Part shown: positions 1 through 64,000 of the stretch, piece after piece | Position numbering within the stretch: the stretch's first letter is position 1 | How the letters are laid out: each line of letters starts with the position of its first letter | Assembly: GCA_000155695.1 (NCBI GenBank) | Contig: DS990592.1 | Coordinates: 3,534,335-3,598,334 of the forward strand | Reading direction: 5' to 3' | Source: Verrucomicrobiia bacterium DG1235 | GTDB taxonomy: Bacteria; Verrucomicrobiota; Verrucomicrobiia; Opitutales; Opitutaceae | Length of the DNA: 64,000 bases | Made by a program: the position numbers and the translations under genes | The notes under the pieces: generated by a model | Told to the model about the DNA's origin: nothing | What the model saw: only the letters and a program-made list of their open reading frames with translations | The model's database searches: none

Positions 1-41
1 TTTAGCGTAAAACATACGCATCAAACCGAAGCCCGCAGCAC

Positions 42-64
42 AGAGCCCCCGAGGCTCTTCTTTG
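42..64 (+). terminator. Candidate rho-independent terminator
   Basis: A six-base stem AGAGCC (42-47) pairs with GGCTCT (53-58) across a five-base loop and is followed by TCTTT. It would end a + strand transcript coming from left of the window, before the chemoreceptor gene. The T tract is short, so the call is moderate. Confidence 0.5.
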
Positions 65-163
65 GTCATCTATCAGAAGCTCTAATAACAAAAGAACCAG
101 AAGGCTATCTACTCAAGGGAGCTGGAACCAATCCGTTTTCCAAAATCCTCACTCTTACACAAT

Positions 164-1732
164 ATGCATACAAATACTGACCGCGCCACTACGGTAAAAC
201 AAACAACAATCAAATGGAGCATCACCAAGCTCCTCACCGTCACCTTCGGCGCAGTCACCTTCATATTGGCCGCTGCGGCCACTTGGAGTTTTCTCGGAGT
301 CAATACCCTGCTCAGTACTTCCGAGCAACTGATAGAAGCCAACGAAACCGATAGCCATATCGCTCAGCTTGAGGCGGATCACCTCAAGTGGGTCCAATCC
401 TTGAGCTTCCTATTCACTGACTCCAAAGTCACGGAGGTCACCGTTCAGACGGACCACACCCAGTGCAACCTCGGCAAGTGGTACCACTCTAGCGACCGAG
501 ATGAGCTAGCCAAGGGCCACCCAAATGTGGCAACCCTCCTCGCCGACATCGGCCCCCTACACGAGCGGCTCCACAACTCCGCCATAGAGATAGGAATCAC
601 CTACAAGCAGGACAACAACGCAGCAATCGCCCAAGCCGCCGACATTTTCTCCAATGAATCCATCCCAGCCCTCTCAGGCCTGCAGGATCTCTTTAGCAAG
701 CTTCGCTCCACCCTCAGTCAGCATTCAGTGACCGAAGAAACGCTGCTCCAGGAAGCCAGCTCCCAAAGATCCTCCATCGCCATTCTCGCAAGCTTCGCAG
801 TAGTCACAACACTCTGTATCGCAATATTCATTACACGCTGGGTTAAAACCAATTTGGCCCGCTCAGCCAACGCTATCCAAGATGCCTCCCACGCCGTTAG
901 CGGCGCGGCCGAACAAGTAGCCAGCGGCAGCATCTCCGTTGCAGACGGCTCCTCCAAGCAAGCGTCGACGCTAGAGGAAACAGCCGCCGCCATGGAGGAA
1001 ATCTCCGCCCAAACCAACAACAATCGCGAAGGCGCCCAAAAGACGGGCGAACTGGCGCAAGTGAATCTCACCGCCATCGACGCAGCCTCCGGAAACATCG
1101 ATCAACTCAACACCGCAATCAAAAGCCTCTTCGACAACAGCAAACAGATACAAACCATCGTCCAAAGCATCGACGAAATCGCCTTCCAGACCAATATACT
1201 CGCTCTCAACGCCGCAGTCGAAGCCGCCCGAGCTGGCGAAGCGGGCGCCGGATTCGCAGTCGTGGCCGACGAAGTCAGAGCCCTCGCTCAACGCGCCGCT
1301 GCCTCCTCTCAAGAAACCGCCACCCTAATCGATAATTCCGTCAAGCACATCGATACCAGCATGGACCTCACCCACCGATGCTCCGAGGACTTCAGCAGAA
1401 TCCAAGACACCAGTCGCGACGTTCGCGCTCTCGTCGAAAGCGTCGTCAAATCCTCCACCGAACAAGCCCAAGGCATTACGCAAATCAATCTCTCCGTTTC
1501 ACAGATGGATACCATCGTACAGGAAAATGCAGCAGGCGCCGAAGAGTCAGCCTCCGCATCAAACGAAATGAGATTCCTCGCCCAAAGCCTCGAAACTCAA
1601 GTCGCATCCTTACTCACTTTCGCTGGCTTAGACAAAAGCTCATCCAAGAAGCAACGCCCTCCCATCCAGACGAGCACCCGTCCCAATCGCTCCGCCACGC
1701 CCGCCCCCAAAGCAGACCCCATCTGGAACTAA
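164..1732 (+). CDS. Methyl-accepting chemotaxis protein with CZB-like sensor region
   Basis: Chemoreceptor of 522 residues that would signal to a CheA/CheW complex. TM1 is at about residues 22-43 and TM2 at about 204-225, with a short periplasmic region between. That region carries the pattern of the chemoreceptor zinc-binding (CZB) family: His73 in DHLKW, Cys101 in CNLGKW, and His133 and His137 in LHERLH. CZB domains are more often cytoplasmic, so a periplasmic placement is unusual. No clear HAMP domain follows TM2. The cytoplasmic part is a long coiled coil whose conserved hairpin tip is at about residues 337-380 ([20 protein letters not shown]). No che genes are nearby, so this looks like an orphan receptor. 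The ligand is unknown; zinc or redox/pH sensing is inferred only from the CZB-like residues. It converges on the sigma-factor gene that follows. Confidence 0.93.
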
Positions 1733-1783
1733 GCGAAGGCTCAAGTCACTCCTTCCCATCTCCCCAGGGACGACTGTATCCAC

Positions 1784-3415
1784 TCACGACTCAGTCTTCC
1801 GCCCAAAGCGCTTTCTAACAACGCGTGCGTAAAAAGCCACTGGCACGATCACCAGAACCGAACACAAGACCAGCAGTCCAAAAAGGTTCTTGGTAACCCC
1901 TCCCTGCTCCACCAACTGCCAAGCCAACTCATCGTTCACATGGCGGGCATACGCGACCGCTCCCACCGCCGCCTCACGAGCAATCGTAAAGCCTCCACCC
2001 GTCGCAGTATCCCAACCGATCGATGTCAGCGAACCAACCGCATCCACTCCGATCGCAATCGATCCAAAAGCCACCAACCCAATTCCCACCATACCGATTC
2101 CCAATACGCCAAGACCCAGAGCCCCTACCGTAATCACGCCCACCGATACGATTCCCACGCTGATTGGAGCCACCGCAAAACCGCCCCAAGCAAACAACAG
2201 TCCGTACACGCAGTCTCCTCCCATCGCGATCCAACCAAACACCGGCGGATCGCCCAATTCCGGCTTGGCAAACCGCGCATGCACCAGAGGCACTCCAAAC
2301 AAGCTCGCCCGACTCCGATACTCGCCGGTCTTCGAACCAACCTTATCCCGAGCAGCCTCAAACAATTCCGGATGCCGCAAACGTTCCGCCGAACGCAACA
2401 TACGCTGAGCCTTCAGTATCCGATAAGTGGCGACAGGCATCATCACAATAAACAAGGCGATCAACGCCAAAGCTGCCACCATGAACGCGTCGCGAAACTC
2501 GCTCCAAGCTAAAGCCGCCTGACTCAACAGAAAAATACCCAAGCAGGTCAAAACCGATATTCCTACAAACTTTATCACCGTCTTCACCACGTCCCGCCTT
2601 TCAAGCGGTGTACGCGCCTGATCCAAGCTCGCCCGAAGCGCAAAGAAGCTGCTCACAAAACCGGACACCGAAGCCACAAACGCCGCCACGCTCATCCACT
2701 TGAACCAACTCCCCGCCTTCACCGCCGCCGCGCCCAGTCCAGCCGCCTTCGCCGAAGGCGCCGCCATCGCCGGCAACGCCGCCAGTACTCCCATTGTGAA
2801 TACACGACCCGGAGTACTGCGGGCCAGCGCGTCTTCCACGAAAGTCATCATCTTTTCCTGCAGCATCTTGCGACCCCGAAACAGCCGCTGCTTCACGGTG
2901 CTCTCCGTCAAATCCAGCTCAAACGCCACATGCTCTATCGAGCGATGCTCGCGATAGTACAGCACCAAGGGCTCACGATACAATTCAGGCACCTGCTCCA
3001 GAGCCTGCCACAACAATTCCTTCTCTTCTTCTCGCATCGCCGTCTCCTCAACCGCTTCTTCTCCAGATACTAGTTCAACCGCCTCTTCCATCGACTCCGC
3101 CATTCGCGACGGTTCCTTCGCATTGCTCCGACGCCGATGGCTCACTTTGAAGCGCAAAATTCCACACAGCCACGAACGCAGCTTCGCCGGCTCTCGTAGA
3201 GTGCTGAGTTTCCGCCAACCCTCCACAAACGCCTCCTGGGCCATGTCCTCGCTCTCGCTCAAACTACCCATCGCCGAATACGCCAGCGAGCACAGCAAAC
3301 GCTGATAGCGCGCCACGATTTGCCCATAGGCCTCCCGATCGCCCCCAAGGCAAGCCGCTACCAAAGCGGCGTCACTAGTCTCTTCTATCGATGGCATGTT
3401 GTTCATTGGATTCAT
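1784..3415 (-). CDS. ECF-type sigma factor fused to a multi-pass membrane domain with Gly-pentad repeat
   Basis: Protein of 543 residues. Residues about 25-95 are sigma region 2 (DMAQEAFVEGWRKL, then LRSWLCGILRFK) and residues about 130-190 are region 4 (YREPLVLYYREHRSIEHVAF, then STVKQRLFRGRKML). The remaining two thirds is not a normal ECF sigma. It has hydrophobic helices near 240-260, 280-303 and 310-333, a short soluble stretch, and a segment (417-462) in which Gly falls at every fifth residue: 421, 426, 431, 436, 441, 446, 451, 456 and 461. A last TM helix is near 511-530. A membrane-tethered sigma factor suggests that release or sensing is built in, without a separate anti-sigma factor; no anti-sigma gene is adjacent. 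Possible starts are Met1, Met4 and Met7. The sigma call is firm; the role of the C-terminal part is unknown. Confidence 0.85.
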   Translation of the reverse strand: MNPMNNMPSIEETSDAALVAACLGGDREAYGQIVARYQRLLCSLAYSAMGSLSESEDMAQEAFVEGWRKLSTLREPAKLRSWLCGILRFKVSHRRRSNAKEPSRMAESMEEAVELVSGEEAVEETAMREEEKELLWQALEQVPELYREPLVLYYREHRSIEHVAFELDLTESTVKQRLFRGRKMLQEKMMTFVEDALARSTPGRVFTMGVLAALPAMAAPSAKAAGLGAAAVKAGSWFKWMSVAAFVASVSGFVSSFFALRASLDQARTPLERRDVVKTVIKFVGISVLTCLGIFLLSQAALAWSEFRDAFMVAALALIALFIVMMPVATYRILKAQRMLRSAERLRHPELFEAARDKVGSKTGEYRSRASLFGVPLVHARFAKPELGDPPVFGWIAMGGDCVYGLLFAWGGFAVAPISVGIVSVGVITVGALGLGVLGIGMVGIGLVAFGSIAIGVDAVGSLTSIGWDTATGGGFTIAREAAVGAVAYARHVNDELAWQLVEQGGVTKNLFGLLVLCSVLVIVPVAFYARVVRKRFGRKTES

Positions 3416-3511
3416 AGTACTTCCTTCTCAGGTGCCCCGAATGCTCCAGCAGGTGACAAAGTTTCTGCAAAAAATCTATATGATGAGATTCCACCCAAAA
3501 AACAACCCGCT

Positions 3512-4786
3512 TCAAGCCCCAGCCTTCAACACTCCGCCTTGAACCTTCATCAGTCCCGCCAACGCCCGCGTCCGGCGACGCCCATTCAGGACCGCCCCTA
3601 CAAAGGTCGAGCGCACGAAAAGATCATAGGTCAGCAGAGCGAAGAGGATCGTCGCCACCGAAACCCCCGCCAGCTTCAGCGACCAGTGAAACGGCAGCTC
3701 CGCCACCGCTACCTGCAGCCAAACCACGATCGGCAAGTGGATCAAATACAGCCAGTACGACGCGTCAGCGATGTAACGCACAATAGGATTCGCCCGACGA
3801 CATAGCTTTTTGAATACGCCAATCGTCATAAAAACGAGCGACCACATCATCACCGCATAACTCGCCACGAATCCCGCATGAGCAAGTTCGTACTGAGGAT
3901 GGCCCGTATCACTCTGCATATCAGACAACACGAACGACACTACAATACCCACGCCCAGCACTACCCAACGAACAACCGTTAAACGGGCAAAGCCAGCCAT
4001 CAGTTCCGCATTGCGATGCAACACCCACCCAAAGACGAAAAAGCCGCTATATAGAATCAACGCAGGCGCATGCGGCACCAAAGTCTTATCAGGCGTATCC
4101 ACTCCCCAATGACTCATAAACCAAACCACCATCGAAGTGGGGAGCGCCAAAAGAAAAACTGAAAACCCCGACCTGGACAACCATGTGAACATCGAATCCA
4201 CATTGCCCATCAAGCCATCGTACAAGGGCCCGTTCGATTTGACCAGGCCTCGCGCTACGAGAGCCACCAAGGTGACCAGCACGAGATAATAAAGAAACCA
4301 AAGATGGCTACCGACAAAGATCCCAGCCGGCAACATCTCCAGAGCTTTGAACCCCTCGCCAAGCCCCGCCAAGATATCAACATCACCCCGCAAGCTAGCG
4401 AATCCCATCGCCCACCCGGAATTGACCAGGGGCTTCAAAAGAAACCAGCCCACCAAAAACGGCACCACGATGCGCATGAAACGGGACTTCAAAAACGCCC
4501 CGCCTCCCTTGCGATGAAAGGTCATATGACCAAAGAATCCCGCGATCAGGAAAAACACCTCCATGCGAAACGAGTGACTCACATGCATGAACATCAACAC
4601 CAGCGGACTCGTCGAAATGTCCATCACCGCCCACCCAATGTAGATCGGAGAGAACGACAAGCTCGCGTGAAAAACAATTCCCAGCAGCAAAGCAAAAGCT
4701 CGCACCGCATCCAAATAGTCAAGACGAGGAGCCCCCCCCAGCGCATTCGCGGAGGAAGAGACCTGTGGTGTCGATGTAGCGTTCAT
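3512..4786 (-). CDS. Membrane acyltransferase (acyltransferase 3 / OpgC-like)
   Basis: Integral membrane protein of 424 residues with about ten TM helices. The N-terminal signature RLDYLDAVRAFALLLGIVFH ends in the conserved His of the acyltransferase 3 family, whose members move acyl groups, often succinyl or acetyl, onto glycans at the membrane. The overall layout (LDAVRAF..H..L, then FRMEVFFLIAGFFG) resembles OpgC/MdoC, which succinylates osmoregulated periplasmic glucans, but no opgGH genes are nearby, so the acceptor is unknown. It lies 23 bp downstream of the CIA30-like gene on the same strand and may be cotranscribed with it. Confidence 0.82.
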   Translation of the reverse strand: MNATSTPQVSSSANALGGAPRLDYLDAVRAFALLLGIVFHASLSFSPIYIGWAVMDISTSPLVLMFMHVSHSFRMEVFFLIAGFFGHMTFHRKGGGAFLKSRFMRIVVPFLVGWFLLKPLVNSGWAMGFASLRGDVDILAGLGEGFKALEMLPAGIFVGSHLWFLYYLVLVTLVALVARGLVKSNGPLYDGLMGNVDSMFTWLSRSGFSVFLLALPTSMVVWFMSHWGVDTPDKTLVPHAPALILYSGFFVFGWVLHRNAELMAGFARLTVVRWVVLGVGIVVSFVLSDMQSDTGHPQYELAHAGFVASYAVMMWSLVFMTIGVFKKLCRRANPIVRYIADASYWLYLIHLPIVVWLQVAVAELPFHWSLKLAGVSVATILFALLTYDLFVRSTFVGAVLNGRRRTRALAGLMKVQGGVLKAGA

Positions 4787-4809
4787 AGCAGAAGCCCCAA
4801 GCTAGCGGT

Positions 4810-5424
4810 TCAATAGTACCCGACCTCGTCCACGTCGTAGGAAAACGTCCCCTTCTGCAAATCCGCTGCGACTAGGCTGATGCTCACAATAGTCGCCGGA
4901 TTAAGCGACGTCTGCTCCGACCAAGCCCGCTTCATGTCCTTAAACGGAATACGAACCTCCTTGAAGCCGTCAGGCGTGCGAGGAATCGGCATCGCGTGAT
5001 AGTCGAAGTTCACCACCTCCGAACTGTTCGCGGAAACGGAAAAGTTGCCCTTGTTCACGCGAATCCGAATCCGGATGCCTTCATACTCGCTCAAATCCGT
5101 CGGAGCCCCCGAAGCAGACGTCAGCAAGACCATACTCATCCAGCCCGGCTGGCCGCGGCCCGGGATGATTTCACCCTCCACGCTCAAAACACCATCCTTC
5201 AGCGTTTGCGTCATTTTCGATCCGCCTCCCACCGACGAGTCATTAATCACGAAACGATCTGCGCCCAAACTGCTCGACTTCGCCGCGTCGCTAAAGTCAT
5301 CCAAAACCGCCGCAGCATCGCTGCCCAAAGCCAATACCGGAAGAGCCAAAGCCACTGCCGCGATTGAAACCAAAGCCGCAAAAGAACCCCTGCGACCACT
5401 GCCAGTACCTGTGTGTGTATTCAT
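4810..5424 (-). CDS. Secreted CIA30-like (complex I intermediate-associated protein 30) domain protein
   Basis: Protein of 204 residues starting at MNTHTGTG, where the basic n-region and hydrophobic h-region (about 12-33, ending near LALGSDA) form a signal peptide; the longer open frame upstream is not needed. The mature part starts with VLDDFSDA and has the CIA30 jelly-roll pattern: DLSEYEGIRIRIRVNKGNF in the middle and a late VSISLVAADLQKGTFSYDVDEVGYY-type ending. In bacteria such domains occur in secreted proteins of uncertain role, sometimes carbohydrate-related; here no function is claimed. It probably heads a two-gene unit with the acyltransferase downstream. Confidence 0.72.
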   Translation of the reverse strand: MNTHTGTGSGRRGSFAALVSIAAVALALPVLALGSDAAAVLDDFSDAAKSSSLGADRFVINDSSVGGGSKMTQTLKDGVLSVEGEIIPGRGQPGWMSMVLLTSASGAPTDLSEYEGIRIRIRVNKGNFSVSANSSEVVNFDYHAMPIPRTPDGFKEVRIPFKDMKRAWSEQTSLNPATIVSISLVAADLQKGTFSYDVDEVGYY

Positions 5425-5640
5425 ATTAAAAAGCTGTTGTTTTTTCAATTCGAACGAAGCGGCCAAAAACCAGGGCGCTTCATCATTCGCTCTTAAGTGC
5501 CCGCCTCCACCAAACCGGTGACAAACTATTTCAAAAAAAACACATTCCGCACCCAAACCCTACAAAATTCCACCTCCCAGCCCGCGCCACAACCGTCTTC
5601 ATAAACCAGCGCTACGCCCCCCAACCTCCCAGTTCAGCTA

Positions 5641-6124
5641 CCAAGCAACACGACACTCCAAAAACAGAAACAAGCCCCCTCCAACGAGTCATCAGGCTCG
5701 ACCTCATCACCCCAATCAAGTTCGCGTCCATTCGCAGGAAAGAAACAACCCAATCCACCAATCAAAAAAATCCTGCTCGCCCAAGGCGATCCTGCCCGCG
5801 CAGCGGATCCCTGTTGAAACCCACCACAACCCCACCAACCAACACTCCCCTAAAAACCAGCCCCCTCCAACGAGTCATCAGGCTCGACCTAATCATCCCA
5901 ATCAAATTCGCGTCCATTCGCAGGAAAGAAACAACCCAATCCACCAATCAAAAAAATCCTGCTCGCCCAAGGCGATCCTGCCCGCGCAGTGGATCCCTGT
6001 TGAAACCCACCACAACCCCACCAACCAACACTCCCCTAAAAACAAGCCCCCTCCAACGAGTCATCAGGCTCGACCTCATCACCCCAATTAAATTCGCGTC
6101 CACTCACGGGAAAGAAACAACCCA
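5641..6124. repeat. 186-bp tandem repeat, about 2.6 copies
   Basis: The landmark CCCCCTCCAACGAGTCATCA starts at 5675, 5861 and 6047, so the period is exactly 186 bp, and copies differ by only a few bases. The unit is a composite. One part (TTCGCGTCCATTCGC, at 5720, 5909 and 6095 approximately) belongs to a short intergenic repeat family also seen at 44.3 kb and 49.1 kb. Another part (TGCTCGCCCAAGGCGATCCTG and following, ending in CTGTTGAAAC) resembles the element at 37435-37491. The first and last copies are incomplete. Confidence 0.9.
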
Positions 6125-6191
6125 AGCTAACAAGCCCGTCACGCGTATCGCAGATTCGAAGAAGCTTTGCCGCTTCTAGCCACCCAGACAC

Positions 6192-6226
6192 GAAAAAACC
6201 CGCCCAAGATAATCTCAGCGCGGGCT
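6192..6226 (-). terminator. Terminator-like hairpin, leftward
   Basis: On the - strand, AGCCCGC pairs with GCGGGTT (five G-C pairs plus a G-T and an A-T pair) around a 16-base loop and is followed directly by six T residues. It would stop a leftward transcript, but the nearest - strand gene (7357-7548) is over 1 kb away, so its partner is unclear. An unseen small RNA is one possibility. Confidence 0.4.
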
Positions 6227-6233
6227 AATTCGA

Positions 6234-6263
6234 TAAGCGACGAGTACCCCTACTCGTGATTCG
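6234..6263. other. Strong inverted repeat of unknown role
   Basis: ACGAGTA (6240-6246) and TACTCGT (6251-6257) form a perfect seven-base stem with a CCCC loop. Partly pairing outer arms (AAGCG and CGCT) extend it. No T tract follows on either side. Confidence 0.45.
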
Positions 6264-6920
6264 CTATCTATGTGTATACCCCAAATTTGTCTGTCAGCTC
6301 GGTTTGAACTCTTTCGAGCTCGCTGCCGTTGTTGCTGATGGACGAACTATACCCGATAATTTTCATATTGTGAAATACTTACATCCGCTAGCTGCCATAG
6401 GCTCTTCCTATGCCTTAGAAAAAAGATTCATAACACACTGATTAACATAACTTTCGCCAATTCAAACGGAGTCACCCACCCCAAAAACGCAGAATCGATT
6501 CTTTCTCCCCCGATACCCAAGCAGCCACCAAACACTCTGAGCACCACCGCCATTCGCGTCATGCGTGGTCTCTCAAAACAAATCAAACCCGCCAATCCGA
6601 GCCGGATCATGATAAGTCAGAGCTCAAATCCAGCGACCCAAGAGACACAGGGTCCAAATAGACAACTATTCTCCTTCCGGATCCAGAAGCACCATCTCTA
6701 AAAAGAAATGGATTCGAACGCTAAACAGTCAGCCCATACAACGCCCCATATAAATTCGTCCAACTACTTCCAGGCGTCCTGAAGAACCTCTCCTAACCTA
6801 TAGTACGCGAATAGTTTTACCGCCCAACGACAAGCGAATGCATATATCAGAGATATGTATTCGAAATACCTGAAACATTACAATAAACGCAAACCCTCCA
6901 CACTTAATACTTACCAATAA

Positions 6921-7349
6921 ATGAACACCGACTCGCCACCAAACAATCAAGTAATAGTCTACTGGGCGCTTTGGAGCGCTATCTTAGCCGGAATGATATC
7001 CCTGCAATTTCTCCACGGGGGCGGGTTTCCGAAGGGTCAAGACGCTGAAAACCCTCCGCAAGGATTCTTCCTATTCTGTGTAGCCGCCGTAGCAATTGCC
7101 ACAGTCGTGAGATGGATCCTCATCCCAAAAGCGAAGGAACGAGGAAAGCTTCTTGTGCTCATGATCCTCGGACTGGCGCTCATCGACGGAGCTCAAATTA
7201 TTCAGCTATTCTTAATTGGCAACGACTTTCCACAGAAGCAACTAATCGTTTTTGTTCTATGTATATTCGGAGCTGCTCAGTTCGCCCCTTTTTACGCCAG
7301 CAAAATTGTGTCCGCCGACTCAGCCCAAATGGCTAGCCCTAGACGCTAA
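6921..7349 (+). CDS. Small four-helix membrane protein, unknown
   Basis: Protein of 142 residues, not recognised. It has four hydrophobic helices at roughly residues 11-29, 47-66, 76-96 and 105-126, a short charged cytoplasmic loop (PKAKERGK) between helices 2 and 3, and a polar tail. The coding-style composition and clean hydropathy pattern argue that it is real. It converges on the 63-codon gene at 7357, with only seven bases between the stops. Confidence 0.6.
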   Translation: MNTDSPPNNQVIVYWALWSAILAGMISLQFLHGGGFPKGQDAENPPQGFFLFCVAAVAIATVVRWILIPKAKERGKLLVLMILGLALIDGAQIIQLFLIGNDFPQKQLIVFVLCIFGAAQFAPFYASKIVSADSAQMASPRR

Positions 7350-7356
7350 CTCCTTC

Positions 7357-7548
7357 TCAAGGACCTTTGTTGTCCGCTCCGGTCGCCTTAAGTCCTGAAC
7401 TGTCTTGCTCCACGCCCCTATTTCTGCCGCGGGGACCATTGTCCCAAAAGGCTTTCGCGTAGCCCGTCTTATCGCCCGCCAGGAACTCCTCATAGCGTTT
7501 GGCGTCGCGAGCGGACGCTTCCTGATCTTTGGAACTATCGAATTTCAT
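7357..7548 (-). CDS. Small hydrophilic protein, unknown
   Basis: Protein of 63 residues, highly charged and Gly-rich in its second half, without TM or signal segment. An AG-rich stretch (GAGAG) lies about eight bases before the ATG. I do not recognise a family. The even use of all charged residue types suggests a genuine small cytoplasmic protein. Confidence 0.5.
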   Translation of the reverse strand: MKFDSSKDQEASARDAKRYEEFLAGDKTGYAKAFWDNGPRGRNRGVEQDSSGLKATGADNKGP

Positions 7549-7626
7549 AGGGATTACTCTCTAATCGGATAGGAGAATAATTCCTGAAATAATTTATAAT
7601 ATGCCCATAAAACGCCTCAAAGAGAC

Positions 7627-8817
7627 CTACAGTCGCACGAAGATTCTCCGCTTCCACAACCAGTACACCGGCACGTAGAGAACTCCGACGTAGAGCAAAG
7701 CGTACACCAAGGAGGCTAACTTACTGGCCACGCCCATATTCGCTGCCGCATCCATAAACGCCACGCTCAAACTGGGCAACGGCCCGATTCCACTATAAAA
7801 AACGACCGTTAGCATTCCTGAGAGCGCATAGGCTACCACCGGATTAGAACCAAAGATCAGACCGATTTTCGCCCAGGAGCGATGCCCGCGTACATCTATC
7901 AAAAGCAAACACGCCGCCAAAGATAACGCAGACCAACCACCCGCATATAGCACGAAAGAGCTCGACCACAGATTCTTGTTGTAAGGAAAGACCCAACTCC
8001 AAGCGCTCCCAATCAACAAGGCCACCACGCCTACGAAAAACACCCAGCTAACCCGTCGATAAGGATCCCCAACGCCAAGGATCAAAGCCCCAACCAACAT
8101 CCCGAAAATCCCAGTCGCCACCGCCGGCACCGTGCTGAGCAAACCTTCGGGGTCCCAAGTTCGCTCCCACATACCACCGGGCAACAAAACCCGATCCACC
8201 CAAGCCGCGATATTTACGCCAGGCTCGAAATTTCCCGCTATAGAGGTCTCCCCCCTTGCCTCCACCGATACTGCCACTTCCGTCCCGTAGCTTCTCTCCA
8301 CGATACCTGTCTCGAGCGCTCCCGCATTCACTTCATCTAGCGGCACCGGCACCCACACAAGCAAAGCCCAATAGCCAAGCAGAATAGAGGCCCCAACCCA
8401 AAGCTGCTGCTTCCAGCGCGTATTCAAAAACAGGATCGCGCATACGCCAAACACGAGAGCTATTCGCTGCAGAACACCCGCCACGCGCATCTCCTCGAAA
8501 TAAAAATACGGCCATAAGTTCAAAAACAGGCCGAGGGCAAAAATCTTCGCCACTCGCCAAAAGATCTTCCGATACTTGCCCACTCGCTCCCTCTTCGTTC
8601 CTCGCTTTCCCGAATAGGCCAAAGCAATCGACACGCCTACAAAAAACAGAAAAAACGGAAACACTAAATCCGTGGGAGTCACCCCATGCCACGAGGCATG
8701 CAGCAATGGACTGTAAACATGACTCCAAGAGCCGGGACTGTTCACGATAATCATCCCGATGATCGTAAACCCGCGCAAGGCGTCTAGAGCTAAAAGGCGT
8801 TCTCGCTTCACACTCAT
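7627..8817 (-). CDS. HGSNAT/YeiB-like membrane acyltransferase
   Basis: Membrane protein of about 396 residues with some ten TM helices. The N-terminal RLLALDALRGFTIIGMIIVN is the hallmark of the heparan-alpha-glucosaminide N-acetyltransferase / DUF5009 family, which moves an acetyl group from cytosolic acetyl-CoA across the membrane onto an extracytoplasmic sugar amine. The next helix has FPFFLFFVGVSIALAYS, also typical. The start is placed at MSVKRERL, seven bases after the symporter stop; the longer frame would run into the symporter. It is the last gene of the amino-sugar operon, so an amino sugar as acceptor is a reasonable inference, but the substrate is not shown by the sequence. Confidence 0.83.
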   Translation of the reverse strand: MSVKRERLLALDALRGFTIIGMIIVNSPGSWSHVYSPLLHASWHGVTPTDLVFPFFLFFVGVSIALAYSGKRGTKRERVGKYRKIFWRVAKIFALGLFLNLWPYFYFEEMRVAGVLQRIALVFGVCAILFLNTRWKQQLWVGASILLGYWALLVWVPVPLDEVNAGALETGIVERSYGTEVAVSVEARGETSIAGNFEPGVNIAAWVDRVLLPGGMWERTWDPEGLLSTVPAVATGIFGMLVGALILGVGDPYRRVSWVFFVGVVALLIGSAWSWVFPYNKNLWSSSFVLYAGGWSALSLAACLLLIDVRGHRSWAKIGLIFGSNPVVAYALSGMLTVVFYSGIGPLPSLSVAFMDAAANMGVASKLASLVYALLYVGVLYVPVYWLWKRRIFVRL

Positions 8818-8824
8818 ATCGTGC

Positions 8825-10606
8825 TTATAATTTAACGACACGTCGTAGAAGAAACGCGATTCCGATCCCGGAAAGAACAAGCAAGCCAAGCCCCAATCCC
8901 ATCGTTCCATAGATCACATAACCGACCCCAAAGAGAAAGAAGTAGACTGAAAAGCTACCAACCAGAAAATTCGCTATCCCTCGCGTAATGCTCTCATTCT
9001 CGTCCGTTGGCTTCAGCTCAATTCCTTTAGAGGATAGGTCTTTCCTAACCTTCTCCCAGCCAGGACCTACCGGGCGAATTGCCAAGTAAAACCTCTTGAG
9101 AGCTTCCTGCGAACTTGGGGGAGTGAAGAATGTTACCGCCAACCAAACCACAGTTGTCACGCCAACACTTGCCAACAACTGCATGTGCCCAGGCAAAGGC
9201 TCGAAACCAAAACGCTCGTATCCAAATTCAAAAAACAGGGCGACGACGAAGGAAACGACCATGCCCGATATCTCAGTAGCCGCGTTGATTCGCCACCAAA
9301 ACCAGCGCAAGATAAAGATCAAGCCCGTGCCCGCGCCAATCGAAAGTAGAATGTTAAAACTCTGCATCGCGCTTTCTAGAAACAGAGCGACAACTCCCGC
9401 CAGCACCATGAGGACCACGGTCGATAGGCGGCCCACCGCCACAAGCTCCTTTTCGCTGGCTTCCGGCTTCATGAAACGCTTGTAGAAATCGTTCACTACG
9501 TACGAAGATCCCCAGTTCAAATGAGTCGAGATCGTCGACATAAACGCCGCAATCAATGACGCCACTACTAGTCCCAAAACGCCAGCGGGCAAAAACGCCA
9601 ACATAGCGGGATATGCAAGATCGTGCTGGATAAAATTCTTATCGATGGCAGGAAACGCCACTGCCAAGGATTCAAGATTTGGATACACGATCAGCGAAGC
9701 GAGCCCCATCAAAATCCACGGCCATGGCCGCAAGCCATAGTGCGCTAAATTAAAGAAAAAAGTCGCACCAATTGCATGGCGCTCGTTCTTCGCAGATAAC
9801 ATTCGCTGAGCAATGTATCCACCGCCGCCGGGCTCCGCACCCGGATACCATACGCTCCACCACTGCACCGCCAAGGGTACGATGAAAACGGAAACAAGCA
9901 TCGTCGTATCCGAAAAGTCAGGAAATAGATTCAGCTTTCCCGCCACATTCGGATGCGTCAGCAAAGCGTTCAATCCTCCCACCTCAGGCATGCCCACGAT
10001 CAACGACGTTGCCCAGATCGACCCCAGCATCGCGATCCCAAATTGTATGAAGTCCGTGATGAGCACCCCGCGCAAACCGCCTAGCGAGCTGTAAGCTACC
10101 GTAATCACCGACGCGATCAGCAAGGTCTCCCCCGGAGACAAGCCCAACGCCACACCTCCTAGCTTGATCGCGGCCAAACAAACGTTGGCCATAATCATCA
10201 CATTGAAAAACACCCCTAGATACAAAGCTCGGAACCCGCGCAGAAACGCAGCCGACTTTCCGCTGTAACGCAGCTCATAGAACTCCAAATCTGTAGCCGC
10301 CTTCGATCGCCGCCATAGGCGGGCGTACACGAAAACAGTCAGCATACCCGTTAGCAAAAACGCCCACCACACCCAATTTCCCGCCACGCCATTCTCGCGA
10401 ACGATTCCAGTAACAAGATTTGGCGTATCGATCGCAAACGTAGTCGCCACCATCGAGACCCCCAGCAACCACCAAGGCATGCTCCGACCGGATAGAAAAA
10501 ACTCCGATGAAGACGAACCCGCCCTCCGCGAGACCACCACGCCCACCAACAAGGATAAGGCGAAAAAGGAGACGATAATTATCCAATCAAGAGTCGTGAG
10601 GGCCAT
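8825..10606 (-). CDS. Sodium:solute symporter (SSS family), probably amino-sugar uptake
   Basis: Transporter of 593 residues with about 14 TM helices. The SSS pattern is clear: GVVVSRRAGSSSSEFFLSGR near the N-terminus, then MPWWLLGVSMVATTFAIDTP, and a central core with SSLGGLRGVLITDFIQFG. It would use the Na+ gradient to import a small solute. It sits between the GH20 hexosaminidase and the HGSNAT-like gene in a leftward operon headed by nagB, so GlcNAc, chitobiose or a related amino sugar is the likely cargo; this is inference from context. A TTTGGATAC word occurs twice in the gene (9218 and 9678). Confidence 0.88.
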   Translation of the reverse strand: MALTTLDWIIIVSFFALSLLVGVVVSRRAGSSSSEFFLSGRSMPWWLLGVSMVATTFAIDTPNLVTGIVRENGVAGNWVWWAFLLTGMLTVFVYARLWRRSKAATDLEFYELRYSGKSAAFLRGFRALYLGVFFNVMIMANVCLAAIKLGGVALGLSPGETLLIASVITVAYSSLGGLRGVLITDFIQFGIAMLGSIWATSLIVGMPEVGGLNALLTHPNVAGKLNLFPDFSDTTMLVSVFIVPLAVQWWSVWYPGAEPGGGGYIAQRMLSAKNERHAIGATFFFNLAHYGLRPWPWILMGLASLIVYPNLESLAVAFPAIDKNFIQHDLAYPAMLAFLPAGVLGLVVASLIAAFMSTISTHLNWGSSYVVNDFYKRFMKPEASEKELVAVGRLSTVVLMVLAGVVALFLESAMQSFNILLSIGAGTGLIFILRWFWWRINAATEISGMVVSFVVALFFEFGYERFGFEPLPGHMQLLASVGVTTVVWLAVTFFTPPSSQEALKRFYLAIRPVGPGWEKVRKDLSSKGIELKPTDENESITRGIANFLVGSFSVYFFLFGVGYVIYGTMGLGLGLLVLSGIGIAFLLRRVVKL

Positions 10607-10653
10607 ATGCTAGAGGAGTAAACTAAGGATATTTTAAGAGGAGAGTTTATTGG

Positions 10654-12672
10654 TTAACGCGTCAAAATTCGCTCTACCGCATCGACGACTTGTAATTCTA
10701 CTTTGGCGACAGGTTCTCGAGCTCGGGTCAAAACCGCATCCGCCTCCACCTCTTTGCCATTGAGCGAGGCCAGAGCTACTTCGCTCAATTCTTTCAGAGC
10801 CTTGGAAAGAAGCAATGCCTCACGCAAGGCCGGGGCTCCCTCCGTTATTTGCTCAAAGGCCACATGATTGTCTACCCATCGCTCCAACATCAAACGAATC
10901 GCCGCCTCATCCGCCTTGTGCTTCGTTTTCAGAAACCCATCTACCAAAGTATTAAATTTTCGAGCGTCCTTCGCATCCGCTACCGCAATATCCGGCAATA
11001 GAGTATAAGGCGAAAACGACCTATAGCTGAGATCCGAATTTCTTCGATAGATTTTCAAGGGCTCCACTACATCCGCTAGCGTTCGCAAAGCCTTCACATC
11101 ATACCCACCCACAAGGCGACGCATCATCATTTCCCTATTCCTTATATGAGTAAGACCAAGCTCTTCAAGCTGTATGGAAATCGTATCCAAACGACGATAC
11201 ATGTCCTCTACGTCGTTGATCTCTTCCGCCGACCAGAGTCGCTCCGCGATCGCAGCCGTACGCGGCCAGATTCTCGAATCTACTGTTTCGTTCGTCACAT
11301 GCTCGCTCCACATCGTGGCCTCACCACCAAACACACGCTTTCGCTGTTCCGCATCTAGTTCGATATCAGACGGCAACGGATCGACAAGGTAGTGATCGCT
11401 AGCTGGCTGCATCAGATCAATGTAATACCCGTTGGACAAAATGCTCGTATACCCATCCTTTGCCGCCGCAACCATCGCGTCGCGACCTCGCCACGAATGT
11501 ATCATAATATTCGTCGGCATATCTGGCTGAAGAATCTCGTCCCAGCCGATCATCTTTTTATCAAGCTTCGTCAGGACCTTTAGGATACGCTTGTTGAAAT
11601 GACTCTGCAGGGCATGGTTATCCGCAATCCCCCGCTCCTTCATAAACGCTTGTATATGCTCACTCGCATCCCAGTGGTGCCCTTCATTCTCGTCGCCCCC
11701 AATATGAAAATACTCATCAGGGAAAATCGCAGCCATTTCTGTAAACACAGCCTCGAGAATCTCATAAACCCGCTCATTGGTTGGATCCAAAGTCGGATCA
11801 AAAATCCCCCAGCCTCGTTCAATTTCGTAGGGTCCGGGCATGCTCGCCATTTCTGGATGTCCCACTAGCCACGCCGTCGCATGCCCCGGTACATCAAACT
11901 CTGGATACACGCGAATTCCGCGTTCCGCCGCATAAACTACGATTTCCCGCATCTGATCCTGCGTATAGAACATTCCATCAGACCCCATCTCATGGAGACG
12001 CGGAAAACTTTTTACCTCAGCTCGAAACCCTTGATCCTCCGTCAAATGCCAGTGCAAGACGTTTAGCTTCACCGCAGCCATGCCGTCTAGATTCCGCTTA
12101 ATCATATCCAGCGGCATAAAGTGGCGAGCCGAATCGATCATCAGCCCTCTCCAAGGAAATCGCGGAGCGTCATTGATTTTGGATACAGGGAAATAGTAGC
12201 CTTTGTCGTCCGCATTTAATAACTGCAGAAGAGTCTCCATCCCGTGCATCGCCCCAAGGTCGGTCGAAGCCGCTAGCCGTATTCCCTCGGCACTAATATC
12301 TAATCGATAGCTTTCATCCTCGCCGAGAACAACCTCACCCGCTCGCTCAGTCGCTATCTCCAACCCCGGCGCTTCATGCGCTTCGCCGGCTTCTACATAA
12401 TCCTGCTGCAAAAACAATCCCGTCCGACCATCCAAGCGCCGAAGGAAGCGACTCGAGGCTGACAGCAGTCGACTCGAGGCGTCAGCTCCTATTGAAATGC
12501 CAAACTCCTTTCCAACGCGAAACTCACCCTGACCGATCTTTACCTCTTGAGGCACTGGCATCAGATTTTCAAAAGCAGCTTCTGCCTCAACCACACTCGC
12601 CTGATTGAGCGGGACGAAACCCAAACCCAAAATCAAGCTGCCTAACTTTCCAAAAAAACGTGTATTTTTCAT
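10654..12672 (-). CDS. Secreted beta-N-acetylhexosaminidase (GH20)
   Basis: Enzyme of 672 residues that removes terminal beta-linked GlcNAc or GalNAc. Residues 1-30 are a signal peptide. A GH20 N-terminal domain (about 35-165) is followed by the catalytic barrel beginning at RFPWRGLMIDSARHF. HxGGDE is present as HIGGDE with Asp327 and Glu328, the substrate-assisted catalytic pair; LHWHLTEDQGFR (about 206-217) and YPEFDVPGHA (256-265) are further family motifs. The C-terminal 130 residues are helical and less conserved. The ATG overlaps the TGA of the upstream PIG-L gene by four bases, so the two are translationally coupled. It probably acts in the periplasm or at the outer membrane and feeds the symporter downstream. 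Confidence 0.95.
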   Translation of the reverse strand: MKNTRFFGKLGSLILGLGFVPLNQASVVEAEAAFENLMPVPQEVKIGQGEFRVGKEFGISIGADASSRLLSASSRFLRRLDGRTGLFLQQDYVEAGEAHEAPGLEIATERAGEVVLGEDESYRLDISAEGIRLAASTDLGAMHGMETLLQLLNADDKGYYFPVSKINDAPRFPWRGLMIDSARHFMPLDMIKRNLDGMAAVKLNVLHWHLTEDQGFRAEVKSFPRLHEMGSDGMFYTQDQMREIVVYAAERGIRVYPEFDVPGHATAWLVGHPEMASMPGPYEIERGWGIFDPTLDPTNERVYEILEAVFTEMAAIFPDEYFHIGGDENEGHHWDASEHIQAFMKERGIADNHALQSHFNKRILKVLTKLDKKMIGWDEILQPDMPTNIMIHSWRGRDAMVAAAKDGYTSILSNGYYIDLMQPASDHYLVDPLPSDIELDAEQRKRVFGGEATMWSEHVTNETVDSRIWPRTAAIAERLWSAEEINDVEDMYRRLDTISIQLEELGLTHIRNREMMMRRLVGGYDVKALRTLADVVEPLKIYRRNSDLSYRSFSPYTLLPDIAVADAKDARKFNTLVDGFLKTKHKADEAAIRLMLERWVDNHVAFEQITEGAPALREALLLSKALKELSEVALASLNGKEVEADAVLTRAREPVAKVELQVVDAVERILTR

Positions 12673-13508
12673 TGCTTATCAAATTTTTGGATACGACCTA
12701 ACGCATCCGACTTAAACCGCTCTAAATGCTCCGACAGAAAATCCTGCATGCTCACCTGTTCGCCAACAAACAGCGGACTCAAATCCATGGCGAATGTGTA
12801 TCCACTTGCTGTATCCACATTGTGAGACTGATAAAAAGTCGCGTTCGCATGCCGACGCCCTAGAGTCGCCCTCACATAGTCCTTACCCCCAGCAACTTGC
12901 GACTCGAAAACAGCCACCAAGTCCCGTGCCAAGATCGGATGCTCGTCCACTGGCAATGCGATCTTGCACTCGTCATCAAGCCAATCCAAGTCCCGCCAGA
13001 CCTCGCAACCATAGATGCGGCTCGGACGCTCCTCGGGAACTATCCGCCTCAAAGCCTCCACACAACGAGTCAACACCGCTACATGCGTATCATGCTTATC
13101 TGCGGGATTGTGCAGATAAAGAGTATGAGGACGGCACGCCCTTAAAAGGCCCTCCAATTCATCGACCAACTCCGAAGAAGATCGCGAATCCTTTATCTTG
13201 CTACTCGGCACGCCTAGCTGAGCCTGCAAGGAGTAGCCGCCCATTTCCGCCGCCCGATTCTGCTCGCGATAGCGAACCTTCTTCATTTGCTCGTCCGTGA
13301 AATCCTGATACGCTCCCACTCGAGCGCTTCCCCCGCCATCCGTTACCGTCACCCCGGCAAACCAGTTCGTCGAAGAGCCATAACAAGCGGATATGCCGTG
13401 GTAAGCGAATATCTCCAAATCATCTTGATGAGCGCCGATCGCCATATGCGTCACGCGCGACTGGGCCACCTGCAGCCTCACTCCATCGGGTACAAAATAC
13501 TTATCCAT
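12669..13508 (-). CDS. PIG-L family N-acetylglucosamine deacetylase-like protein
   Basis: Protein of 279 residues starting at MDKYFVPD, one base after the nagB stop. It has no signal peptide, so it is cytoplasmic. Zinc-binding residues of the PIG-L/LmbE family are intact: AHQDD with His27, Asp29 and Asp30 near the N-terminus, and the distal HDTH motif. These enzymes deacetylate GlcNAc-containing compounds. The operon shows no NagA, so this protein may supply the deacetylation step before NagB; that is an inference, and the phosphorylation state of its substrate is unknown. Its stop overlaps the GH20 start (ATGA). Confidence 0.85.
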   Translation of the reverse strand: MDKYFVPDGVRLQVAQSRVTHMAIGAHQDDLEIFAYHGISACYGSSTNWFAGVTVTDGGGSARVGAYQDFTDEQMKKVRYREQNRAAEMGGYSLQAQLGVPSSKIKDSRSSSELVDELEGLLRACRPHTLYLHNPADKHDTHVAVLTRCVEALRRIVPEERPSRIYGCEVWRDLDWLDDECKIALPVDEHPILARDLVAVFESQVAGGKDYVRATLGRRHANATFYQSHNVDTASGYTFAMDLSPLFVGEQVSMQDFLSEHLERFKSDALGRIQKFDKQ

Positions 13509-13509
13509 A

Positions 13510-15414
13510 TTACTTTCCAGCCGAGTCCTGAGTGACATGCCAACGTACAAAACACTCGATCGCCTCGTATTCCGCAAGACCTAGCTTATCATAGAAACGC
13601 GCCGTAGCCCGGTTCCTGTCAATCGCCTGCTCCCACACCTCTCGCTGCTCCTCGTCAAGCACGGGAATTTGACTACGCTGCGAACGATGTTGGTAGATCG
13701 CCTGCGCCTTGCGCTTCACCTCGTCGGGACTACAAGGCACCGACATCTCTACTTGATGAATATCCCACTCGCGTCCATCGCTACGGTACAGCCAAACATA
13801 GCAATCCTTAATCCAGGCCTCCGATTGAAGTTTCTGTATCGCCAGTTCAAATACGGAGAAACTCTTGGCTTGCACAGAGCTCGGATCCGCAGCCTCCCCT
13901 GTCACGTACACTTGATGCGGACGCACGGATTGAAGCAAGGAACTCAACTCGGAAACGTCGTCCTCGCCCGTGACGAACCGCCGATAGCGTCCGTTTTCAT
14001 AAAAAGGCAGATCTAAAAATTGGATACGATCCGGCTCCAAGCCACAGAGCTGCAAAGCCGCGCGGGCTTCGTTTCTGCGAATGTAGCTCTTGAAGCGACG
14101 AAGCCCGACACTGTCCTCATCAAACGCGCTCTTTTCGTCTAGCTCCGCCAGCACCTGGGTCGCCAATTCGCTCCCCCCCGCTTCTCGCATCAGATCCGCC
14201 GCCCAACGAGCCTCTTCATCTGGCACGCCGAGACTGCCCGATGTCAAATACGCCACCGTTACCTCGTGCCCATGCGCAACAAGGCGACTCAACGTACCCG
14301 CCATGGCAAGCACGTCATCCTGCGGCTCCGGACTGAGCACAAGGACTCGCTTCAGCGACGGCTTTGCCCGTTCGGGCCGATAAGTATCGTCGGCATCGGG
14401 CTTCCCCCCGGGCCAGCCAGTGATCGTATGCTGCACCTCGTTAAAAACGCGGATGTTTAATCCATAAGCTGGCCCCTGCTCGGTCACTAACTCAGAAACT
14501 CCGTTCTCCTGATAATCCTTGTCAACGAGCTTAAGCAATGGCTTTCCGAGCTTGAGCGAGAGATGCGTAACCGACTTTCGAGCAAGCTCCGGCGTCCACT
14601 CGGGAAACCCAACCAGCCACGGATACTTGTTACGCGTCAGCTCGGATGCAGCCGCCGTATCCAGAAAAAATGAAACGTCCTCATGCTGCTGCAAAAAGCT
14701 CGCGGGCAAACTCTCAACCGGCGCGTCCTCGACCGCTGCTTTCACGACTTCCGCCTTGGAGCGACCCCACGCGAGCAGGTAAACCTTTCGCGCATCGAGA
14801 ATCGTTCCAACCCCCATCGTCACCGCGTAGCGTGGCACGTTGTGCTCACCCTGAAAATCGCGGGCCGCATCGAGACGCGTTAGACGATCTAGCGTCACCA
14901 GACGCGTCCGCGAAGCGGGTCCTGATCCGGGTTCGTTGAAACCGATATGCCCCGTACGCCCTATCCCCAAAATCTGGATATCGATTCCCCCAACCTCGCG
15001 AATCCTGTTTTCATAGTCCTGACAGGCCTCGAAAACCTCCTCGCGCGAAACCATACCCTCAGGGATATTGATCTGCTCCGCGGGAATATCCACATGGTCA
15101 AACAACTGCTCCCGCATGAAGCGGTGGTAGCTCTCGGGATGCCGCGCATCTATGCCAAAATACTCGTCGAGATTGAAGGTCGTCACCTTCGCGAAACTCA
15201 ATCCTTCCTTGCGATGCATCCGGATCAACTCTCGATAGAGCGGCACCGGCGTCGACCCGGTCGCAAGCCCGAGCACGAGCCCCTTACCCGCCGCCTGCCG
15301 TTCGCGAATCGCATCCGCTATCTCCCTAGCGATCTGGCAAACCGCCGCCTGGGCATCATCAAATATCCGAGAGGGAATGCGTTCGTATAACTCTTGTCCA
15401 CTTTGCTCACTCAT
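13510..15414 (-). CDS. nagB: Glucosamine-6-phosphate deaminase fused to a degenerate PIG-L domain
   Basis: Protein of 634 residues. Residues about 20-275 are the NagB isomerase/deaminase, converting glucosamine-6-phosphate to fructose-6-phosphate and ammonia: ATGSTP (51-56) binds phosphate, FNLDEYFG holds Asp83/Glu84, and GHIGFNEP holds His156. The usual NDGH is RTGH here, as I recall for the long Bacteroidetes-type NagB. Residues about 354-590 are a PIG-L/LmbE domain. Its usual PHPDDD is PEPQDD (362-367) and the distal HGTH site reads SSVQ, so the zinc ligands appear lost. This is the first gene of the leftward amino-sugar operon and is divergent from an AraC regulator. Confidence 0.93.
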   Translation of the reverse strand: MSEQSGQELYERIPSRIFDDAQAAVCQIAREIADAIRERQAAGKGLVLGLATGSTPVPLYRELIRMHRKEGLSFAKVTTFNLDEYFGIDARHPESYHRFMREQLFDHVDIPAEQINIPEGMVSREEVFEACQDYENRIREVGGIDIQILGIGRTGHIGFNEPGSGPASRTRLVTLDRLTRLDAARDFQGEHNVPRYAVTMGVGTILDARKVYLLAWGRSKAEVVKAAVEDAPVESLPASFLQQHEDVSFFLDTAAASELTRNKYPWLVGFPEWTPELARKSVTHLSLKLGKPLLKLVDKDYQENGVSELVTEQGPAYGLNIRVFNEVQHTITGWPGGKPDADDTYRPERAKPSLKRVLVLSPEPQDDVLAMAGTLSRLVAHGHEVTVAYLTSGSLGVPDEEARWAADLMREAGGSELATQVLAELDEKSAFDEDSVGLRRFKSYIRRNEARAALQLCGLEPDRIQFLDLPFYENGRYRRFVTGEDDVSELSSLLQSVRPHQVYVTGEAADPSSVQAKSFSVFELAIQKLQSEAWIKDCYVWLYRSDGREWDIHQVEMSVPCSPDEVKRKAQAIYQHRSQRSQIPVLDEEQREVWEQAIDRNRATARFYDKLGLAEYEAIECFVRWHVTQDSAGK

Positions 15415-15463
15415 AACATGCCGTGATTGAATTAAGGGCTTGAGGGGGTGCTCGTCTTCATTG

Positions 15464-15514
15464 TATCAAAATCCCTGAAGGCAAATATTTGCAAAATAGA
15501 TCTATTATTTGATA
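15464..15514. promoter_or_regulatory. Twin 12-bp palindromes between nagB and the AraC gene
   Basis: The 110-bp divergent intergenic region holds two adjacent perfect palindromes, GCAAATATTTGC (15481-15492) and AATAGATCTATT (15495-15506). They are bracketed by a wider inverted repeat, TATCAAA (15464-15470) and TTTGATA (15508-15514). The position and A/T-richness fit an operator and shared promoter region for the nag operon and its regulator. The binding protein is inferred, not shown. Confidence 0.6.
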
Positions 15515-15524
15515 TTTCCGATCC

Positions 15525-16439
15525 ATGATCGACCCCTACCACGCCGCAGCCAAATCCCTCGCCAACCTCCAAATGGGTACGCCACGGGACTACTTTCACG
15601 GCCTGAAAGCCCGAAACCTTTGCCTTGCCGACAACCTCGTCGTCTTCCTGCGCACCCAAAAGCAAGACCTCCAGCGGCGAAACTTCGAAAGCCGCCCGCA
15701 CCACCGCTTCGTGCTTGTGCTCTGCTTCGAAACCGAAGGCTCGATCAATGTAGACGGCCGCATCTTCCACCTTCGTCCGGGCGACGCTTTCCTCGTCAAG
15801 CCCTACCAATTCCACTTCTACATGGAAATCGCCCGCGAAAAGATCGCTTGGCTCTTCCTCACCTTCGAGACGCGCAATGCCACCCCCTTCGAAACCTTCG
15901 CCAACACGCCCATTCCAATCAGCGAGAAGCTAAGCGCCGAGGCCGTCGAGATCGCTCGCGGCTACGCCAATCGCGAGAGCGCGGACGAGGTCACCCTCGA
16001 CATGCTCACTTTCTCAGTCTCGACCCTTCTCAACAAACTTCGAGCCTACTCCCTCAATCGCTCCCGCGAGCTCATCGCGTCCCCAAAGTACCCAACGACC
16101 GGATACGAGTTAGTTGATCGCATCAACGCCCAGCTCGACCAAAAACTCGAGGAAAACATAACCATCCTCCAAATCGCCGACGCCCTCGCCCTCTCCGAAA
16201 GCCATCTACGCAAACGCTTCAAGAGCCTGACAGGCCTAAGTCTCGGCAGCTACCTCGTACACTACAAATTGAACAGAGCCGTAAAGCTCCTCGTCCACTC
16301 CGATGCCTCACTCACTCAAATATCACTAGATTGTGGATACGATTCACTAGCCGCCTTTAGCCGTAGCTTTAAAAACCAGCTCGGCATCTCGCCATCGAGA
16401 TACCGAAAAACCGCGACCTTCGAGCGAAAACAGAGATAG
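15525..16439 (+). CDS. AraC-family transcriptional regulator of the amino-sugar operon
   Basis: Regulator of 304 residues. The N-terminal half is a cupin-like ligand-binding domain (VDGRIFHLRPGDAFLVKPYQ at about 83-102). The last 100 residues are the double helix-turn-helix: ITILQIADALALSESHLRKR forms the first and LTQISLDCGYDSLAAFSRSF the second, followed by the GISPSRYR ending typical of AraC/XylS. It is divergent from nagB across a palindrome-containing region, so it most likely controls that operon in response to an amino sugar. It converges with the TPR gene 18 bp downstream. Confidence 0.9.
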   Translation: MIDPYHAAAKSLANLQMGTPRDYFHGLKARNLCLADNLVVFLRTQKQDLQRRNFESRPHHRFVLVLCFETEGSINVDGRIFHLRPGDAFLVKPYQFHFYMEIAREKIAWLFLTFETRNATPFETFANTPIPISEKLSAEAVEIARGYANRESADEVTLDMLTFSVSTLLNKLRAYSLNRSRELIASPKYPTTGYELVDRINAQLDQKLEENITILQIADALALSESHLRKRFKSLTGLSLGSYLVHYKLNRAVKLLVHSDASLTQISLDCGYDSLAAFSRSFKNQLGISPSRYRKTATFERKQR

Positions 16440-16457
16440 CAAGCACCCCGCTCGCCC

Positions 16458-17819
16458 CTACCCGCGTTGCGCCGCTTCCTCAACCACCCGAAGATAATCC
16501 GCCACATTCGACTGGTAGTTCAAATCCAGCGAGCGACGCAGCTTCTTCGCCGCTTCAGCGTATTCCTTCTGCTCAACTAGCATCTGACCATACTGCAAAT
16601 AAGCTTGAGACGCGACTGTATCGATATTTTCAGCGCGCTGATATAAAAACGCCGCCTCTTCAAACTCCTGCTTCTTCCAAGAATGCTTCGCAAGCAGGAG
16701 AATCGCACGTCCATTCATCGGATCCACCTCAATGATCTCCTCTAAAGTCAAGGCAGCCGCATCGCTATTGTTCAGGCCAAGCTCGACCTCCGCCTTCAGG
16801 TTCAACAAAGCGAGTCGCTGCTCCTCCTCGATGCTCGAGCCCAAGCCCTTCGCCGTGATCTCATTCAAGCGCAACGCTTTTTCGTATGCCCCGTTTTCGA
16901 TGAAGGAGGAAATCGCCCGGCTTAGACTGTCGAATCGCTTGCCCTTCTTTTCAGTCGCTCCAAGCGCCTCTTCATATGCATCGATAGCGAGCGCGTACAT
17001 GCCTCTGTTCGAATAAATATCAGCCAAAAGAAAGAGGCTGTTCTCATCGCCCTTTCCAAGACGACGAGCGATTTCTAGATTCGCAAGAGCTACATTTAAG
17101 TTCTCCTTCGCCAGCGCTATATTCGCCTGGTGGAGATAGAGCTCGTGGTTACCGGAATCATCCGCAATGAGTTCGCTCACAAGCCCCGCCGCATCTTCAA
17201 AAGCTTCGAGCTCGATCAAGCTACGTATCTTTCCAAGCTTCCAATCCTTAGAATTTGGCTGAAACGCTATCGCCAAGCTGTACGCATTCAAAGCTGAAGA
17301 ATAGTTCCCTTGATTCAAATAACTGTATCCGAGCAACCCATACGAAAGCCCGTCCGCTCCTCCAAGTTCCATTCCTTTGACAATCGCCTCCACGCCCTTC
17401 TCCAACTCATTACTCTGGATATACGCTATGCCGAGATTCTTGTAAGCCCGCATGAAGTTCGGAAATTTGCGAACCGCAGTCTCATAGCTGACAATCGCCT
17501 TGGGCATTTCGCCAAGCTGCATCCGAATCGTGCCGAGCATGAAGTCCATCGCCGCGCTCGACTCGGTTGATATCCTATCTTCGAGCAGCGTCGCGCCTTG
17601 CTCGAGATTTGCCTCAAGCACCGTCATCAGCGTCTTGAAGAATTGGCCTTCCTCGTCGCTAAGCTTTGGCTCAAGTTCGCTATGCACCCCATAGCTCCCC
17701 ATCACACGATTCTGAAAGTCCGAACTCGACCAGAAGTTTTCGCTCAGCGGATAGGTCTGAGCAGAGAGTGTTACGGAGACAAGGCTAAGCGCCCCGATGA
17801 TGCCTGTTGCAAGTTTCAT
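16458..17819 (-). CDS. TPR protein of the TonB2-type operon
   Basis: Protein of about 453 residues with a signal peptide (MKLATGIIGALSLVSVTLSA) and at least eight tetratricopeptide repeats between about residues 70 and 450. Such a TPR protein is the usual last gene of TonB2/TtpC clusters in Vibrio and Shewanella, where it is thought to help assemble the complex in the periplasm. The start is placed at the ATG at 17819, with GGA of TTTTTGGATAC about ten bases before it; a TTG five codons upstream is possible. The gene starts 25 bp after the tonB stop. Confidence 0.82.
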   Translation of the reverse strand: MKLATGIIGALSLVSVTLSAQTYPLSENFWSSSDFQNRVMGSYGVHSELEPKLSDEEGQFFKTLMTVLEANLEQGATLLEDRISTESSAAMDFMLGTIRMQLGEMPKAIVSYETAVRKFPNFMRAYKNLGIAYIQSNELEKGVEAIVKGMELGGADGLSYGLLGYSYLNQGNYSSALNAYSLAIAFQPNSKDWKLGKIRSLIELEAFEDAAGLVSELIADDSGNHELYLHQANIALAKENLNVALANLEIARRLGKGDENSLFLLADIYSNRGMYALAIDAYEEALGATEKKGKRFDSLSRAISSFIENGAYEKALRLNEITAKGLGSSIEEEQRLALLNLKAEVELGLNNSDAAALTLEEIIEVDPMNGRAILLLAKHSWKKQEFEEAAFLYQRAENIDTVASQAYLQYGQMLVEQKEYAEAAKKLRRSLDLNYQSNVADYLRVVEEAAQRG

Positions 17820-17844
17820 AATATGCGTATCCAAAAATTAAGTT

Positions 17845-18510
17845 CTACAATTCCAATTTGAGCGGAAATCTCGCTCTCACTCGCGCGGGGCGACCATCCT
17901 TCGTCGGCGTCGTATACCTCAGCGATTCCAAATATTTTCTTACGTCGTCGGCCGCTATCTCATAATTGATTCGCTCAAATCGCTGAAATTCCACCCGACC
18001 TTTTTCATCGATAATAAACAGGGCTGTCACTTCGATCGCCCCGCGAATGCGACCCACCAAGTTCCGAGGCGTCACCCACTGCGGTTGCCGAATCAATCGC
18101 GGCTTTTCATCAAGCTCCGCCATGCTAAAGGTCTGAATCTCTTCGAGCGCATTTGTATCGACGTCAAAACCTCCCATGCCAAAAGCTGCTCCAAGCGCAT
18201 TGCCCGTACCGGGATTCATCGCCAACTGAAGCTGACTCAAGCTGAGAGGCTTCGGCTGGCTTTTCAGCTCGGGCGATGGCTTCTCCACCTTCTCCTCGGG
18301 AGGTGGCGGCGGCTCAGGTGGAGGCGGCGGGGGAGGAGGCAATGCCACATCGACCGTCCGCACCGTGCGTCGCTCCTTCACACTCAACAAATGCTGAGTA
18401 AAGGGCAGCACAAAAACCAACACCGCCACCAACAACACCGAATAAACGAAGATGCGGGCGAACCGGGCTGGACCGCGCTTAACGCCTTGAGACTGATAGC
18501 TTTCGTTCAT
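17845..18510 (-). CDS. tonB: TonB energy-transducing protein
   Basis: Protein of 221 residues. One TM helix lies at about 18-40, followed by a proline-rich periplasmic spacer containing long Pro runs and a Pro/Glu/Lys stretch at about 58-88. The C-terminal domain (about 140-221) has the TonB fold pattern: RGAIEVTALFIIDEKGRVEF and a late RYTTPTKDGRPARVRARFPL. It spans the periplasm and passes proton-motive energy from ExbB/ExbD to outer-membrane receptors. No TonB-dependent receptor is in the window. It lies 12 bp downstream of exbD in a six-gene operon. Confidence 0.92.
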   Translation of the reverse strand: MNESYQSQGVKRGPARFARIFVYSVLLVAVLVFVLPFTQHLLSVKERRTVRTVDVALPPPPPPPPEPPPPPEEKVEKPSPELKSQPKPLSLSQLQLAMNPGTGNALGAAFGMGGFDVDTNALEEIQTFSMAELDEKPRLIRQPQWVTPRNLVGRIRGAIEVTALFIIDEKGRVEFQRFERINYEIAADDVRKYLESLRYTTPTKDGRPARVRARFPLKLEL

Positions 18511-18522
18511 CGCGACTCCATC

Positions 18523-18924
18523 CTAGTCCTCGGTAGAGAGGCTCACGGAAATAGCCCCAGCGAGCTTCGCCTCGTCAATCACGCGCACCAGCGTATCCGT
18601 TATCGACTTACGGTCGGCCTGAATAATTACCGGCATCTTCTCCTTTTGATAGAGACGCCTAATAATTGGGCGAACGCCGCTTACCCCAATTTCCTTACCT
18701 CCGTAAACGACGTTTCCGTTTTCCGTAATGGCAATAAGGATACTGTTCTTCTCCAAGTCAGAGGCGGACGCGGCTTGAGGCTTGTTCACCTCCACGCCAG
18801 TCTCCTCAACGAAAACCGTCGTCACGATAAAGAAAATCAGCAGGATAAAAACCATATCAATCAAGGGAGAGATATTGATCTCATCCGTACCCTTTTTCTC
18901 CGCGAACATTCGTCTGTTCTTCAT
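18523..18924 (-). CDS. exbD: ExbD/TolR biopolymer transport protein
   Basis: Protein of 133 residues with a basic N-terminus, one TM helix at about 19-40 and a periplasmic domain. The TM helix contains the conserved acid in [15 protein letters not shown], whose Asp is the proton-carrying residue of ExbD/TolR. It forms the inner-membrane motor with the two ExbB-like proteins encoded upstream, and is followed closely by tonB. Confidence 0.93.
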
Positions 18925-18945
18925 TTCGTAAAATCTCTCTATCGT

Positions 18946-19536
18946 TTAGCGCGCCTTTCGCGCGACACAGGCTTCGATCCGCATGATCAGCGTATCCAAA
19001 GCATTTTGACGTTTCTCAATTAGCATCAACAAAACGTATCCTGGAATCGCGATCACAAGGCCGAGCTGCGTTGTAATTAAGGCCTCGGAAATTCCATCCG
19101 CTACCATATTTACCGTTTGCCCGCCCGTGCTGATCGCCAGTCCCTTGAAAGTGCTTAGCATGCCAATCACCGTACCGAGCAAGCCCGTCAAGGGTGCCGC
19201 GCCGACAAACACCGCGAGCATGGTCCGGCGTCGATCGATACGCGACAAGTGCTCGTTGCGCACCTCGCTGAAGCGATTCAACACATCTCGCTGATACGGC
19301 AAGGCGGCCTTGCCATATTCGATCATGCTTCGGATCTCTCCACTCGCATGAGCCGGCTCTTCGACCCAATCCTCTATCGTCTTGTCGTTAGCAGGCTTGC
19401 CTTTCAACTCATTGAGATAGACCACCATCTCCACTCCGGTGAAGAAAATAAGCATCGCCAATCCAACAAGCGGATACATTAGCGTACCACCCGCATTCCA
19501 AATCGGTAGAAAACTCTCCTGGAAAAAGGCTGCCAT
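18946..19536 (-). CDS. exbB: ExbB/TolQ/MotA-family proton channel (short form)
   Basis: Protein of 196 residues with three TM helices: near residues 20-40, and two in the conserved C-terminal core. APLTGLLGTVIGMLSTFKGL (about 114-133) and EALITTQLGLVIAIPGYVLL (about 150-169) are the ExbB/TolQ signatures. It is the second ExbB-like gene of the operon, corresponding to ExbB2 of Vibrio TonB2 systems. A TTTGGATAC word lies in its codons for Leu-Asp-Thr (18992). Confidence 0.93.
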   Translation of the reverse strand: MAAFFQESFLPIWNAGGTLMYPLVGLAMLIFFTGVEMVVYLNELKGKPANDKTIEDWVEEPAHASGEIRSMIEYGKAALPYQRDVLNRFSEVRNEHLSRIDRRRTMLAVFVGAAPLTGLLGTVIGMLSTFKGLAISTGGQTVNMVADGISEALITTQLGLVIAIPGYVLLMLIEKRQNALDTLIMRIEACVARKAR

Positions 19537-19560
19537 AGTAAGGGTTCCGTTTTTCCGCTA

Positions 19561-20949
19561 CTACTTGCGGCCAGGTAGTCCGTTTACGAATACAACGGCA
19601 AGCTTTTCCATGTTCGCCATGATCGACTGAGCCTTGCGATTCAACATCGCATGAGCCACCAGCGACGGAATCGCGACGACAAGCCCGAGCTCAGTCGTGA
19701 TCAGCGCTTCGGAAATACCGCCTGATAGCGAACTGGCGTCACCCGTGCCAAAGAGCGTGATCATCTTAAAGGTATTGATCATGCCCGTCACCGTACCCAG
19801 CAAGCCGAGAAGCGGAGCTACCGCTGCAGTCACTGCAATAACAGAAAGGAAGCGCTCTACCTTCGGCTGCGCCTCAAGCATCTTCTCGTACATGACCTCC
19901 TCGACAAGCTCCTTGTCCTGATCGCTGCACTTAACCGCCTCCTCGATCATTGGCCCAAATTCCCAAGGCAGCTTCCTCGCTTCCTCGAGGGCAGCTTCCC
20001 TCTCGCCCGCCCGCACCTTGCGGACGATCGAGCCAAGATGCGCCGCGCCGGGCTGCTTGATCGAGTAAATGGCGAAAAGCTTATAAACCGCTAGCAGGGC
20101 AGCCATCACCGCAAAAAAGATAATCGGCCAAACCCAAATGCCACCCTTCAGCACGTGCTCGGTCACCGTCTCCTTCGAACCCTCGATCGCGAGTGCAGCG
20201 CCCAGCGTCACGTCGAGATCGAGCACGCCTTCCGAATTGCTCGCGAGCTCGAATACATTTGCCGTAAATTCAGGATTAAGCGCCGTCGCATTCGGTACCG
20301 CGACTTGATGAGTTTCAATAATACCCGCCTGCTTCCCAGAATCACTGGCGAACACACTCACAGGTCCGAGCTCGACGAATTTTCCAGACTGCAAGTCTCC
20401 ATTCGCATCGATCGCTTGACCGGGATAGACCACGCCTCCGATGCGAGCCTTGATTCGATCAATACCGAGCTGTACCGCGTCGACCTGTGAGGCAAACTGA
20501 TCCTTCGCGGAAACATCCGCCGACTCGAGAGCCTCGCGCACCGAGTCAATTCGATCCCCGTGAACCTGTTGCTCGACAGCAGTCATCTGCGTCTGCAGCT
20601 CCTGCAAAAACTGACTCATCAGCCCGCCGAGATAGTCGTTCTCGTCCTGAATCGCCTTCACGCGACCTTCCAGGGCATCGAGACCAAGCGTACGAGTGTC
20701 CTGCGCTCGCTGCGCCCTTTCGAGCGTCGCCCCAAGCCCGCGCGTCTGCTGCTTGAGTTCGTTAATCCTCCGCGAGAGCGGTACGCTCTCCTCGCGAATC
20801 TCCTGACGTGTTTCGCTGAGACGAGCGAGCGAAGCCTCCAGGTCCTTACGAGCCTGATCATTTACCGATTGAAGGTTCGCTTGCCCCAAAACGGTCACGG
20901 AACCAATTGTCGCAGCCGCTACGGCTACCCATTTCTTGTAAGTACTCAT
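19561..20949 (-). CDS. Long ExbB homologue (TtpC-like) with periplasmic coiled coil
   Basis: Protein of about 462 residues. A signal-like segment at the N-terminus is followed by a coiled coil (about 27-160) related in style to DUF3450 proteins, a periplasmic region, a TM helix near 270-290, and a C-terminal MotA/TolQ/ExbB core (AVAPLLGLLGTVTGMINTFK, then EALITTELGLVVAIPSLVAH). This matches TtpC of the Vibrio TonB2 system, which acts with ExbB2/ExbD2/TonB2. The second ATG (20949) is chosen because GGA lies seven bases before it, while it is only one base from the first ATG at 20955. The DUF3450 gene ends a few bases upstream. Confidence 0.88.
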   Translation of the reverse strand: MSTYKKWVAVAAATIGSVTVLGQANLQSVNDQARKDLEASLARLSETRQEIREESVPLSRRINELKQQTRGLGATLERAQRAQDTRTLGLDALEGRVKAIQDENDYLGGLMSQFLQELQTQMTAVEQQVHGDRIDSVREALESADVSAKDQFASQVDAVQLGIDRIKARIGGVVYPGQAIDANGDLQSGKFVELGPVSVFASDSGKQAGIIETHQVAVPNATALNPEFTANVFELASNSEGVLDLDVTLGAALAIEGSKETVTEHVLKGGIWVWPIIFFAVMAALLAVYKLFAIYSIKQPGAAHLGSIVRKVRAGEREAALEEARKLPWEFGPMIEEAVKCSDQDKELVEEVMYEKMLEAQPKVERFLSVIAVTAAVAPLLGLLGTVTGMINTFKMITLFGTGDASSLSGGISEALITTELGLVVAIPSLVAHAMLNRKAQSIMANMEKLAVVFVNGLPGRK

Positions 20950-20963
20950 TGTCATGTCCGTAG

Positions 20964-21731
20964 TTACTTTATGACTAAAGGAAGCTTAACGAACTCAGCC
21001 TGCTTGCCCTTTTGATACATCGAGATCATTTCGAGAATCGCCTTGCCGTATTCGGGAGACTCCTCCCATTTCCAGCCTTCAGCTGTTGGATACCCATAGC
21101 CGGCCTTCTCTCCCGTGGAGTCAGAGTAATAAGCGATCGCAAAACCGTAGTACAAGGTGTTCACCTGCTTGCTCGCGCTCCCCTCGAAGTCGCGCGTCTC
21201 AGTTTCAAGACTGATCACATTGTCAAACTTGTTCGCCTGACTCAAAATGCCCACCACGTTGCGAAGACGCACCGACAGCGACAGCTGGGTTGGCTTCCCC
21301 TTCTCAGGCAGCTGACGGATAAGCGGCTTAATACTCTCCACATAGTTAACCGGCAAAAACGGCAGCAGCTCGCGAATCCCGTCCTCGAGCTTTTGCAGAT
21401 TATCCCGAACCACCGCCGATGCCTCCTCAAGAGATTCCTTGCGTTCGACGATCTCCTCCCGGCGCTTGTCGGCCTCCGTCGCGGACTCGCTCGCCTTCTC
21501 GATTTTCTCGGACAAGCTTGCCTTTTCAGCCTCCAGCATACGAGCGAGATCTTCCAGAATCGCCTTCTCCTCCTGCCAGTCGTTGAGTTCTTTCGAAATT
21601 AGATTCTCAGTCTCCGCCCACTGAGTGACCGTCGACTTCGCCTCTTCGTAAAGCGCGTTCTTGGGCGCGGCGACAAGGTAAGTCGCGCCGAGCGAAAAAC
21701 CTAAGATGGCTGCAAATTTTAGATGTTTCAT
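20964..21731 (-). CDS. DUF3450 periplasmic protein
   Basis: Protein of 255 residues with a signal peptide (MKHLKFAAILGFSLGATYLVA) and a long coiled coil at about 35-130 rich in Glu, Lys and Ala. The C-terminal half has LYYGFAIAYYSDSTGEKAGY and a short helical end, as in DUF3450 proteins that head TonB2/TtpC clusters. Its molecular role is not known; it probably stabilises the energy-transduction complex. It is the first gene of the operon running leftward to 16458. Start chosen at 21731 because the signal peptide begins there. Confidence 0.85.
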   Translation of the reverse strand: MKHLKFAAILGFSLGATYLVAAPKNALYEEAKSTVTQWAETENLISKELNDWQEEKAILEDLARMLEAEKASLSEKIEKASESATEADKRREEIVERKESLEEASAVVRDNLQKLEDGIRELLPFLPVNYVESIKPLIRQLPEKGKPTQLSLSVRLRNVVGILSQANKFDNVISLETETRDFEGSASKQVNTLYYGFAIAYYSDSTGEKAGYGYPTAEGWKWEESPEYGKAILEMISMYQKGKQAEFVKLPLVIK

Positions 21732-21988
21732 TTTTTGAATACAGTTCTCACCCCAACCTAATTGACACATTCGATAGTGCCCACTCGGCTGGAAGCGCTG
21801 TCATCCTGCATCAAAATCCTCAAGGTCAACGACCGAGATATCGCGTCACATGAACGTGACCTGTTCGGCGCAAAACATCCTTCAGCGTCACGTGCCTGTA
21901 ACCGAACTCCGTAGATTCCCCCACTTCAAGCCGATGTTACAGAGTCGCGCCCGCCTAGTCACAACGGGCAGCACACGCGCCCAAACGC

Positions 21989-22023
21989 AAAAAAAGGACC
22001 TGCCCCAAATAGAGCAGGTCCCA
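21989..22023 (-). terminator. Rho-independent terminator of the RRM gene
   Basis: On the - strand GGACCTGC (complement of 22014-22021) pairs with GCAGGTCC (complement of 21996-22003) and is followed by a run of seven T residues. It lies 24 bp after the RRM gene stop and is a textbook terminator. Confidence 0.9.
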
Positions 22024-22046
22024 AAAATTTAAATACGATTAGCAGT

Positions 22047-22472
22047 TTAGTAGCCGTCTTGGTAGCCACCGCCACGACGATCTCCGCCGCCACGTCGGTC
22101 ACCGCCTCCGCCACGATAGCCTCCGCCACCGCCACGTCGGTCGCCACCGCCGCCACCACCACGGTAGCCGCCGCCACGAGGACGATCTCCGCCTCGGAAG
22201 CCTCCGCCCCCGCCGCCACCACCACGTGGAGCGCGTGGAGTTGCTTCGCGCACTGAAAGTTCGCGTCCGTCTAAATCCTGACCGTTCAAGCCTGCGATCG
22301 CTGCATTCGCTTCATCGGCATTGTCCATCGTGATGAACCCAAAACCTCTAGAACGTCCCGTTTCACGGTCCGTAATGATCTTGAGTTGAGAGACCGCGCC
22401 GAATTGTTCGAACGCGTCTTGCAGGTCCCCTTCCGAAACTCCGAAAGAGATGTTTCCTACGTATATTTCCAT
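22047..22472 (-). CDS. Glycine-rich RNA-binding protein with one RRM
   Basis: Protein of 141 residues. Residues 1-80 form an RNA recognition motif with RNP2 IYVGNISF (3-10) and RNP1 RGFGFITM (42-49). Residues about 85-141 are a low-complexity Gly/Arg tail built of RGGG and DRRGGG repeats, which can bind RNA and promote condensation. Such proteins are often cold-induced or act as RNA chaperones in cyanobacteria and other phyla. It is monocistronic, with its own terminator. A 183-bp leader-sized gap separates it from tag, and it may carry its promoter. Confidence 0.95.
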   Translation of the reverse strand: MEIYVGNISFGVSEGDLQDAFEQFGAVSQLKIITDRETGRSRGFGFITMDNADEANAAIAGLNGQDLDGRELSVREATPRAPRGGGGGGGGFRGGDRPRGGGYRGGGGGGDRRGGGGGYRGGGGDRRGGGDRRGGGYQDGY

Positions 22473-22655
22473 TTATCTAATCTATTTGTGAGCGTCGTAT
22501 TGAGAAAAGGCAGATTCAAACAGCGACGCTACAACCGGAATTTACCTGAGACCACCAATTGGTGGGATTACTAACTTAGAGCCGAACACAGTTCACGGTT
22601 TTTAGCAAATAAGCGAGCTGAAAACATTGACCCCGCAGAGAAGCGAACCACCGCC

Positions 22656-23219
22656 TCACCCCCTATGCCTAAAACACGTAGAAATATGGTCGTCCACCAT
22701 CCCCACCGCCTGCATGAACGCGTACACAATCGTCGGACCCACAAAACTAAACCCTGCCTTCTTCAGCCCGCGACTCATGCTCTCCGCCTCCTTCGAAGTA
22801 GTCGGCACATCCCCCGACGACTTCCAACGATTCACTATCGTCTCTCCTCCGACGAAACCCCACAGGTAATCCGAAAAACTCACTCCTGCTTCGGCCAGCT
22901 TCAAATACGCCCGCGCGTTTTGCCGAACACTGCGAATCTTAAGTCGATTCCGCACAATCTCCGGATTCAGCATCAGCTCATCTAGCTTCGCATCCGAGTA
23001 GCGAGCAATCTTCTCCGGATCAAACCCGTCAAACGCCCGATAGTAACCATCCCGCTTTCGAAGAATCGTAATCCAGGACAAGCCCGCCTGAGCGCCGTCC
23101 AACAAAAGCTTCGCAAATAGCTTCTGACTGTCCCGCTCCGGCACTCCCCATTCCGTGTCATGATATTTCACATACAGCGGATCATTCCCACACCAAGAAC
23201 ATCGATTCACATTACTCAT
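22656..23219 (-). CDS. tag: DNA-3-methyladenine glycosylase I
   Basis: Enzyme of 187 residues that removes 3-methyladenine from DNA in base-excision repair. Typical TAG residues are present: CSWCGND at the N-terminus and YHDTEWGVP just after, plus the late DDHISTC segment supply the zinc Cys/His ligands and substrate pocket. LSWITILRKRDGYYRAF is the conserved helical core. The ATG at 23219 has GAGG eight bases upstream; a GTG one codon earlier is less likely. Confidence 0.95.
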   Translation of the reverse strand: MSNVNRCSWCGNDPLYVKYHDTEWGVPERDSQKLFAKLLLDGAQAGLSWITILRKRDGYYRAFDGFDPEKIARYSDAKLDELMLNPEIVRNRLKIRSVRQNARAYLKLAEAGVSFSDYLWGFVGGETIVNRWKSSGDVPTTSKEAESMSRGLKKAGFSFVGPTIVYAFMQAVGMVDDHISTCFRHRG

Positions 23220-23858
23220 CACTCAAACCTCATAAAGCAAACCTTGCGAGCGAGACACCATGCCATTCGTCCCATCGTCATCCACGAATCTCTCATTGAC
23301 CGAACCCCAAAGCAAGTTCCGAACAGTCCAGCATACGAGGTATCCAATTTTCGGACACACCCGATCTTAGTTGCAATAAACGTCAACAGTAGACCCTGGC
23401 AACATATAATAATCGAGCCCCACATTGATTCGCTTTCTCAGAGTATTCGGCCCCAGAACCGATACGGGAATCACACTTGGAAACCTTGCCTAAACCGACG
23501 CTGAGGCAGACTAGGCCATGGGATGGTCTCCCGAGCTTGAAAGGTACGAACAAACAATCGAGTGAGCAGAACTCAGAAAACACGCCCCCGACCCGCCCAA
23601 AAACCAGACCGTAGGAAATCACTGAGCTATTCTGAATGAAGCCCGCCCAGCACGCGCCTCCGTCCGGCGGCCATATGAACAAAGTCCTAAAGAAAACCGC
23701 CGCGAAAAAATCGAAAAGACCCAGTTGAGACTTTTTCTCAACAACTCCTTGACTCGCTATTGAGACACAGTTTCATTCGCAAATCAACGGTCCTTCTTGA
23801 TACTGAGTTTCAAGTGCGGGCCAGATCAGACAGTTTCCGACTTAATCTAACGACTACC
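23220..23858. other. Gene-free 639-bp region upstream of the porin
   Basis: No convincing gene. An open frame on the - strand (23383-23682) has no family similarity and an unlikely composition. The right end holds an inverted repeat (23724-23742) and a TTGACT box at 23749 that may be the porin promoter. Nothing else is recognisable. Confidence 0.6.
23724..23742. promoter_or_regulatory. Inverted repeat upstream of the porin/flavin cluster
   Basis: GTTGAGA (23724-23730) and TCTCAAC (23736-23742) form a perfect seven-base inverted repeat around CTTTT. A further TTGAGAC follows at 23759, and a TTGACT box lies at 23749-23754. The placement about 120 bp before the porin start suggests an operator for the four-gene cluster. 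The sequence does not match a classical Fur box. Confidence 0.45.
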
Positions 23859-25130
23859 ATGAAGACAAACCACCGATGGACACGCCAGGCTCTGGCGGCC
23901 TTCGCTGCTTTCGCAGCCTTAGGCGCCTCACTATCCGCTCAAGACGATCTTCCCTCTCGCGAGGAGATGTGGGCGATCATTCAGAAACAGCAGGCTCAAA
24001 TCGCCGCACTCCAAAACCGAGTTGGCCTGAACGAGAACTCGCTCGTCGAAACCAAACAGGCAATCGAAGTCGCCACCGAACAAGTAGACGCCACCGCTAC
24101 CTTCGTCGAAGGCATCGTCTCGTCCGATAGCGGATCCGCTGCCGACTCCGCCTACAACCGCACCCACCTGGGCGGCTACGGCGAGCTGCACTACAATTTC
24201 GGCAAAGCCGATAAAGCCGACTTCCACCGCTGGGTCATGTTTCTCGAGCACGACTTCAACGACCGCATCCGCTTCGCCTCCGAAATCGAGCTCGAGCACT
24301 CCATCGCAGGCGAAGGCAAGACCGGCGAAATCGAGCTCGAGCAGGCCTACGTCGAATTCGACCTGAACGAGTCCGATTCCGTAAAAGCCGGCCTCTTCCT
24401 CCTGCCCGTCGGCATCCTCAACGAGACCCACGAGCCCGCCACCTTCTACGGCGTAGAGCGAAACCTCGTCGAAAAGAACATCATCCCCACCACATGGTGG
24501 GAAGGCGGCCTCGCCTATCGCCACACCACCGAAGACGGTTGGGCCTTCGACCTGGCCGCTCATACCGGACTCTTCTCCCCGACCTCCGGCAGCAAAGCCT
24601 TCAATATCCGCAGCGGTCGCCAAAAAGTCGGCAACGCGGAAGCGTCCAACGGAGCCGTCACCTCTCGCGCCACCTACTCAGGCATGCCGGGAGTCCAGCT
24701 GGGAGCCACCCTCCAGTACCAAAGCGACCTCGCACAAGGCACCCTCGACGAGACGATCGACGCCACCCTCGCGTCCGTTCACGCCGACCTCCAGCGTGGC
24801 GGCTTCGGACTCCGCGCCCTCTACGGACGCTGGGACCTCGGCGGCTCCGCCCCAGCAGCAAGCGGAGTTGACGAGCAATACGGCTACTACCTCGAACCTT
24901 CCTACCGCTTCGCAACCGAGGCAGGCGACGTCGGCTTCTTCGCCCGCTACAGCGTCTACGACAACTCCGCCGGAAGCGCATCCTCCACCGAAAACGCCTT
25001 CTTCGACATCGGCATGAACTACTGGCCAATCGAAAACGTCGTACTCAAGTGGGACGTGCAATTCACCGACTATTCCGACTCGTCCAAAGACGAGGAAATC
25101 ATCAACCTCGGCGTCGGGTACCACTTCTAG
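23859..25130 (+). CDS. Outer-membrane porin (OprP/phosphate-selective porin-like)
   Basis: Protein of 423 residues starting at MKTNHRWT, where a signal peptide ending near ASLSAQ begins. Residues about 27-75 form a coiled coil (EEMWAIIQKQQAQIAALQNR), as in trimeric porins with a periplasmic stalk. The rest alternates hydrophobic and polar residues as amphipathic beta-strands from GGYGELHYNF to the C-terminal GVGYHF, whose terminal Phe is the outer-membrane insertion signal. The substrate is unknown. It heads a cluster with an FMN-binding protein, a PepSY protein and ApbE, so it may pass an electron acceptor, metal or flavin-linked substrate. Confidence 0.85.
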   Translation: MKTNHRWTRQALAAFAAFAALGASLSAQDDLPSREEMWAIIQKQQAQIAALQNRVGLNENSLVETKQAIEVATEQVDATATFVEGIVSSDSGSAADSAYNRTHLGGYGELHYNFGKADKADFHRWVMFLEHDFNDRIRFASEIELEHSIAGEGKTGEIELEQAYVEFDLNESDSVKAGLFLLPVGILNETHEPATFYGVERNLVEKNIIPTTWWEGGLAYRHTTEDGWAFDLAAHTGLFSPTSGSKAFNIRSGRQKVGNAEASNGAVTSRATYSGMPGVQLGATLQYQSDLAQGTLDETIDATLASVHADLQRGGFGLRALYGRWDLGGSAPAASGVDEQYGYYLEPSYRFATEAGDVGFFARYSVYDNSAGSASSTENAFFDIGMNYWPIENVVLKWDVQFTDYSDSSKDEEIINLGVGYHF

Positions 25131-25164
25131 AATTCAGCGCTTTTCGAGAAACACTTATACAATC

Positions 25165-25194
25165 AAGCCGAAGGGGAATACGCCTCTTCGGCTT
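25165..25194 (+). terminator. Hairpin between porin and FMN-binding gene
   Basis: A perfect nine-base stem, AAGCCGAAG (25165-25173) with CTTCGGCTT (25186-25194). Only TT and then TGCC follow, so it is a weak terminator or a processing/attenuation site that would lower expression of the downstream genes relative to the porin. Confidence 0.65.
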
Positions 25195-25226
25195 TGCCAT
25201 TAAAAAGACCCTCATACTCCTATCCC

Positions 25227-25772
25227 ATGAATACGCTTCGATTCGCCAAATTTATCGCGCTCGCCCTGCTGGCATCCGCGTATTCTCTTTTTGGCGACGA
25301 TGAAACCGAAGACGTCTACCTCGCTCCTGAAAAGTTCCTTTCCGAGTCGTTCGAAGGCGCCCCCCCTAAAGCCGCTACCCTCTGGATTACCAAAGACCTA
25401 AAACCCGAAATACGCTCGATACTCGGTCACGACTACAAGGGACTCCGCATCCGTTACTGGATCTCAGGCGAACGCACCGCATGGATTCTCGAGGAAATCG
25501 GAAAGGTCAAACCCATCACCGTCGGCATCGTCGTCGAATCCGACAAAATCGCCCGCCTCAAAGTGCTCGTCTACCGAGAAAGCCACGGCTGGGAGGTCAA
25601 GTATCCATTTTTCACCGACCAATTCATCGAAACTGAACTCACGCAAAAGCGACGCCTCAGCCAAAACATCGACGGCATCTCCGGGGCGACCCTTTCCGTC
25701 AACGCCCTGAAGCGACTCGCTCGACTCGCCCTCTTCCTACATCCGCACACCCAACCCGATACTGACGGATGA
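25227..25772 (+). CDS. Periplasmic FMN-binding domain protein
   Basis: Protein of 181 residues with a signal peptide (MNTLRFAKFIALALLASAYS). The C-terminal FMN-binding domain ends with the flavinylation motif SGATLS, where Thr155 would carry FMN by a phosphoester bond made by ApbE. An ApbE gene lies two genes downstream. The protein probably shuttles electrons in the periplasm. Its stop overlaps the PepSY start by four bases (ATGA). Confidence 0.88.
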   Translation: MNTLRFAKFIALALLASAYSLFGDDETEDVYLAPEKFLSESFEGAPPKAATLWITKDLKPEIRSILGHDYKGLRIRYWISGERTAWILEEIGKVKPITVGIVVESDKIARLKVLVYRESHGWEVKYPFFTDQFIETELTQKRRLSQNIDGISGATLSVNALKRLARLALFLHPHTQPDTDG

Positions 25773-26563
25773 GCAAAACGCATAAAACAACCCCCAAACG
25801 CCATGGCCCCGGACGAGCGCTCCTTCGCCTACACCGCCGTGTGGGCGTCGCTCTCTCAGCCATCTTCATCGTCATCTGCATCACCGGCATCCTGCTCAAC
25901 CACAGCGACGATCTCGATTTCCAGTCTCGAACCATCAAAGCCAACTGGATCTACGATTGGTACGATAGGGAGCCCTCAAGCGAAATCCTGCATTTCGAAC
26001 TTTCAGACGGCAGCATTTCAGCAATCGATTCACAGATTTTCTTCAAAGACAACAGCATCGGCAACTTCTCGAAACCCGTCGGAGTCGCAGAGCTGGAAAG
26101 CATCATCGCAATCGCTTTTCGAGACTCGCTCGTCTTAACGACAAAAGAGGGCGAAGTCATCGAAACCATACCCTCAGTCGCGCTGCCAGGAACGCCCATC
26201 GCCCTAATCGCCAGCAAAGAAAACCGTATCCTCATAATCGATACAAACAAAGAAGCCTTCGAATCAGACGAAGACATCCTCAACTGGCAGACATCAAAAT
26301 GGGACGCATCCCTCGCGCCGCTAAACCCCTCCAAAATTCCACAAGAGCTTGAGACAAAACTCCTCCAAGCCTACCGAGGAGAAGGCATCACCTGGGGTCG
26401 CGTGCTCCTAGACATCCATACGGGACGCTTCTTCGGGAGCGCGGGAAAATGGATCGCCGACCTCTCCGCCCTAGCTCTAATCCTCCTCACCGTAACCGGC
26501 GTTTTCTACACCACGCGTTACCTGAAAAAAGCGCGAGAACGAGTCACCGGACGCAAATCATGA
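25769..26563 (+). CDS. PepSY-associated membrane protein
   Basis: Protein of 264 residues. The N-terminus (RALLRLHRRVGVALSAIFIV) is the PepSY-associated TM signature, a helix preceded by conserved basic and His residues that can bind heme or quinone. A large periplasmic domain follows, and a second TM helix lies near 228-247. With the FMN-binding protein and ApbE it forms a common flavin-based extracytoplasmic electron-transfer set, in which this protein takes electrons across the inner membrane. The final acceptor is unknown. Confidence 0.83.
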   Translation: MSKTHKTTPKRHGPGRALLRLHRRVGVALSAIFIVICITGILLNHSDDLDFQSRTIKANWIYDWYDREPSSEILHFELSDGSISAIDSQIFFKDNSIGNFSKPVGVAELESIIAIAFRDSLVLTTKEGEVIETIPSVALPGTPIALIASKENRILIIDTNKEAFESDEDILNWQTSKWDASLAPLNPSKIPQELETKLLQAYRGEGITWGRVLLDIHTGRFFGSAGKWIADLSALALILLTVTGVFYTTRYLKKARERVTGRKS

Positions 26564-27507
26564 TGCCAACTCGCAGACGCTTCCTGAAGATAGTGGCCGC
26601 CCAATCCGCCACCCTTTTCGCCGCCTCCCAAATGCCCTTGCTAGGCCGTGCCTCAACCAATAAACTCACTCAGTGGCGAGGCATCGTTCTCGGAGCAGAA
26701 GCCACTATCCAACTCCACTGCAAGGACGCAACAGAAGGGAAAGCCGTCCTCGAAAAATGCGTATCCGAAATTCAACGCCTCGAACGAATCTTCAGCCTCT
26801 ACGACGAGCAATCCTCCCTTTCCCGCCTCAACCAGACCAAGCAGCTTCAACACGCGCCGAACGAGCTCATCGATCTTATCGCAACATCCAAGCAATTCGG
26901 ATCCGCCACAAACGGTGTATTCGATATCACGATACACCCCTTAATCAAATCCTACCGCGCCCACTTTAAAAACGAAGGACAAGGGCTTCCGGAAGGACTC
27001 GACGAAATCCTAAAATCCGTCGACTATCGAAAAGTCGAACTCTTCGGCAGCCGCATCAGACTTCAGCACCCACAAGCAGCCATCACGCTCAATGGCATCG
27101 CCCAAGGCTATATCACAGACAAAATCGCCGAGCTTCTTCTCGCCAACGGAATAGGACACACCCTAATCGATCTTGGCGAAAAGCGCGCTCTCGGCCCCCA
27201 TCCGACCGGTCGAGCTTGGAACCTCGGACTCGCCAACAGATTCGGGGTACACAATGTCGTGGAACTAGACAATCGTTCCCTGTCCTCGTCTGGCGGATAC
27301 GGAACGATTTTTGACAGTTCAGGTAAACATCACCACTTGATCGACCCACGCACAGGTCTTTCCGTCAACCATCACGCCTCCGTACACGTCGTCGCAGATT
27401 CCGCCACCACCGCCGACGCTCTCTCTACCGCGCTCGCGACCTGCTCCCTAGACGAGACCGCCTCCATCGAAGCCAAGTTCCCGCAAGCTCACGTCTTCAG
27501 ATCATAG
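26560..27507 (+). CDS. apbE: FAD:protein FMN transferase, Tat-exported
   Basis: Enzyme of about 315 residues that attaches FMN from FAD to Thr/Ser of target proteins. The N-terminus MMPTRRRFLKIVAAQS is a twin-arginine signal (RRRFLK), fitting export in a folded state. ApbE motifs follow: FSLYDEQSSLSRLN (about 78-91), NGVFDITIHPL, ITLNGIAQGYITD, and the Mg2+-binding SADALSTAL-like stretch near the end, here TTADALSTALATC. The start overlaps the PepSY stop (ATGATG); either Met is possible. The likely substrate is the FMN-binding protein encoded upstream. Confidence 0.93.
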   Translation: MMPTRRRFLKIVAAQSATLFAASQMPLLGRASTNKLTQWRGIVLGAEATIQLHCKDATEGKAVLEKCVSEIQRLERIFSLYDEQSSLSRLNQTKQLQHAPNELIDLIATSKQFGSATNGVFDITIHPLIKSYRAHFKNEGQGLPEGLDEILKSVDYRKVELFGSRIRLQHPQAAITLNGIAQGYITDKIAELLLANGIGHTLIDLGEKRALGPHPTGRAWNLGLANRFGVHNVVELDNRSLSSSGGYGTIFDSSGKHHHLIDPRTGLSVNHHASVHVVADSATTADALSTALATCSLDETASIEAKFPQAHVFRS

Positions 27508-27595
27508 CGAAACAAGGCCTACTCGCGGCAGAAGTTTGCGAATCGATCGAAAGAATCCTTGAACCAGACTGCCCCTTTGCTCACTCAATGCCTTA

Positions 27596-28561
27596 ATGCT
27601 ATATCCGATTATCGCACTTGTCCTAGGCCTCGCCGCACTCATATGGAGCGCTGACCGCTTCATCGACGGGGCCTCCGGCGTCGCCCGGCACTTCGGCATG
27701 TCCCCTCTGTTAATCGGAATCCTTATCGTCGGATTCGGTACCTCCGCCCCCGAACTCATTGTCTCCGCCTTCGCCGCCCTGCAAAACAACCCGGGCCTCG
27801 CCCTCGGAAACGCCTTCGGCTCCAACATCGCCAACATCGCCCTCATCCTCGGCGTCACTTCCCTCGTCATCCCCATCGCGGTACAATCGAGCATTCTAAA
27901 AAAAGAGCTGCCAATCCTTTCGCTCGCCACAGCTCTCGTCGCCTACCTCCTCTGGGATCTCGATATTTCGCTTGGCGACGGCATCATTATGCTCGTCGTA
28001 TTCCTAGTCGTCATGGGCTGGTCCGCCTATCAAGGCATGAAAAGCGGCTCCGACGTCCTTGCCGAAGAATTCAGCCAAGAGCTCGAGAGCAAGAAAACAA
28101 GCTTCGGAAACTCAGTCACTTGGCTCCTCATCGGACTCGTCATACTTATGGCCAGCTCGAGAGCCATGGTCTGGGGAGCCGTCGAAATTGCCACCTCCCT
28201 CGGCGTTAGCGATCTAGTGATCGGACTCACCATCGTAGCCATCGGTACCTCGCTTCCAGAACTGGCTTCTTCCATCGCCGCCGCCCGCAAGGGGGAACAC
28301 GATATCGTACTGGGCAACATCATCGGCTCCAACATGTTCAACACCCTCGCAGTCGTTGGCATCGCCGCAGTTATCCATCCCTTTCAAACCGTATCCGAAA
28401 TTCTCACACGCGACCTCCCCGTAGTCGGCGGACTCACCCTCAGCCTCTTCCTCATTTGCTACCGCAAGGGCGGCAAAGGACGCGTGTCTCGCCTCGAAGG
28501 CGCTTTACTCATCCTCGCCTTCATCGGATACAACTCCTGGGTCTTCCTCTCCCAGCAGTAA
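27596..28561 (+). CDS. Calcium/sodium antiporter (CaCA family)
   Basis: Inner-membrane protein of 321 residues with about ten TM helices in two inverted halves. The two alpha-repeats are clear: GFGTSAPELIVS in the first half and AIGTSLPELASS in the second, each followed by LGNAFGSNIANI or LGNIIGSNMFNT. It resembles YrbG and would exchange Ca2+ for Na+ or H+. It converges with panD, with only 13 bases between the stops. Confidence 0.92.
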   Translation: MLYPIIALVLGLAALIWSADRFIDGASGVARHFGMSPLLIGILIVGFGTSAPELIVSAFAALQNNPGLALGNAFGSNIANIALILGVTSLVIPIAVQSSILKKELPILSLATALVAYLLWDLDISLGDGIIMLVVFLVVMGWSAYQGMKSGSDVLAEEFSQELESKKTSFGNSVTWLLIGLVILMASSRAMVWGAVEIATSLGVSDLVIGLTIVAIGTSLPELASSIAAARKGEHDIVLGNIIGSNMFNTLAVVGIAAVIHPFQTVSEILTRDLPVVGGLTLSLFLICYRKGGKGRVSRLEGALLILAFIGYNSWVFLSQQ

Positions 28562-28574
28562 CAGAAACGCCCTT

Positions 28575-28946
28575 TTACGGACGGCGTACCGGCGGCTCGC
28601 CAACGTGCTTGATAGAGTTGTCGGCGTTCACCATAACCAGCTTCGGCTTGAAGGCATCGATATCCGCGTCGTCAACTTCCTGAAAGCTGGCAATGATCAC
28701 CTTGTCGCCGCGGTGCACAAGCCGCGCCGCCGCGCCATTGAGGCAAATCTCACCTGGCTTTCCCCAGATCACATATGTCGTGAGCCGATTTCCGTTGTCG
28801 ATGTCATAGACATCCACCTTCTCGAACTCCACCAAATCAGCCGCCTTGCAGAGAACGGGGTCGATACTGATCGATCCTTCATAGTTTAGATCCGCATCCG
28901 TCACCGTAGCGCGGTGGATCTTCGACTTTAGCATGTGTCGTTTCAT
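28575..28946 (-). CDS. panD: Aspartate 1-decarboxylase
   Basis: Proenzyme of 123 residues that makes beta-alanine from aspartate for pantothenate. The self-cleavage site is YEGSIS, Gly24-Ser25, where Ser becomes the pyruvoyl group. The active-site TYVI and NGAAARL segments are present, and the length is normal for the family. It is the last gene of the panB-panC-coaX-panD operon, one base after coaX. Confidence 0.96.
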
Positions 28947-28947
28947 A

Positions 28948-29757
28948 TCAAATTTCCTTTATCGCTTCTCCGACGTGGGCTTCGGTTTGTACCGGGTTCA
29001 AATCAAGCACCGCGTTTACGCCACGCAGCACAAGGTCAGGCACGATCTCGTCAAACAATCCAGATTCTCGATACAATTGAGAAAATCCTCCTGTTGCGAT
29101 CACACGCGTCGGCGCATCGCCAAACGCTTCCGCCCTTATCCGTGAAACCAAATCACGAATCATTCCAAGATAACCATAATACAGACCACTCTGAATACAC
29201 TCGATCGTCGAGCGACCCAGAGCGCGCTTCGGAGCCGTGATCTCCACAAACGGCAGCTTCGCCGTCTTAGAGCCCAGAGCTTCCATCGCCAAACCCAAGC
29301 CCGCGCAAATCGAACCACCCAAATACTCGCGATCCGCCGTTACCGCATCCATCGTGATCGCGGTTCCAAAATCTACCACTACCGCATTGCTTCCTGGATA
29401 CATCTCCGTCACCGCGATCGCATTAGCGATTCGGTCCGCCCCCACTTCCAAGGGGTTTCGCGTTTTGATCTTGAGCCGCGTCTTCACGCCGGCTTCCAAG
29501 AAAAGCGGCTCAAGCTCGAAGTAAATACGGCAGGCATTGCGCAGCGAATGCACCTCATCTGGCACCACGCAGCTTATGCCGATACGACTAATGCGACTTG
29601 GATCGACTCCGTGTTCGCGCAAAACGGATACGAGAAACAAACCGATTTCATCCCGAGAAGACCGCGAGCTCTCCCTGCGAAACTGCGTCACAAAACGGTC
29701 GCCATCATAGACCGCTCCATGCATCTGCGAATTTCCTACATCAATACAAAGATTCAT
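28948..29757 (-). CDS. coaX: Type III pantothenate kinase
   Basis: Enzyme of 269 residues that phosphorylates pantothenate, the first step of CoA synthesis, without feedback by CoA. The N-terminal [14 protein letters not shown] is the phosphate-binding DxGNT-like motif, and the central [13 protein letters not shown] and [10 protein letters not shown] are type III signatures. Its start overlaps the panC stop by four bases. Its neighbours make the pantothenate it uses. Confidence 0.95.
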
Positions 29758-30527
29758 CGATTCGATCTCCGTTCCACATTATCTATCAAACGCACGCCCT
29801 CGAGAACGACCGCTCCAAGACGTCGATCACCTCGGTCAGCCACATACTCCACTTCAAAACCAGCTTCAGCCAGCTTCCGCTCAGCGAGAAGGTCACTATC
29901 AGCTGTATTCAAAATCTGGTTAAACCGTGCCGCCTGTCCCAATGCCGCCTCCGACAAGCGCCGATTCCTCGAGCTCATTGCAAGTCCACTGACTTCCCTC
30001 ACCGTTGGACATGGCACAATCTCGACCGGCAGAAAGAAGGTTTCGACCAATCCCTTGACCAGTTCAAGCTGCTGCCAGTCCTTCTCACCAAAATACGCTC
30101 GCGTCGCATCTGCCACCATAAGCAACTTCATTACTACCGTTAGAACACCGTCGAAATGCCCCGGCCGATGCTCCCCTTCCAGTTCCGAGGAAAGCTTCGA
30201 TTCGCTGATTCTGTAGCGATAGTCGTCTGGATACATTTCCTCGTAGCTGGGAGCAAAAACCGCATCGACGCCGATCTCCTCCAAAGAGCGTAAGTCTTCC
30301 GCGAATACAGCCGGATACTTGTCAAAATCCTCCTGCTTGTTGAATTGCGTCCGGTTTAAAAACACCGTTACCACAACTCGATCATTCTCCGAAAGGGCGC
30401 GTTTCACGAGCTCTAGGTGCCCAGAGTGCAAACCACCCATCGTCGGCACCACGCCAAGCGTATTCGTCCCCACGCTTTCACTACGCCAGGAACGATAAGT
30501 CGCCACTGTCTGCAAAACCTGCGTCAT
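29754..30527 (-). CDS. panC: Pantothenate synthetase
   Basis: Enzyme of 257 residues joining pantoate and beta-alanine with ATP. The start is set at MTQVLQTV, four bases after panB; the longer open frame overlaps panB. ATP-binding motifs are VPTMGGLHSGHLELV (HxGH type) and AMSSRN (KMSKS-like). The C-terminal part is shortened and less conserved than usual. It is coupled to coaX by an ATGA overlap. Confidence 0.95.
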   Translation of the reverse strand: MTQVLQTVATYRSWRSESVGTNTLGVVPTMGGLHSGHLELVKRALSENDRVVVTVFLNRTQFNKQEDFDKYPAVFAEDLRSLEEIGVDAVFAPSYEEMYPDDYRYRISESKLSSELEGEHRPGHFDGVLTVVMKLLMVADATRAYFGEKDWQQLELVKGLVETFFLPVEIVPCPTVREVSGLAMSSRNRRLSEAALGQAARFNQILNTADSDLLAERKLAEAGFEVEYVADRGDRRLGAVVLEGVRLIDNVERRSNR

Positions 30528-30531
30528 ACAA

Positions 30532-31344
30532 CTACCTTGCAGACTTCGCCAAACTCGCCGAATACTCGCCCGCTGCCGGAAACTCCAAGCGCTGCGCGTC
30601 CGCGCAATACTGATTGACCGCCGCTGCGATTCGCTCGCTAAGATTATCGTACTTCCGGGCGAAACGCGGCTGAAAATCCGCGTCCATTCCAAGCAGATCG
30701 TTAATCACCAGCACCTGTCCAGAAACCGAAGGACCACAGCCAATGCCAATCGTCGGGATATGGAGAGCAGCCGTCACCTTGGACGCCACATCCGCCGGGA
30801 TACACTCCAGCACCACCGAAAAACAACCGGCCTGCTCGAGCATCTGAGCGTCCTCGACTAAGACTCGCGCCGCCGCATCCGATTTACCCTGCATCTTGAA
30901 TCCACCAAATTCGTTGACCGACTGCGGCGTCAAACCGAGATGCCCCATCACCGGCACGCCGCTATCCACGATGTGCTCGACGAGCTGGATGTTGCCCTTG
31001 CGCCGCTCGAGCTTCACCGCGTTCGCCCCAGCCTTCATGAGCTGGTCGACCGCATCCATCGCCACATCTATGCCCTTGCGATTCGAGAGAAAGGGAAGAT
31101 CTGCCACAATCACCTTGTCCGGAGCGCCACGACGAACCGCAGCGGTATGAGTGGCAAGCATCTCAACGGTCGCGTGCACCGTGCTGTCAAATCCGTGCAC
31201 GACCATCGCGCAGGAATCGCCCACTAAGATTGTGTCAACCTTCGTGGCGTTGAGGATTTTCGCGGTCGCGGCATCGTAGCAGGTCACCATAGTGATCGGC
31301 TTGCCGTCCGCCTTCCACTTGTGGAAGTCAGGTATGTTTTTCAT
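30532..31344 (-). CDS. panB: 3-methyl-2-oxobutanoate hydroxymethyltransferase
   Basis: Enzyme of 270 residues making ketopantoate, the first pantothenate step. MVTCYDAATAKILN and DTILVGDSCAMVVHG at the N-terminus and AVKLERR in the middle match the family. HLGLTPQSVNEFGGFKMQGK holds the substrate loop. The start is at MKNIPDFH, since the six codons before it are not conserved. It is the first gene of the operon, divergent from murA across 241 bp that must hold both promoters. No panE homologue is in the window. Confidence 0.96.
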   Translation of the reverse strand: MKNIPDFHKWKADGKPITMVTCYDAATAKILNATKVDTILVGDSCAMVVHGFDSTVHATVEMLATHTAAVRRGAPDKVIVADLPFLSNRKGIDVAMDAVDQLMKAGANAVKLERRKGNIQLVEHIVDSGVPVMGHLGLTPQSVNEFGGFKMQGKSDAAARVLVEDAQMLEQAGCFSVVLECIPADVASKVTAALHIPTIGIGCGPSVSGQVLVINDLLGMDADFQPRFARKYDNLSERIAAAVNQYCADAQRLEFPAAGEYSASLAKSAR

Positions 31345-31585
31345 AGTTCGGGTGCCCGTCACAGTGGATCAGGATCCTAGATTTAAGTGATTGTTTAATT
31401 CCAAATCCCAGGTCGGTGGAGCGTGGCTCTCAGCGCTTGGGATCGCATTACCAAACGAATGAAGCTCCATTTTTCAATGCAAAATCCCATTTGGTACCGA
31501 CCAAATCTCATTGATTCGCCCCGACGCCCGATTTCCGATTGAAATACGACAGTCCGCCAACGAAGCTCCAAGACACTCTTCCCTC

Positions 31586-32878
31586 ATGGCAAATCTCATC
31601 GTACACGGCGGCAAACCCCTCTCTGGAACCATCACCCCTTCGGGTAATAAAAACGCAGTCCTGCCCATCCTCTGCGCCACCCTGCTGACCGACGAGCCAG
31701 TCACGCTCTCCAACGTGCCCGCCATCACGGATATTGAAAAGCTAGTCACCTTCTTTCGCGAGCTGGGCTCCCGCATCGACTGGGATCGAGACGCCAAAAC
31801 CATGCGACTCGACCACTCCGACCTCGGATCGGACTTCGACCCGCAAACGCTCCCACAAGGCATGCGATCAGCCGTTCTGCTTTTCGCCCCCCTCCTCCAA
31901 CGCTTCAAGGAAATCCACCTCGACTCAAACCCCAAAGGCTGCGCCCTCGGCATCCGCGAACTCGATCCTCACCTCGAAATCCTCACCTGCCTCGGTGCCA
32001 AAGTCGATCACAACGGCGAGCTCAAGCTCAGCATCGCCGATCGCTTCCAAGGCGCCTCCCACTGGGCGGACTACATGTCCGTCACCACCACCGAGACCTT
32101 TCTCATGGCCGCCGCAACCGGCAGCGGAACCTCCACTCTGACAAACGCCGCCAGCGAGCCGCACGTCCAGGACCTCAGCCGCTTCCTCCAAAGCATGGGA
32201 GCGAAGATCACCGGCGTCGGCACCAGCGTCCTCTCAGTCACTGGAGTCGAATCGCTAAAAGGCGCCGACGCTGCCATCTCATCCGACCATCATGAAGTCG
32301 CTACCTTCCTCGCCCTCGGAGCCATCACCGGCGGCGACCTGCGAATCGAAGACTCAGGTCCACAGCACTTCGACTTGATCAATCGCAGCTTCGCCAAACT
32401 CGGAGTCGAGATCACCCACGACGGCGACACCGCCATCTGCGGGCCGAATCAAAGTCTAAAAATCCAACAACCCTTCACCTCAAACCTACTCCCGAAAATC
32501 GAAGCCGCCCCCTGGCCCTACTTCCCCGTTGACCTCCTACCCCCCATGGTCGCCCTCGCCACCAGAGCGGAAGGCGTCATGCACTTTTGGAATAAAGTCT
32601 ACGAGGGCGGATTCGCTTGGCTGCCCGAGCTCGTCAAGTTCGGCGCCCACGCTGTCCTCAGCGACCCGCACCGCATCATCATCTTCGGACAACGCCCCAT
32701 GCGCCCGGCCATCGTCGAAGCCCCCTATATCATTCGCGCCGCCGTCGCTCTCTACATGACCGCCGCCAGCATCGAAGGGCGCAGCATCGTCAAAAACGCC
32801 GACCCCATCCGTCGCGCCCATCCACACTTCGCCGAAAACCTCCGAAAGCTCGGAGCCGAAATCGAGTGGGACGAATGA
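31586..32878 (+). CDS. murA: UDP-N-acetylglucosamine 1-carboxyvinyltransferase
   Basis: Enzyme of 430 residues for the first committed step of peptidoglycan synthesis, transferring enolpyruvate from PEP to UDP-GlcNAc. PSGNKNAVLPIL holds Lys22 and Asn23; the loop GCALGIRELDPH carries the PEP-binding Cys (residue 119), so it should be fosfomycin-sensitive by that residue. FPVDLLPPM carries the catalytic-base Asp. The loop reads GIRELD where GARPVD is common, so it is a somewhat divergent MurA. The start is set at MANLIVHGG; 25 upstream codons are open but not conserved. Confidence 0.93.
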   Translation: MANLIVHGGKPLSGTITPSGNKNAVLPILCATLLTDEPVTLSNVPAITDIEKLVTFFRELGSRIDWDRDAKTMRLDHSDLGSDFDPQTLPQGMRSAVLLFAPLLQRFKEIHLDSNPKGCALGIRELDPHLEILTCLGAKVDHNGELKLSIADRFQGASHWADYMSVTTTETFLMAAATGSGTSTLTNAASEPHVQDLSRFLQSMGAKITGVGTSVLSVTGVESLKGADAAISSDHHEVATFLALGAITGGDLRIEDSGPQHFDLINRSFAKLGVEITHDGDTAICGPNQSLKIQQPFTSNLLPKIEAAPWPYFPVDLLPPMVALATRAEGVMHFWNKVYEGGFAWLPELVKFGAHAVLSDPHRIIIFGQRPMRPAIVEAPYIIRAAVALYMTAASIEGRSIVKNADPIRRAHPHFAENLRKLGAEIEWDE

Positions 32879-32895
32879 TCTAGCCGCTTCTTCGG

Positions 32896-33654
32896 CTATC
32901 CCTCCAGGACGATGCGAGACCTGCGGCCCGCTCGTACCCGTTCCACAAAATTCTGGAACACCGCGACGATCCGATCGCACTCGCACGCGGAAATTGTCTC
33001 CCGGTAGGAGTCAGGAACGCTAGTTACCAAGCCACTGAGCTCAAACGCTTCCCAAAGCTTCCTTAGATCGTCGCCATTCATTTCTGGGTGAAACTGCACT
33101 CCGGTCAACAAGCCCTGAAACGAGAAAGCCTGCACCGGCGTGTGCTCCGTCGACGCCAACAATTCGCAATCGGGCGGCAAAGTCATTACCGCATCGCTGT
33201 GAGTCTCCACCGACCAGATGCAGCCGCCCTCTATCCCTTCGAACAGAAAATGCTGCTTCCCTTTCTCTGAAATCCGAATCGCCGGAGCTCCAAGCTCAAT
33301 CCCATGCGGGTGGCGAGAAACATGCCCCCCGAGCGCCCGACCCAAAAGCTGAGCTCCGTAGCACACCGCCAGCAAAGGGATCTCGTTGATCCGGCAAATC
33401 GCGATGAGATCCAGCAAATGATCGTTGAAAGCCGAATCCTCCCAAGCAGACGCCTCCGAGCCGCCCAGTATGACTCCATCCGACGCCAGCGCCAGTCTAC
33501 ATAACTCCGAGTCACTGGCCGTGGTGTACTCGCAAATCAAACCCTTCTCATCCCGTAAGCATTTCTCGAAGCAAGATCGTGAACTCCATTCGACCGATCC
33601 ATCTTTAGCTTTCAACGAAATATCGAGAGGATCTACTATCAAAAGTTTAGCCAT
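32896..33654 (-). CDS. Class I glutamine amidotransferase-like protein
   Basis: Protein of 252 residues of the GMP-synthase-like amidotransferase family. The nucleophile is in LLAVCYGAQLLG and the His/Glu of the triad in GVQFHPEM, so the triad is complete. It stands alone without a synthase domain; such free-standing proteins often act on small peptides or gamma-glutamyl compounds. The substrate is unknown. It converges with murA. A six-base inverted repeat (TAGCCG and CGGCTA, 32881-32898) spans the 17-bp gap and may end one or both transcripts. Confidence 0.85.
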   Translation of the reverse strand: MAKLLIVDPLDISLKAKDGSVEWSSRSCFEKCLRDEKGLICEYTTASDSELCRLALASDGVILGGSEASAWEDSAFNDHLLDLIAICRINEIPLLAVCYGAQLLGRALGGHVSRHPHGIELGAPAIRISEKGKQHFLFEGIEGGCIWSVETHSDAVMTLPPDCELLASTEHTPVQAFSFQGLLTGVQFHPEMNGDDLRKLWEAFELSGLVTSVPDSYRETISACECDRIVAVFQNFVERVRAGRRSRIVLEG

Positions 33655-33792
33655 CTTTGGGAAGTGAGAATAAAAGAGTTAACAAGGGACACACGAATGT
33701 GAGCTGTACGCGAAGTAACGTAGAAACGCCACTTGGCATACCACTTAAGCAGCCCTTTCACACTCTTTTAAATTACCTAGGGCCCGACGCGT

Positions 33793-34383
33793 CTATTCGA
33801 CTAAGGCGAAGAGACGATCACCATCTTCCCAAAGCGTAACGTCGTTCGCTGGCAAATGTACCTCGCGGTCAGAAGCCTTCAGCTCTTTGAGCGAACCGTT
33901 CAACGAAGCGATGTAGAGCGTGCAAAGCACTCCAGTCGAGCGGTTGCGAACGCGCATGTGCACGCCTTGCTGACCCTCCAGATAACAGTATCGAGCCCCT
34001 ACCACCTCATAGGCGGAAAGCAGACCCTGCTTCAAATGCGGAGTCACCGAAAACGCCAAGTCCTTCAAGCCATTCTGCACGCCGTCAAAGCTGCTAGCCT
34101 CGATATCGAAAGGACGCACCCCATTATGGCGCATCGCAATCTCACCCGCCACCTTGGTCGCGAACTGGGAAATGTCGTAACGCTTCCCAATCTGGAACGA
34201 CACCAGCATCACAAACGCCGCTGCCGCCGCCACCGGTAGCCACGGACGCCACCACGCTCGGTCATGGATCTCCTTCGCTTTTTTGCCTCGAGCAAGGATT
34301 GTCTGGACCGAGGTCGACGATAGGCTGTCCGCCATAAAACACGCGCGGATCTTAGAGTCTAATTCTTCTTCACTAATTGTCAT
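33793..34383 (-). CDS. Putative membrane anti-sigma factor
   Basis: Protein of 196 residues, not assigned to a named family. It has an acidic N-terminal segment (about 1-45), one TM helix at about 49-66 (WLPVAAAAAFVMLVSFQIG) and a periplasmic domain of 130 residues. It lies 20 bp downstream of an ECF sigma gene, the standard place for an anti-sigma factor. The regulatory role is inferred from topology and context. Confidence 0.68.
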   Translation of the reverse strand: MTISEEELDSKIRACFMADSLSSTSVQTILARGKKAKEIHDRAWWRPWLPVAAAAAFVMLVSFQIGKRYDISQFATKVAGEIAMRHNGVRPFDIEASSFDGVQNGLKDLAFSVTPHLKQGLLSAYEVVGARYCYLEGQQGVHMRVRNRSTGVLCTLYIASLNGSLKELKASDREVHLPANDVTLWEDGDRLFALVE

Positions 34384-34403
34384 CTCTGAAAAAACGAAGC
34401 CTT

Positions 34404-34940
34404 CTACTTCTTTTTCGTGTCACGAAATTCCCCGCCAAATGCCTTCGCCAATTTCTGACGGGCGCGATGGATGTGACTGAGAATGGTGCCACGTGGGGCA
34501 CCCGTCTGTTCTGATATTTCCGTCGCGGTAAATCCCTCGACGACATTTAGATAAATCGCTTCGCGCTCCTCTGGGCGAAGCTTCTCCAGCACGATTTCCA
34601 TGTCCATGGAAACCCCGTTCGACTCACCCTTGCCTGGCTCGGGTGACTTTTCAAGGGGCTCAAACTGCACGATCTTGTCGCGACGCTTGATATCGTAAAA
34701 GAGGTTGCGGATAGTCCGGAAAAGAACCGGAGTGCCTTCGACGCGACCATAGGCTCGTTGAAGCTTCAGCCACGCCTGCTGCACTAAATCCTCTGCATCT
34801 TGGTGGTGCCGAGCGATCGAGAGCGCATAACGATAGCCTGCCTGCACGAGCTCGGTCTCATCAAGGGACTTTCGAGCGGTGTTGGAGTTACTCATCGTGT
34901 CATTGGATAGATCGGAGATACTTACTGCGTTCGCGCTCAT
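34404..34940 (-). CDS. ECF RNA polymerase sigma factor
   Basis: Sigma factor of 178 residues. Region 2 is at about 38-90 (HHQDAEDLVQQAWLKLQRAY, then LFRTIRNLFYDIKRRD) and region 4 at about 118-170 (ERE AIYLNVVEGFT, then PRGTILSHIHRARQKL). The C-terminus is a Lys tail. The first Met (34940) or the Met at 34895 may be the start. With the membrane protein downstream it forms a sigma/anti-sigma pair, probably autoregulated. The inducing signal is unknown. Confidence 0.9.
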   Translation of the reverse strand: MSANAVSISDLSNDTMSNSNTARKSLDETELVQAGYRYALSIARHHQDAEDLVQQAWLKLQRAYGRVEGTPVLFRTIRNLFYDIKRRDKIVQFEPLEKSPEPGKGESNGVSMDMEIVLEKLRPEEREAIYLNVVEGFTATEISEQTGAPRGTILSHIHRARQKLAKAFGGEFRDTKKK

Positions 34941-35185
34941 TTACAACTAGGAATCAATTTGAAACATCAAAGAGCCCCGACTTTACAACTGTCAACAGGG
35001 CACACTCACCTCGAAAACGCCCGTGGTCGACGCCTGATTGCCAAAATAAAAGCTCCCATGAAAAACCGGCTCCACTTAGCCGTTTCCCTCTTAAAAATTG
35101 GACACTTATAGCAACAGGCGGCAAAAACTTTAGAACTTGCTTCGTTACAATTGGATCCATGCCGATATAGCATTCAAACCTCATC

Positions 35186-36037
35186 ATGGCCAATAAACAG
35201 ACCGAATCCGATTTTCTAGAAGCCGTGAAAAGCATCGGAGAGCTTCACGGAAACATGGCCGTGCTCTCCAAACTCGATGCCGTCCTCAAAAACTACGAAA
35301 ACGACATCTCGGAACCGGAACGCCTCATCCAGTCCGATGGAGCCATCTCCGGCACCATCGTCCAACTGAGCAACAGCCCCCTCTACGGCTTCAACGACAA
35401 GAGCGAAAACATAGCCAGCGCCCTGCAAAAAATCGGCTACAACCAAGCGCTCAAACTGGTCGGCATGGCCCTCTCCAAACAGGTCTTCATGCAAGACCTC
35501 GAATCCTACGGCATCTCCGCCGACTCCTATTGGCGCTACAGCTACTTCGTCGCCGTCTTCATGGAGAGACAGGCGAAAATCCTCGGTATCAACAGCGACG
35601 ACGCCTACCTCCTCGGCCTCCTCCACAGCATCGGGCGAGTCGTCATCAACGAAATACTCATCGCTAGAGAAATCGAGATCTTCTGGGACCGCTTCATCAA
35701 AGAGCAGGAATGGGAAATGATGATGATCGGCCTGACCAACGAGAAAGCCGGCGCCCTACTCCTAAAGCTTTGGGACTTCCCGCCCGAAACCTGCCAACGT
35801 CTCGAAAACCAAAACTCGAAACAAGCCCAGGCCGCCGACCCTCTCCTCTCCCTGCTCGACTACTCGCGATCGCTGGCCTTGCAACTCATAGATCCCGGAC
35901 GGCTAGCCGCCCTCTGCAAAACAGGATCCCATCCCGCGCAGCGCTTGCTCCGCCTTTCCGAAAAAGAGCTACGAACCTGCATCGCCGAGACCGAAGCCCA
36001 TGTCGAAGAAGTACACAACAGCCTAAAGGATTGCTAA
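35186..36037 (+). CDS. HDOD domain signalling protein
   Basis: Protein of 283 residues with an HDOD fold at about 22-220. Patterns are ISGTIVQLSNSPLYGF, SALQKIGYNQALKLVG, and LLGLLHSIGRVVINE, where the usual HD motif is His-Ser, so catalytic phosphohydrolase activity is unlikely. HDOD proteins act as signalling or stress-response scaffolds. Two bases separate it from the receiver-kinase gene, so the two are very probably one operon and one pathway. Confidence 0.85.
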   Translation: MANKQTESDFLEAVKSIGELHGNMAVLSKLDAVLKNYENDISEPERLIQSDGAISGTIVQLSNSPLYGFNDKSENIASALQKIGYNQALKLVGMALSKQVFMQDLESYGISADSYWRYSYFVAVFMERQAKILGINSDDAYLLGLLHSIGRVVINEILIAREIEIFWDRFIKEQEWEMMMIGLTNEKAGALLLKLWDFPPETCQRLENQNSKQAQAADPLLSLLDYSRSLALQLIDPGRLAALCKTGSHPAQRLLRLSEKELRTCIAETEAHVEEVHNSLKDC

Positions 36038-36039
36038 CT

Positions 36040-37170
36040 ATGAGCGAAGCACCAAAGAAAAGAGGCGTATTCAACATCTACATACTGGATGATAATTCAT
36101 CCACTCGCAACATCGCTAAGCAAAGCCTCGAGCAAAACCTCCCCTGCTCCGTAACGCTTTTCTCGGATCTGCCTAGCCTCCTCTCCCAGGTTCCCACGCT
36201 CGCCCCCGACCTCATTCTCCTCGAAGACAATCAAGGCGATGACCAAGGAATCACCTCCTGCGAAACGATTAAGAAAGCCCCCATCACTAAAAACATTCCC
36301 GTCTTCTTCCTCTCCGCAAAAAAAGACCCCTCCAGACGCGTCGCAGCCCTCAAGGCGGGAGGCGTCGACTTCCTCATCAAACCTTTCTACCCAGAGGAAC
36401 TCGTCGCCAGAGTCCGGATACATATAAACATGCACCGACTCCGACTCGAAAACATCGCACAAATCGCCGAGCAAAAAGCTCTCCTTCGCGTCCTCTGCCA
36501 CGATCTAGTCAATCCCATCTTCGCAGCCCACAGCCTGCTCGACCTAAAACTTAGCCTCGGCAAGCCCGTCGAAGAAAGCACTCTAAAAAGCGTGCTCAGC
36601 TGCTGCCAAAGCGCCCTCGATATCGTCACCCACGTGCGAGAAGAACACTCGCTCGTCAAAACCAACAAACAATTTAAAAGCGAGAGCACCAACGTTGCCG
36701 AAGCCCTCGATGAATCCAGAAGCACCCTCTCCGAGCGCCTCGGCCAAAAGAAGATCGAGTTAAAAATCGACTGCGAACCCGAGCTCCAACTCGAGATCAA
36801 ACGCGTCGTCCTCGTTCACAACATCATCAACAATCTCCTCACCAACGCCATCAAGTTCTCCCACGAAGGCAGCTCCATCGAAATCGTCGCCCGCTCTACC
36901 GAAGAAGGAGCACAGCGATTCTGCATCATCGAAGTCCGCGACCACGGCATAGGAATGCCACAAGAAATTCTCCAAAAAGTCTTCAAGGACGCCGCCAAAA
37001 CCTCCCGCCAAGGCACCGCCAACGAGAGCGGAACCGGTTTCGGCATGCCCCTCGTCAAACGCTACGTCGAAAAGTGCGGCGGAGCCATCTCCCTAAAGTC
37101 CGTCGAAGCAAGCAGCGAAACAGCTCACGGCGAAGCGGGCACCACCGTCAAGCTCACCTTCCCGCTGTAA
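36040..37170 (+). CDS. Receiver-histidine kinase hybrid with Glu at the phosphoacceptor site
   Basis: Protein of 376 residues, without TM segments. Residues about 10-130 are a receiver domain with acidic Asp17/Asp18, Ser92 and Lys114 in place. At the acceptor position the sequence is LILLEDNQ, so Glu62 replaces the usual Asp. Residues 145-215 are the dimerisation/phosphoacceptor region with His154 in VLCHDLVNPI. The ATPase domain follows: N box NIINNLLTNAIKFS, G1 DHGIGMP, G2 GTGFGMPL. The kinase looks active, while the receiver may be locked in an active-like state. The start is the ATG two bases after the HDOD stop. Confidence 0.9.
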   Translation: MSEAPKKRGVFNIYILDDNSSTRNIAKQSLEQNLPCSVTLFSDLPSLLSQVPTLAPDLILLEDNQGDDQGITSCETIKKAPITKNIPVFFLSAKKDPSRRVAALKAGGVDFLIKPFYPEELVARVRIHINMHRLRLENIAQIAEQKALLRVLCHDLVNPIFAAHSLLDLKLSLGKPVEESTLKSVLSCCQSALDIVTHVREEHSLVKTNKQFKSESTNVAEALDESRSTLSERLGQKKIELKIDCEPELQLEIKRVVLVHNIINNLLTNAIKFSHEGSSIEIVARSTEEGAQRFCIIEVRDHGIGMPQEILQKVFKDAAKTSRQGTANESGTGFGMPLVKRYVEKCGGAISLKSVEASSETAHGEAGTTVKLTFPL

Positions 37171-37547
37171 CCGCTCGCATCAGAACGTTCAGCCCGTCCT
37201 CAGAAAACGTACTTGAGCCGCGATCTCCTGCCTCAAAGCAAAATCTGGAGCCATCTGCTCAGAAGCCCGGCGAATTTCCTATACTTCGGGACGGCTTAAA
37301 ATAGATTCATCGCCAAACACAGTGGAAATAAGATCCACCCGGAGGGCGTCACTCTTGCTATCTTGAATCCTCCCGAAAGAGGCACATCGCTATCCAGACC
37401 ACTCAATCCAGCCGCAAACACACAACCCCATTCGAATCCTGCTGGCCGAAGGCCACCCTGTTCCGGCCAAAGGCCGGATCTCTGTTAAAACAGTTCATCC
37501 CCGTCCACTCGATTTGACGATGAACCTTAAAATAGCTTGCCCGCCCT
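37171..37547. other. 377-bp gap before radD
   Basis: No gene seen. It contains the dispersed palindromic element at 37435-37491 and presumably the radD promoter. The remainder shows nothing recognisable. Confidence 0.6.
37435..37491. repeat. Dispersed palindromic element, related to the 186-bp repeat
   Basis: Begins AATCCTGCTGGCCGAAGGCC and ends in TCTGTTAAAAC. It aligns well with 5775-5820 and 5956-6006 inside the tandem repeat (AATCCTGCTCGCCCAAGGCG, ending CCTGTTGAAAC). Two nested inverted repeats are inside: GGCCGAAGGCC and CCGGCCAAAGGCCGG. Confidence 0.75.
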
Positions 37548-39284
37548 ATGTACAAACTCAGAACCTACCAACAGGAAGCTGTTGATAGCACCCTCAACCA
37601 CTTTAGGCGAAAGCGTACCCCCGCGGTAATCGTTTTGCCTACAGGCGCAGGTAAGAGTTTGGTCATCGCTGAATTGGCTAAGATCGCCAAAGGACGCGTC
37701 CTAGTACTCGCTCACGTCAAAGAATTGGTAGAGCAAAACCACCTGAAGTATGAAAGCTATGGCCTGCAAGCAGGGATCTATTCAGCGGGCTTGAATCAAA
37801 AGAATGGCGAGCGAAAAGTTATATTCGGCAGCATCCAATCAGTCGCCAATGCCAGCGATGACTTCTTTGAAGACTTTACCCTTCTCGTAATCGACGAATG
37901 CCACCGAGTCGGCCTCGAACCTGACAGCCAGTACGCTAAAGTAATCAAACGGCTGAAACTGAATAATAGCCGTATCTGTATATTAGGCCTTACCGCCACC
38001 CCTTACCGCCTAGGACTAGGCTGGATATACAACTACGCAATCCGTGGAGAACTGAAAACCCAGGAACTTCGTTTCTTCAAGCAATGCATCTATGATCTAC
38101 CGCTTGAGTATATGATAAAAAATAAATACCTTACTCCACCCGTTAAGGTAGATATCCCGGTAACATCGTACGACTTCTCCGAGCTCACAGAAGGCGGCAG
38201 TGCCTACACCATGACTCAACTCGAAGAAGTGCTCCACCAGCAAAGACGCCTCACGCCCCTAATTATCAAAAATATTGTCGATATTACAGATAGCTATCAA
38301 CGACAGGGCGTCATGATTTTTAGCTCCACCGTGAAGCACGCCCAAGAGATTATGAAAACCCTTCCACAGGGGCAAGCTCGACTCATCCTCGGAGAAACCG
38401 AAGACAGCGAGCGCGATCAGATCATCAACGATTTCAAAAACAAAGCATTCAAGTATCTCGTAAACGTTTCGGTCCTAACAACCGGCTTCGATGCCGCCCA
38501 TGTCGACGTGATCGCTATCCTCCGCCCGACAGAATCGATCAGCCTATATCAGCAAATTATCGGCCGTGGCCTTCGCTTGGATACCGGTAAAAAAGACTGC
38601 CTCGTTTTAGACTACACTGGGATGGGACACAGCATATTCAGTCCTGAGATTGGCGAAAAGAAAACGGTATCCGAATCAGTCGCCGTACAGGTGCCATGCC
38701 CTGAGTGTGGCTTTATAAACGATTTCTGGGGTATCCTCGATGACGATGGACATATCATCGAGCACTTTGGACGCAAATGTCGCGGAGGTAATCAAAACCC
38801 GGATACATACGAGTTCACGCCTTGCGGCTACCGCTTCCGTTTCAAGGTCTGCGAACAGTGTTCAGCCGAAAACGATATCACTGCACGCGAGTGCAGAAAA
38901 TGTGGCAATGTGCTGATCGATCCCGACACAAAACTCAAACAGGCGAAACTCTCTAAAGACGCCCATGTGCTCACGCCGGATTCGATCGAAATGCTCGAGC
39001 GATTCGACAAAAACGGAAACCCTTACCTGCAGGTAAAGTACTACGACTACGATGCTCGCTTTCTGGCCGAAATCCACTACCTCAACAATCAAACGAGCAT
39101 AAAGAAGTTTAATATCAACTTTTTGCGATCACATCTGAAAAGGCCTGAAATGAAGCTCAATATCAGCTCAGTTGGCGAAATTATACAAATGCAGCCACAA
39201 CTCAGAATGCCTTCCTTCGTCATCGGCCGCAAACAAGAGAAGTTTTGGAAGATTACAGAAAAAATATTCAGCGAGGAGCTTTGA
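37548..39284 (+). CDS. radD: RadD-like superfamily 2 helicase
   Basis: Protein of 578 residues, close to the 586 of E. coli RadD (YejH), which acts in recombination repair and double-strand break tolerance. Motif I is LPTGAGKS (about 30-37), motif II DECH, motif III LTATP, and motif [14 protein letters not shown] Cys-rich region at about 383-468 has several CxxC pairs (CPEC, CGY, CEQC, CRKC) for a zinc finger, as in RadD. The gene is visibly less GC-rich and uses more A/T-ending codons than its neighbours, which may reflect transfer. Confidence 0.88.
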
Positions 39285-39371
39285 TCAGAACCTCGCAACT
39301 TAGCTTCCTAAAGCCTAGCTCGCTCTTCGGAACATCCCAAAATAGCTGAGTTATCTGTTGCTAAAAAACAA

Positions 39372-39986
39372 CTAACCCAGACGCAAGGACCTCAGCTTCT
39401 CCGCCTTCCAGATATTGAGCACGGCTTCGTAGTCCTCATCCTTCGACTTGGTCACGATCACATAGTCAAACTCCGGCCAAAGCTCCACTTCCTTGATCGC
39501 CGTCTGCACGCGACGCTCGATCTCCTCCTCGTCGTCCTTGCCGCGTCCGCGTAAACGCTCGCGCACGACCTCCAAATCCGGAGGCAATATAAAAACCGTC
39601 ACCAAACGCTTACTGAGCAGTTCGTCCTCCTGCGCCGCCGCTCGAATGTTCGCCACGCCCTGCACATCGACATTCATTACAAGGTCAATACTCTCGGCGA
39701 GCTTTTCCTGTATCACGCTCTTCAATACGCCGTAGCGATTGGTATGAACCTTCGCCCACTCGAGAAAGGCTCCCGTATTGATGGCGCGATCAAATTGTTC
39801 GTCGTCAAGAAAGTGGTAGTCGACTCCGTCCTTCTCTCCCTCGCGTGGCTGCCGCGTCGTGCACGTGACCACCCGCTCGACCTTCTCCGCCTCTGCTACC
39901 ATACGCTCGCAAAGCGTGGTCTTCCCGCTGCCGGCCGGACCGGCGAGCACGAGCAAGAGCGATACATTGTCCTTCGGAGTCGTCAT
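39372..39986 (-). CDS. gmk: Guanylate kinase
   Basis: Enzyme of 204 residues converting GMP to GDP. The P-loop is GPAGSGKTT, and the GMP-binding region has TRQPREGEKDGVDYHFLDDE and EWAKVHTNRYG. NVDVQGVANIR and the late Arg-rich lid (RLRGRGKDDEEEIERR) complete the family pattern. It starts at MTTPKDN, five bases after the upstream membrane gene stop. It ends the operon from the TPR gene at 43391. Confidence 0.95.
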   Translation of the reverse strand: MTTPKDNVSLLLVLAGPAGSGKTTLCERMVAEAEKVERVVTCTTRQPREGEKDGVDYHFLDDEQFDRAINTGAFLEWAKVHTNRYGVLKSVIQEKLAESIDLVMNVDVQGVANIRAAAQEDELLSKRLVTVFILPPDLEVVRERLRGRGKDDEEEIERRVQTAIKEVELWPEFDYVIVTKSKDEDYEAVLNIWKAEKLRSLRLG

Positions 39987-39990
39987 CAGC

Positions 39991-40536
39991 CTAGAATGAA
40001 AATGCGATGCCGCAGAGCACCGCCCCATAAAGCGTCAAAACCAGCGAAAGACCCTTCGCCCGAGACTCCATCGCAAACGCCCACGTGAAAAAATCGCGAA
40101 CGCGATAAGGAGCATAGGCAAGGTAAAGAGCCAGGGCGATTCCTAGATAAACCGGAGCCACCATCAGAAGCCTCAAAGGCTCGTCGTAACGCATCCACGC
40201 GCTATCGACCATTATGTCCGCAAAAAACAAATACAAAATAGTAGACGCTCGCACCGAAAGAAAATCCGAAGCGTACTTGAAACTCAACAACCCAAGAACG
40301 CCGAAACCGATCAGAATATACTGCTTATAGTCGCCATAGTCCATCGCGCCGAGATTCCACACCTTCCAGCCGGTCCAAGCCATCGCCAGAATCATCAACA
40401 CCTTGCCCGCCTGCCCCGAACGCGGAAAATTGCGAGCCATCGCCGAGACGGGCTTGTACTTGAGGAGAAGACTGCCGCCAGCGGCGAGCAGGATGAGCCC
40501 GAAAACAAGGGTCGATTGAGTAAGGCTTAGTTCCAC
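39991..40536 (-). CDS. Membrane protein of unknown function
   Basis: Protein of about 181 residues with five or six TM helices (near residues 6-24, 43-60, 73-90, 98-115, 129-148, 160-178). No family recognised. There is no ATG; the GTG at 40536 is chosen because it lies 19 bp after the miaB stop and precedes the first helix. A TTG at 40575 would overlap the miaB end. It is wedged between miaB and gmk in the same operon. Confidence 0.7.
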   Translation of the reverse strand: MELSLTQSTLVFGLILLAAGGSLLLKYKPVSAMARNFPRSGQAGKVLMILAMAWTGWKVWNLGAMDYGDYKQYILIGFGVLGLLSFKYASDFLSVRASTILYLFFADIMVDSAWMRYDEPLRLLMVAPVYLGIALALYLAYAPYRVRDFFTWAFAMESRAKGLSLVLTLYGAVLCGIAFSF

Positions 40537-40555
40537 GTTGCTGATCAGAAAAGGT

Positions 40556-41917
40556 TTAGGCTTCCACGCCCGCAAGCACCAAGTCGCCGTAAACGGTGCT
40601 AGCTGTCGCCCGATCGATCTTCAGATCCACCAGCTGCCCCACTAGACGCTCGTTCGCGTCGAAAATCGCATTTCGCCAGCCACGCGTGTGGCCGACGTAC
40701 TTGTCGCCCTTCTTCGCCGGACCTTCCACCAGCACCTGCTCGGTCGTACCGACCAAGCCCTCGTTGCGAGCGAGCGAATGCTTGTGCAGCAGATCGAGCA
40801 GCACCTGATTGCGACGCTCCTTCTCCTCCTGCGGAATCTGGTCAGGCATCGTCTCGGCAGGCGTGCCAGTACGAATGCTGTACTTGAAAATATAGGCCAT
40901 ATCGAAGGCAATATCGTCAAACATCGCCGCCGTCTCGTTAAAGTCCGCCTCCGTCTCGCCGGGAAATCCAACGATGATATCTGTCGAAAAATACATGCTC
41001 GGCACCATGGCCCGAAGCGAATCCACGATCTCGCGATAACGCTCCTTCGTGTAAGGACGGTTCATCGCTCGCAAGGTCTTGTTGCAGCCCGCCTGCAACG
41101 GCAGATGCACATACTCGCAAAGCTTGGAAAGATCGCGATACGCCTCCACCAAGTCCTGCTTGAAACCGCGCGGATGTGGCGAAGTGAAGCGAATGCGCTC
41201 GATCCCCGGGATCTCCTCGATCTTCTCCAGCAGCTGCACAAACGGCGACTTCCCATTCACCACCGGAAAATCGCGACGCCCGTAGCTCGTCACGATCTGC
41301 CCGAGCAATGTAATTTCCTTCACCCCGCTCTCGGCCAATCCAATCACCTCGTCCACGATCTCCTGAATCGGACGCGCCCGCTCGCGGCCACGCGTCTTCG
41401 GCACGATGCAAAACGCGCAATTCATATTGCAACCCTGCATGATCGAAACGAAGGCCTGCACCTGCCCCTTCTTCCCGATGTGATCGCGAATCGTATTCTG
41501 CGAGCCCGCTTCCTCTCCCAGATCAAGGACCGAGCTAGGTCGCGGCCCCTGCCCGTTCATGCTCTGGATCATATTGTCCAAATGATCCGGCACCCGGTGA
41601 AACTTCTGAGTGCCCACCACCAGATCGAGGTCAGGCAAGCGATCGAAAAGCTCCGCACCGCGGTTCTGCGCCATGCAGCCCATCACCCCTATCAGGAAAT
41701 TCGGATTGTCCTTCTTATGCTTCTTCAGGTAACCGGCCTTGCCGATCGCCTTCTGCTCAGCCTGGTCGCGAACACTGCACGTGTTCAGCAGCACGACATC
41801 CGCATCATATTCAGTATCAACGATGCTGTAGCCACGATCCCGCAGAGACGAAGCCACTTGCTCGCTGTCCCGCTCGTTCATCTGGCAGCCGTAGGTCTTG
41901 ATATATACGCGATTCAT
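40556..41917 (-). CDS. miaB: tRNA-2-methylthio-N6-dimethylallyladenosine synthase
   Basis: Radical-SAM methylthiotransferase of 453 residues acting on i6A37 of tRNA. The N-terminal domain holds one [4Fe-4S] cluster with Cys11, Cys47 and Cys81 (YIKTYGCQMN, LLNTCSVR, MGCMAQ). The radical SAM cluster is CNMNCAFC with Cys163, Cys167 and Cys170. GQIVTSYG replaces the usual GQNVNSYG. A TRAM domain closes the protein. Start at MNRVYIKTYG; an ATG eight codons upstream is possible. No SD is obvious at either. Confidence 0.96.
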   Translation of the reverse strand: MNRVYIKTYGCQMNERDSEQVASSLRDRGYSIVDTEYDADVVLLNTCSVRDQAEQKAIGKAGYLKKHKKDNPNFLIGVMGCMAQNRGAELFDRLPDLDLVVGTQKFHRVPDHLDNMIQSMNGQGPRPSSVLDLGEEAGSQNTIRDHIGKKGQVQAFVSIMQGCNMNCAFCIVPKTRGRERARPIQEIVDEVIGLAESGVKEITLLGQIVTSYGRRDFPVVNGKSPFVQLLEKIEEIPGIERIRFTSPHPRGFKQDLVEAYRDLSKLCEYVHLPLQAGCNKTLRAMNRPYTKERYREIVDSLRAMVPSMYFSTDIIVGFPGETEADFNETAAMFDDIAFDMAYIFKYSIRTGTPAETMPDQIPQEEKERRNQVLLDLLHKHSLARNEGLVGTTEQVLVEGPAKKGDKYVGHTRGWRNAIFDANERLVGQLVDLKIDRATASTVYGDLVLAGVEA

Positions 41918-42017
41918 GGTCGAAAAGAGTTCAAACGCCATAGAGCCGAGAAGCCCAAGGTCAATGAAATCCTAAAAGTGGAGCCAGACTTCCCGGCTCG
42001 CCTTTCCCGCCGTAAAG

Positions 42018-42197
42018 CTACCCCTCCGGCTGGCCAGCTTCCTTCACTGCCTCCTCCAGCTGAGCAGGCTGCGAACGAGGCGGCTTCCCCTTGTTGGCAT
42101 TAATCATCTGCTGCACCGTGAAGGCGATCCCGCTCGCCAGCAGCACGCTGCCAAGCACCGCGGCCACCACTAACTTTCCATTTTTCTTGTTTCCCAT
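42018..42197 (-). CDS. Small single-pass membrane protein (59 aa)
   Basis: A 59-residue reading frame from ATG at 42197 to TAG at 42018. It begins MGNKKNGKLVVAAVLGSVLL, giving a basic N-terminus and one TM helix (about 9-28), followed by a short Pro/Glu-rich tail ending GQPEG. The basic-then-hydrophobic layout and the fit between the TPR gene and miaB on the same strand support a real gene. The function is unknown. No clear SD. Confidence 0.6.
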   Translation of the reverse strand: MGNKKNGKLVVAAVLGSVLLASGIAFTVQQMINANKGKPPRSQPAQLEEAVKEAGQPEG

Positions 42198-42242
42198 GAA
42201 CCCATGGATTCAGCGAACCGAACCCCGTATGACAATCGCAAT

Positions 42243-43391
42243 CTACCCGCCAGTCACTTCACCAATCCGTTTTCTTGCCGCATCCGCTGCCATCTTATTG
42301 CGATCCTCCGAGATTGAGCCCCACAAAGCCAGCGCCTCCCCGCGCTCCCCCAGACCGAGAAAGGCCTCCGCCCGCGCATACTCCGCCCAAGCCCCCTCTG
42401 GATCCAAAAACGCGTAGCGCTCCACAAAGGCCTCCGCCTTCCGCGAAATCTCAATCGTCAGCTCGAAACTCTGCGAACCCAAGGAACTCCACAGCAAGCT
42501 CGTCAACGTCTCCCCCTCGATCGCAGGAAACTCCGCCACACGCGCGCTGCTCATCACCAGCAAAGCCCGATCACGCGCCGCCGCCTGCTTCCCAAGCCCG
42601 CGCTCCAGCTCCGCCAAAGTCGACTGAAACTTCAGATTACTCGGAAACCGCTCCACCAGCTTCGCAAACTCGTCATGCGCCGCCTGACGATCCCCCTCCA
42701 ACTCGTACAAAATCCCCGCCAAATAATAGCCCGCGTCCACCCGCGTAAACAGCCCCTCGTCCCGCGCCTCCCGCATGTAAGCCATCCCCAGCTCCATATC
42801 CCCGCTAAAACGCATCAGAAACTTCAGCGGCTTCAGATAGCCGGGCGTCTTCGCCATATAGCAATTCGCCATGCCCAGCGGCATCTTCGCGTCATGGTAA
42901 TCCGGATACTCCGCCACCAGGCGCTTCATTATCTTCAAGCTCGAGCGCGACTTCCAAAACGCCGGCCACCAGCGATTGTGATCAACAAAGTAGATCACCT
43001 GCATCAGCTCCGCCATGCCCACCGCGAACTGGGCGTCCGGATCCTTTCGATGCTCCTTCAAATACGCCTCCGCCTTATCCAAAGCCGCCTCGGACCGCTC
43101 CTCGAACCGCTCCTTCAGCTCCCGGTCAAACCCCCGATAATCCTGCATCCAATACAGCCAGCCCGCCTCCAACAGCCCCGGCACCGGCGAGTCCGGAAAC
43201 TCCTCTCCCAAGCGCTTGATCTCCAACTCCACATTCGGATCCAAACGATAGCCCATCTCAATCACCCGCTCAATTCGCGACCGCTCGATATCGATAAACA
43301 AGGATTCCCCCGAAACCGCCACCACGCCCGCCAGCAGGCAGACGACCGACAAAACCAAACGAGCAGAATTCGAGAAGGAGAAGGGCAACAT
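42243..43391 (-). CDS. Secreted TPR-like protein
   Basis: Protein of 382 residues starting at MLPFSFSN, with a signal peptide ending near VVAVSGES. The mature part is alpha-helical with TPR-like helix pairs (for example EAALDKAEAYLKEHRKDPDA and KFQSTLAELERGLGKQAAAR). A conserved-looking WW patch (NRWWPAFWKSRSSLKIMKRL) is in the middle. No enzymatic motif. It is the first gene of the leftward unit leading to miaB and gmk. Confidence 0.75.
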   Translation of the reverse strand: MLPFSFSNSARLVLSVVCLLAGVVAVSGESLFIDIERSRIERVIEMGYRLDPNVELEIKRLGEEFPDSPVPGLLEAGWLYWMQDYRGFDRELKERFEERSEAALDKAEAYLKEHRKDPDAQFAVGMAELMQVIYFVDHNRWWPAFWKSRSSLKIMKRLVAEYPDYHDAKMPLGMANCYMAKTPGYLKPLKFLMRFSGDMELGMAYMREARDEGLFTRVDAGYYLAGILYELEGDRQAAHDEFAKLVERFPSNLKFQSTLAELERGLGKQAAARDRALLVMSSARVAEFPAIEGETLTSLLWSSLGSQSFELTIEISRKAEAFVERYAFLDPEGAWAEYARAEAFLGLGERGEALALWGSISEDRNKMAADAARKRIGEVTGG

Positions 43392-43472
43392 AATCAAATC
43401 GAACAAGAACCGACCCCCTTTGTCCAGCCCACCGCCAGCAAGTTCCAACCCCCCACCATTTCAACCTTTCCC

Positions 43473-43506
43473 CATCTGAGGTCATCTGAGTAATCTGTGG
43501 GCAAAG
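43473..43506. repeat. Short intergenic repeat, 'ATCTG..ATCTGTGGG' type
   Basis: ATCTGAGGTCATCTGAGTAA followed by TCTGTGGGCAAAG. The same logic of repeated short words ending in GTGGGCAAA or GTGGTT occurs at 49049-49142. It sits immediately before the cmoA start and has no match to a promoter. Confidence 0.6.
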
Positions 43507-43514
43507 CACCCATC

Positions 43515-44255
43515 ATGTCCGATCTCCCAACCAAGCAAGACCAAGTCTACGCCGACCCCCGCGCCCAAATCGACGCCTTCGCCTTCGACGCCCGCGTCGC
43601 CGCCGTCTTCGACGACATGATCCGCCGATCCGTCCCCGGCTACGGCATGACCCTCTCCCTCCTCGGCATCATCGCCCAACACTACGCCAAGCCCCACACC
43701 CGCATCTACGACCTCGGCTGCTCCCTCGGCGCCGGCACCCTCGCCATGGGCGCCAAACTCGACACCCCCGACGTCACCTTCGTCGGCGTCGACAACTCCA
43801 CCGCCATGCTCGACCGCTGCCGCCCAAACCTCGCACCCATCGCCGACCGCCACTCCCTCGAGCTGCTCTGCCAAAAAATCCAAGACACTCCCATCGAAAA
43901 CGCCTCCATCGTCGTCCTCAACTTCACCCTCCAGTTCATCCCCCAAGCCGAGCGCCTCGCCCTCCTCCAGCGCATCCACGCCGGACTCGCCCCCGGCGGC
44001 ATCCTCGTCCTCTCCGAGAAAATCCAGTTCGACGACCCACACATCCAGACCGACCTCACCACCCTGCACCACGACTTCAAACGCGCCAACGGCTACTCCG
44101 ACCTCGAGATCGCCCAAAAACGCAGCTCCCTCGAAAACGTCCTCATCCCCGAAACCATCCCCGCCCACGAAGCCCGCCTAAAAGAAGCCGGCTTCGCCCG
44201 CGACGAGATCTGGCTGCAAATCTTCAACTTCGCCTCCTTCCTCGCCTTCAAGTAA
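43515..44255 (+). CDS. cmoA: Carboxy-S-adenosyl-L-methionine synthase
   Basis: Enzyme of 246 residues making Cx-SAM from SAM and prephenate for tRNA wobble uridine modification. The SAM motif is IYDLGCSLGAGTLAM, followed by FVGVDNSTAMLDRC and VVLNFTLQFIP. The start is MSDLPTKQ, six codons inside the longer frame. cmoB follows 137 bp downstream on the same strand, giving the complete cmo5U34 pathway except CmoM. Confidence 0.95.
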   Translation: MSDLPTKQDQVYADPRAQIDAFAFDARVAAVFDDMIRRSVPGYGMTLSLLGIIAQHYAKPHTRIYDLGCSLGAGTLAMGAKLDTPDVTFVGVDNSTAMLDRCRPNLAPIADRHSLELLCQKIQDTPIENASIVVLNFTLQFIPQAERLALLQRIHAGLAPGGILVLSEKIQFDDPHIQTDLTTLHHDFKRANGYSDLEIAQKRSSLENVLIPETIPAHEARLKEAGFARDEIWLQIFNFASFLAFK

Positions 44256-44326
44256 GAACCACAACCCCGCTCATCAGAGCGGCCTCCTAAAAAAGGCGAT
44301 CACGCCGCCACTAATCACCTCTTAAA

Positions 44327-44354
44327 AATTCGCGTTCATTCGCGGTTAAAAACC
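44327..44354. repeat. Short intergenic repeat, 'TTCGCG..TTCGCGG' type
   Basis: AATTCGCGTTCATTCGCGGT followed by TAAAAACC, between cmoA and cmoB. It is the same family as the TTCGCGTCCATTCGC part of the 186-bp repeat and the TTCGTG words at 49 kb. Confidence 0.7.
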
Positions 44355-44392
44355 ACCACCCACACGACCTTCATCACTCATCCCTTCCCTCC

Positions 44393-45421
44393 GTGTCACC
44401 ACTCTCCACCTACGATTCCCTCTACGACCTCCTCGCCGACACCGACCTGGCTCCCTGGATCGATCCCCTCCGCGCCACCGTCGCCCCCGCCATCCTCGAC
44501 TCCAACAACGGCCACCTCGACAAATGGCTCACCGCCATCGAAGCCCTCCCCACCCCAATTCACTCTTCCGCGTCCGCCGGAGCCTTGGCGAAGGAGGAAT
44601 CCTTCACCCTTCACTCTTCCCTCACCTCCCCCGCCATCCAAATCGGCCAACCCCAAGATTTGGATACAGCCCAAGCCGCCAACCTCCCCGACACCCTCCA
44701 CCAATTCCGCCCCTGGCGAAAAGGCCCCTTCAACTTCTTCGGCACCCACATCGACACCGAGTGGCGCTCCGACCTCAAATGGGACCGCCTCCTCTCCGGC
44801 ATCTCCGACCTCAAAGACCGCCTCGTCCTCGACATCGGCTGCGGCAGCGGCTACCACTGCTGGCGCATGGCCGGAGCAGGCGCCAAGCTCGCCCTCGGCA
44901 CCGATCCCTTCCTGCTCTACGTCATGCAGTACCTCGCCGTCAGAAAGTACCTGACCGAGCCCCCCGTCTGGGTCCTCCCCTTCGGCATCGAAGGCCTGCC
45001 GCCCGCCCTGCCCGCCTTCGACACCGTATTCAGCATGGGGATACTCTACCACCGCCGTTCCCCCATCGACCACCTCTACGAACTGCGAAACTACCTCCGC
45101 CCCGGCGGCGAGCTCGTGCTCGAAACCATCGTCGTCGACGGGCCCCACGGCTACTCCCTCGTGCCCGACCAATACTACGCCAAGATGAAAAACGTCTGGT
45201 TCATCCCCACCGTCGAAACCCTAGTTCAATGGGTCAGGCGCTGCAGATATAAAGACATCAAAGTCATCGACGTATCCACCACCACAATACAAGAGCAACG
45301 CTCCACCGACTGGATGGTCTTCGAATCCCTAAAAGACTTCCTCGACCCCAGCGACCCCACCAAAACCATCGAAGGCTACCCCGCCCCCAAACGCGCCGTC
45401 ATCACCGCCACCGCCCCGTAG
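44393..45421 (+). CDS. cmoB: tRNA U34 carboxymethyltransferase
   Basis: Enzyme of 342 residues (GTG start) that transfers the carboxymethyl group of Cx-SAM to ho5U34. PWRKGPFNFFGTHIDTEWRS and LDIGCGSGYHCWRMAGAGA match CmoB closely, as does the end EGYPAPKRAV. Compared with the E. coli protein as I remember it, there are about 16-17 extra residues between the N-terminal domain and PWRKGP. This coincides with a 51-bp stretch between two direct repeats TCACTCTTCC (44560 and 44611). One TTTGGATAC word is at 44659, using TTG-GAT-ACA among mostly CTC/GAC/ACC codons. Confidence 0.95.
   Translation: MSPLSTYDSLYDLLADTDLAPWIDPLRATVAPAILDSNNGHLDKWLTAIEALPTPIHSSASAGALAKEESFTLHSSLTSPAIQIGQPQDLDTAQAANLPDTLHQFRPWRKGPFNFFGTHIDTEWRSDLKWDRLLSGISDLKDRLVLDIGCGSGYHCWRMAGAGAKLALGTDPFLLYVMQYLAVRKYLTEPPVWVLPFGIEGLPPALPAFDTVFSMGILYHRRSPIDHLYELRNYLRPGGELVLETIVVDGPHGYSLVPDQYYAKMKNVWFIPTVETLVQWVRRCRYKDIKVIDVSTTTIQEQRSTDWMVFESLKDFLDPSDPTKTIEGYPAPKRAVITATAP
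44560..44620. repeat. 51-bp in-frame insertion element inside cmoB
   Basis: Two 10-bp direct repeats TCACTCTTCC (44560-44569 and 44611-44620) are exactly 51 bp apart. Between them is an imperfect palindrome, TCCGCCGGAGCCTTGGCGAA followed by GGAGGA. The length equals 17 codons and adds a HSS-ASAGALAKEESFT segment to the protein without disrupting the frame. Confidence 0.6.
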
Positions 45422-45438
45422 GCCCTACCCATTCCCAA

Positions 45439-47871
45439 GTGGGAGCGCGCTTGTCACGCGATTCTCAAGCAACCCAGAACTCACCACACCCGCCCGCTCG
45501 TAGTCTCTATCAGCATTCCCTCGCCTCACTCGATCTATCCTCTCCCTCCTCAATAGACGCCGACACACCCCTCCCCATTTACCTGATACAAGACTTTGCC
45601 GTCGTCCTCGTCTCAGCCGCCTTCGCCAGCTGGATCTGCCGCAAGATCGGCCTCTCCTCCATCGTCGGCTACCTGCTCGCCGGCATCATCGTCGGCACCC
45701 CGCAAATCACTTTTCCCTACGTCACCGACACCCTCCGCATCCAGCTTCTCTCCCAAGTCGGCCTCGTCTTCATCATGTTCTTCATCGGGCTGGGCTTCCG
45801 CCTACAGCGTTTCAAGCAACTCGGCATCGGCGTCCTCGTCGCCACCTTCTCCACCGCCATGCTGGTGCTCACCCTCACTCGCTTCATCGGCGGCCGACTA
45901 GGGCTAGATGCCGCCGAATGCCTCTTCCTCGCCGCCATGCTCTTGGTCAGCAGTTCCGCTGTCATTGGAAAAACACTACAAGAAAACGGCCTTACCCACC
46001 GCCGCTTCGGACAGCTAGCCCTCGGCATGACTCTCTGCGAGGACATGGTCGCCATCATCCTCCTCGCCTTCCTCGGAGCCTACACTTCCCTCGATCCCTC
46101 CGCCAGTGGCGACTGGACCGACACCCTGGGAAAAGTCGGCATGCTCCTCGGTTTCGCCAGCCTCATCCTCATCCCCGGACTCATCCTCGTCCCCCGCCTC
46201 CTAAGACACCTCAACAAAGGAGGCGAAAACAACCGCGAACTGGAAAGCCTCGTCGCCCTCGGCCTGCTCTTCAGCATGGCCTTCCTCACCCTCTACGCCG
46301 GCTACTCCCTCGCCCTCGGAGCCTTTCTCTGCGGCATGATCATCGCCGAGACTCCCAAAGTCCGCCTCTTCAACGAAAGCTTCTCGGGCCTGCGCGACAT
46401 GTTCGTAGCCGTCTTCTTCGTAGCCATCGGCATGGCGGTCGACATCACCCAATTTCCCTCCGCCATCGGACTCATCGCCCTCGGCACCGCCCTCGCCCTG
46501 CTCCTGCGCTGGCTAGCAGCCACCACCTCCCTCCTGCTCGTCGCCGAAGATCCCCAAGACGCCCTCAAAGCAGGCATGTCCCTCACCCCCGTCGGCGAAT
46601 TCTCCTTCGTCATCGCCGGCATGGGCGTCGCCGCCGGAGCCATCGGAGAAAACTTCCAAATCGCAGCCGTCGGCATCGCCTTCGCCACCACCATCCTCTC
46701 ACCCATCATGATTTCCAAACGCGCCAGCATCGCCCGCTTCCTGCCCTTGGAAAAACTCCCCATCCTCCCCGCCTACCAACGCCTCTGGCAAAAGTTCGGC
46801 CAACGCCAAGACAAAAGCCTGCTCTGGCGCATCGTCGGCCCCCGCCTCTGGCAAATAGGCGGCTGGCTCATTTTCGTAACCGCACTGCTCGTATTCAGCG
46901 AACCCATACACGACACCTTAAGTCACGACAAACCGCACTGGAAAAACCAATACAGCTGGATCTACTGGAGCGTCACCGCCCTTTTCGTCCTCGCCCCCAC
47001 CCTCGCCCTCTTCCGCAACGTAAACGCCATCGCCACCATCATCGGCGAATCCGTCTCGCACGGCCTGAGCAACCGCAAAGCCTTCCGCCAAACCGTCATC
47101 GCGCTCATGCGTGCCCTCGGTCTCACCGGCCTCGCCCTCTGGATCGCCAACTTCCTGCCCCTCACCCTCGACACCCCCTACCTGCTCGCCGCCATCGGTC
47201 TCATCATAGCCCTCGCCCTCTTCTTCGGCTGGCGCCTCATCGTCCGCCTGCAAAGCGACGCCGAAATCGCCCTCCACACCACCGTCAACCAAGAAACCAC
47301 CCTCGAACGCGGCGCCCGCTCCCTCCAGCAAGCCGGCTCCGACTGGGGCGTGCGCCTCGAAGACTGGGTCCTCAGCGAATCCGCCCAATCCGGCAAAAGC
47401 ATCGGCGAGCTCGGCATCCGCAAACGCTGCGGCGCCACCATCGTCAGCATCGAACGCCACGGCTACTACCTCCCCACCATCGGACCCAGCACCCACCTCT
47501 TCCCCGGCGACCACATCTTTGCCACCGGCTCCCCAGAAGAACTGCAAACCCTCCGCCAACTCCTCGCCGAATACCCCACAGACGGAGGCGAAACCATCGA
47601 CTTCAACGACGCCATCCTCAGCTCCGTCACCCTCCAGCCCGGCTCCCCCGCCATCGGGGCCACCCTGCGCAGCCTCAAATGGCCCCGCCTCATCGGCGTT
47701 CAAGTCGTCGCCTTTCGCCGCGGCGACCAGCCCCCAGCACCCCCCAACCCCGACGAAGCCCTCCAGCCCGGCGACCAACTCCTCCTCGTCGGCACCGCCA
47801 GCTCCCTAGCCGACGCCAAAACCCAAACCACCACTCCTGATCCACAACCAAAAACCGAATTCCTTGGATAA
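45439..47871 (+). CDS. CPA2-family cation/proton antiporter with two TrkA-C domains
   Basis: Membrane protein of up to 810 residues. Residues about 45-430 form the CPA2 antiporter core with about 12 TM helices (SSIVGYLLAGIIVG, SSSAVIGKTL, GMTLCEDMVAIILLAFLG, SLTPVGEFSFVIAGMG). A second set of TM helices follows (about 470-610), then two TrkA-C/RCK-C ligand domains (about 640-710 and 735-800). There is no RCK-N nucleotide domain. It would exchange K+ or Na+ for H+. No ATG lies before the first helix; GTG (45439) or TTG (45451) fall in a repeat, so the real start is uncertain. Confidence 0.85.
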   Translation: MGARLSRDSQATQNSPHPPARSLYQHSLASLDLSSPSSIDADTPLPIYLIQDFAVVLVSAAFASWICRKIGLSSIVGYLLAGIIVGTPQITFPYVTDTLRIQLLSQVGLVFIMFFIGLGFRLQRFKQLGIGVLVATFSTAMLVLTLTRFIGGRLGLDAAECLFLAAMLLVSSSAVIGKTLQENGLTHRRFGQLALGMTLCEDMVAIILLAFLGAYTSLDPSASGDWTDTLGKVGMLLGFASLILIPGLILVPRLLRHLNKGGENNRELESLVALGLLFSMAFLTLYAGYSLALGAFLCGMIIAETPKVRLFNESFSGLRDMFVAVFFVAIGMAVDITQFPSAIGLIALGTALALLLRWLAATTSLLLVAEDPQDALKAGMSLTPVGEFSFVIAGMGVAAGAIGENFQIAAVGIAFATTILSPIMISKRASIARFLPLEKLPILPAYQRLWQKFGQRQDKSLLWRIVGPRLWQIGGWLIFVTALLVFSEPIHDTLSHDKPHWKNQYSWIYWSVTALFVLAPTLALFRNVNAIATIIGESVSHGLSNRKAFRQTVIALMRALGLTGLALWIANFLPLTLDTPYLLAAIGLIIALALFFGWRLIVRLQSDAEIALHTTVNQETTLERGARSLQQAGSDWGVRLEDWVLSESAQSGKSIGELGIRKRCGATIVSIERHGYYLPTIGPSTHLFPGDHIFATGSPEELQTLRQLLAEYPTDGGETIDFNDAILSSVTLQPGSPAIGATLRSLKWPRLIGVQVVAFRRGDQPPAPPNPDEALQPGDQLLLVGTASSLADAKTQTTTPDPQPKTEFLG
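45445..45462. repeat. Short repeat GCGCGCTTGTCACGCGAT
   Basis: The word CGYGCTTGTCACGCGAT occurs here (45446-45462) and at 62673-62689, both immediately after the stop of a preceding + strand gene. It contains the imperfect inverted repeat CGCG/CGCG. In this copy it overlaps the putative start of the antiporter gene. Confidence 0.6.
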
Positions 47872-47934
47872 ATAACCCATCGACTCGACCACAACCCTCT
47901 CTGGCATCCCCCCTGCTTCCCGTCGATCCGTACC

Positions 47935-48951
47935 ATGATCGACACCCAGCTCCCCTTCATCGACCTCCACCGCCACCTCGAAGGCTGCGTCCGCCTCGAA
48001 ACCATGCTCGCCCTCGCCGAGCAACACAGCCTCCAGCTCCCAGGCAACACCGTCGACGCCCTCCACCCACACGTCGTCCTCGCCGGCCCCCAAGCCGATC
48101 TCGTCGGCTTCCTCGACCGCCTCAAATGGATGATCTTCGTCCTCCGCGACCCCGACGCCTGCCGACGCATCGCCTACGAATGCGTCCAAGACTCCGCCGC
48201 AGAAGGCCTCGACTACCTCGAGCTCCGCTTCAGCCCGCTCTTCATGGCCCAACCCCATGGCCTCAACCCCGCCGACGTCACCGCCGCAGTCATCGATGGA
48301 GCCAAAGCAGCGGAACGCGACTTCGGCCTCACCACCCGCCTCATCGGCATCATGAGCCGCACCTTCGGCCCCGAATCCTGCCTCGCAGAACTCGAAGCCC
48401 TCCTCGAACACCGCCACGAGCTTCGCGCCCTCGACCTCGCCGGCGACGAAGCCCGCTGGCCCGGCGAGCTCTACTACGAACACTTCAAACGCGGCCGCGA
48501 CGCCGGCTGGCAAGTCACCGTCCACGCCGGAGAAGCCGGCGGCGCAGCAAATGTCCGCTACGCCATCGAGCACCTCGGCGCTACCCGCATCGGTCACGGC
48601 ATCCGCGCCATCGACGACCCCAGCCTCATCGAGCTCATCGCCCACCGCGGCATCGGCCTCGAGGTCAACCTCACCAGCAACCTCCAAACCAACACCGTAC
48701 AAACCCTCACCACCCATCCCCTCGCCAGCTTCCTCCAAAACAACCTCCTCGCCTCCATCAACACCGACGACCCCATCATCAGCGGCATCGATCTCCACTA
48801 CGAATTCCACGAAGCCGCCCCCACCGCCGGCATCACTCCCGCTCTCGCCAAGCGCGCCCAAGAAAACGCCCTCGCCACCGCCTTCCTCTCCCCCAGCGAA
48901 CGCCAAACCATCCTCCAACGCAAAGCTGCCAAACAAAGCCCCACCCCTTAG
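47935..48951 (+). CDS. add: Adenosine deaminase
   Basis: Enzyme of 338 residues converting adenosine to inosine. The zinc site is IDLHRHLEG at the N-terminus with later VHAGEAG, RIGHG and the catalytic NTDDP (SINTDDPIIS). FSPLFMAQPHGL matches the substrate region. The family also includes adenine deaminases and 6-aminodeoxyfutalosine deaminase; adenosine is preferred because a purine permease and nucleosidase lie opposite. It converges on the permease gene. Confidence 0.88.
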   Translation: MIDTQLPFIDLHRHLEGCVRLETMLALAEQHSLQLPGNTVDALHPHVVLAGPQADLVGFLDRLKWMIFVLRDPDACRRIAYECVQDSAAEGLDYLELRFSPLFMAQPHGLNPADVTAAVIDGAKAAERDFGLTTRLIGIMSRTFGPESCLAELEALLEHRHELRALDLAGDEARWPGELYYEHFKRGRDAGWQVTVHAGEAGGAANVRYAIEHLGATRIGHGIRAIDDPSLIELIAHRGIGLEVNLTSNLQTNTVQTLTTHPLASFLQNNLLASINTDDPIISGIDLHYEFHEAAPTAGITPALAKRAQENALATAFLSPSERQTILQRKAAKQSPTP

Positions 48952-49048
48952 AGAGTGTTCAAAGTATTCAAAAAGTGGATAGACTTCTTCGAAGACAATT
49001 AAACCAACCTTCACCCAACTCCAAAAAAACCACTCCATCAAAGAATCT

Positions 49049-49142
49049 AATTCGTGAGCATTCGTGTTCTTCGTGGGCAAAAATCATCTCCCCATCACCC
49101 CTTCATCAGTGTAAATCAATGTTCTCAGTGGTTCAAAAAACC
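49049..49142. repeat. Two short intergenic repeats between add and the permease
   Basis: AATTCGTGAGCATTCGTGTT with CTTCGTGGGCAAAA (49049-49083), then ATCAGTGTAAATCAATGTTC with TCAGTGGTTCAAAAAACC (49105-49142). Both consist of three tandem short words, the last ending in GTGG. They lie in the 212-bp convergent gap. Confidence 0.75.
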
Positions 49143-49163
49143 ACAACCCGATCCACAAACCCA

Positions 49164-50777
49164 TCACCCCTCCTCCGCCTTCGAAACCCAAGGCGTCACC
49201 CAAAGTATCAATCCCATCAATACATAACCCACCGCAAACTCCCACGCCGGAAAGAGCCCCGCCCCTCTCAAACTCTCACCCGTCAAAATCCCCAGCAAAG
49301 GCACATCAATAATCGAATCGCCCCCCGTCAGCTTAAACGAATGCATCAAACCCAGCATCGCTAAAACTGCTCCGGAAAAGCTCCACCATGCCGCCGTCCT
49401 AAAATTCCGGTCCACGATACACACCACGATCGCCGCCCAAATCATCGCCGAATAAAGAAAGCCCTGCTCCAACGCGAACCCGCCGCCAATAAACGCTCCA
49501 GCCCGATGGGCAATCCCCACCGTCGTATCCAAAATTCCAGCACCCGCCCCATACTCCGTCGCAACCGCATTCATCGAAGCCTTGATCACCAGCATCGCCC
49601 AAGCCGCCAAGCCCGGCATTATCCCCACCACCACCGCCACGCGATGCTTCACCTCCGTCACCTCGAAGGCCTGACTCGCGATGATGATTCCAATCCACAA
49701 AATAATCGCCAGCCCCGCCTCCGCCGGAATCGCCCATGTCAGCAAGGACATCGAGCCCGTCACGCAAATCAGCGTGACAAACACCCCATTCAACACCGAG
49801 TACCCCGCCCGCGCTCCCATCGCCTTCCAAGCGGGATGTCCGATATAAATCGACGTCGGAAACGGCGACCCGCACACCGCCGCCGCCATTGTCCCCAGCC
49901 CATTCGCCACCAAACTCGATCGCACCGGATAATCATCCCCCGCCGCAGCAGCAGATTCGATATTCTGCAACGAAGCCAGCACACCCAAAAAACTGATCGG
50001 AATAATCACCGAAAGGTAAGGCACGATATGCCCGCCCGTAAGTGCCGGTATCAAATCACCCAATACAGGCCTTGGAAAATGCGCCCCCAAATCCGCCCAA
50101 GGATTCGCATCAGCTCCACCAACAGGCGCCAACCCTACCAGCCAACATAGCCCCGTCCCCACCACCAGCACCACCAAAGTTGCAGGAACCTTCCCCAAAA
50201 ACTGAACCTTCCCAAAATACGCAATGAACACCAAAGCCAGCGTCGCCATCCCCACAATCGGCGACGCAAACGCCTGAAACAAAAACGCCAGCCCGAGAAA
50301 ACCCATCCCTACCCCGGCCAAGGTCGCCAACATCGCCGGACGCGGCGTCAAAGCCCGCAGCCTCGCCGCAAAAAACGCTCCACAAAACTCCACCAACCCG
50401 CCCGCCAGCGTCGCCACCAATCCCGCCTGCCACGCCACATACTCCGGATCGGGCAAGCCCTGGGCGATCGCCAACTGCTTCGCCGGCAGCATCACCAAAA
50501 AGATGTGCGCAAAAATCCCCGGCGTACTGATCCCATACGGCAAAGCGCACACGTCACTCCTTCCCTCCCGCTTCGCCAACTTCACCGCCTGCCAAGCGTA
50601 GTACAAATTCCCCACCAAAAACGACACCGCCACGCCCGGCAAAATCGTGCCGAAAATCAACCCCGCCGAAAAGCCCAGCGCCAGCATGCACAGCGGCGCC
50701 AAAATCAACAGCTGCACCAAGTTGTTGATAAACGCCGCGAAAAAGCCCTCCCAATCGCCGCGCGTAAACAACTTCAT
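49164..50777 (-). CDS. NCS2/AzgA-like purine permease
   Basis: Membrane transporter of 537 residues starting at MKLFTRGDW, with about 13 TM helices. Motifs include NLVQLLILAPLCMLALGFSA, VCALPYGISTPGIFA and CGSPFPTSIYIGHPAWKAMG, as in the xanthine/uracil and adenine/guanine/hypoxanthine permease group. Its ATG overlaps the nucleosidase stop by four bases, so the two are coupled. Together with adenosine deaminase opposite, purine salvage is a fair inference. The base carried is not determined. Confidence 0.82.
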   Translation of the reverse strand: MKLFTRGDWEGFFAAFINNLVQLLILAPLCMLALGFSAGLIFGTILPGVAVSFLVGNLYYAWQAVKLAKREGRSDVCALPYGISTPGIFAHIFLVMLPAKQLAIAQGLPDPEYVAWQAGLVATLAGGLVEFCGAFFAARLRALTPRPAMLATLAGVGMGFLGLAFLFQAFASPIVGMATLALVFIAYFGKVQFLGKVPATLVVLVVGTGLCWLVGLAPVGGADANPWADLGAHFPRPVLGDLIPALTGGHIVPYLSVIIPISFLGVLASLQNIESAAAAGDDYPVRSSLVANGLGTMAAAVCGSPFPTSIYIGHPAWKAMGARAGYSVLNGVFVTLICVTGSMSLLTWAIPAEAGLAIILWIGIIIASQAFEVTEVKHRVAVVVGIMPGLAAWAMLVIKASMNAVATEYGAGAGILDTTVGIAHRAGAFIGGGFALEQGFLYSAMIWAAIVVCIVDRNFRTAAWWSFSGAVLAMLGLMHSFKLTGGDSIIDVPLLGILTGESLRGAGLFPAWEFAVGYVLMGLILWVTPWVSKAEEG

Positions 50778-51556
50778 TTCCCAACCCCCTGCTCGCCCAA
50801 ATATCTCACGAAGTGAATCGTCCAACGCGCCGCCGCCGCTGCAGCCGTCTGCCCCAGCTTCCGATACGCCGTGCCAGGATTCGACTGCGTCCGATTGCTG
50901 CCCGCCCGAAATACCACATGCGGCACTCCCAACTGATGACAAACCTGCGCAATCGCCGCGCTCTCCATCTCCATCAAGTCCGGATTCAGTTTCTTCTTCA
51001 TGTCCGCGATCTTCGCGTCCGACACCCCAAACAAATCGCTCGCCGTCACCACCCCCGGAAACACCTTCGGCACATAGCTCTCCCCGTCCACCGTAACCGC
51101 TTCCGCCTCATAGCTCGCCACCGCCGCCTTCGCCAAAGCGAACAAGTCCTTATCCGGTGGATACGCCCAATGCGTCATCTGCCCAGGCAACGGCCCCCGA
51201 ACCTTGCGATAGATCATCCCCTCGTCCGTCAATGTCCCCGCCGCATGGTGGATTGTCTTCTTCGAAATAACCGTATCCCCCGTCCGAATACGCGGATTAA
51301 ACCGCGACCCCGTCCCCGAGACGATCAATTCCGAAGGCTTGAACTTGTGGATAAACAAAGCCGCCACCATCGCCCCATTCGTCACCCCTACTCCCGTTAC
51401 CGCAACCACCACCTTCCGTTTCCCCAGATAGCCCGTCGCATACGGAAAACACTCCAGCTCGCCCGTCGCCTTGCGAGCCAAACTATCAACAATCAAACGA
51501 ACCTCGGAAGGCATTGCACCGAGCACAAGGGTAAGCGGGGAAACTTTTCTAGCCAT
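50774..51556 (-). CDS. Nucleoside phosphorylase/MTA-SAH nucleosidase family protein
   Basis: Protein of 260 residues of the PNP/UDP phosphorylase superfamily. VVAVTGVGVTNGAMVAALF and IVSGTGSRFNPRIRTGDTVI at the N-terminal half and DLMEMESAAIAQVCHQLGVP are the family signatures; the Glu of MEMES binds ribose. It could be an MTA/SAH nucleosidase or a purine nucleoside phosphorylase. The coupled permease suggests it releases a base that is then moved by the transporter. Confidence 0.83.
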   Translation of the reverse strand: MARKVSPLTLVLGAMPSEVRLIVDSLARKATGELECFPYATGYLGKRKVVVAVTGVGVTNGAMVAALFIHKFKPSELIVSGTGSRFNPRIRTGDTVISKKTIHHAAGTLTDEGMIYRKVRGPLPGQMTHWAYPPDKDLFALAKAAVASYEAEAVTVDGESYVPKVFPGVVTASDLFGVSDAKIADMKKKLNPDLMEMESAAIAQVCHQLGVPHVVFRAGSNRTQSNPGTAYRKLGQTAAAAAARWTIHFVRYLGEQGVGK

Positions 51557-51678
51557 GCCGCCCTACAGCAAACTTCGAGCCAGCCAAACAACTAAAATAG
51601 CCCCCTCGCTCGATCTCTCTCATCAACGCCTCAATCCACTATTGCCAGATACAGACTTACCAAGCGACCAGCCACGCT

Positions 51679-51696
51679 CCTGCCTTATAAGGCAGG
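51679..51696. promoter_or_regulatory. Perfect 18-bp palindrome CCTGCCTTATAAGGCAGG
   Basis: A perfect palindrome in the 224-bp gap between the hypothetical gene at 51781 and the nucleosidase gene. It lies about 120 bp upstream of the nucleosidase start and could be an operator for the purine operon. It may instead be a terminator without T tract or a dispersed palindrome. Confidence 0.5.
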
Positions 51697-51709
51697 TTCC
51701 CACAACCCG

Positions 51710-51742
51710 TTTCTTTGTGCGTTTTCGTGGCCAAAAAACACC
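51710..51742. repeat. Short intergenic repeat, 'TTTGTG..TTCGTGG' type
   Basis: TTTCTTTGTGCGTTTTCGTG followed by GCCAAAAAACACC. The word order matches the repeats at 44.3 and 49.1 kb. Confidence 0.6.
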
Positions 51743-51780
51743 CACGAAATTCACCCATTCCCAACCACAGCGCCCCCAGC

Positions 51781-52470
51781 CTAAAAATCCACCGTCTCAA
51801 AGTCGCCCTCGCTGTTGTCAGTATACACAGTTCGGAAATTAATCGTCCCGCTTGCCGGACTCAAAAAAGTCACATTCCCAATCAGCTTCTCTGGCAACAC
51901 CTCCTCAGACAAACTCGCCAGCTCGGAAATTGTAAACGTCGACGCCTCTCCGCTCGAAACCTCCACGACCCGAGCGCTCTTTAGCTCACTCACGATTTCA
52001 GCATCATTTAGATAAGTACGCTGATACAGAATTGTGCCGAACAAGGTAACCGAAAACCCCTCTTCAATTTCAGTAGACGAAAAATTCAAAGAGTTCTCAC
52101 CCCGCGAATCGATATCCACCACACCGTCCATCGAATCGATAAAGACAGACATCAAATCGTCACCGACCACAACTGGAGCAAACGCGTTGTGATAATTCAC
52201 CCGAAAAAAGATCGGCGTGCGCCTTGGTCCTATAATGCCAATCTCTTCCCTAAGCGTTTGCCACTGGATACCCGTGCTATGCCAAGACTCATCCCGCAGG
52301 TTTAGCGACCACGCTAAATCATACGCGAGATACGGCTCCACCGGAACCCGCACCGCGAATTGCCCCTTATAAAGCCCTTCCTCCACTTGATAAACCTCCG
52401 GCTTCGCTGGCTCCGCCGCCATGCGAAACATCCCCCCTAAAACCACCAAAGAAATCGCTAGAACCTTCAT
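51781..52470 (-). CDS. Secreted protein of unknown function, end of the pqi operon
   Basis: Protein of 229 residues not assigned to a family. A signal peptide (MKVLAISLVVLGGMFRMAAE) is followed by a beta-rich domain with VDIDSRGENSLNFSSTEIEE. A GAGAGG sequence lies about eight to twelve bases upstream of the ATG. It starts 19 bp after the pqiC stop, so it is probably cotranscribed with the lipid-transport genes. Confidence 0.7.
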   Translation of the reverse strand: MKVLAISLVVLGGMFRMAAEPAKPEVYQVEEGLYKGQFAVRVPVEPYLAYDLAWSLNLRDESWHSTGIQWQTLREEIGIIGPRRTPIFFRVNYHNAFAPVVVGDDLMSVFIDSMDGVVDIDSRGENSLNFSSTEIEEGFSVTLFGTILYQRTYLNDAEIVSELKSARVVEVSSGEASTFTISELASLSEEVLPEKLIGNVTFLSPASGTINFRTVYTDNSEGDFETVDF

Positions 52471-52489
52471 CGTAAGATTTCCCTCTCGG

Positions 52490-53047
52490 TCAACGCTTCG
52501 ACAACTCCGCCGCCACCTGCTCCGCCAACCTTTCCAAAGCCACCACATGGGCTCGCACGAGCTCCGGATAACCATCCGCCCTCAACCCCGCTTCGATTCG
52601 AAACTCTTTCCAAACCGCCCCATCCAAACGCGACTTCCACGACCCTAGCAAGTTTACCGCACCTGCCTGCGCACCATGAAACGTTTCAATCTTAATTTCA
52701 ATTCCCACTCCGCTGAGCTCCTCTGCCTCGTCGCCCAATTTCCTATTAACCTCCGCATTCAGCACCCTCCGAATCCCCTCTTCCAAAGGCTCGCTCCAGC
52801 GATGGTACTGAGCCGGACGTAGTTCCATATCAGATACACCCAGAATCACGCTCGAAGTCTGCAAATACGCCGGCAAGCGCACATCCAAAACCGAGACTAT
52901 CACCGCTCCCACTTCCACGCGTTCGACTGGCTGCAGAATATAATAATGCACCTCTGCCGCAGGGCGCGACTGACACCCGCCCAACACAATCGCCAGCATG
53001 CCGACGCCCCACCACCTAATAAACTCATTTCTAAAAAAGCACTTCAT
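52490..53047 (-). CDS. pqiC: PqiC-like outer-membrane lipoprotein
   Basis: Lipoprotein of 185 residues with lipobox LGGC (Cys25) after the hydrophobic segment VGMLAIVLGGC. The mature part matches ABC-type transport auxiliary lipoproteins: HYYILQPVE, VIVSVLDVRLPAYLQT and a late VVALERLAEQVAAEL. In E. coli PqiC it docks PqiB at the outer membrane. Its start overlaps the pqiB stop. Confidence 0.85.
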   Translation of the reverse strand: MKCFFRNEFIRWWGVGMLAIVLGGCQSRPAAEVHYYILQPVERVEVGAVIVSVLDVRLPAYLQTSSVILGVSDMELRPAQYHRWSEPLEEGIRRVLNAEVNRKLGDEAEELSGVGIEIKIETFHGAQAGAVNLLGSWKSRLDGAVWKEFRIEAGLRADGYPELVRAHVVALERLAEQVAAELSKR

Positions 53048-54684
53048 CGTTTCGCCTTGGGTTCTGGATCGGATTCCGCCGGTTGAGAAAATAGAATCGC
53101 GTTCGGCCGACGCTCCAGCTTCTGCGCCAATCGCTGCAAATCACTCAAAGCCGCATTAAGCTTCCTGAAGCTGGTCTCCAACTCTCGATACACACCCGAG
53201 TCCGGAGCCACACCCTCCATCGCAGCTTCCACCGCAGCCAACGTTCGTTCCAAGCCCTCCGGCAAGGCCTGCGTCTCGTCACTAGAAAAAATCGTATCCA
53301 AATTCTCGATCAATCCCTTCGAATTGTCGAACATCGTCCGCGCATGGGCAATCGCCTCCCGCACCTCGCTCGTCAAATCCTCCAACGGCAAACGATCCAC
53401 TGTATCCAAAATTCCCAGTATCCGCCGTTCGATCTGCTCCAAGCCAACCGAATGCGTAGGGAAAACCTCATACCCCCAGTCAACGCCTGCCCCAAAAACA
53501 TAAGCCTCCGACTCCGGAAAAAAGTCCATGCTCACGAACAAGTTCCCCGTTAGCAAATTCCCGCGCTGCAAGGCCGCCCGCAAACCCTTGCTCGCATGCT
53601 GCGTGACCAAGCCACGCATCCTCGCCAAACCGTCTTCGGTGTCCTCCAGCTGAAAATGCCCTGGATAAATCCTCACTAAAGCGGGCACCGGCACCTCGTC
53701 AGCGCCAAAGAATTCTCGCCCCTTGAAATAGGAAAACGAAACATCCTCCACATGCCCTACCTCTATCCCGCGATACTCCACCGGCGCCCCGACCTTCAAG
53801 CCGCGCACGGAGTCGTTGAAAAACAACAGATACTCCGCGTAATACTGATGCGGAAACTGATCAATATCTCCCTTCGATCCAAACAACTGAAACCGCGCCC
53901 CGTCGCCAACCACCGCTCCCGGCCGTGCCCCACCGGGCAAATCAAAAGCGATCCCGCCGGCCAAGACCGACCCCAATGAATCCGCGTTGATCGCAAAACC
54001 ATTCGCGTCCGCCTGCAACTGAATCGCACTCGCCTTCCAAAATCGCGTCGGCGCCGTCACCAACGAATCATAAGGCGCCTTCACAAAAATATCATAACGA
54101 AAACGATCGTTCTCCAACTCAAACTCCGCCGCGTCTACCTGCCCCACCCTACGCCCGCGGTACAAAATCGGATCACCCAAATTGACCGACCCCGAATCCT
54201 CGCTAAACACGCTCAGCCTCACGCCCTCCGCCGACGCCGGCGTCGTTGGCTGCGCATCCAGCCCCTTAAACTCTCGTCGCTTCGCGCTCGCCGATCCCGG
54301 CTCCAGCACGACAAACGCGCCCGAAAGCAAAGTCCCCACACCCGAGATTCCCCCAATCCCTATCCGCGGCCGCATCACCCAAAACTGCGTGTCCTCCTTC
54401 AACAGACCCGCCGACTCCCGATCGATCCGGGCCGACACGATCACCTCCGAAAAATCCTCGCTCAAACGCACCTCCTCCACCAGCCCGATCTCGATGTTCC
54501 GCGTCTTCACCTTCGTACGCCCTGCCTCGATTCCCTCCGCCGTCTCGAAGCGAATCTCCACTACCGGATCCGCCCGCAGAATCGCGTCAAACAACATCCA
54601 TCCGCCCAACATCAACGCCACTCCGGGGATGATCCAAATCGACGACACCCGTCGTTGCTTTCTAACTACCGCCTTCTCACTCAT
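53044..54684 (-). CDS. pqiB: PqiB-like MCE protein
   Basis: Protein of 546 residues starting at MSEKAVVRK. One TM helix (about 16-35, IWIIPGVALMLGGWMLFDAI) anchors it, followed by three MCE domains (beginning near DPVVEIRFETAEGIEAGRTK, then SEDSGSVNLGDPILYRGRRV, then SVRGLKVGAPVEYRGIEVGH). A C-terminal helical needle with heptad-like helices follows (about 420-520), ending in KRRPN-like text. It forms a periplasm-spanning tube for lipids. Two TTTGGATAC words lie at 53294 and 53402. Confidence 0.94.
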   Translation of the reverse strand: MSEKAVVRKQRRVSSIWIIPGVALMLGGWMLFDAILRADPVVEIRFETAEGIEAGRTKVKTRNIEIGLVEEVRLSEDFSEVIVSARIDRESAGLLKEDTQFWVMRPRIGIGGISGVGTLLSGAFVVLEPGSASAKRREFKGLDAQPTTPASAEGVRLSVFSEDSGSVNLGDPILYRGRRVGQVDAAEFELENDRFRYDIFVKAPYDSLVTAPTRFWKASAIQLQADANGFAINADSLGSVLAGGIAFDLPGGARPGAVVGDGARFQLFGSKGDIDQFPHQYYAEYLLFFNDSVRGLKVGAPVEYRGIEVGHVEDVSFSYFKGREFFGADEVPVPALVRIYPGHFQLEDTEDGLARMRGLVTQHASKGLRAALQRGNLLTGNLFVSMDFFPESEAYVFGAGVDWGYEVFPTHSVGLEQIERRILGILDTVDRLPLEDLTSEVREAIAHARTMFDNSKGLIENLDTIFSSDETQALPEGLERTLAAVEAAMEGVAPDSGVYRELETSFRKLNAALSDLQRLAQKLERRPNAILFSQPAESDPEPKAKR

Positions 54685-55321
54685 CGCTAAATTCCTCTTC
54701 TTGCCGCGCCATCGCATCCCAAATCAAACGGGGATCAAACGCATGCGCCGCAAACATCGTCGATATCACCACCCCCGCAAACGCCAGGCCCGCAGTGCCG
54801 CTCTCTATCTTCAACAATCCACCCAGTTGTACCAGCGAAACCAATACAGCCACCACACAAATATCTACCATCGACCAACGCCCCAATAACTCAGTCAACG
54901 CGTAAAGCTTCGTATGCTGCGGACGGCTCAAGCGATACCCGGCCGAGCTTATCCAGCACAGCCACGCCAGCGACAAGATCTTCGCGATCGGCACCATCAC
55001 GCTCGCCAAAAAGATAATCCCCGCCACCAAGTACGATCCATGAAGCCAAAGCTGCACCACCCCACCAATAATGGTGCTCTCCGTCGGCGACCCCAAATAA
55101 CTCGTCGTCATGATCGGCCAAACATTCGCCGGCACGTACAAGACCACCGCCGTAATCAGCCAAGCCACCGTCCGCTGCAAGCTATGCGGCTTGCGCTCAC
55201 GCAGCTCTGCCTCGCACACCCCACACGCATCCGCCTCGCTCACGCGTCCGCAAACCGAACACAAACGCCCGCCAAGCTCCACCGCCCGTACCGGTCTCTT
55301 CCCTTCAGCTTTCATCCTCAT
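54677..55321 (-). CDS. pqiA: PqiA domain protein (second half)
   Basis: Membrane protein of 214 residues with four TM helices. The N-terminal zinc-ribbon-like CSVCGRVSEADACGVCEAEL is followed by ITAVVLYVPANVWPIMTTSY and IAKILSLAWL, standard PqiA patterns. In E. coli the two PqiA domains are one 417-residue protein; here they are two genes overlapping by 17 bp. The start is Met1 or Met3. It overlaps pqiB by eight bases. Confidence 0.9.
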   Translation of the reverse strand: MRMKAEGKRPVRAVELGGRLCSVCGRVSEADACGVCEAELRERKPHSLQRTVAWLITAVVLYVPANVWPIMTTSYLGSPTESTIIGGVVQLWLHGSYLVAGIIFLASVMVPIAKILSLAWLCWISSAGYRLSRPQHTKLYALTELLGRWSMVDICVVAVLVSLVQLGGLLKIESGTAGLAFAGVVISTMFAAHAFDPRLIWDAMARQEEEFSDE

Positions 55322-55928
55322 AACGATGCAAGGCCGAAATCACCTGCCGCGTATCCAAACTCGAATACGCCGCCACCAGAAAAACTACGAACACCGCGAA
55401 GCCCCAAAACGAAATCCCAAACTCCACATGCGCCAAAGACGCGATCTTGATCAGACTCACCAAAGTCCCCAGCAAAAACACGTCAGCCATACACCACGGC
55501 TGCAGCCGTTCGATCAAAGCCACCACCGACTTCCAACGCAAACTCGGACGCCCGCCCAAAAACGCCAGCGACAACCCTAGCATCGAAACGCACTGCGCCG
55601 CCGGAATCGCCAAGAAAAATAGTCCCGCCAAAGCGCCCAATACAGGACGATCTTCCGCCATTCCCCAAGCCGCTCCCACCACCGTCGCGGTCGAATCCCC
55701 GCCCGCGCTACTCAGCGACAAATAGCTAAACCCCAAAGCCACGAACAAAGCCAGCAAGGCCACCACCGAAAACGACGCCACCCGATGCCACCCACCCTTG
55801 CAACGCTTAGCCAGTTCCGCTCCACAACGCGGACACTCCGCCTTCTCCCCCTCCTCCAGCTGCGGCAGCTCCACCGGCAAATCACAAAGCGGGCAAGCAG
55901 TCGTTGGAAGGTCGGGATTCGCAAGCAT
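55305..55928 (-). CDS. pqiA: PqiA domain protein (first half)
   Basis: Membrane protein of 207 residues. A zinc ribbon, CPLCDLPVELP and CPRCGAELAK, opens the protein, followed by four TM helices. SLSSAGGDSTATVVGAAWGM and LVSLIKIASLAHVEFGISFW fit PqiA domains. Together with the next gene it replaces the two-domain PqiA. It heads the pqi operon (pqiA-pqiA-pqiB-pqiC-unknown). A TTTGGATAC word (55351) is in its C-terminal Leu-Asp-Thr codons. Confidence 0.9.
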   Translation of the reverse strand: MLANPDLPTTACPLCDLPVELPQLEEGEKAECPRCGAELAKRCKGGWHRVASFSVVALLALFVALGFSYLSLSSAGGDSTATVVGAAWGMAEDRPVLGALAGLFFLAIPAAQCVSMLGLSLAFLGGRPSLRWKSVVALIERLQPWCMADVFLLGTLVSLIKIASLAHVEFGISFWGFAVFVVFLVAAYSSLDTRQVISALHRYEDES

Positions 55929-56030
55929 CTATCGAAAAACTAAAGTACTCGCAAGCTGCCCCAAGCCCACCCTCAGGTCAAGCGCCAGAGAGTGTTCAGA
56001 AGCGGCCTATCGTTCAGACTGAATTAAACT

Positions 56031-58001
56031 CTACTCGACCGGCCAAAGAACCACGGCTTGGTGGTCTTGATTATTCACAAGCTCAAACAGGCTCTTGACC
56101 GACTCGTAACTCTCCACGGCATAGCCCGGAGCATCTACGACCAGCTCCCGACGGCAAAGCAACTCCCTCTTATCCGCGCTCAGCTCGTAGCTGTTTTCAA
56201 ATTTTAAGGTCCCGTGATCAAATCCGCCACCCACCAGTTCATCCTCCCGCAATTCAAACCCTTCTGGCAGTGAAATCCGAATCTCGTCGAACTCAGTCCA
56301 AGGGTAGGAAAAGCTGATATCCGTCCGCCGATTCGTATTCACAAAAAGGGCACGCTCCTCTTTCTCTAGAAAATTCGGCTGAAAAACCCAGCGCTCGCCA
56401 ATCCGGTCCGCGTAGGCAGGAATACGCCCTTCAAATGTTAGTCTAATATCCGATTCCCAATCATCCACTCCCTCAACGCTTACCGAGTCCACACTCCAGC
56501 TCGGATGCTCCTCCTCCAGCCACTCCTCATACCAGCTGCCCCAAGCACTGGCCGGCAGCGTCTCCAGATTCCGCCGCGTTTTCAACGCGTCGTAGCCCGT
56601 AAGCGTAATCGTGACCTTTCCAAACAGATCCCCGCTTGCGCCCAACTCCACTACAGCCTTCCTACGCGTCACACTGCTACTCGCATCCTTGCGCTGCGTC
56701 ACCGCGAGCTCCGCTTCGCTGCTGTTCGCTAGCAAAGCCGCCGCCCCATTGTTCTCCCAGTCAAGAAATCCAAACGGCAAATGAGGGTCACTTGGATCAA
56801 AGAACCGCCAAAGCGTTTCTCCCTTAGAACGAACCGCCACCAATTCCTTTGGCACGTTGGAAATCGTCGGAAGGCGAGGATTAAACGTCAGCCAATCCCT
56901 ATCCTCGCAACGCGCCAGACGAACCTCGAATCCTGCCGCCTGCGCCAAAGCCCCAAACGCATTCAAAACGTCCCAGCTCGCCCCGTATCCACGTCTCAAG
57001 GTCTCACCGGGCGTGTCACCAAATTTCAACGACTCTCTTTGCGCGCTTGAAACGTTCGATAGCGGCGACTCGATATTTTTCAAAGTCTTTGTACAGTATT
57101 TATATATCGAATACAATCTGGCCTCATCTCCCTCAACCCCTCTCGTCAACTCTTTCGCAAGCTCTCGAACAACCTTCTGCTTGCTGCGAAACCGATCTTT
57201 GCCCTGCTCCTGCAAACGCTCGGACAAGTGCCTCCAAAACGTCTCGGGATCGAGCTCGTCCGGATTCAAATACCTCAAAAAAACCCATGGTTGCACATCA
57301 AGAGTCGCCGGAGAGCTTTCTTCATCCAATCGCTGCGGCACGTTTCGAGCCGTCACTAGATAAGTGGGCCCCTCGATAGCCTCCAGCTCGTACTCCCAGT
57401 TAAAGCCAACTGTGGTCGAATGACTGAGATGGCTCGGCTTCAGCTCAACCTTCAATTCCCGTATCGGCCAATCATCAGCAACCATCAAAGTCATCGGCGC
57501 CAAAACCCAGCGTTTGGACACTTCCGTATGCCCATACTCGATCACGCTGCCGACTCTCAATTGCGGCAAGCCAAAGGCCTTCGTCTTCACCTTGAGTCCC
57601 CTCCTATTCAGCGCCACGTCCTCGTACCAGTCAGCCTCCCCCAGCTCGTAAACCGAGCCGTCCGGGTTCGTCACCCTCGCCGCAAATCCTTTAGGCTTCG
57701 AATTCCTTAAAGCATAATAGATCCGAACCATCCCCAGTTTCCGAAGCGCCGATTCCTTGTAGACCTTTATGCGCTTATAGAGATGGATCTCCCTCAAATC
57801 CTGAGCATACCGATCGCTCATCAAAAACTGACTAAAGAGTATCTCCGCCTCGGCCTCCGGATCCATCTGCCCTTCCCTCAGATCCAGCTCGGCCCTGTCC
57901 CATTCAGGCCAATCCTCTATCGCCGCATAGGACTCCAGACCAGTCACCGCCATCGCGGCCAGTAGAAAGCACCTCACAAAAAGAAGAATCCCTATTCTCA
58001 C
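56031..58001 (-). CDS. DUF3857/transglutaminase-like protein lacking the catalytic Cys
   Basis: Protein of 656 residues with a signal peptide (ILLFVRCFLLAAMAVTGLES). A DUF3857 domain lies at about 50-220 (LPQLRVGSVIEYGHTEVS), then a transglutaminase-like core at about 275-370, then a beta-rich C-terminal part. In the core, where these proteins show GDCKD, this one has GASWD (340-344), so Ser342 replaces the catalytic Cys. It is probably a non-enzymatic periplasmic protein. It is monocistronic; the 101-bp gap to pqiA has no clear terminator. Confidence 0.82.
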   Translation of the reverse strand: MRIGILLFVRCFLLAAMAVTGLESYAAIEDWPEWDRAELDLREGQMDPEAEAEILFSQFLMSDRYAQDLREIHLYKRIKVYKESALRKLGMVRIYYALRNSKPKGFAARVTNPDGSVYELGEADWYEDVALNRRGLKVKTKAFGLPQLRVGSVIEYGHTEVSKRWVLAPMTLMVADDWPIRELKVELKPSHLSHSTTVGFNWEYELEAIEGPTYLVTARNVPQRLDEESSPATLDVQPWVFLRYLNPDELDPETFWRHLSERLQEQGKDRFRSKQKVVRELAKELTRGVEGDEARLYSIYKYCTKTLKNIESPLSNVSSAQRESLKFGDTPGETLRRGYGASWDVLNAFGALAQAAGFEVRLARCEDRDWLTFNPRLPTISNVPKELVAVRSKGETLWRFFDPSDPHLPFGFLDWENNGAAALLANSSEAELAVTQRKDASSSVTRRKAVVELGASGDLFGKVTITLTGYDALKTRRNLETLPASAWGSWYEEWLEEEHPSWSVDSVSVEGVDDWESDIRLTFEGRIPAYADRIGERWVFQPNFLEKEERALFVNTNRRTDISFSYPWTEFDEIRISLPEGFELREDELVGGGFDHGTLKFENSYELSADKRELLCRRELVVDAPGYAVESYESVKSLFELVNNQDHQAVVLWPVE

Positions 58002-58246
58002 AATCCCCTATCTCCCAAGCAGATACCATCCTGCCAAGACAAAAGAGCGCCACAGAACATCCCCGCCTCGCCAAAACGCATCCAAACCCAACCGCTCGCT
58101 CTAGCCCCCCAGCTAAGCTGCACAACAGTCCCAAGTCGCGCAACCAATCGCAAAATATTCGACGTCCTTTAGAGAGAATGGCCAAGGCTATTGCCTCCCG
58201 ACTTCCTTGATGTGCTTCTATAACTCAACCCAAAACCCACCCCACC

Positions 58247-59542
58247 ATGCCTCCCCCTAAGCCTACACTCATTCTCGCTCTTATCACCTCTACTCTAGCA
58301 GCTCTAATCATCTCCTGCGCTCCCCAAAAAACCGACGAACGCACCCGCCTCGTCGATCCAAGCAGAGTCGACGCCGCACTCGCGTCTCTCGTCAACGACC
58401 ACGGCCTCGTCGGAGTCTCCGCACTCGTCTACGAAAAAGGAGAAGAAGTCTACTTCGGTGCTCACGGCCTCGCCGAACGCGAGGCAAACCGCCCCATGCA
58501 GCGCGACACGCTCGCCTACATCTACTCCATGACCAAGCCCATCACCGGAGTCGCCCTCATGACCCTCTACGAGCAAGGCTCCTTCAAGCTAGACGATCCC
58601 CTCTCTAAATACGCCCCCGAATTCGCCAACCTAATAGTGTATTCAGGAAATGACGACAACGGAAACCCAATCTACGAAGCCCCTCTCCGCGCCCCGACCA
58701 TCCGCGACGTCACCCGCCACACCGCAGGCTTCAGCCGCGGAGACTCTCCAGACAGCCCCTTAACCAAAGCCTACCAAGCCGCAGACCCCGCCAACTTCAA
58801 CAACACCCTCACCGAATTCGCCGAAAAGCTAGGACGCGTCCCCCTCGGCTACCAGCCGGGCACCCGCTGGCTCTACGGCGACTCCGTCGACGTGCAAGCC
58901 TTCCTCGTCGAACGCATCAGCGGACAACCCTTCGACCAATACCTCCAAGAGCACATCTTCGACCCACTGGGCATGAGCGAAACGCGCTACTACTTCGGCC
59001 CGGAATACGACGATCGCCGCACCCGCATCTACGTCCGGGAAGACGATGGCAGCTTCGCCCTCGAAGACGAAGACCCCATAGCCTTCAACAAAGAGCCTCG
59101 CCCCTTCACCCCGGGCGGATACGGCTTCATCTCCACCGTCGATGACTACATGCGCTTCGCCCGCATGCTCCTCAACGAAGGCGAGCTGAACGGAAAACGT
59201 ATCCTAAAATCGGATACCATTCGCCTCATGGCGACCAATACCCTGCCCGCTACCCTTACCGACAGTATCTGGCTCCCCAGTAAAGGACAAGTCGGCTTCG
59301 GCATCGACTTCGCCGTGCGTATCGCCTCACCCGCCACTCCCGAAGAAAACTCCGGCGAAATCGGAGAGTTCTTCTGGGACGGACGAGCCAGCACCCTCTT
59401 CTGGGTCGACCCCGAAAACGATATCGCCGCCGTTCTCTTCACCCAAATGATGCCCTTCAACACTTTGCCTGTTCACAAAAATTTTCGCGACGCCATCTAC
59501 TACGATGATCCATCCGCCGCCGCCCCACGCCTCGCCAAGTAA
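58247..59542 (+). CDS. Serine hydrolase lipoprotein (class C beta-lactamase family)
   Basis: Protein of 431 residues. A lipobox-like IISC (Cys24) ends a hydrophobic segment. The active-site SxxK is SMTK (Ser94, Lys97) in AYIYSMTKPITG, and YGDSVD supplies the Tyr of the YxN-like motif. The third motif is WDGRAST near the end in place of KTG. Members act as esterases, peptidases or transesterases rather than true resistance enzymes. The substrate is unknown; a polysaccharide-related role is possible because carbohydrate genes follow. Confidence 0.88.
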   Translation: MPPPKPTLILALITSTLAALIISCAPQKTDERTRLVDPSRVDAALASLVNDHGLVGVSALVYEKGEEVYFGAHGLAEREANRPMQRDTLAYIYSMTKPITGVALMTLYEQGSFKLDDPLSKYAPEFANLIVYSGNDDNGNPIYEAPLRAPTIRDVTRHTAGFSRGDSPDSPLTKAYQAADPANFNNTLTEFAEKLGRVPLGYQPGTRWLYGDSVDVQAFLVERISGQPFDQYLQEHIFDPLGMSETRYYFGPEYDDRRTRIYVREDDGSFALEDEDPIAFNKEPRPFTPGGYGFISTVDDYMRFARMLLNEGELNGKRILKSDTIRLMATNTLPATLTDSIWLPSKGQVGFGIDFAVRIASPATPEENSGEIGEFFWDGRASTLFWVDPENDIAAVLFTQMMPFNTLPVHKNFRDAIYYDDPSAAAPRLAK

Positions 59543-59567
59543 ACCCACCACATTTTCCAGCATTAAT

Positions 59568-61463
59568 ATGATACCAAAACGACTCATCACCCTTCTCGCT
59601 CTAGCAAGCCTACTATTCTCCTCCGCTTCAGCCGCCACTCAACTGCAGTCCGGAGAAGCACACATATGGGACATGCAAGAAATCATTTTGTATTCTCAAG
59701 GTGAATACGAAAATCCCTACGCCGAAGTCGACTGCTGGATCGACCTCGAAGGACCCGACTTTTCTAAGCGAGTCTACGGGTTCTGGGACGGAGGATCCGT
59801 ATTCAAAATCCGTTTCGTCGCCAACACGCCGGGCAAATGGACCTGGACCGTCGGCTCAAACCAAGCCAATGACGCCGGCATCAGTCAAGGAGCCGGCTCG
59901 CTCGTTGCCGTCGCATGGGACGCGGAAGACATCGCCGCAAACGCGAATCGCCGAGGCTTCATCCAAAACACCCCCAACGGTCGCGCCCTCCAATACGCAG
60001 ACGGCACCCCTTTCTTCCTCACCGGCGACACCTGGCTCGCCGCCTCCACCTGGCGCCTTCCCTTCAAAGGCGCCCGCGCCTCCGAAACTTACGTCCCCGA
60101 TTCCGGAATCAGCTTCGAAGAAGCCGTATCCTACCGCAAACAACAGGGCTTCAACTCAGTCAGCTTCGTCGCCGCCTTCCCTAACTGGGACGCCGATCAA
60201 TACGGCGCCACCTACGCAAACAGCGACGGCGTCTTCATCCGCAACGCTTGGGAAAAGTTCGGCCATTGGGCAGCCAGCGCCACTATCAGCACCGCCGACG
60301 GAGCCACCACCACCGCCAAAGACATGCACGACGAAAAGGGAAATCGCCCCTTCGCAATCGTTGCCGACCAAGAAGGCCTCCCCGACTTCGACCGCCTCAA
60401 TCCGGCCTACTTCCAAAGCCTCGATAAAAAAATGCGCCACCTCTCCGATCAAGGTTTCGTCCCCTTCCTCGAGACCGTACGCCGCGACTGCGCCCCCGCT
60501 TGGAAAGCCTACCACAACTTCGACGAAAGCTACTCTCGCTTCGTCCAGTATCTCATTTCTCGATACGGAGCATACAACATGGTCTTCAGCGGCATCCATC
60601 TAGACTGGATCCCCGAAAACTTCAGCCTAACCGAAGGCGAGTTCAACCAAGCCCTTATCCACCACCACCGAAAATACGGCCCTCTCCCCTTTGGCCAGCC
60701 CTACACCACACTTATCGACAGCTCCACCTACCGCCGCTTCGGGCATGGAGAGGACTGCCCATGGCTTACCATGCACACTGTCGGCAACAAACCGCGCAAC
60801 CACGCCATCTACGCCTCGCTCGAAGAAATCTTCCAGCTAGAAAATCCCTACCCAGCCGCCAACCTCGAGCCCTACTACACCGGCTGGAATCATGACATCA
60901 ACCGCCCCGGCGGCGAAACGCCCACGCCAAACTCTCCACGTGACAACTACTTCGCCCGAGCCCAGATGTACGGCTCGTTCCTCTCCGGCGGCCTCGCCGG
61001 CCACGTCCACGGCACCGCCGCCTACGACATCACCTCGACTGGCGAGCCCGCCGGCTGGCGCCCCCATTTCTGGACCGCCCTCAACTATAAATCCGGATCC
61101 CAAATGCAGCACCTTCAAGCCTTCGCCCTCTCTGAAGGCAGCGACTACCAAAAGCTCCTCCTCGCCTCCGATCAACTCTCGCCACGCAAGGCTCCCGACG
61201 CCATCGACGACGGCCTAGACGGCTGGTCCTTCATGATGCGCGACACAGACAAAAGCCTCGCCCTCCTCTACTTCGAAATCGGAGCCGCCCAAGCCACCAT
61301 CCAAGGCCTCAGCCCCAAATCCACCTATCAGTGGATCTGGTACAATCCACGAAATGGCGAATGGCACAAACCCTCCAAAATCAAAGCCGACGCAAACGGG
61401 CAGCTCAAGTGCCCCCCCTTCCCGAAAGACGGAGACTGGGCAGCGAAACTTATCAAAATCTAA
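59568..61463 (+). CDS. Secreted DUF5060/DUF4038 (GH140-like) glycoside hydrolase
   Basis: Protein of 631 residues starting at MIPKRLITLL, with a signal peptide to about residue 23. An N-terminal DUF5060 beta-sandwich (about 30-120) has GVYGFWDGG-like and GKWTWTVGSN patterns. A DUF4038-type barrel (about 135-530) has PFFLTGDTWLAAS and GFNSVSFVAAFPNWDADQYG. A C-terminal putative collagen-binding-like domain ends the protein (about 540-631, with DTDKSLALLYFEIG). Related GH140 enzymes cleave apiose linkages in plant pectin; the target here is not fixed by sequence. It begins 25 bp after the serine hydrolase and may share its operon. Confidence 0.87.
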   Translation: MIPKRLITLLALASLLFSSASAATQLQSGEAHIWDMQEIILYSQGEYENPYAEVDCWIDLEGPDFSKRVYGFWDGGSVFKIRFVANTPGKWTWTVGSNQANDAGISQGAGSLVAVAWDAEDIAANANRRGFIQNTPNGRALQYADGTPFFLTGDTWLAASTWRLPFKGARASETYVPDSGISFEEAVSYRKQQGFNSVSFVAAFPNWDADQYGATYANSDGVFIRNAWEKFGHWAASATISTADGATTTAKDMHDEKGNRPFAIVADQEGLPDFDRLNPAYFQSLDKKMRHLSDQGFVPFLETVRRDCAPAWKAYHNFDESYSRFVQYLISRYGAYNMVFSGIHLDWIPENFSLTEGEFNQALIHHHRKYGPLPFGQPYTTLIDSSTYRRFGHGEDCPWLTMHTVGNKPRNHAIYASLEEIFQLENPYPAANLEPYYTGWNHDINRPGGETPTPNSPRDNYFARAQMYGSFLSGGLAGHVHGTAAYDITSTGEPAGWRPHFWTALNYKSGSQMQHLQAFALSEGSDYQKLLLASDQLSPRKAPDAIDDGLDGWSFMMRDTDKSLALLYFEIGAAQATIQGLSPKSTYQWIWYNPRNGEWHKPSKIKADANGQLKCPPFPKDGDWAAKLIKI

Positions 61464-61489
61464 ATTCTAACAAACCACGCACGCCCCCC

Positions 61490-62659
61490 ATGCGCCACCT
61501 CGCCACCCTCCTTTGCCTCCTCTCCGCGCCGGTCCTCTGCCACGCCCAGTTCTTCGACAACTTCGACGGTCCCGAAATCAACGGCTGGTTCACCATGACC
61601 GGCGACGGCTGGGCTGAGATGAAACTCGTTCCGCACGATGGTTACGCCCGCCTTGAGGTGGACGCCACTAAAGATCCGTTCAACGTCTGGTGGGCCATCG
61701 TGAAACAAGATGTATCCAAATATCTAGACATGGAGAAGCTCAAGGACCCCGCCTACGAGCTTCGCGTTGAAATGCGCATTCGCCCCAGCATCGGGCCAAG
61801 GCGATTCAACGTCATGATCAACACCCAAAGAACCACCGACTACCACAAGCAGCTTCGCGAATACGACATCGCCGATACCACTGAGTGGCACACCCTCAGC
61901 ATGACCACGCAAGACCTCGACGCCCTGCCAGGCGACGAACTAAACGTGCAATTCGGAATCACCGACTGGGGCCACGACCAATATTACGTAGACATAGACC
62001 ATTACAAAGCGGACATCGTCAGAGTGGATACCAGCGCGCCCGACCTTGGCGAACCCCTTATCTACCACCCAGAAACGCCAAAGCTGAAGAGCTTCTCCCA
62101 ACACCTTCCCGCTTCCCACGACGCCTTGATCAACGCCGACTTCCCAAAAGTAAACTTTCACCACTGGACAAGCGGCAAGTCGCGAGTCCTAACCGTCAGC
62201 TCTCGCCAGTGGCCCATCCTAAGATGGGACTTTGAATCCGACACGCAAACGCAAGCCACCGGACCCGGCGTGCTAGAACTGACAACCCACTCCATCGCAA
62301 AAGGAGGAAACTACATTGCGCCGTTCGGCGAAGATCTAGGAGTCGAATTTGGCAAGATTCGTATCATAGAAGTATTCGAAGGCGACCCCGCATGGGATCA
62401 ATCAACCGTGACCTATCGAAGCTTCACTCAAGGCGCCGACATCGAGACCCTCATAAACAGCCAAATGATTTTCGACACCGCACTCGCCGAAAAGGACGGA
62501 GACAAAACCTACATCACCCTCTCTCGCCCCGTCATGCAGCGCCTCCTCGACGGCACCACCAAAGGCCTCATCATCCGCCCCCTCGGCGCCATTGAAGCCT
62601 CCATCTACGATTCCGAAGACTCAAACAGCGCCAACGCCCCGACACTTCACTTTAACTAG
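61490..62659 (+). CDS. Secreted protein with DNRLRE-like C-terminal domain
   Basis: Protein of 389 residues with a signal peptide (MRHLATLLCLLSAPVLCHAQ). Residues about 22-180 look like a laminin-G/concanavalin-type beta-sandwich (FFDNFDGPEINGWFTM). Residues about 215-389 show the DNRLRE-like pattern LRWDFESD and IRIIEVFEGDPAWDQSTVTY with a late LSRPVMQRLL. No catalytic motif. It follows the GH140-like gene by 26 bp and probably helps bind or sense a polysaccharide. The family assignment is tentative. Confidence 0.72.
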   Translation: MRHLATLLCLLSAPVLCHAQFFDNFDGPEINGWFTMTGDGWAEMKLVPHDGYARLEVDATKDPFNVWWAIVKQDVSKYLDMEKLKDPAYELRVEMRIRPSIGPRRFNVMINTQRTTDYHKQLREYDIADTTEWHTLSMTTQDLDALPGDELNVQFGITDWGHDQYYVDIDHYKADIVRVDTSAPDLGEPLIYHPETPKLKSFSQHLPASHDALINADFPKVNFHHWTSGKSRVLTVSSRQWPILRWDFESDTQTQATGPGVLELTTHSIAKGGNYIAPFGEDLGVEFGKIRIIEVFEGDPAWDQSTVTYRSFTQGADIETLINSQMIFDTALAEKDGDKTYITLSRPVMQRLLDGTTKGLIIRPLGAIEASIYDSEDSNSANAPTLHFN

Positions 62660-62672
62660 CGTTGCCTCAGGG

Positions 62673-62689
62673 CGTGCTTGTCACGCGAT
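62673..62689. repeat. Second copy of the CGYGCTTGTCACGCGAT repeat
   Basis: CGTGCTTGTCACGCGAT, 13 bp after the stop of the preceding gene; the first copy is at 45446-45462. Confidence 0.55.
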
Positions 62690-62702
62690 CAAAGACAGGA
62701 AA

Positions 62703-64000
62703 CTACGGCCGATAGGTCAGCCTCTCGACATCTCCCTTCTTCGCCAAGAAAACGTGGTCAAGACTGTAGTAACCAAGCAATCCCGTTCCATCCTTGAACT
62801 GGAACGATAAGGTCACGTTAAAAGCGTCGCCAAACGCCGGCGGCATCCTGAAGCTCAAACAATACGGCTGCCAATCCTTCGTTACCGCGACCGGCACATG
62901 ATCTAGTCCAATCGTATACGGAACCGTGCTCGGAACCCCGACCAAGCCTGCATACGAAGAAGACGTCATATTAACGACAAGCTCATTGTTTGCCACCCGA
63001 TTTGAGCGTACAAAGAAAAACAGCATGTATTCCGTGTCTTGCTCTAAGACTAAGTTGGACTGACTAATTTTCGCCGTCGTCGGACCCGCCGGGAAGAACA
63101 TACGCCCGCAACGAATCCCCTCCATCGGATCTTCGCCGCTCACATACGCCTGCAAACGCAGGCGCTCCCAACTTGCCACACCATCCTCAAAGCCGCCATT
63201 TTGTATAACATTGATACTTGGCAGAAGCGTACCCGGCGTCGCTATCTCTTGTATATTCGATGGCGCAGAAACTCTACCAAGATGATCGAACGCCATTACC
63301 GTATAGTGATAAATCCCATCGAGACTCAATCCATAGTCAAAGAACGAAGTTTCGGTCGTCATCCCCACTTCAACCCCATCTCTATAAACGAAATAGCCGA
63401 TATCGACGAATTCCGTATCAGGCGCCTCCCAGGTAAGACACACTCCTGTCTCAGTCGCCATTCTACCTATCAAAGCAGACGGCGCTGCAAGCGGGTCCAA
63501 GCATCAGTATCGACTAGCGATAGCCTAATCCCGTCAAAGTCATAACACTGCAGCGGCCGATATTCCGTGCCTATCCTGAACAGCAATCTTCCTTCATAAA
63601 CCGGCACGCCAAAATCGGGAGTCTCAAATACCAGACTGTAACGAGTCCAATCCGACTTGAGATCCAAGGATACTCCTTCAAGCCCTTGATCCAAAACGAC
63701 TTCAACATCGTCCCCTAAACTTGAAGCTGCCAAAAACGACAAGCGATACGTCGTGCTAGGAAACAAGGGAATCCCACTTTGGGCCAACAGCGTTTCACCT
63801 CCCCAACCCTCCTTGCAAATAGAGGCGTACCAATCGGGGCCAATTCCTTCTTTGTCTACTGCTACCTGAGAAGGTCCTATAGACCAAAAGTCATTTCCTG
63901 AACTAAAACTTCCATTCTTTATATAATTGCTTGGCCAAACCGTAGTTACCTCAAACGGAACAGACATGTCCGACTCCTTGCCATCTACGTCAACAGTTAC
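62703..64000 (-). pseudogene. Frameshifted secreted carbohydrate-binding/FN3 protein, partial at window end
   Basis: Two reading frames on the - strand continue one protein. From the window edge to about 63504 one frame encodes a CBM4/9-like module (NGSFSSGNDFWSIG, TYRLSFLAASSLGDDVEVVL) ending SLVDTDAWTRLQRRLL. From about 63500 to 62703 another frame encodes LDPLAAPSALIGR, an FN3 domain (LTWEAPDTEFVDIGYFVYRD), and a second CBM-like module (NGGFEDGVASWERL). Adding one base at GATGC/TTGGAC restores DALDPLAAP, so the gene carries a one-base deletion or a sequencing error. The upstream end lies outside the window. It is likely part of a larger secreted glycan-binding enzyme. Confidence 0.75.

Follow-up and report, generated by a model that had tools for sequence, protein, structure and literature searches.

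Why should a single nine-base word, TTTGGATAC, recur 13 times in 64,000 nucleotides of the marine Verrucomicrobiia bacterium DG1235 (the window, i.e., the whole stretch of DNA analysed)? The initial annotation flagged the word as over-represented, and the excess is borne out, as are the outermost positions given for it: 4 exact copies lie on the plus and 9 on the minus strand, dinucleotide shuffles of the window yield a mean of 0.24 copies and a maximum of 2 (n = 100 shuffles), and the word ranks first among window 9-mers against an order-2 model (13 vs 0.71). Its flanks are also as described, with a purine after all 13 copies and A or T before 10, and seven copies do encode Leu-Asp-Thr, with FGYE, VYPN and VSKI among the other readings. 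The copies at 12686 and 61712 fall outside genes as called by a simple finder of our own, less refined than an annotation, and the copy at 17827 sits where a gene starts. Counting across the whole genome establishes a DNA-level signal: 551 copies (286 + 265) stand against 21 (9 + 12) for the word read backwards, and sampled copies are found on both strands. The window, at one copy per 4.9 kb, is about twofold richer than the genome mean of one per 10.5 kb. The cores TGGATAC (421 vs 122) and TGAATAC (228 vs 86) exceed an order-3 model in 864 kb as well.

The answer begins with what the word is part of: TTTGGATAC is a half-site and forms the right arm of YGTATYCRAAWTTYGRATACR, a 21-bp site with two-fold symmetry. 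The word had been taken as a complete unit; the signal is genuine, but the word is only one arm, and its inverted counterpart, at a distance of exactly 5 bases, was overlooked. Dyads contain 11 of the 13 window copies. The window sites are listed below with their weight matrix (PWM) scores; dyads are given without strand.

815..835, 21-bp dyad, PWM 16.3
2415..2435, 21-bp dyad, PWM 15.5
2784..2804, 21-bp dyad, PWM 14.7
4706..4726, 21-bp dyad, PWM 14.8
9217..9237, 21-bp dyad with TTTGGATAC at 9218, PWM 13.9
9667..9687, 21-bp dyad with TTTGGATAC at 9678, PWM 17.1
11182..11201, 20-bp dyad variant with TTTGGATAC at 11183, half-site sum 17.7
12168..12187, 20-bp dyad variant with TTTGGATAC at 12178, half-site sum 16.6
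12675..12695, 21-bp dyad with TTTGGATAC at 12686, PWM 17.9
13835..13855, 21-bp dyad, PWM 15.1
14008..14028, 21-bp dyad, PWM 14.3
16087..16107, 21-bp dyad, PWM 15.1
16321..16341, 21-bp dyad, PWM 12.9
17324..17344, 21-bp dyad, PWM 14.7
17826..17846, 21-bp dyad with TTTGGATAC at 17827, PWM 14.4
18724..18744, 21-bp dyad, PWM 13.5
18992..19000, minus strand, TTTGGATAC with weak second arm, PWM 8.2
19574..19594, 21-bp dyad, PWM 13.8
22017..22037, 21-bp dyad, PWM 14.1
23156..23176, 21-bp dyad, PWM 12.7
23339..23359, 21-bp dyad, PWM 17.5
25279..25299, 21-bp dyad, PWM 15.5
26225..26245, 21-bp dyad, PWM 18.5
26916..26936, 21-bp dyad, PWM 19.1
27281..27301, 21-bp dyad, PWM 12.1
28390..28410, 21-bp dyad, PWM 13.9
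29904..29924, 21-bp dyad, kept in 2/2 aligned congeners, PWM 17.2
36066..36086, 21-bp dyad, kept in 4/4 aligned congeners, PWM 16.4
36402..36422, 21-bp dyad, kept in 4/4 aligned congeners, PWM 16.3
38787..38807, 21-bp dyad in radD, kept in 2/3 aligned congeners and in L049, PWM 17.3
39709..39729, 21-bp dyad, kept in 4/5 aligned congeners, PWM 13.9
40215..40235, 21-bp dyad, kept in 4/5 aligned congeners, PWM 13.2
42890..42910, 21-bp dyad, kept in 3/5 aligned congeners, PWM 13.6
44648..44668, weaker 21-bp dyad with TTTGGATAC at 44659, PWM 10.8
45025..45045, 21-bp dyad, kept in 6/6 aligned congener stretches, PWM 16.2
45271..45291, 21-bp dyad, kept in 0/6 aligned congener stretches, PWM 15.3
46890..46910, 21-bp dyad, kept in 0/2 aligned congeners, PWM 14.3
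48963..48983, 21-bp dyad, PWM 16.4
49204..49224, 21-bp dyad, PWM 12.9
49524..49544, 21-bp dyad with TTTGGATAC at 49525, PWM 13.3
50047..50067, 21-bp dyad, PWM 15.3
51272..51292, 21-bp dyad, PWM 15.3
52818..52838, 21-bp dyad, PWM 12.9
53293..53313, 21-bp dyad with TTTGGATAC at 53294, PWM 13.3
53402..53410, minus strand, TTTGGATAC with weak second arm, PWM 7.6
54828..54848, 21-bp dyad, PWM 12.4
55350..55369, 20-bp dyad variant with TTTGGATAC at 55351, half-site sum 22.2
57095..57115, 21-bp dyad, PWM 19.5
58638..58658, 21-bp dyad, PWM 16.1
59198..59218, 21-bp dyad, PWM 19.3
59689..59709, 21-bp dyad, PWM 17.9
60547..60567, 21-bp dyad, PWM 15.9
61711..61730, 20-bp dyad variant with TTTGGATAC at 61712, half-site sum 14.7

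The unit is degenerate, with fixed spacing, sharp ends and a minor 20-bp variant; its arms lie about 16 bp apart around an A/T-rich centre, and it holds no invariant single word. A spacing of 5 gives 168 matches at 12/14 and 36 at 13/14, compared with 5–17 and 0–2 at 10 of the 11 other spacings and 30 and 8 at spacing 4. Half-site matrices find the inverted arrangement with spacer 5 618 times (vs 89 ± 19), that with spacer 4 weakly (138), and no non-overlapping direct or everted arrangement above background; the overlapping spacers −2 and −3 also give an excess whichever of the three arrangements is used (at most 324 vs 173 ± 49), which is taken as self-overlap of the half-matrix. The arms vary independently: only 100 of 1418 arm variants have a complementary partner and paired counts do not exceed expectation at 9 of 10 pairs, so an RNA hairpin or terminator is ruled out. 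Information outside ±10 is at most 0.02 bits, and this absence of shared flanks excludes a dispersed repeat or mobile element. Inverted half-sites, fixed spacing and independent arms together give the pattern of a protein-binding dyad.

How common is this site? The genome, which belongs to the same genus as Pelagicoccus SDUM812002/812005, contains 1151 dyads with at most two mismatches, compared with 16 for a reversed control. In the sampled chromosome the dyad occurs about once per kilobase, and extrapolation from the weight matrix suggests about 4,500 sites per chromosome. Training and enrichment counts of the matrix share one set of 864 kb; checks independent of that training come from whole-genome pattern counts with the reversed control, a dyad scan that used no matrix, other genera and permuted matrices. 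Enrichment over an order-3 model climbs with score and reaches a plateau of about 50–80-fold above 16 bits (in bins derived from cumulative counts), as expected if the benefit of a site saturates. The exact consensus is rare: it accounts for none of the sites in this genome, 2 of 4783 sites with at most two mismatches in five genus members, and 33 of 615 in genus g3. Shuffling of arms predicts 39 exact sites in this genome, a figure inflated by conditioning on the score threshold, while the plateau leads us to estimate about 6; an upper limit on affinity is only suggested.

Sites are placed without regard to genes. Using gene calls from our own dicodon script, 506 of 579 sites (87.4%) are coding, matching the coding share of the sequence (87.7%), and they fall about equally in the three codon phases (183/164/159). 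The first 300 bp of genes are depleted, not enriched, and sites mildly exclude one another below about 200 bp. The stronger arm shows no preference for gene direction (259:226). Counts show no tie to origin or terminus, and hence no domain structure is visible.

In relatives, the sites are conserved above control. At a threshold of PWM ≥ 12, 38 of 56 site-alignments, in which the same 20 distinct window sites are reused against several relatives and overlapping relatives (L051/L127, L086/L123) are counted once, retain the dyad in congeners at 76% identity, whereas permuted matrices give 10 of 95; a permuted run at threshold 10 (15 of 398 kept at ≥ 12), whose mean identity was undefined, is left out of this comparison. 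Inside the outer arms, third positions that are synonymous are identical in 119 of 153 cases (0.78), against 0.585 outside (P = 8e-7 by rows, 2e-6 by window position). The remaining 18 site-alignments have lost the dyad, and four window sites are kept in no aligned congener; the radD site at 38787..38807 falls below threshold in L052, L053, L060, L063 and L090. Because the sites lie both in genes and between them and are conserved at silent positions, they are probably bound by a protein.

Some genes are spared. The two longest site-free stretches in the sampled genome (2681265–2695594 and 2710124–2725592, with genes identified in the latter up to its last 7.5 kb) hold rpoA, secY and the genes for ribosomal proteins S5, L5, S3, L2, L4 and L3, plus rpoC and rpoB; the 1.18 Mb sample includes 16 chosen, non-random stretches (ribosomal, origin, terminus and small contigs). 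At PWM ≥ 12, no site occurs in the 13.4 kb from rpoA to L3 (8.3 expected) or in the 8.0 kb of rpoCB (4.9 expected), i.e., 0 vs 13 for the ribosomal-protein and rpoBC genes together. Three weaker sites (PWM 10–12) do lie in rpoCB, and fusA contains two full sites. The constrained codons of highly expressed genes could exclude sites in the same way without any protein. The locus L191 is also site-poor and carries ordinary genes (lpxC/fabZ-like), so a site-poor stretch is not always an island; the gene scan covered 10 of the 23 ORFs listed.

Across the family, several genera are rich in the dyad and others are near background, and it has been lost even within genera (384 vs 17 sites in g4, 478 vs 4 in g15). 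The idea that motif-poor relatives use dialects of their own was rejected, as no comparable alternative emerged when 220 kb from each of the motif-poor genomes G010 and G055 was scanned for dyads. At 11 loci read in three motif-poor genomes (L167–L181), no regulon-like pattern was seen around the sites.

What, then, reads the dyad? Judging from the pattern of sites, it is probably the predicted binding site of a two-armed protein acting along the whole chromosome. More specifically, we tentatively favor moderate-affinity sites for a putative homodimeric architectural or nucleoid-associated protein, a reading that falls just short of being probable. Such a homodimer would place one DNA-reading domain on each arm and might bind with moderate affinity at about 4,500 positions on the chromosome, where it would compact or bridge DNA or anchor loops. 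A site would bring a small benefit once its affinity exceeds a threshold, sites would be purged where the bound protein would hinder RNA polymerase, and newly acquired DNA would gain sites slowly. This last step is weakened by the most codon-atypical genes, which are not poorer in sites (0.69/kb vs 0.57/kb), and loss of the motif within genera would be unusual for a core architectural protein. Among known chromosome-binding proteins, Fis, Lrp, SlmA, Noc and MatP all have palindromic sites, and those of Fis and Lrp share the A/T-rich centre of the dyad; SlmA, Noc and MatP have only a few sites, restricted to domains, and we know of no case in which Fis or Lrp sites are conserved individually, thousands of times, in coding DNA. 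The broadest version of the architectural reading, an Opitutales code of thousands of individually selected, affinity-tuned dyads (near one per kilobase in Pelagicoccus) by which a predicted homodimer would organize the whole chromosome, bending synonymous codon choice across the genome, sparing ribosomal operons and being lost within a genus, is possible and somewhat more doubtful.

To our knowledge, few bacterial systems maintain one DNA signal at thousands of positions, and those that do (DUS, Chi, KOPS, GATC/HIP1) each opened a field. The symmetric 21-bp structure fits none of them. As the dyad is symmetric, conserved at silent sites, absent from ribosomal and rpoBC genes and, among close relatives, abundant in some and near background in others, a search for the reader protein is a direct experiment; if the reader is architectural, it becomes directly testable whether a bacterial genome folds in a sequence-specific way along the whole chromosome.

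Of the other explanations, the one that survives best, while still unlikely, is a DNA uptake signal, in which a competence receptor would prefer dyad DNA and biased uptake with recombination would fill the genome (transformation drive). The density near one per kilobase is in the range of the DUS of Neisseriaceae and the USS of Pasteurellaceae, short-range exclusion, conserved positions and patchy gain and loss between relatives all fit such words, and the genome has comEC. However, the dyad is palindromic and undirected. In uptake words the exact form is the one in greatest excess (PMC1939737), whereas our genus shows no exact-copy excess. Nor is there an intergenic shift, in contrast to five Pasteurellaceae genomes in which 47–70% of uptake words are coding vs 84–89% of the genome (PMC2346458). 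Finally, comEC presence does not discriminate: the gene is found in 105 of 120 family genomes, motif-rich or motif-poor (including motif-poor G010, G055 and G076), and a search of G105, which does bear the motif (196 sites, 97% complete), did not find it; no other dyad is prominent in the two scanned motif-poor genomes (220 kb each).

Slightly less likely still is that the sites are the operators of a regular transcription factor that binds promiscuously. The dyad resembles a bacterial repressor operator, and HipB operators (TATCC-N8-GGATA) have nearly the same arms, with a spacing of N8 rather than N7. Against this stand the missing promoter preference, the even codon phases and the depleted gene starts. 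HipBA regulation in particular was rejected: hipA does not track the motif, and HipA_C was not found in motif-rich G058, G063, G054 and G048.

HIP1 (GCGATCGC) of cyanobacteria is present in genes and gaps alike. By analogy, sites could arise or persist as a by-product of DNA modification or strand-directed repair and not through a structural protein, which we consider improbable. HIP1 is likewise a palindrome near one per kilobase, scarce or almost missing in some relatives, and Elhai proposes about 1 kb as the range of mismatch repair (PMC4390886). But HIP1 is a GC-rich 8-mer of exact sequence that contains methyltransferase sites and is linked to orphan enzymes of that kind, whereas the dyad is a degenerate, bipartite 21-bp element of a different phylum, with an A/T-rich centre and rare exact copies.

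Could the initial annotation's Chi-like word be rescued? Chi and KOPS/AIMS words are over-represented genome-wide in coding DNA and are directional. The density is in their range, and of 71 sampled copies of TTTGGATAC, 52 have the word on the G-rich strand (our own tally); however, a skew of about this size is expected from the T+G content of the word by itself (roughly 69%, our own estimate), and the full dyad is unpolarised, its strong arm splitting 292:272 relative to the G-rich strand, so that no strand bias emerged and a polar recombination or segregation word is hardly credible. Of the proposed Chi or uptake identity, the density stood, and the identity was not supported by polarity, exact consensus or intergenic shift, with comEC not discriminating. 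Weakest of all is the idea that the signal is a dispersed repeat or an artefact of how codons or proteins are used. Leu-Asp-Thr in 7 of 13 window copies might speak for it, but it is refuted by 1151 dyads vs 16 reversed palindromes, by three about equal frames plus non-coding copies and by the lack of common flanks, in keeping with the earlier claim that protein sequence alone is not the cause.

Exact palindromes occur at least once in 23 of 120 family genomes. ORF translations at 10 of 20 such loci (L093–L112) revealed no common gene. By eye, some of these loci may resemble insertion-sequence neighbourhoods.

The 9-base word TTTGGATAC is over-represented, as the initial annotation had claimed: the 64-kb window holds 13 copies against 0.24 expected, and the whole genome (G000, 5.78 Mb), which shares its genus with G006 and G007, grouped as Pelagicoccus (Opitutales, Verrucomicrobiota), holds 551 against 21 of the reversed word. 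In an 864-kb sample, comprising the window and 40 evenly spaced 20-kb stretches of the genome, the core that stands out is TGRATAC with a purine after it, and alignment of the cores revealed a second arm beginning 12 bases upstream. Scored as GTATYCA-N5-TGRATAC, 36 sites have 13 of 14 matches and 168 have 12 of 14, compared to 0–2 and 5–17 sites at 10 of the 11 other spacings, and 8 and 30 at spacing 4. The refined unit, YGTATYCRAAWTTYGRATACR, is a palindrome of 21 bp in which GTA/TAC reach frequencies of 0.78–0.90, with at most 0.02 bits of information past ±10. Half-site matrices gave 618 inverted pairs at spacer 5 versus 89 ± 19, with a weak signal at spacer 4 (138), while direct and everted pairs gave no peak apart from overlapping placements; a matrix-independent dyad scan ranked GTAT-N11-ATAC first (99 versus 5.6).

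Seven of the 13 words in the window lie in 21-bp dyads, four in 20-bp variants (score ≥10) and two beside a weak partner. Among the 84 words of the sample, 60 lie in dyads, 11 have a weak partner and 13 have none; an order-3 model predicts about 11 such words per 800 kb. The dyad therefore explains the excess of TTTGGATAC, which is its half-site. The annotated DNA signal is retained, but its unit is the YGTATYCRAAWTTYGRATACR dyad, of which the 9-base word is a fragment.

Across the genome, 1151 dyads with at most two mismatches were found, compared to 16 for the reversed control, the same pattern read backwards. With a weight matrix for the dyad (PWM, scores in bits), 1.18 Mb of the genome gave 1137 sites at ≥9 versus 219 simulated, and 733 at ≥12 versus 42, which extrapolates to about 4,500 and 3,400 genuine sites in the genome, respectively. 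Enrichment per score bin, derived from these counts, climbs to about 50–80-fold at 16 bits and then plateaus, where chance counts are about one or fewer per bin.

Conservation across related species, a check proposed at the outset, was borne out in Pelagicoccus relatives with a nucleotide identity of 76%, after removal of overlapping ones: of the 56 site-alignments, which cover 20 distinct sites of the window, 38 retain a PWM score ≥12, compared to 10 of 95 for permuted matrices. Where the encoded amino acid is the same, third positions of codons are identical in 119 of 153 cases (0.78) within the outer arms versus 0.585 elsewhere (P = 2e-6, averaged per window position). Several sites have changed at least two bases with the same or a higher score, as expected if the signal is preserved rather than its exact letters. 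Four of the 20 sites are retained in no aligned congener, and the site at 45271 in 0 of 6.

The distribution among the 120 genomes surveyed in the family is uneven. Five members drawn from the same genus carry 592–1202 sites (reversed controls 3–19), and elsewhere genera g14, g13 and g48 reach 1042, 1008 and 748, versus at most 11 per genome in g2, g16, g18, g25, g27, g30, g37 and g40. Even single genera vary (384 versus 17 in g4; 478, 130, 15 and 4 in g15). Matrices refined from g14, g20 and g6 recovered the same site; in g3 the refinement strayed into A/T-rich sequence, and g46 offered just 9 sites. In a survey of 240 genomes beyond the family, other families of the order range from background to moderately rich (maximum 190 versus 19 reversed). 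Beyond the order, counts mostly stay below 60 sites per genome, as a rule slightly above the reversed control, and a few genomes have more (143 and 153 versus 22 and 18 in family f22). Exact palindromes make up 2 of 4783 sites in the own genus and are common in g3 (G009, G057, G085, G107; 33 of 615), where, unlike in the own genus, several carry identical spacer letters across species. Another family of the phylum, f18 (G183, G133, G229), has a different iterated palindrome, GTTTCCAA-N3-TTGGAAAC, recurrent among the matches listed.

Along the chromosome, sites follow the sequence at large: 506 of 579 (87.4%) are coding, compared to 87.7% of the sequence, in codon frames 183/164/159. The strong arm has no preferred direction, judged against either genes or the G-rich strand, which does not bear out a Chi-like strand bias. 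Sites less than about 200 bp apart are under-represented in own and congener stretches at PWM ≥11 (10 pairs versus 32.6 expected at 100–150 bp), and spacing beyond is near random. Long genes have somewhat fewer sites in their first 300 bp. Stretches on the origin and terminus sides are unremarkable, at 3–16 sites per 20 kb. Contig C6 has a strong GC skew that changes sign near 3.81 Mb and 0.8 Mb; the former would put the probable replication origin some 0.2 Mb away from the window.

Genes presumed highly expressed were set in advance as a test, with a clear outcome. In the sampled genome, the two longest runs free of sites span 14.3 and 15.5 kb; rpoA, secY and ribosomal-protein genes lie in them (10 proteins scanned), as do rpoC and rpoB. 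Within gene-set limits, the 13.4 kb from rpoA to L3 and the 8.0 kb of rpoCB have no site at PWM ≥12 (8.3 and 4.9 expected); rpoCB has three weaker sites (PWM 10–12), and the adjoining fusA two full ones. Two low-GC stretches are also site-poor: L190 (GC 0.495; 2 sites per 20 kb), with genes for a cytidylyltransferase, a CBM96 and an FrhB protein (3 of 9 ORFs scanned), and L195 (0.475; 3 sites), with two glycosyltransferases and a methyltransferase (3 of 8). As a class, codon-atypical genes have no lower site density.

What could the dyad be? An RNA hairpin is ruled out: 100 of 1418 arm variants show the complementary change in the opposite arm, and the arms are therefore read in duplex form. 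As to the initial annotation's uptake or Chi-like signal, the dyad misses at least one tested defining feature each of DUS/USS and Chi/KOPS, and likewise of HIP1 (compared with PMC1939737 and PMC2346458 for uptake sequences, and PMC4390886 for HIP1). Among the 120 genomes, the presence of comEC (105) does not track the motif, and neither does that of hipA (86). From the fixed inverted half-sites and A/T-rich centre, we infer the signature of a homodimeric DNA-binding protein; most likely, the dyad is a putative moderate-affinity binding site of a chromosome-wide homodimer. Such a protein would bind the dyad and serve an architectural role for the chromosome, and sites would be excluded where the bound protein obstructs polymerase. 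In the open-licence literature, no title among the matches listed was relevant to TTTGGATAC itself, and none was found on a Pelagicoccus nucleoid or an Opitutus nucleoid-associated protein; uptake sequences in Verrucomicrobia brought up one review, and over-represented palindromes in Opitutaceae one genome paper.

Other features stood out. Short dispersed repeats at window positions 44264–44355, 49049–49168 and 51679–51739 have many imperfect copies in the genome and some in congeners, and the genome sample L009–L048 contains TAGTGAGTAGTGAG-type repeats, with the 12-mer CACTACTCACTA present 23 times in 800 kb (0.02 expected). For the RadD helicase (37548–39284), 44 related loci were found; apart from the Verrucomicrobiota-type records and a single Pontiellaceae one, these come mostly from Bdellovibrio-type bacteria, at up to 77% identity, which suggests an old lateral transfer. 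Finally, a cluster at 7627–15414 with NagX-like, sodium/solute symporter and NagB-like genes and a weak beta-N-acetylglucosaminidase match likely serves amino-sugar use.
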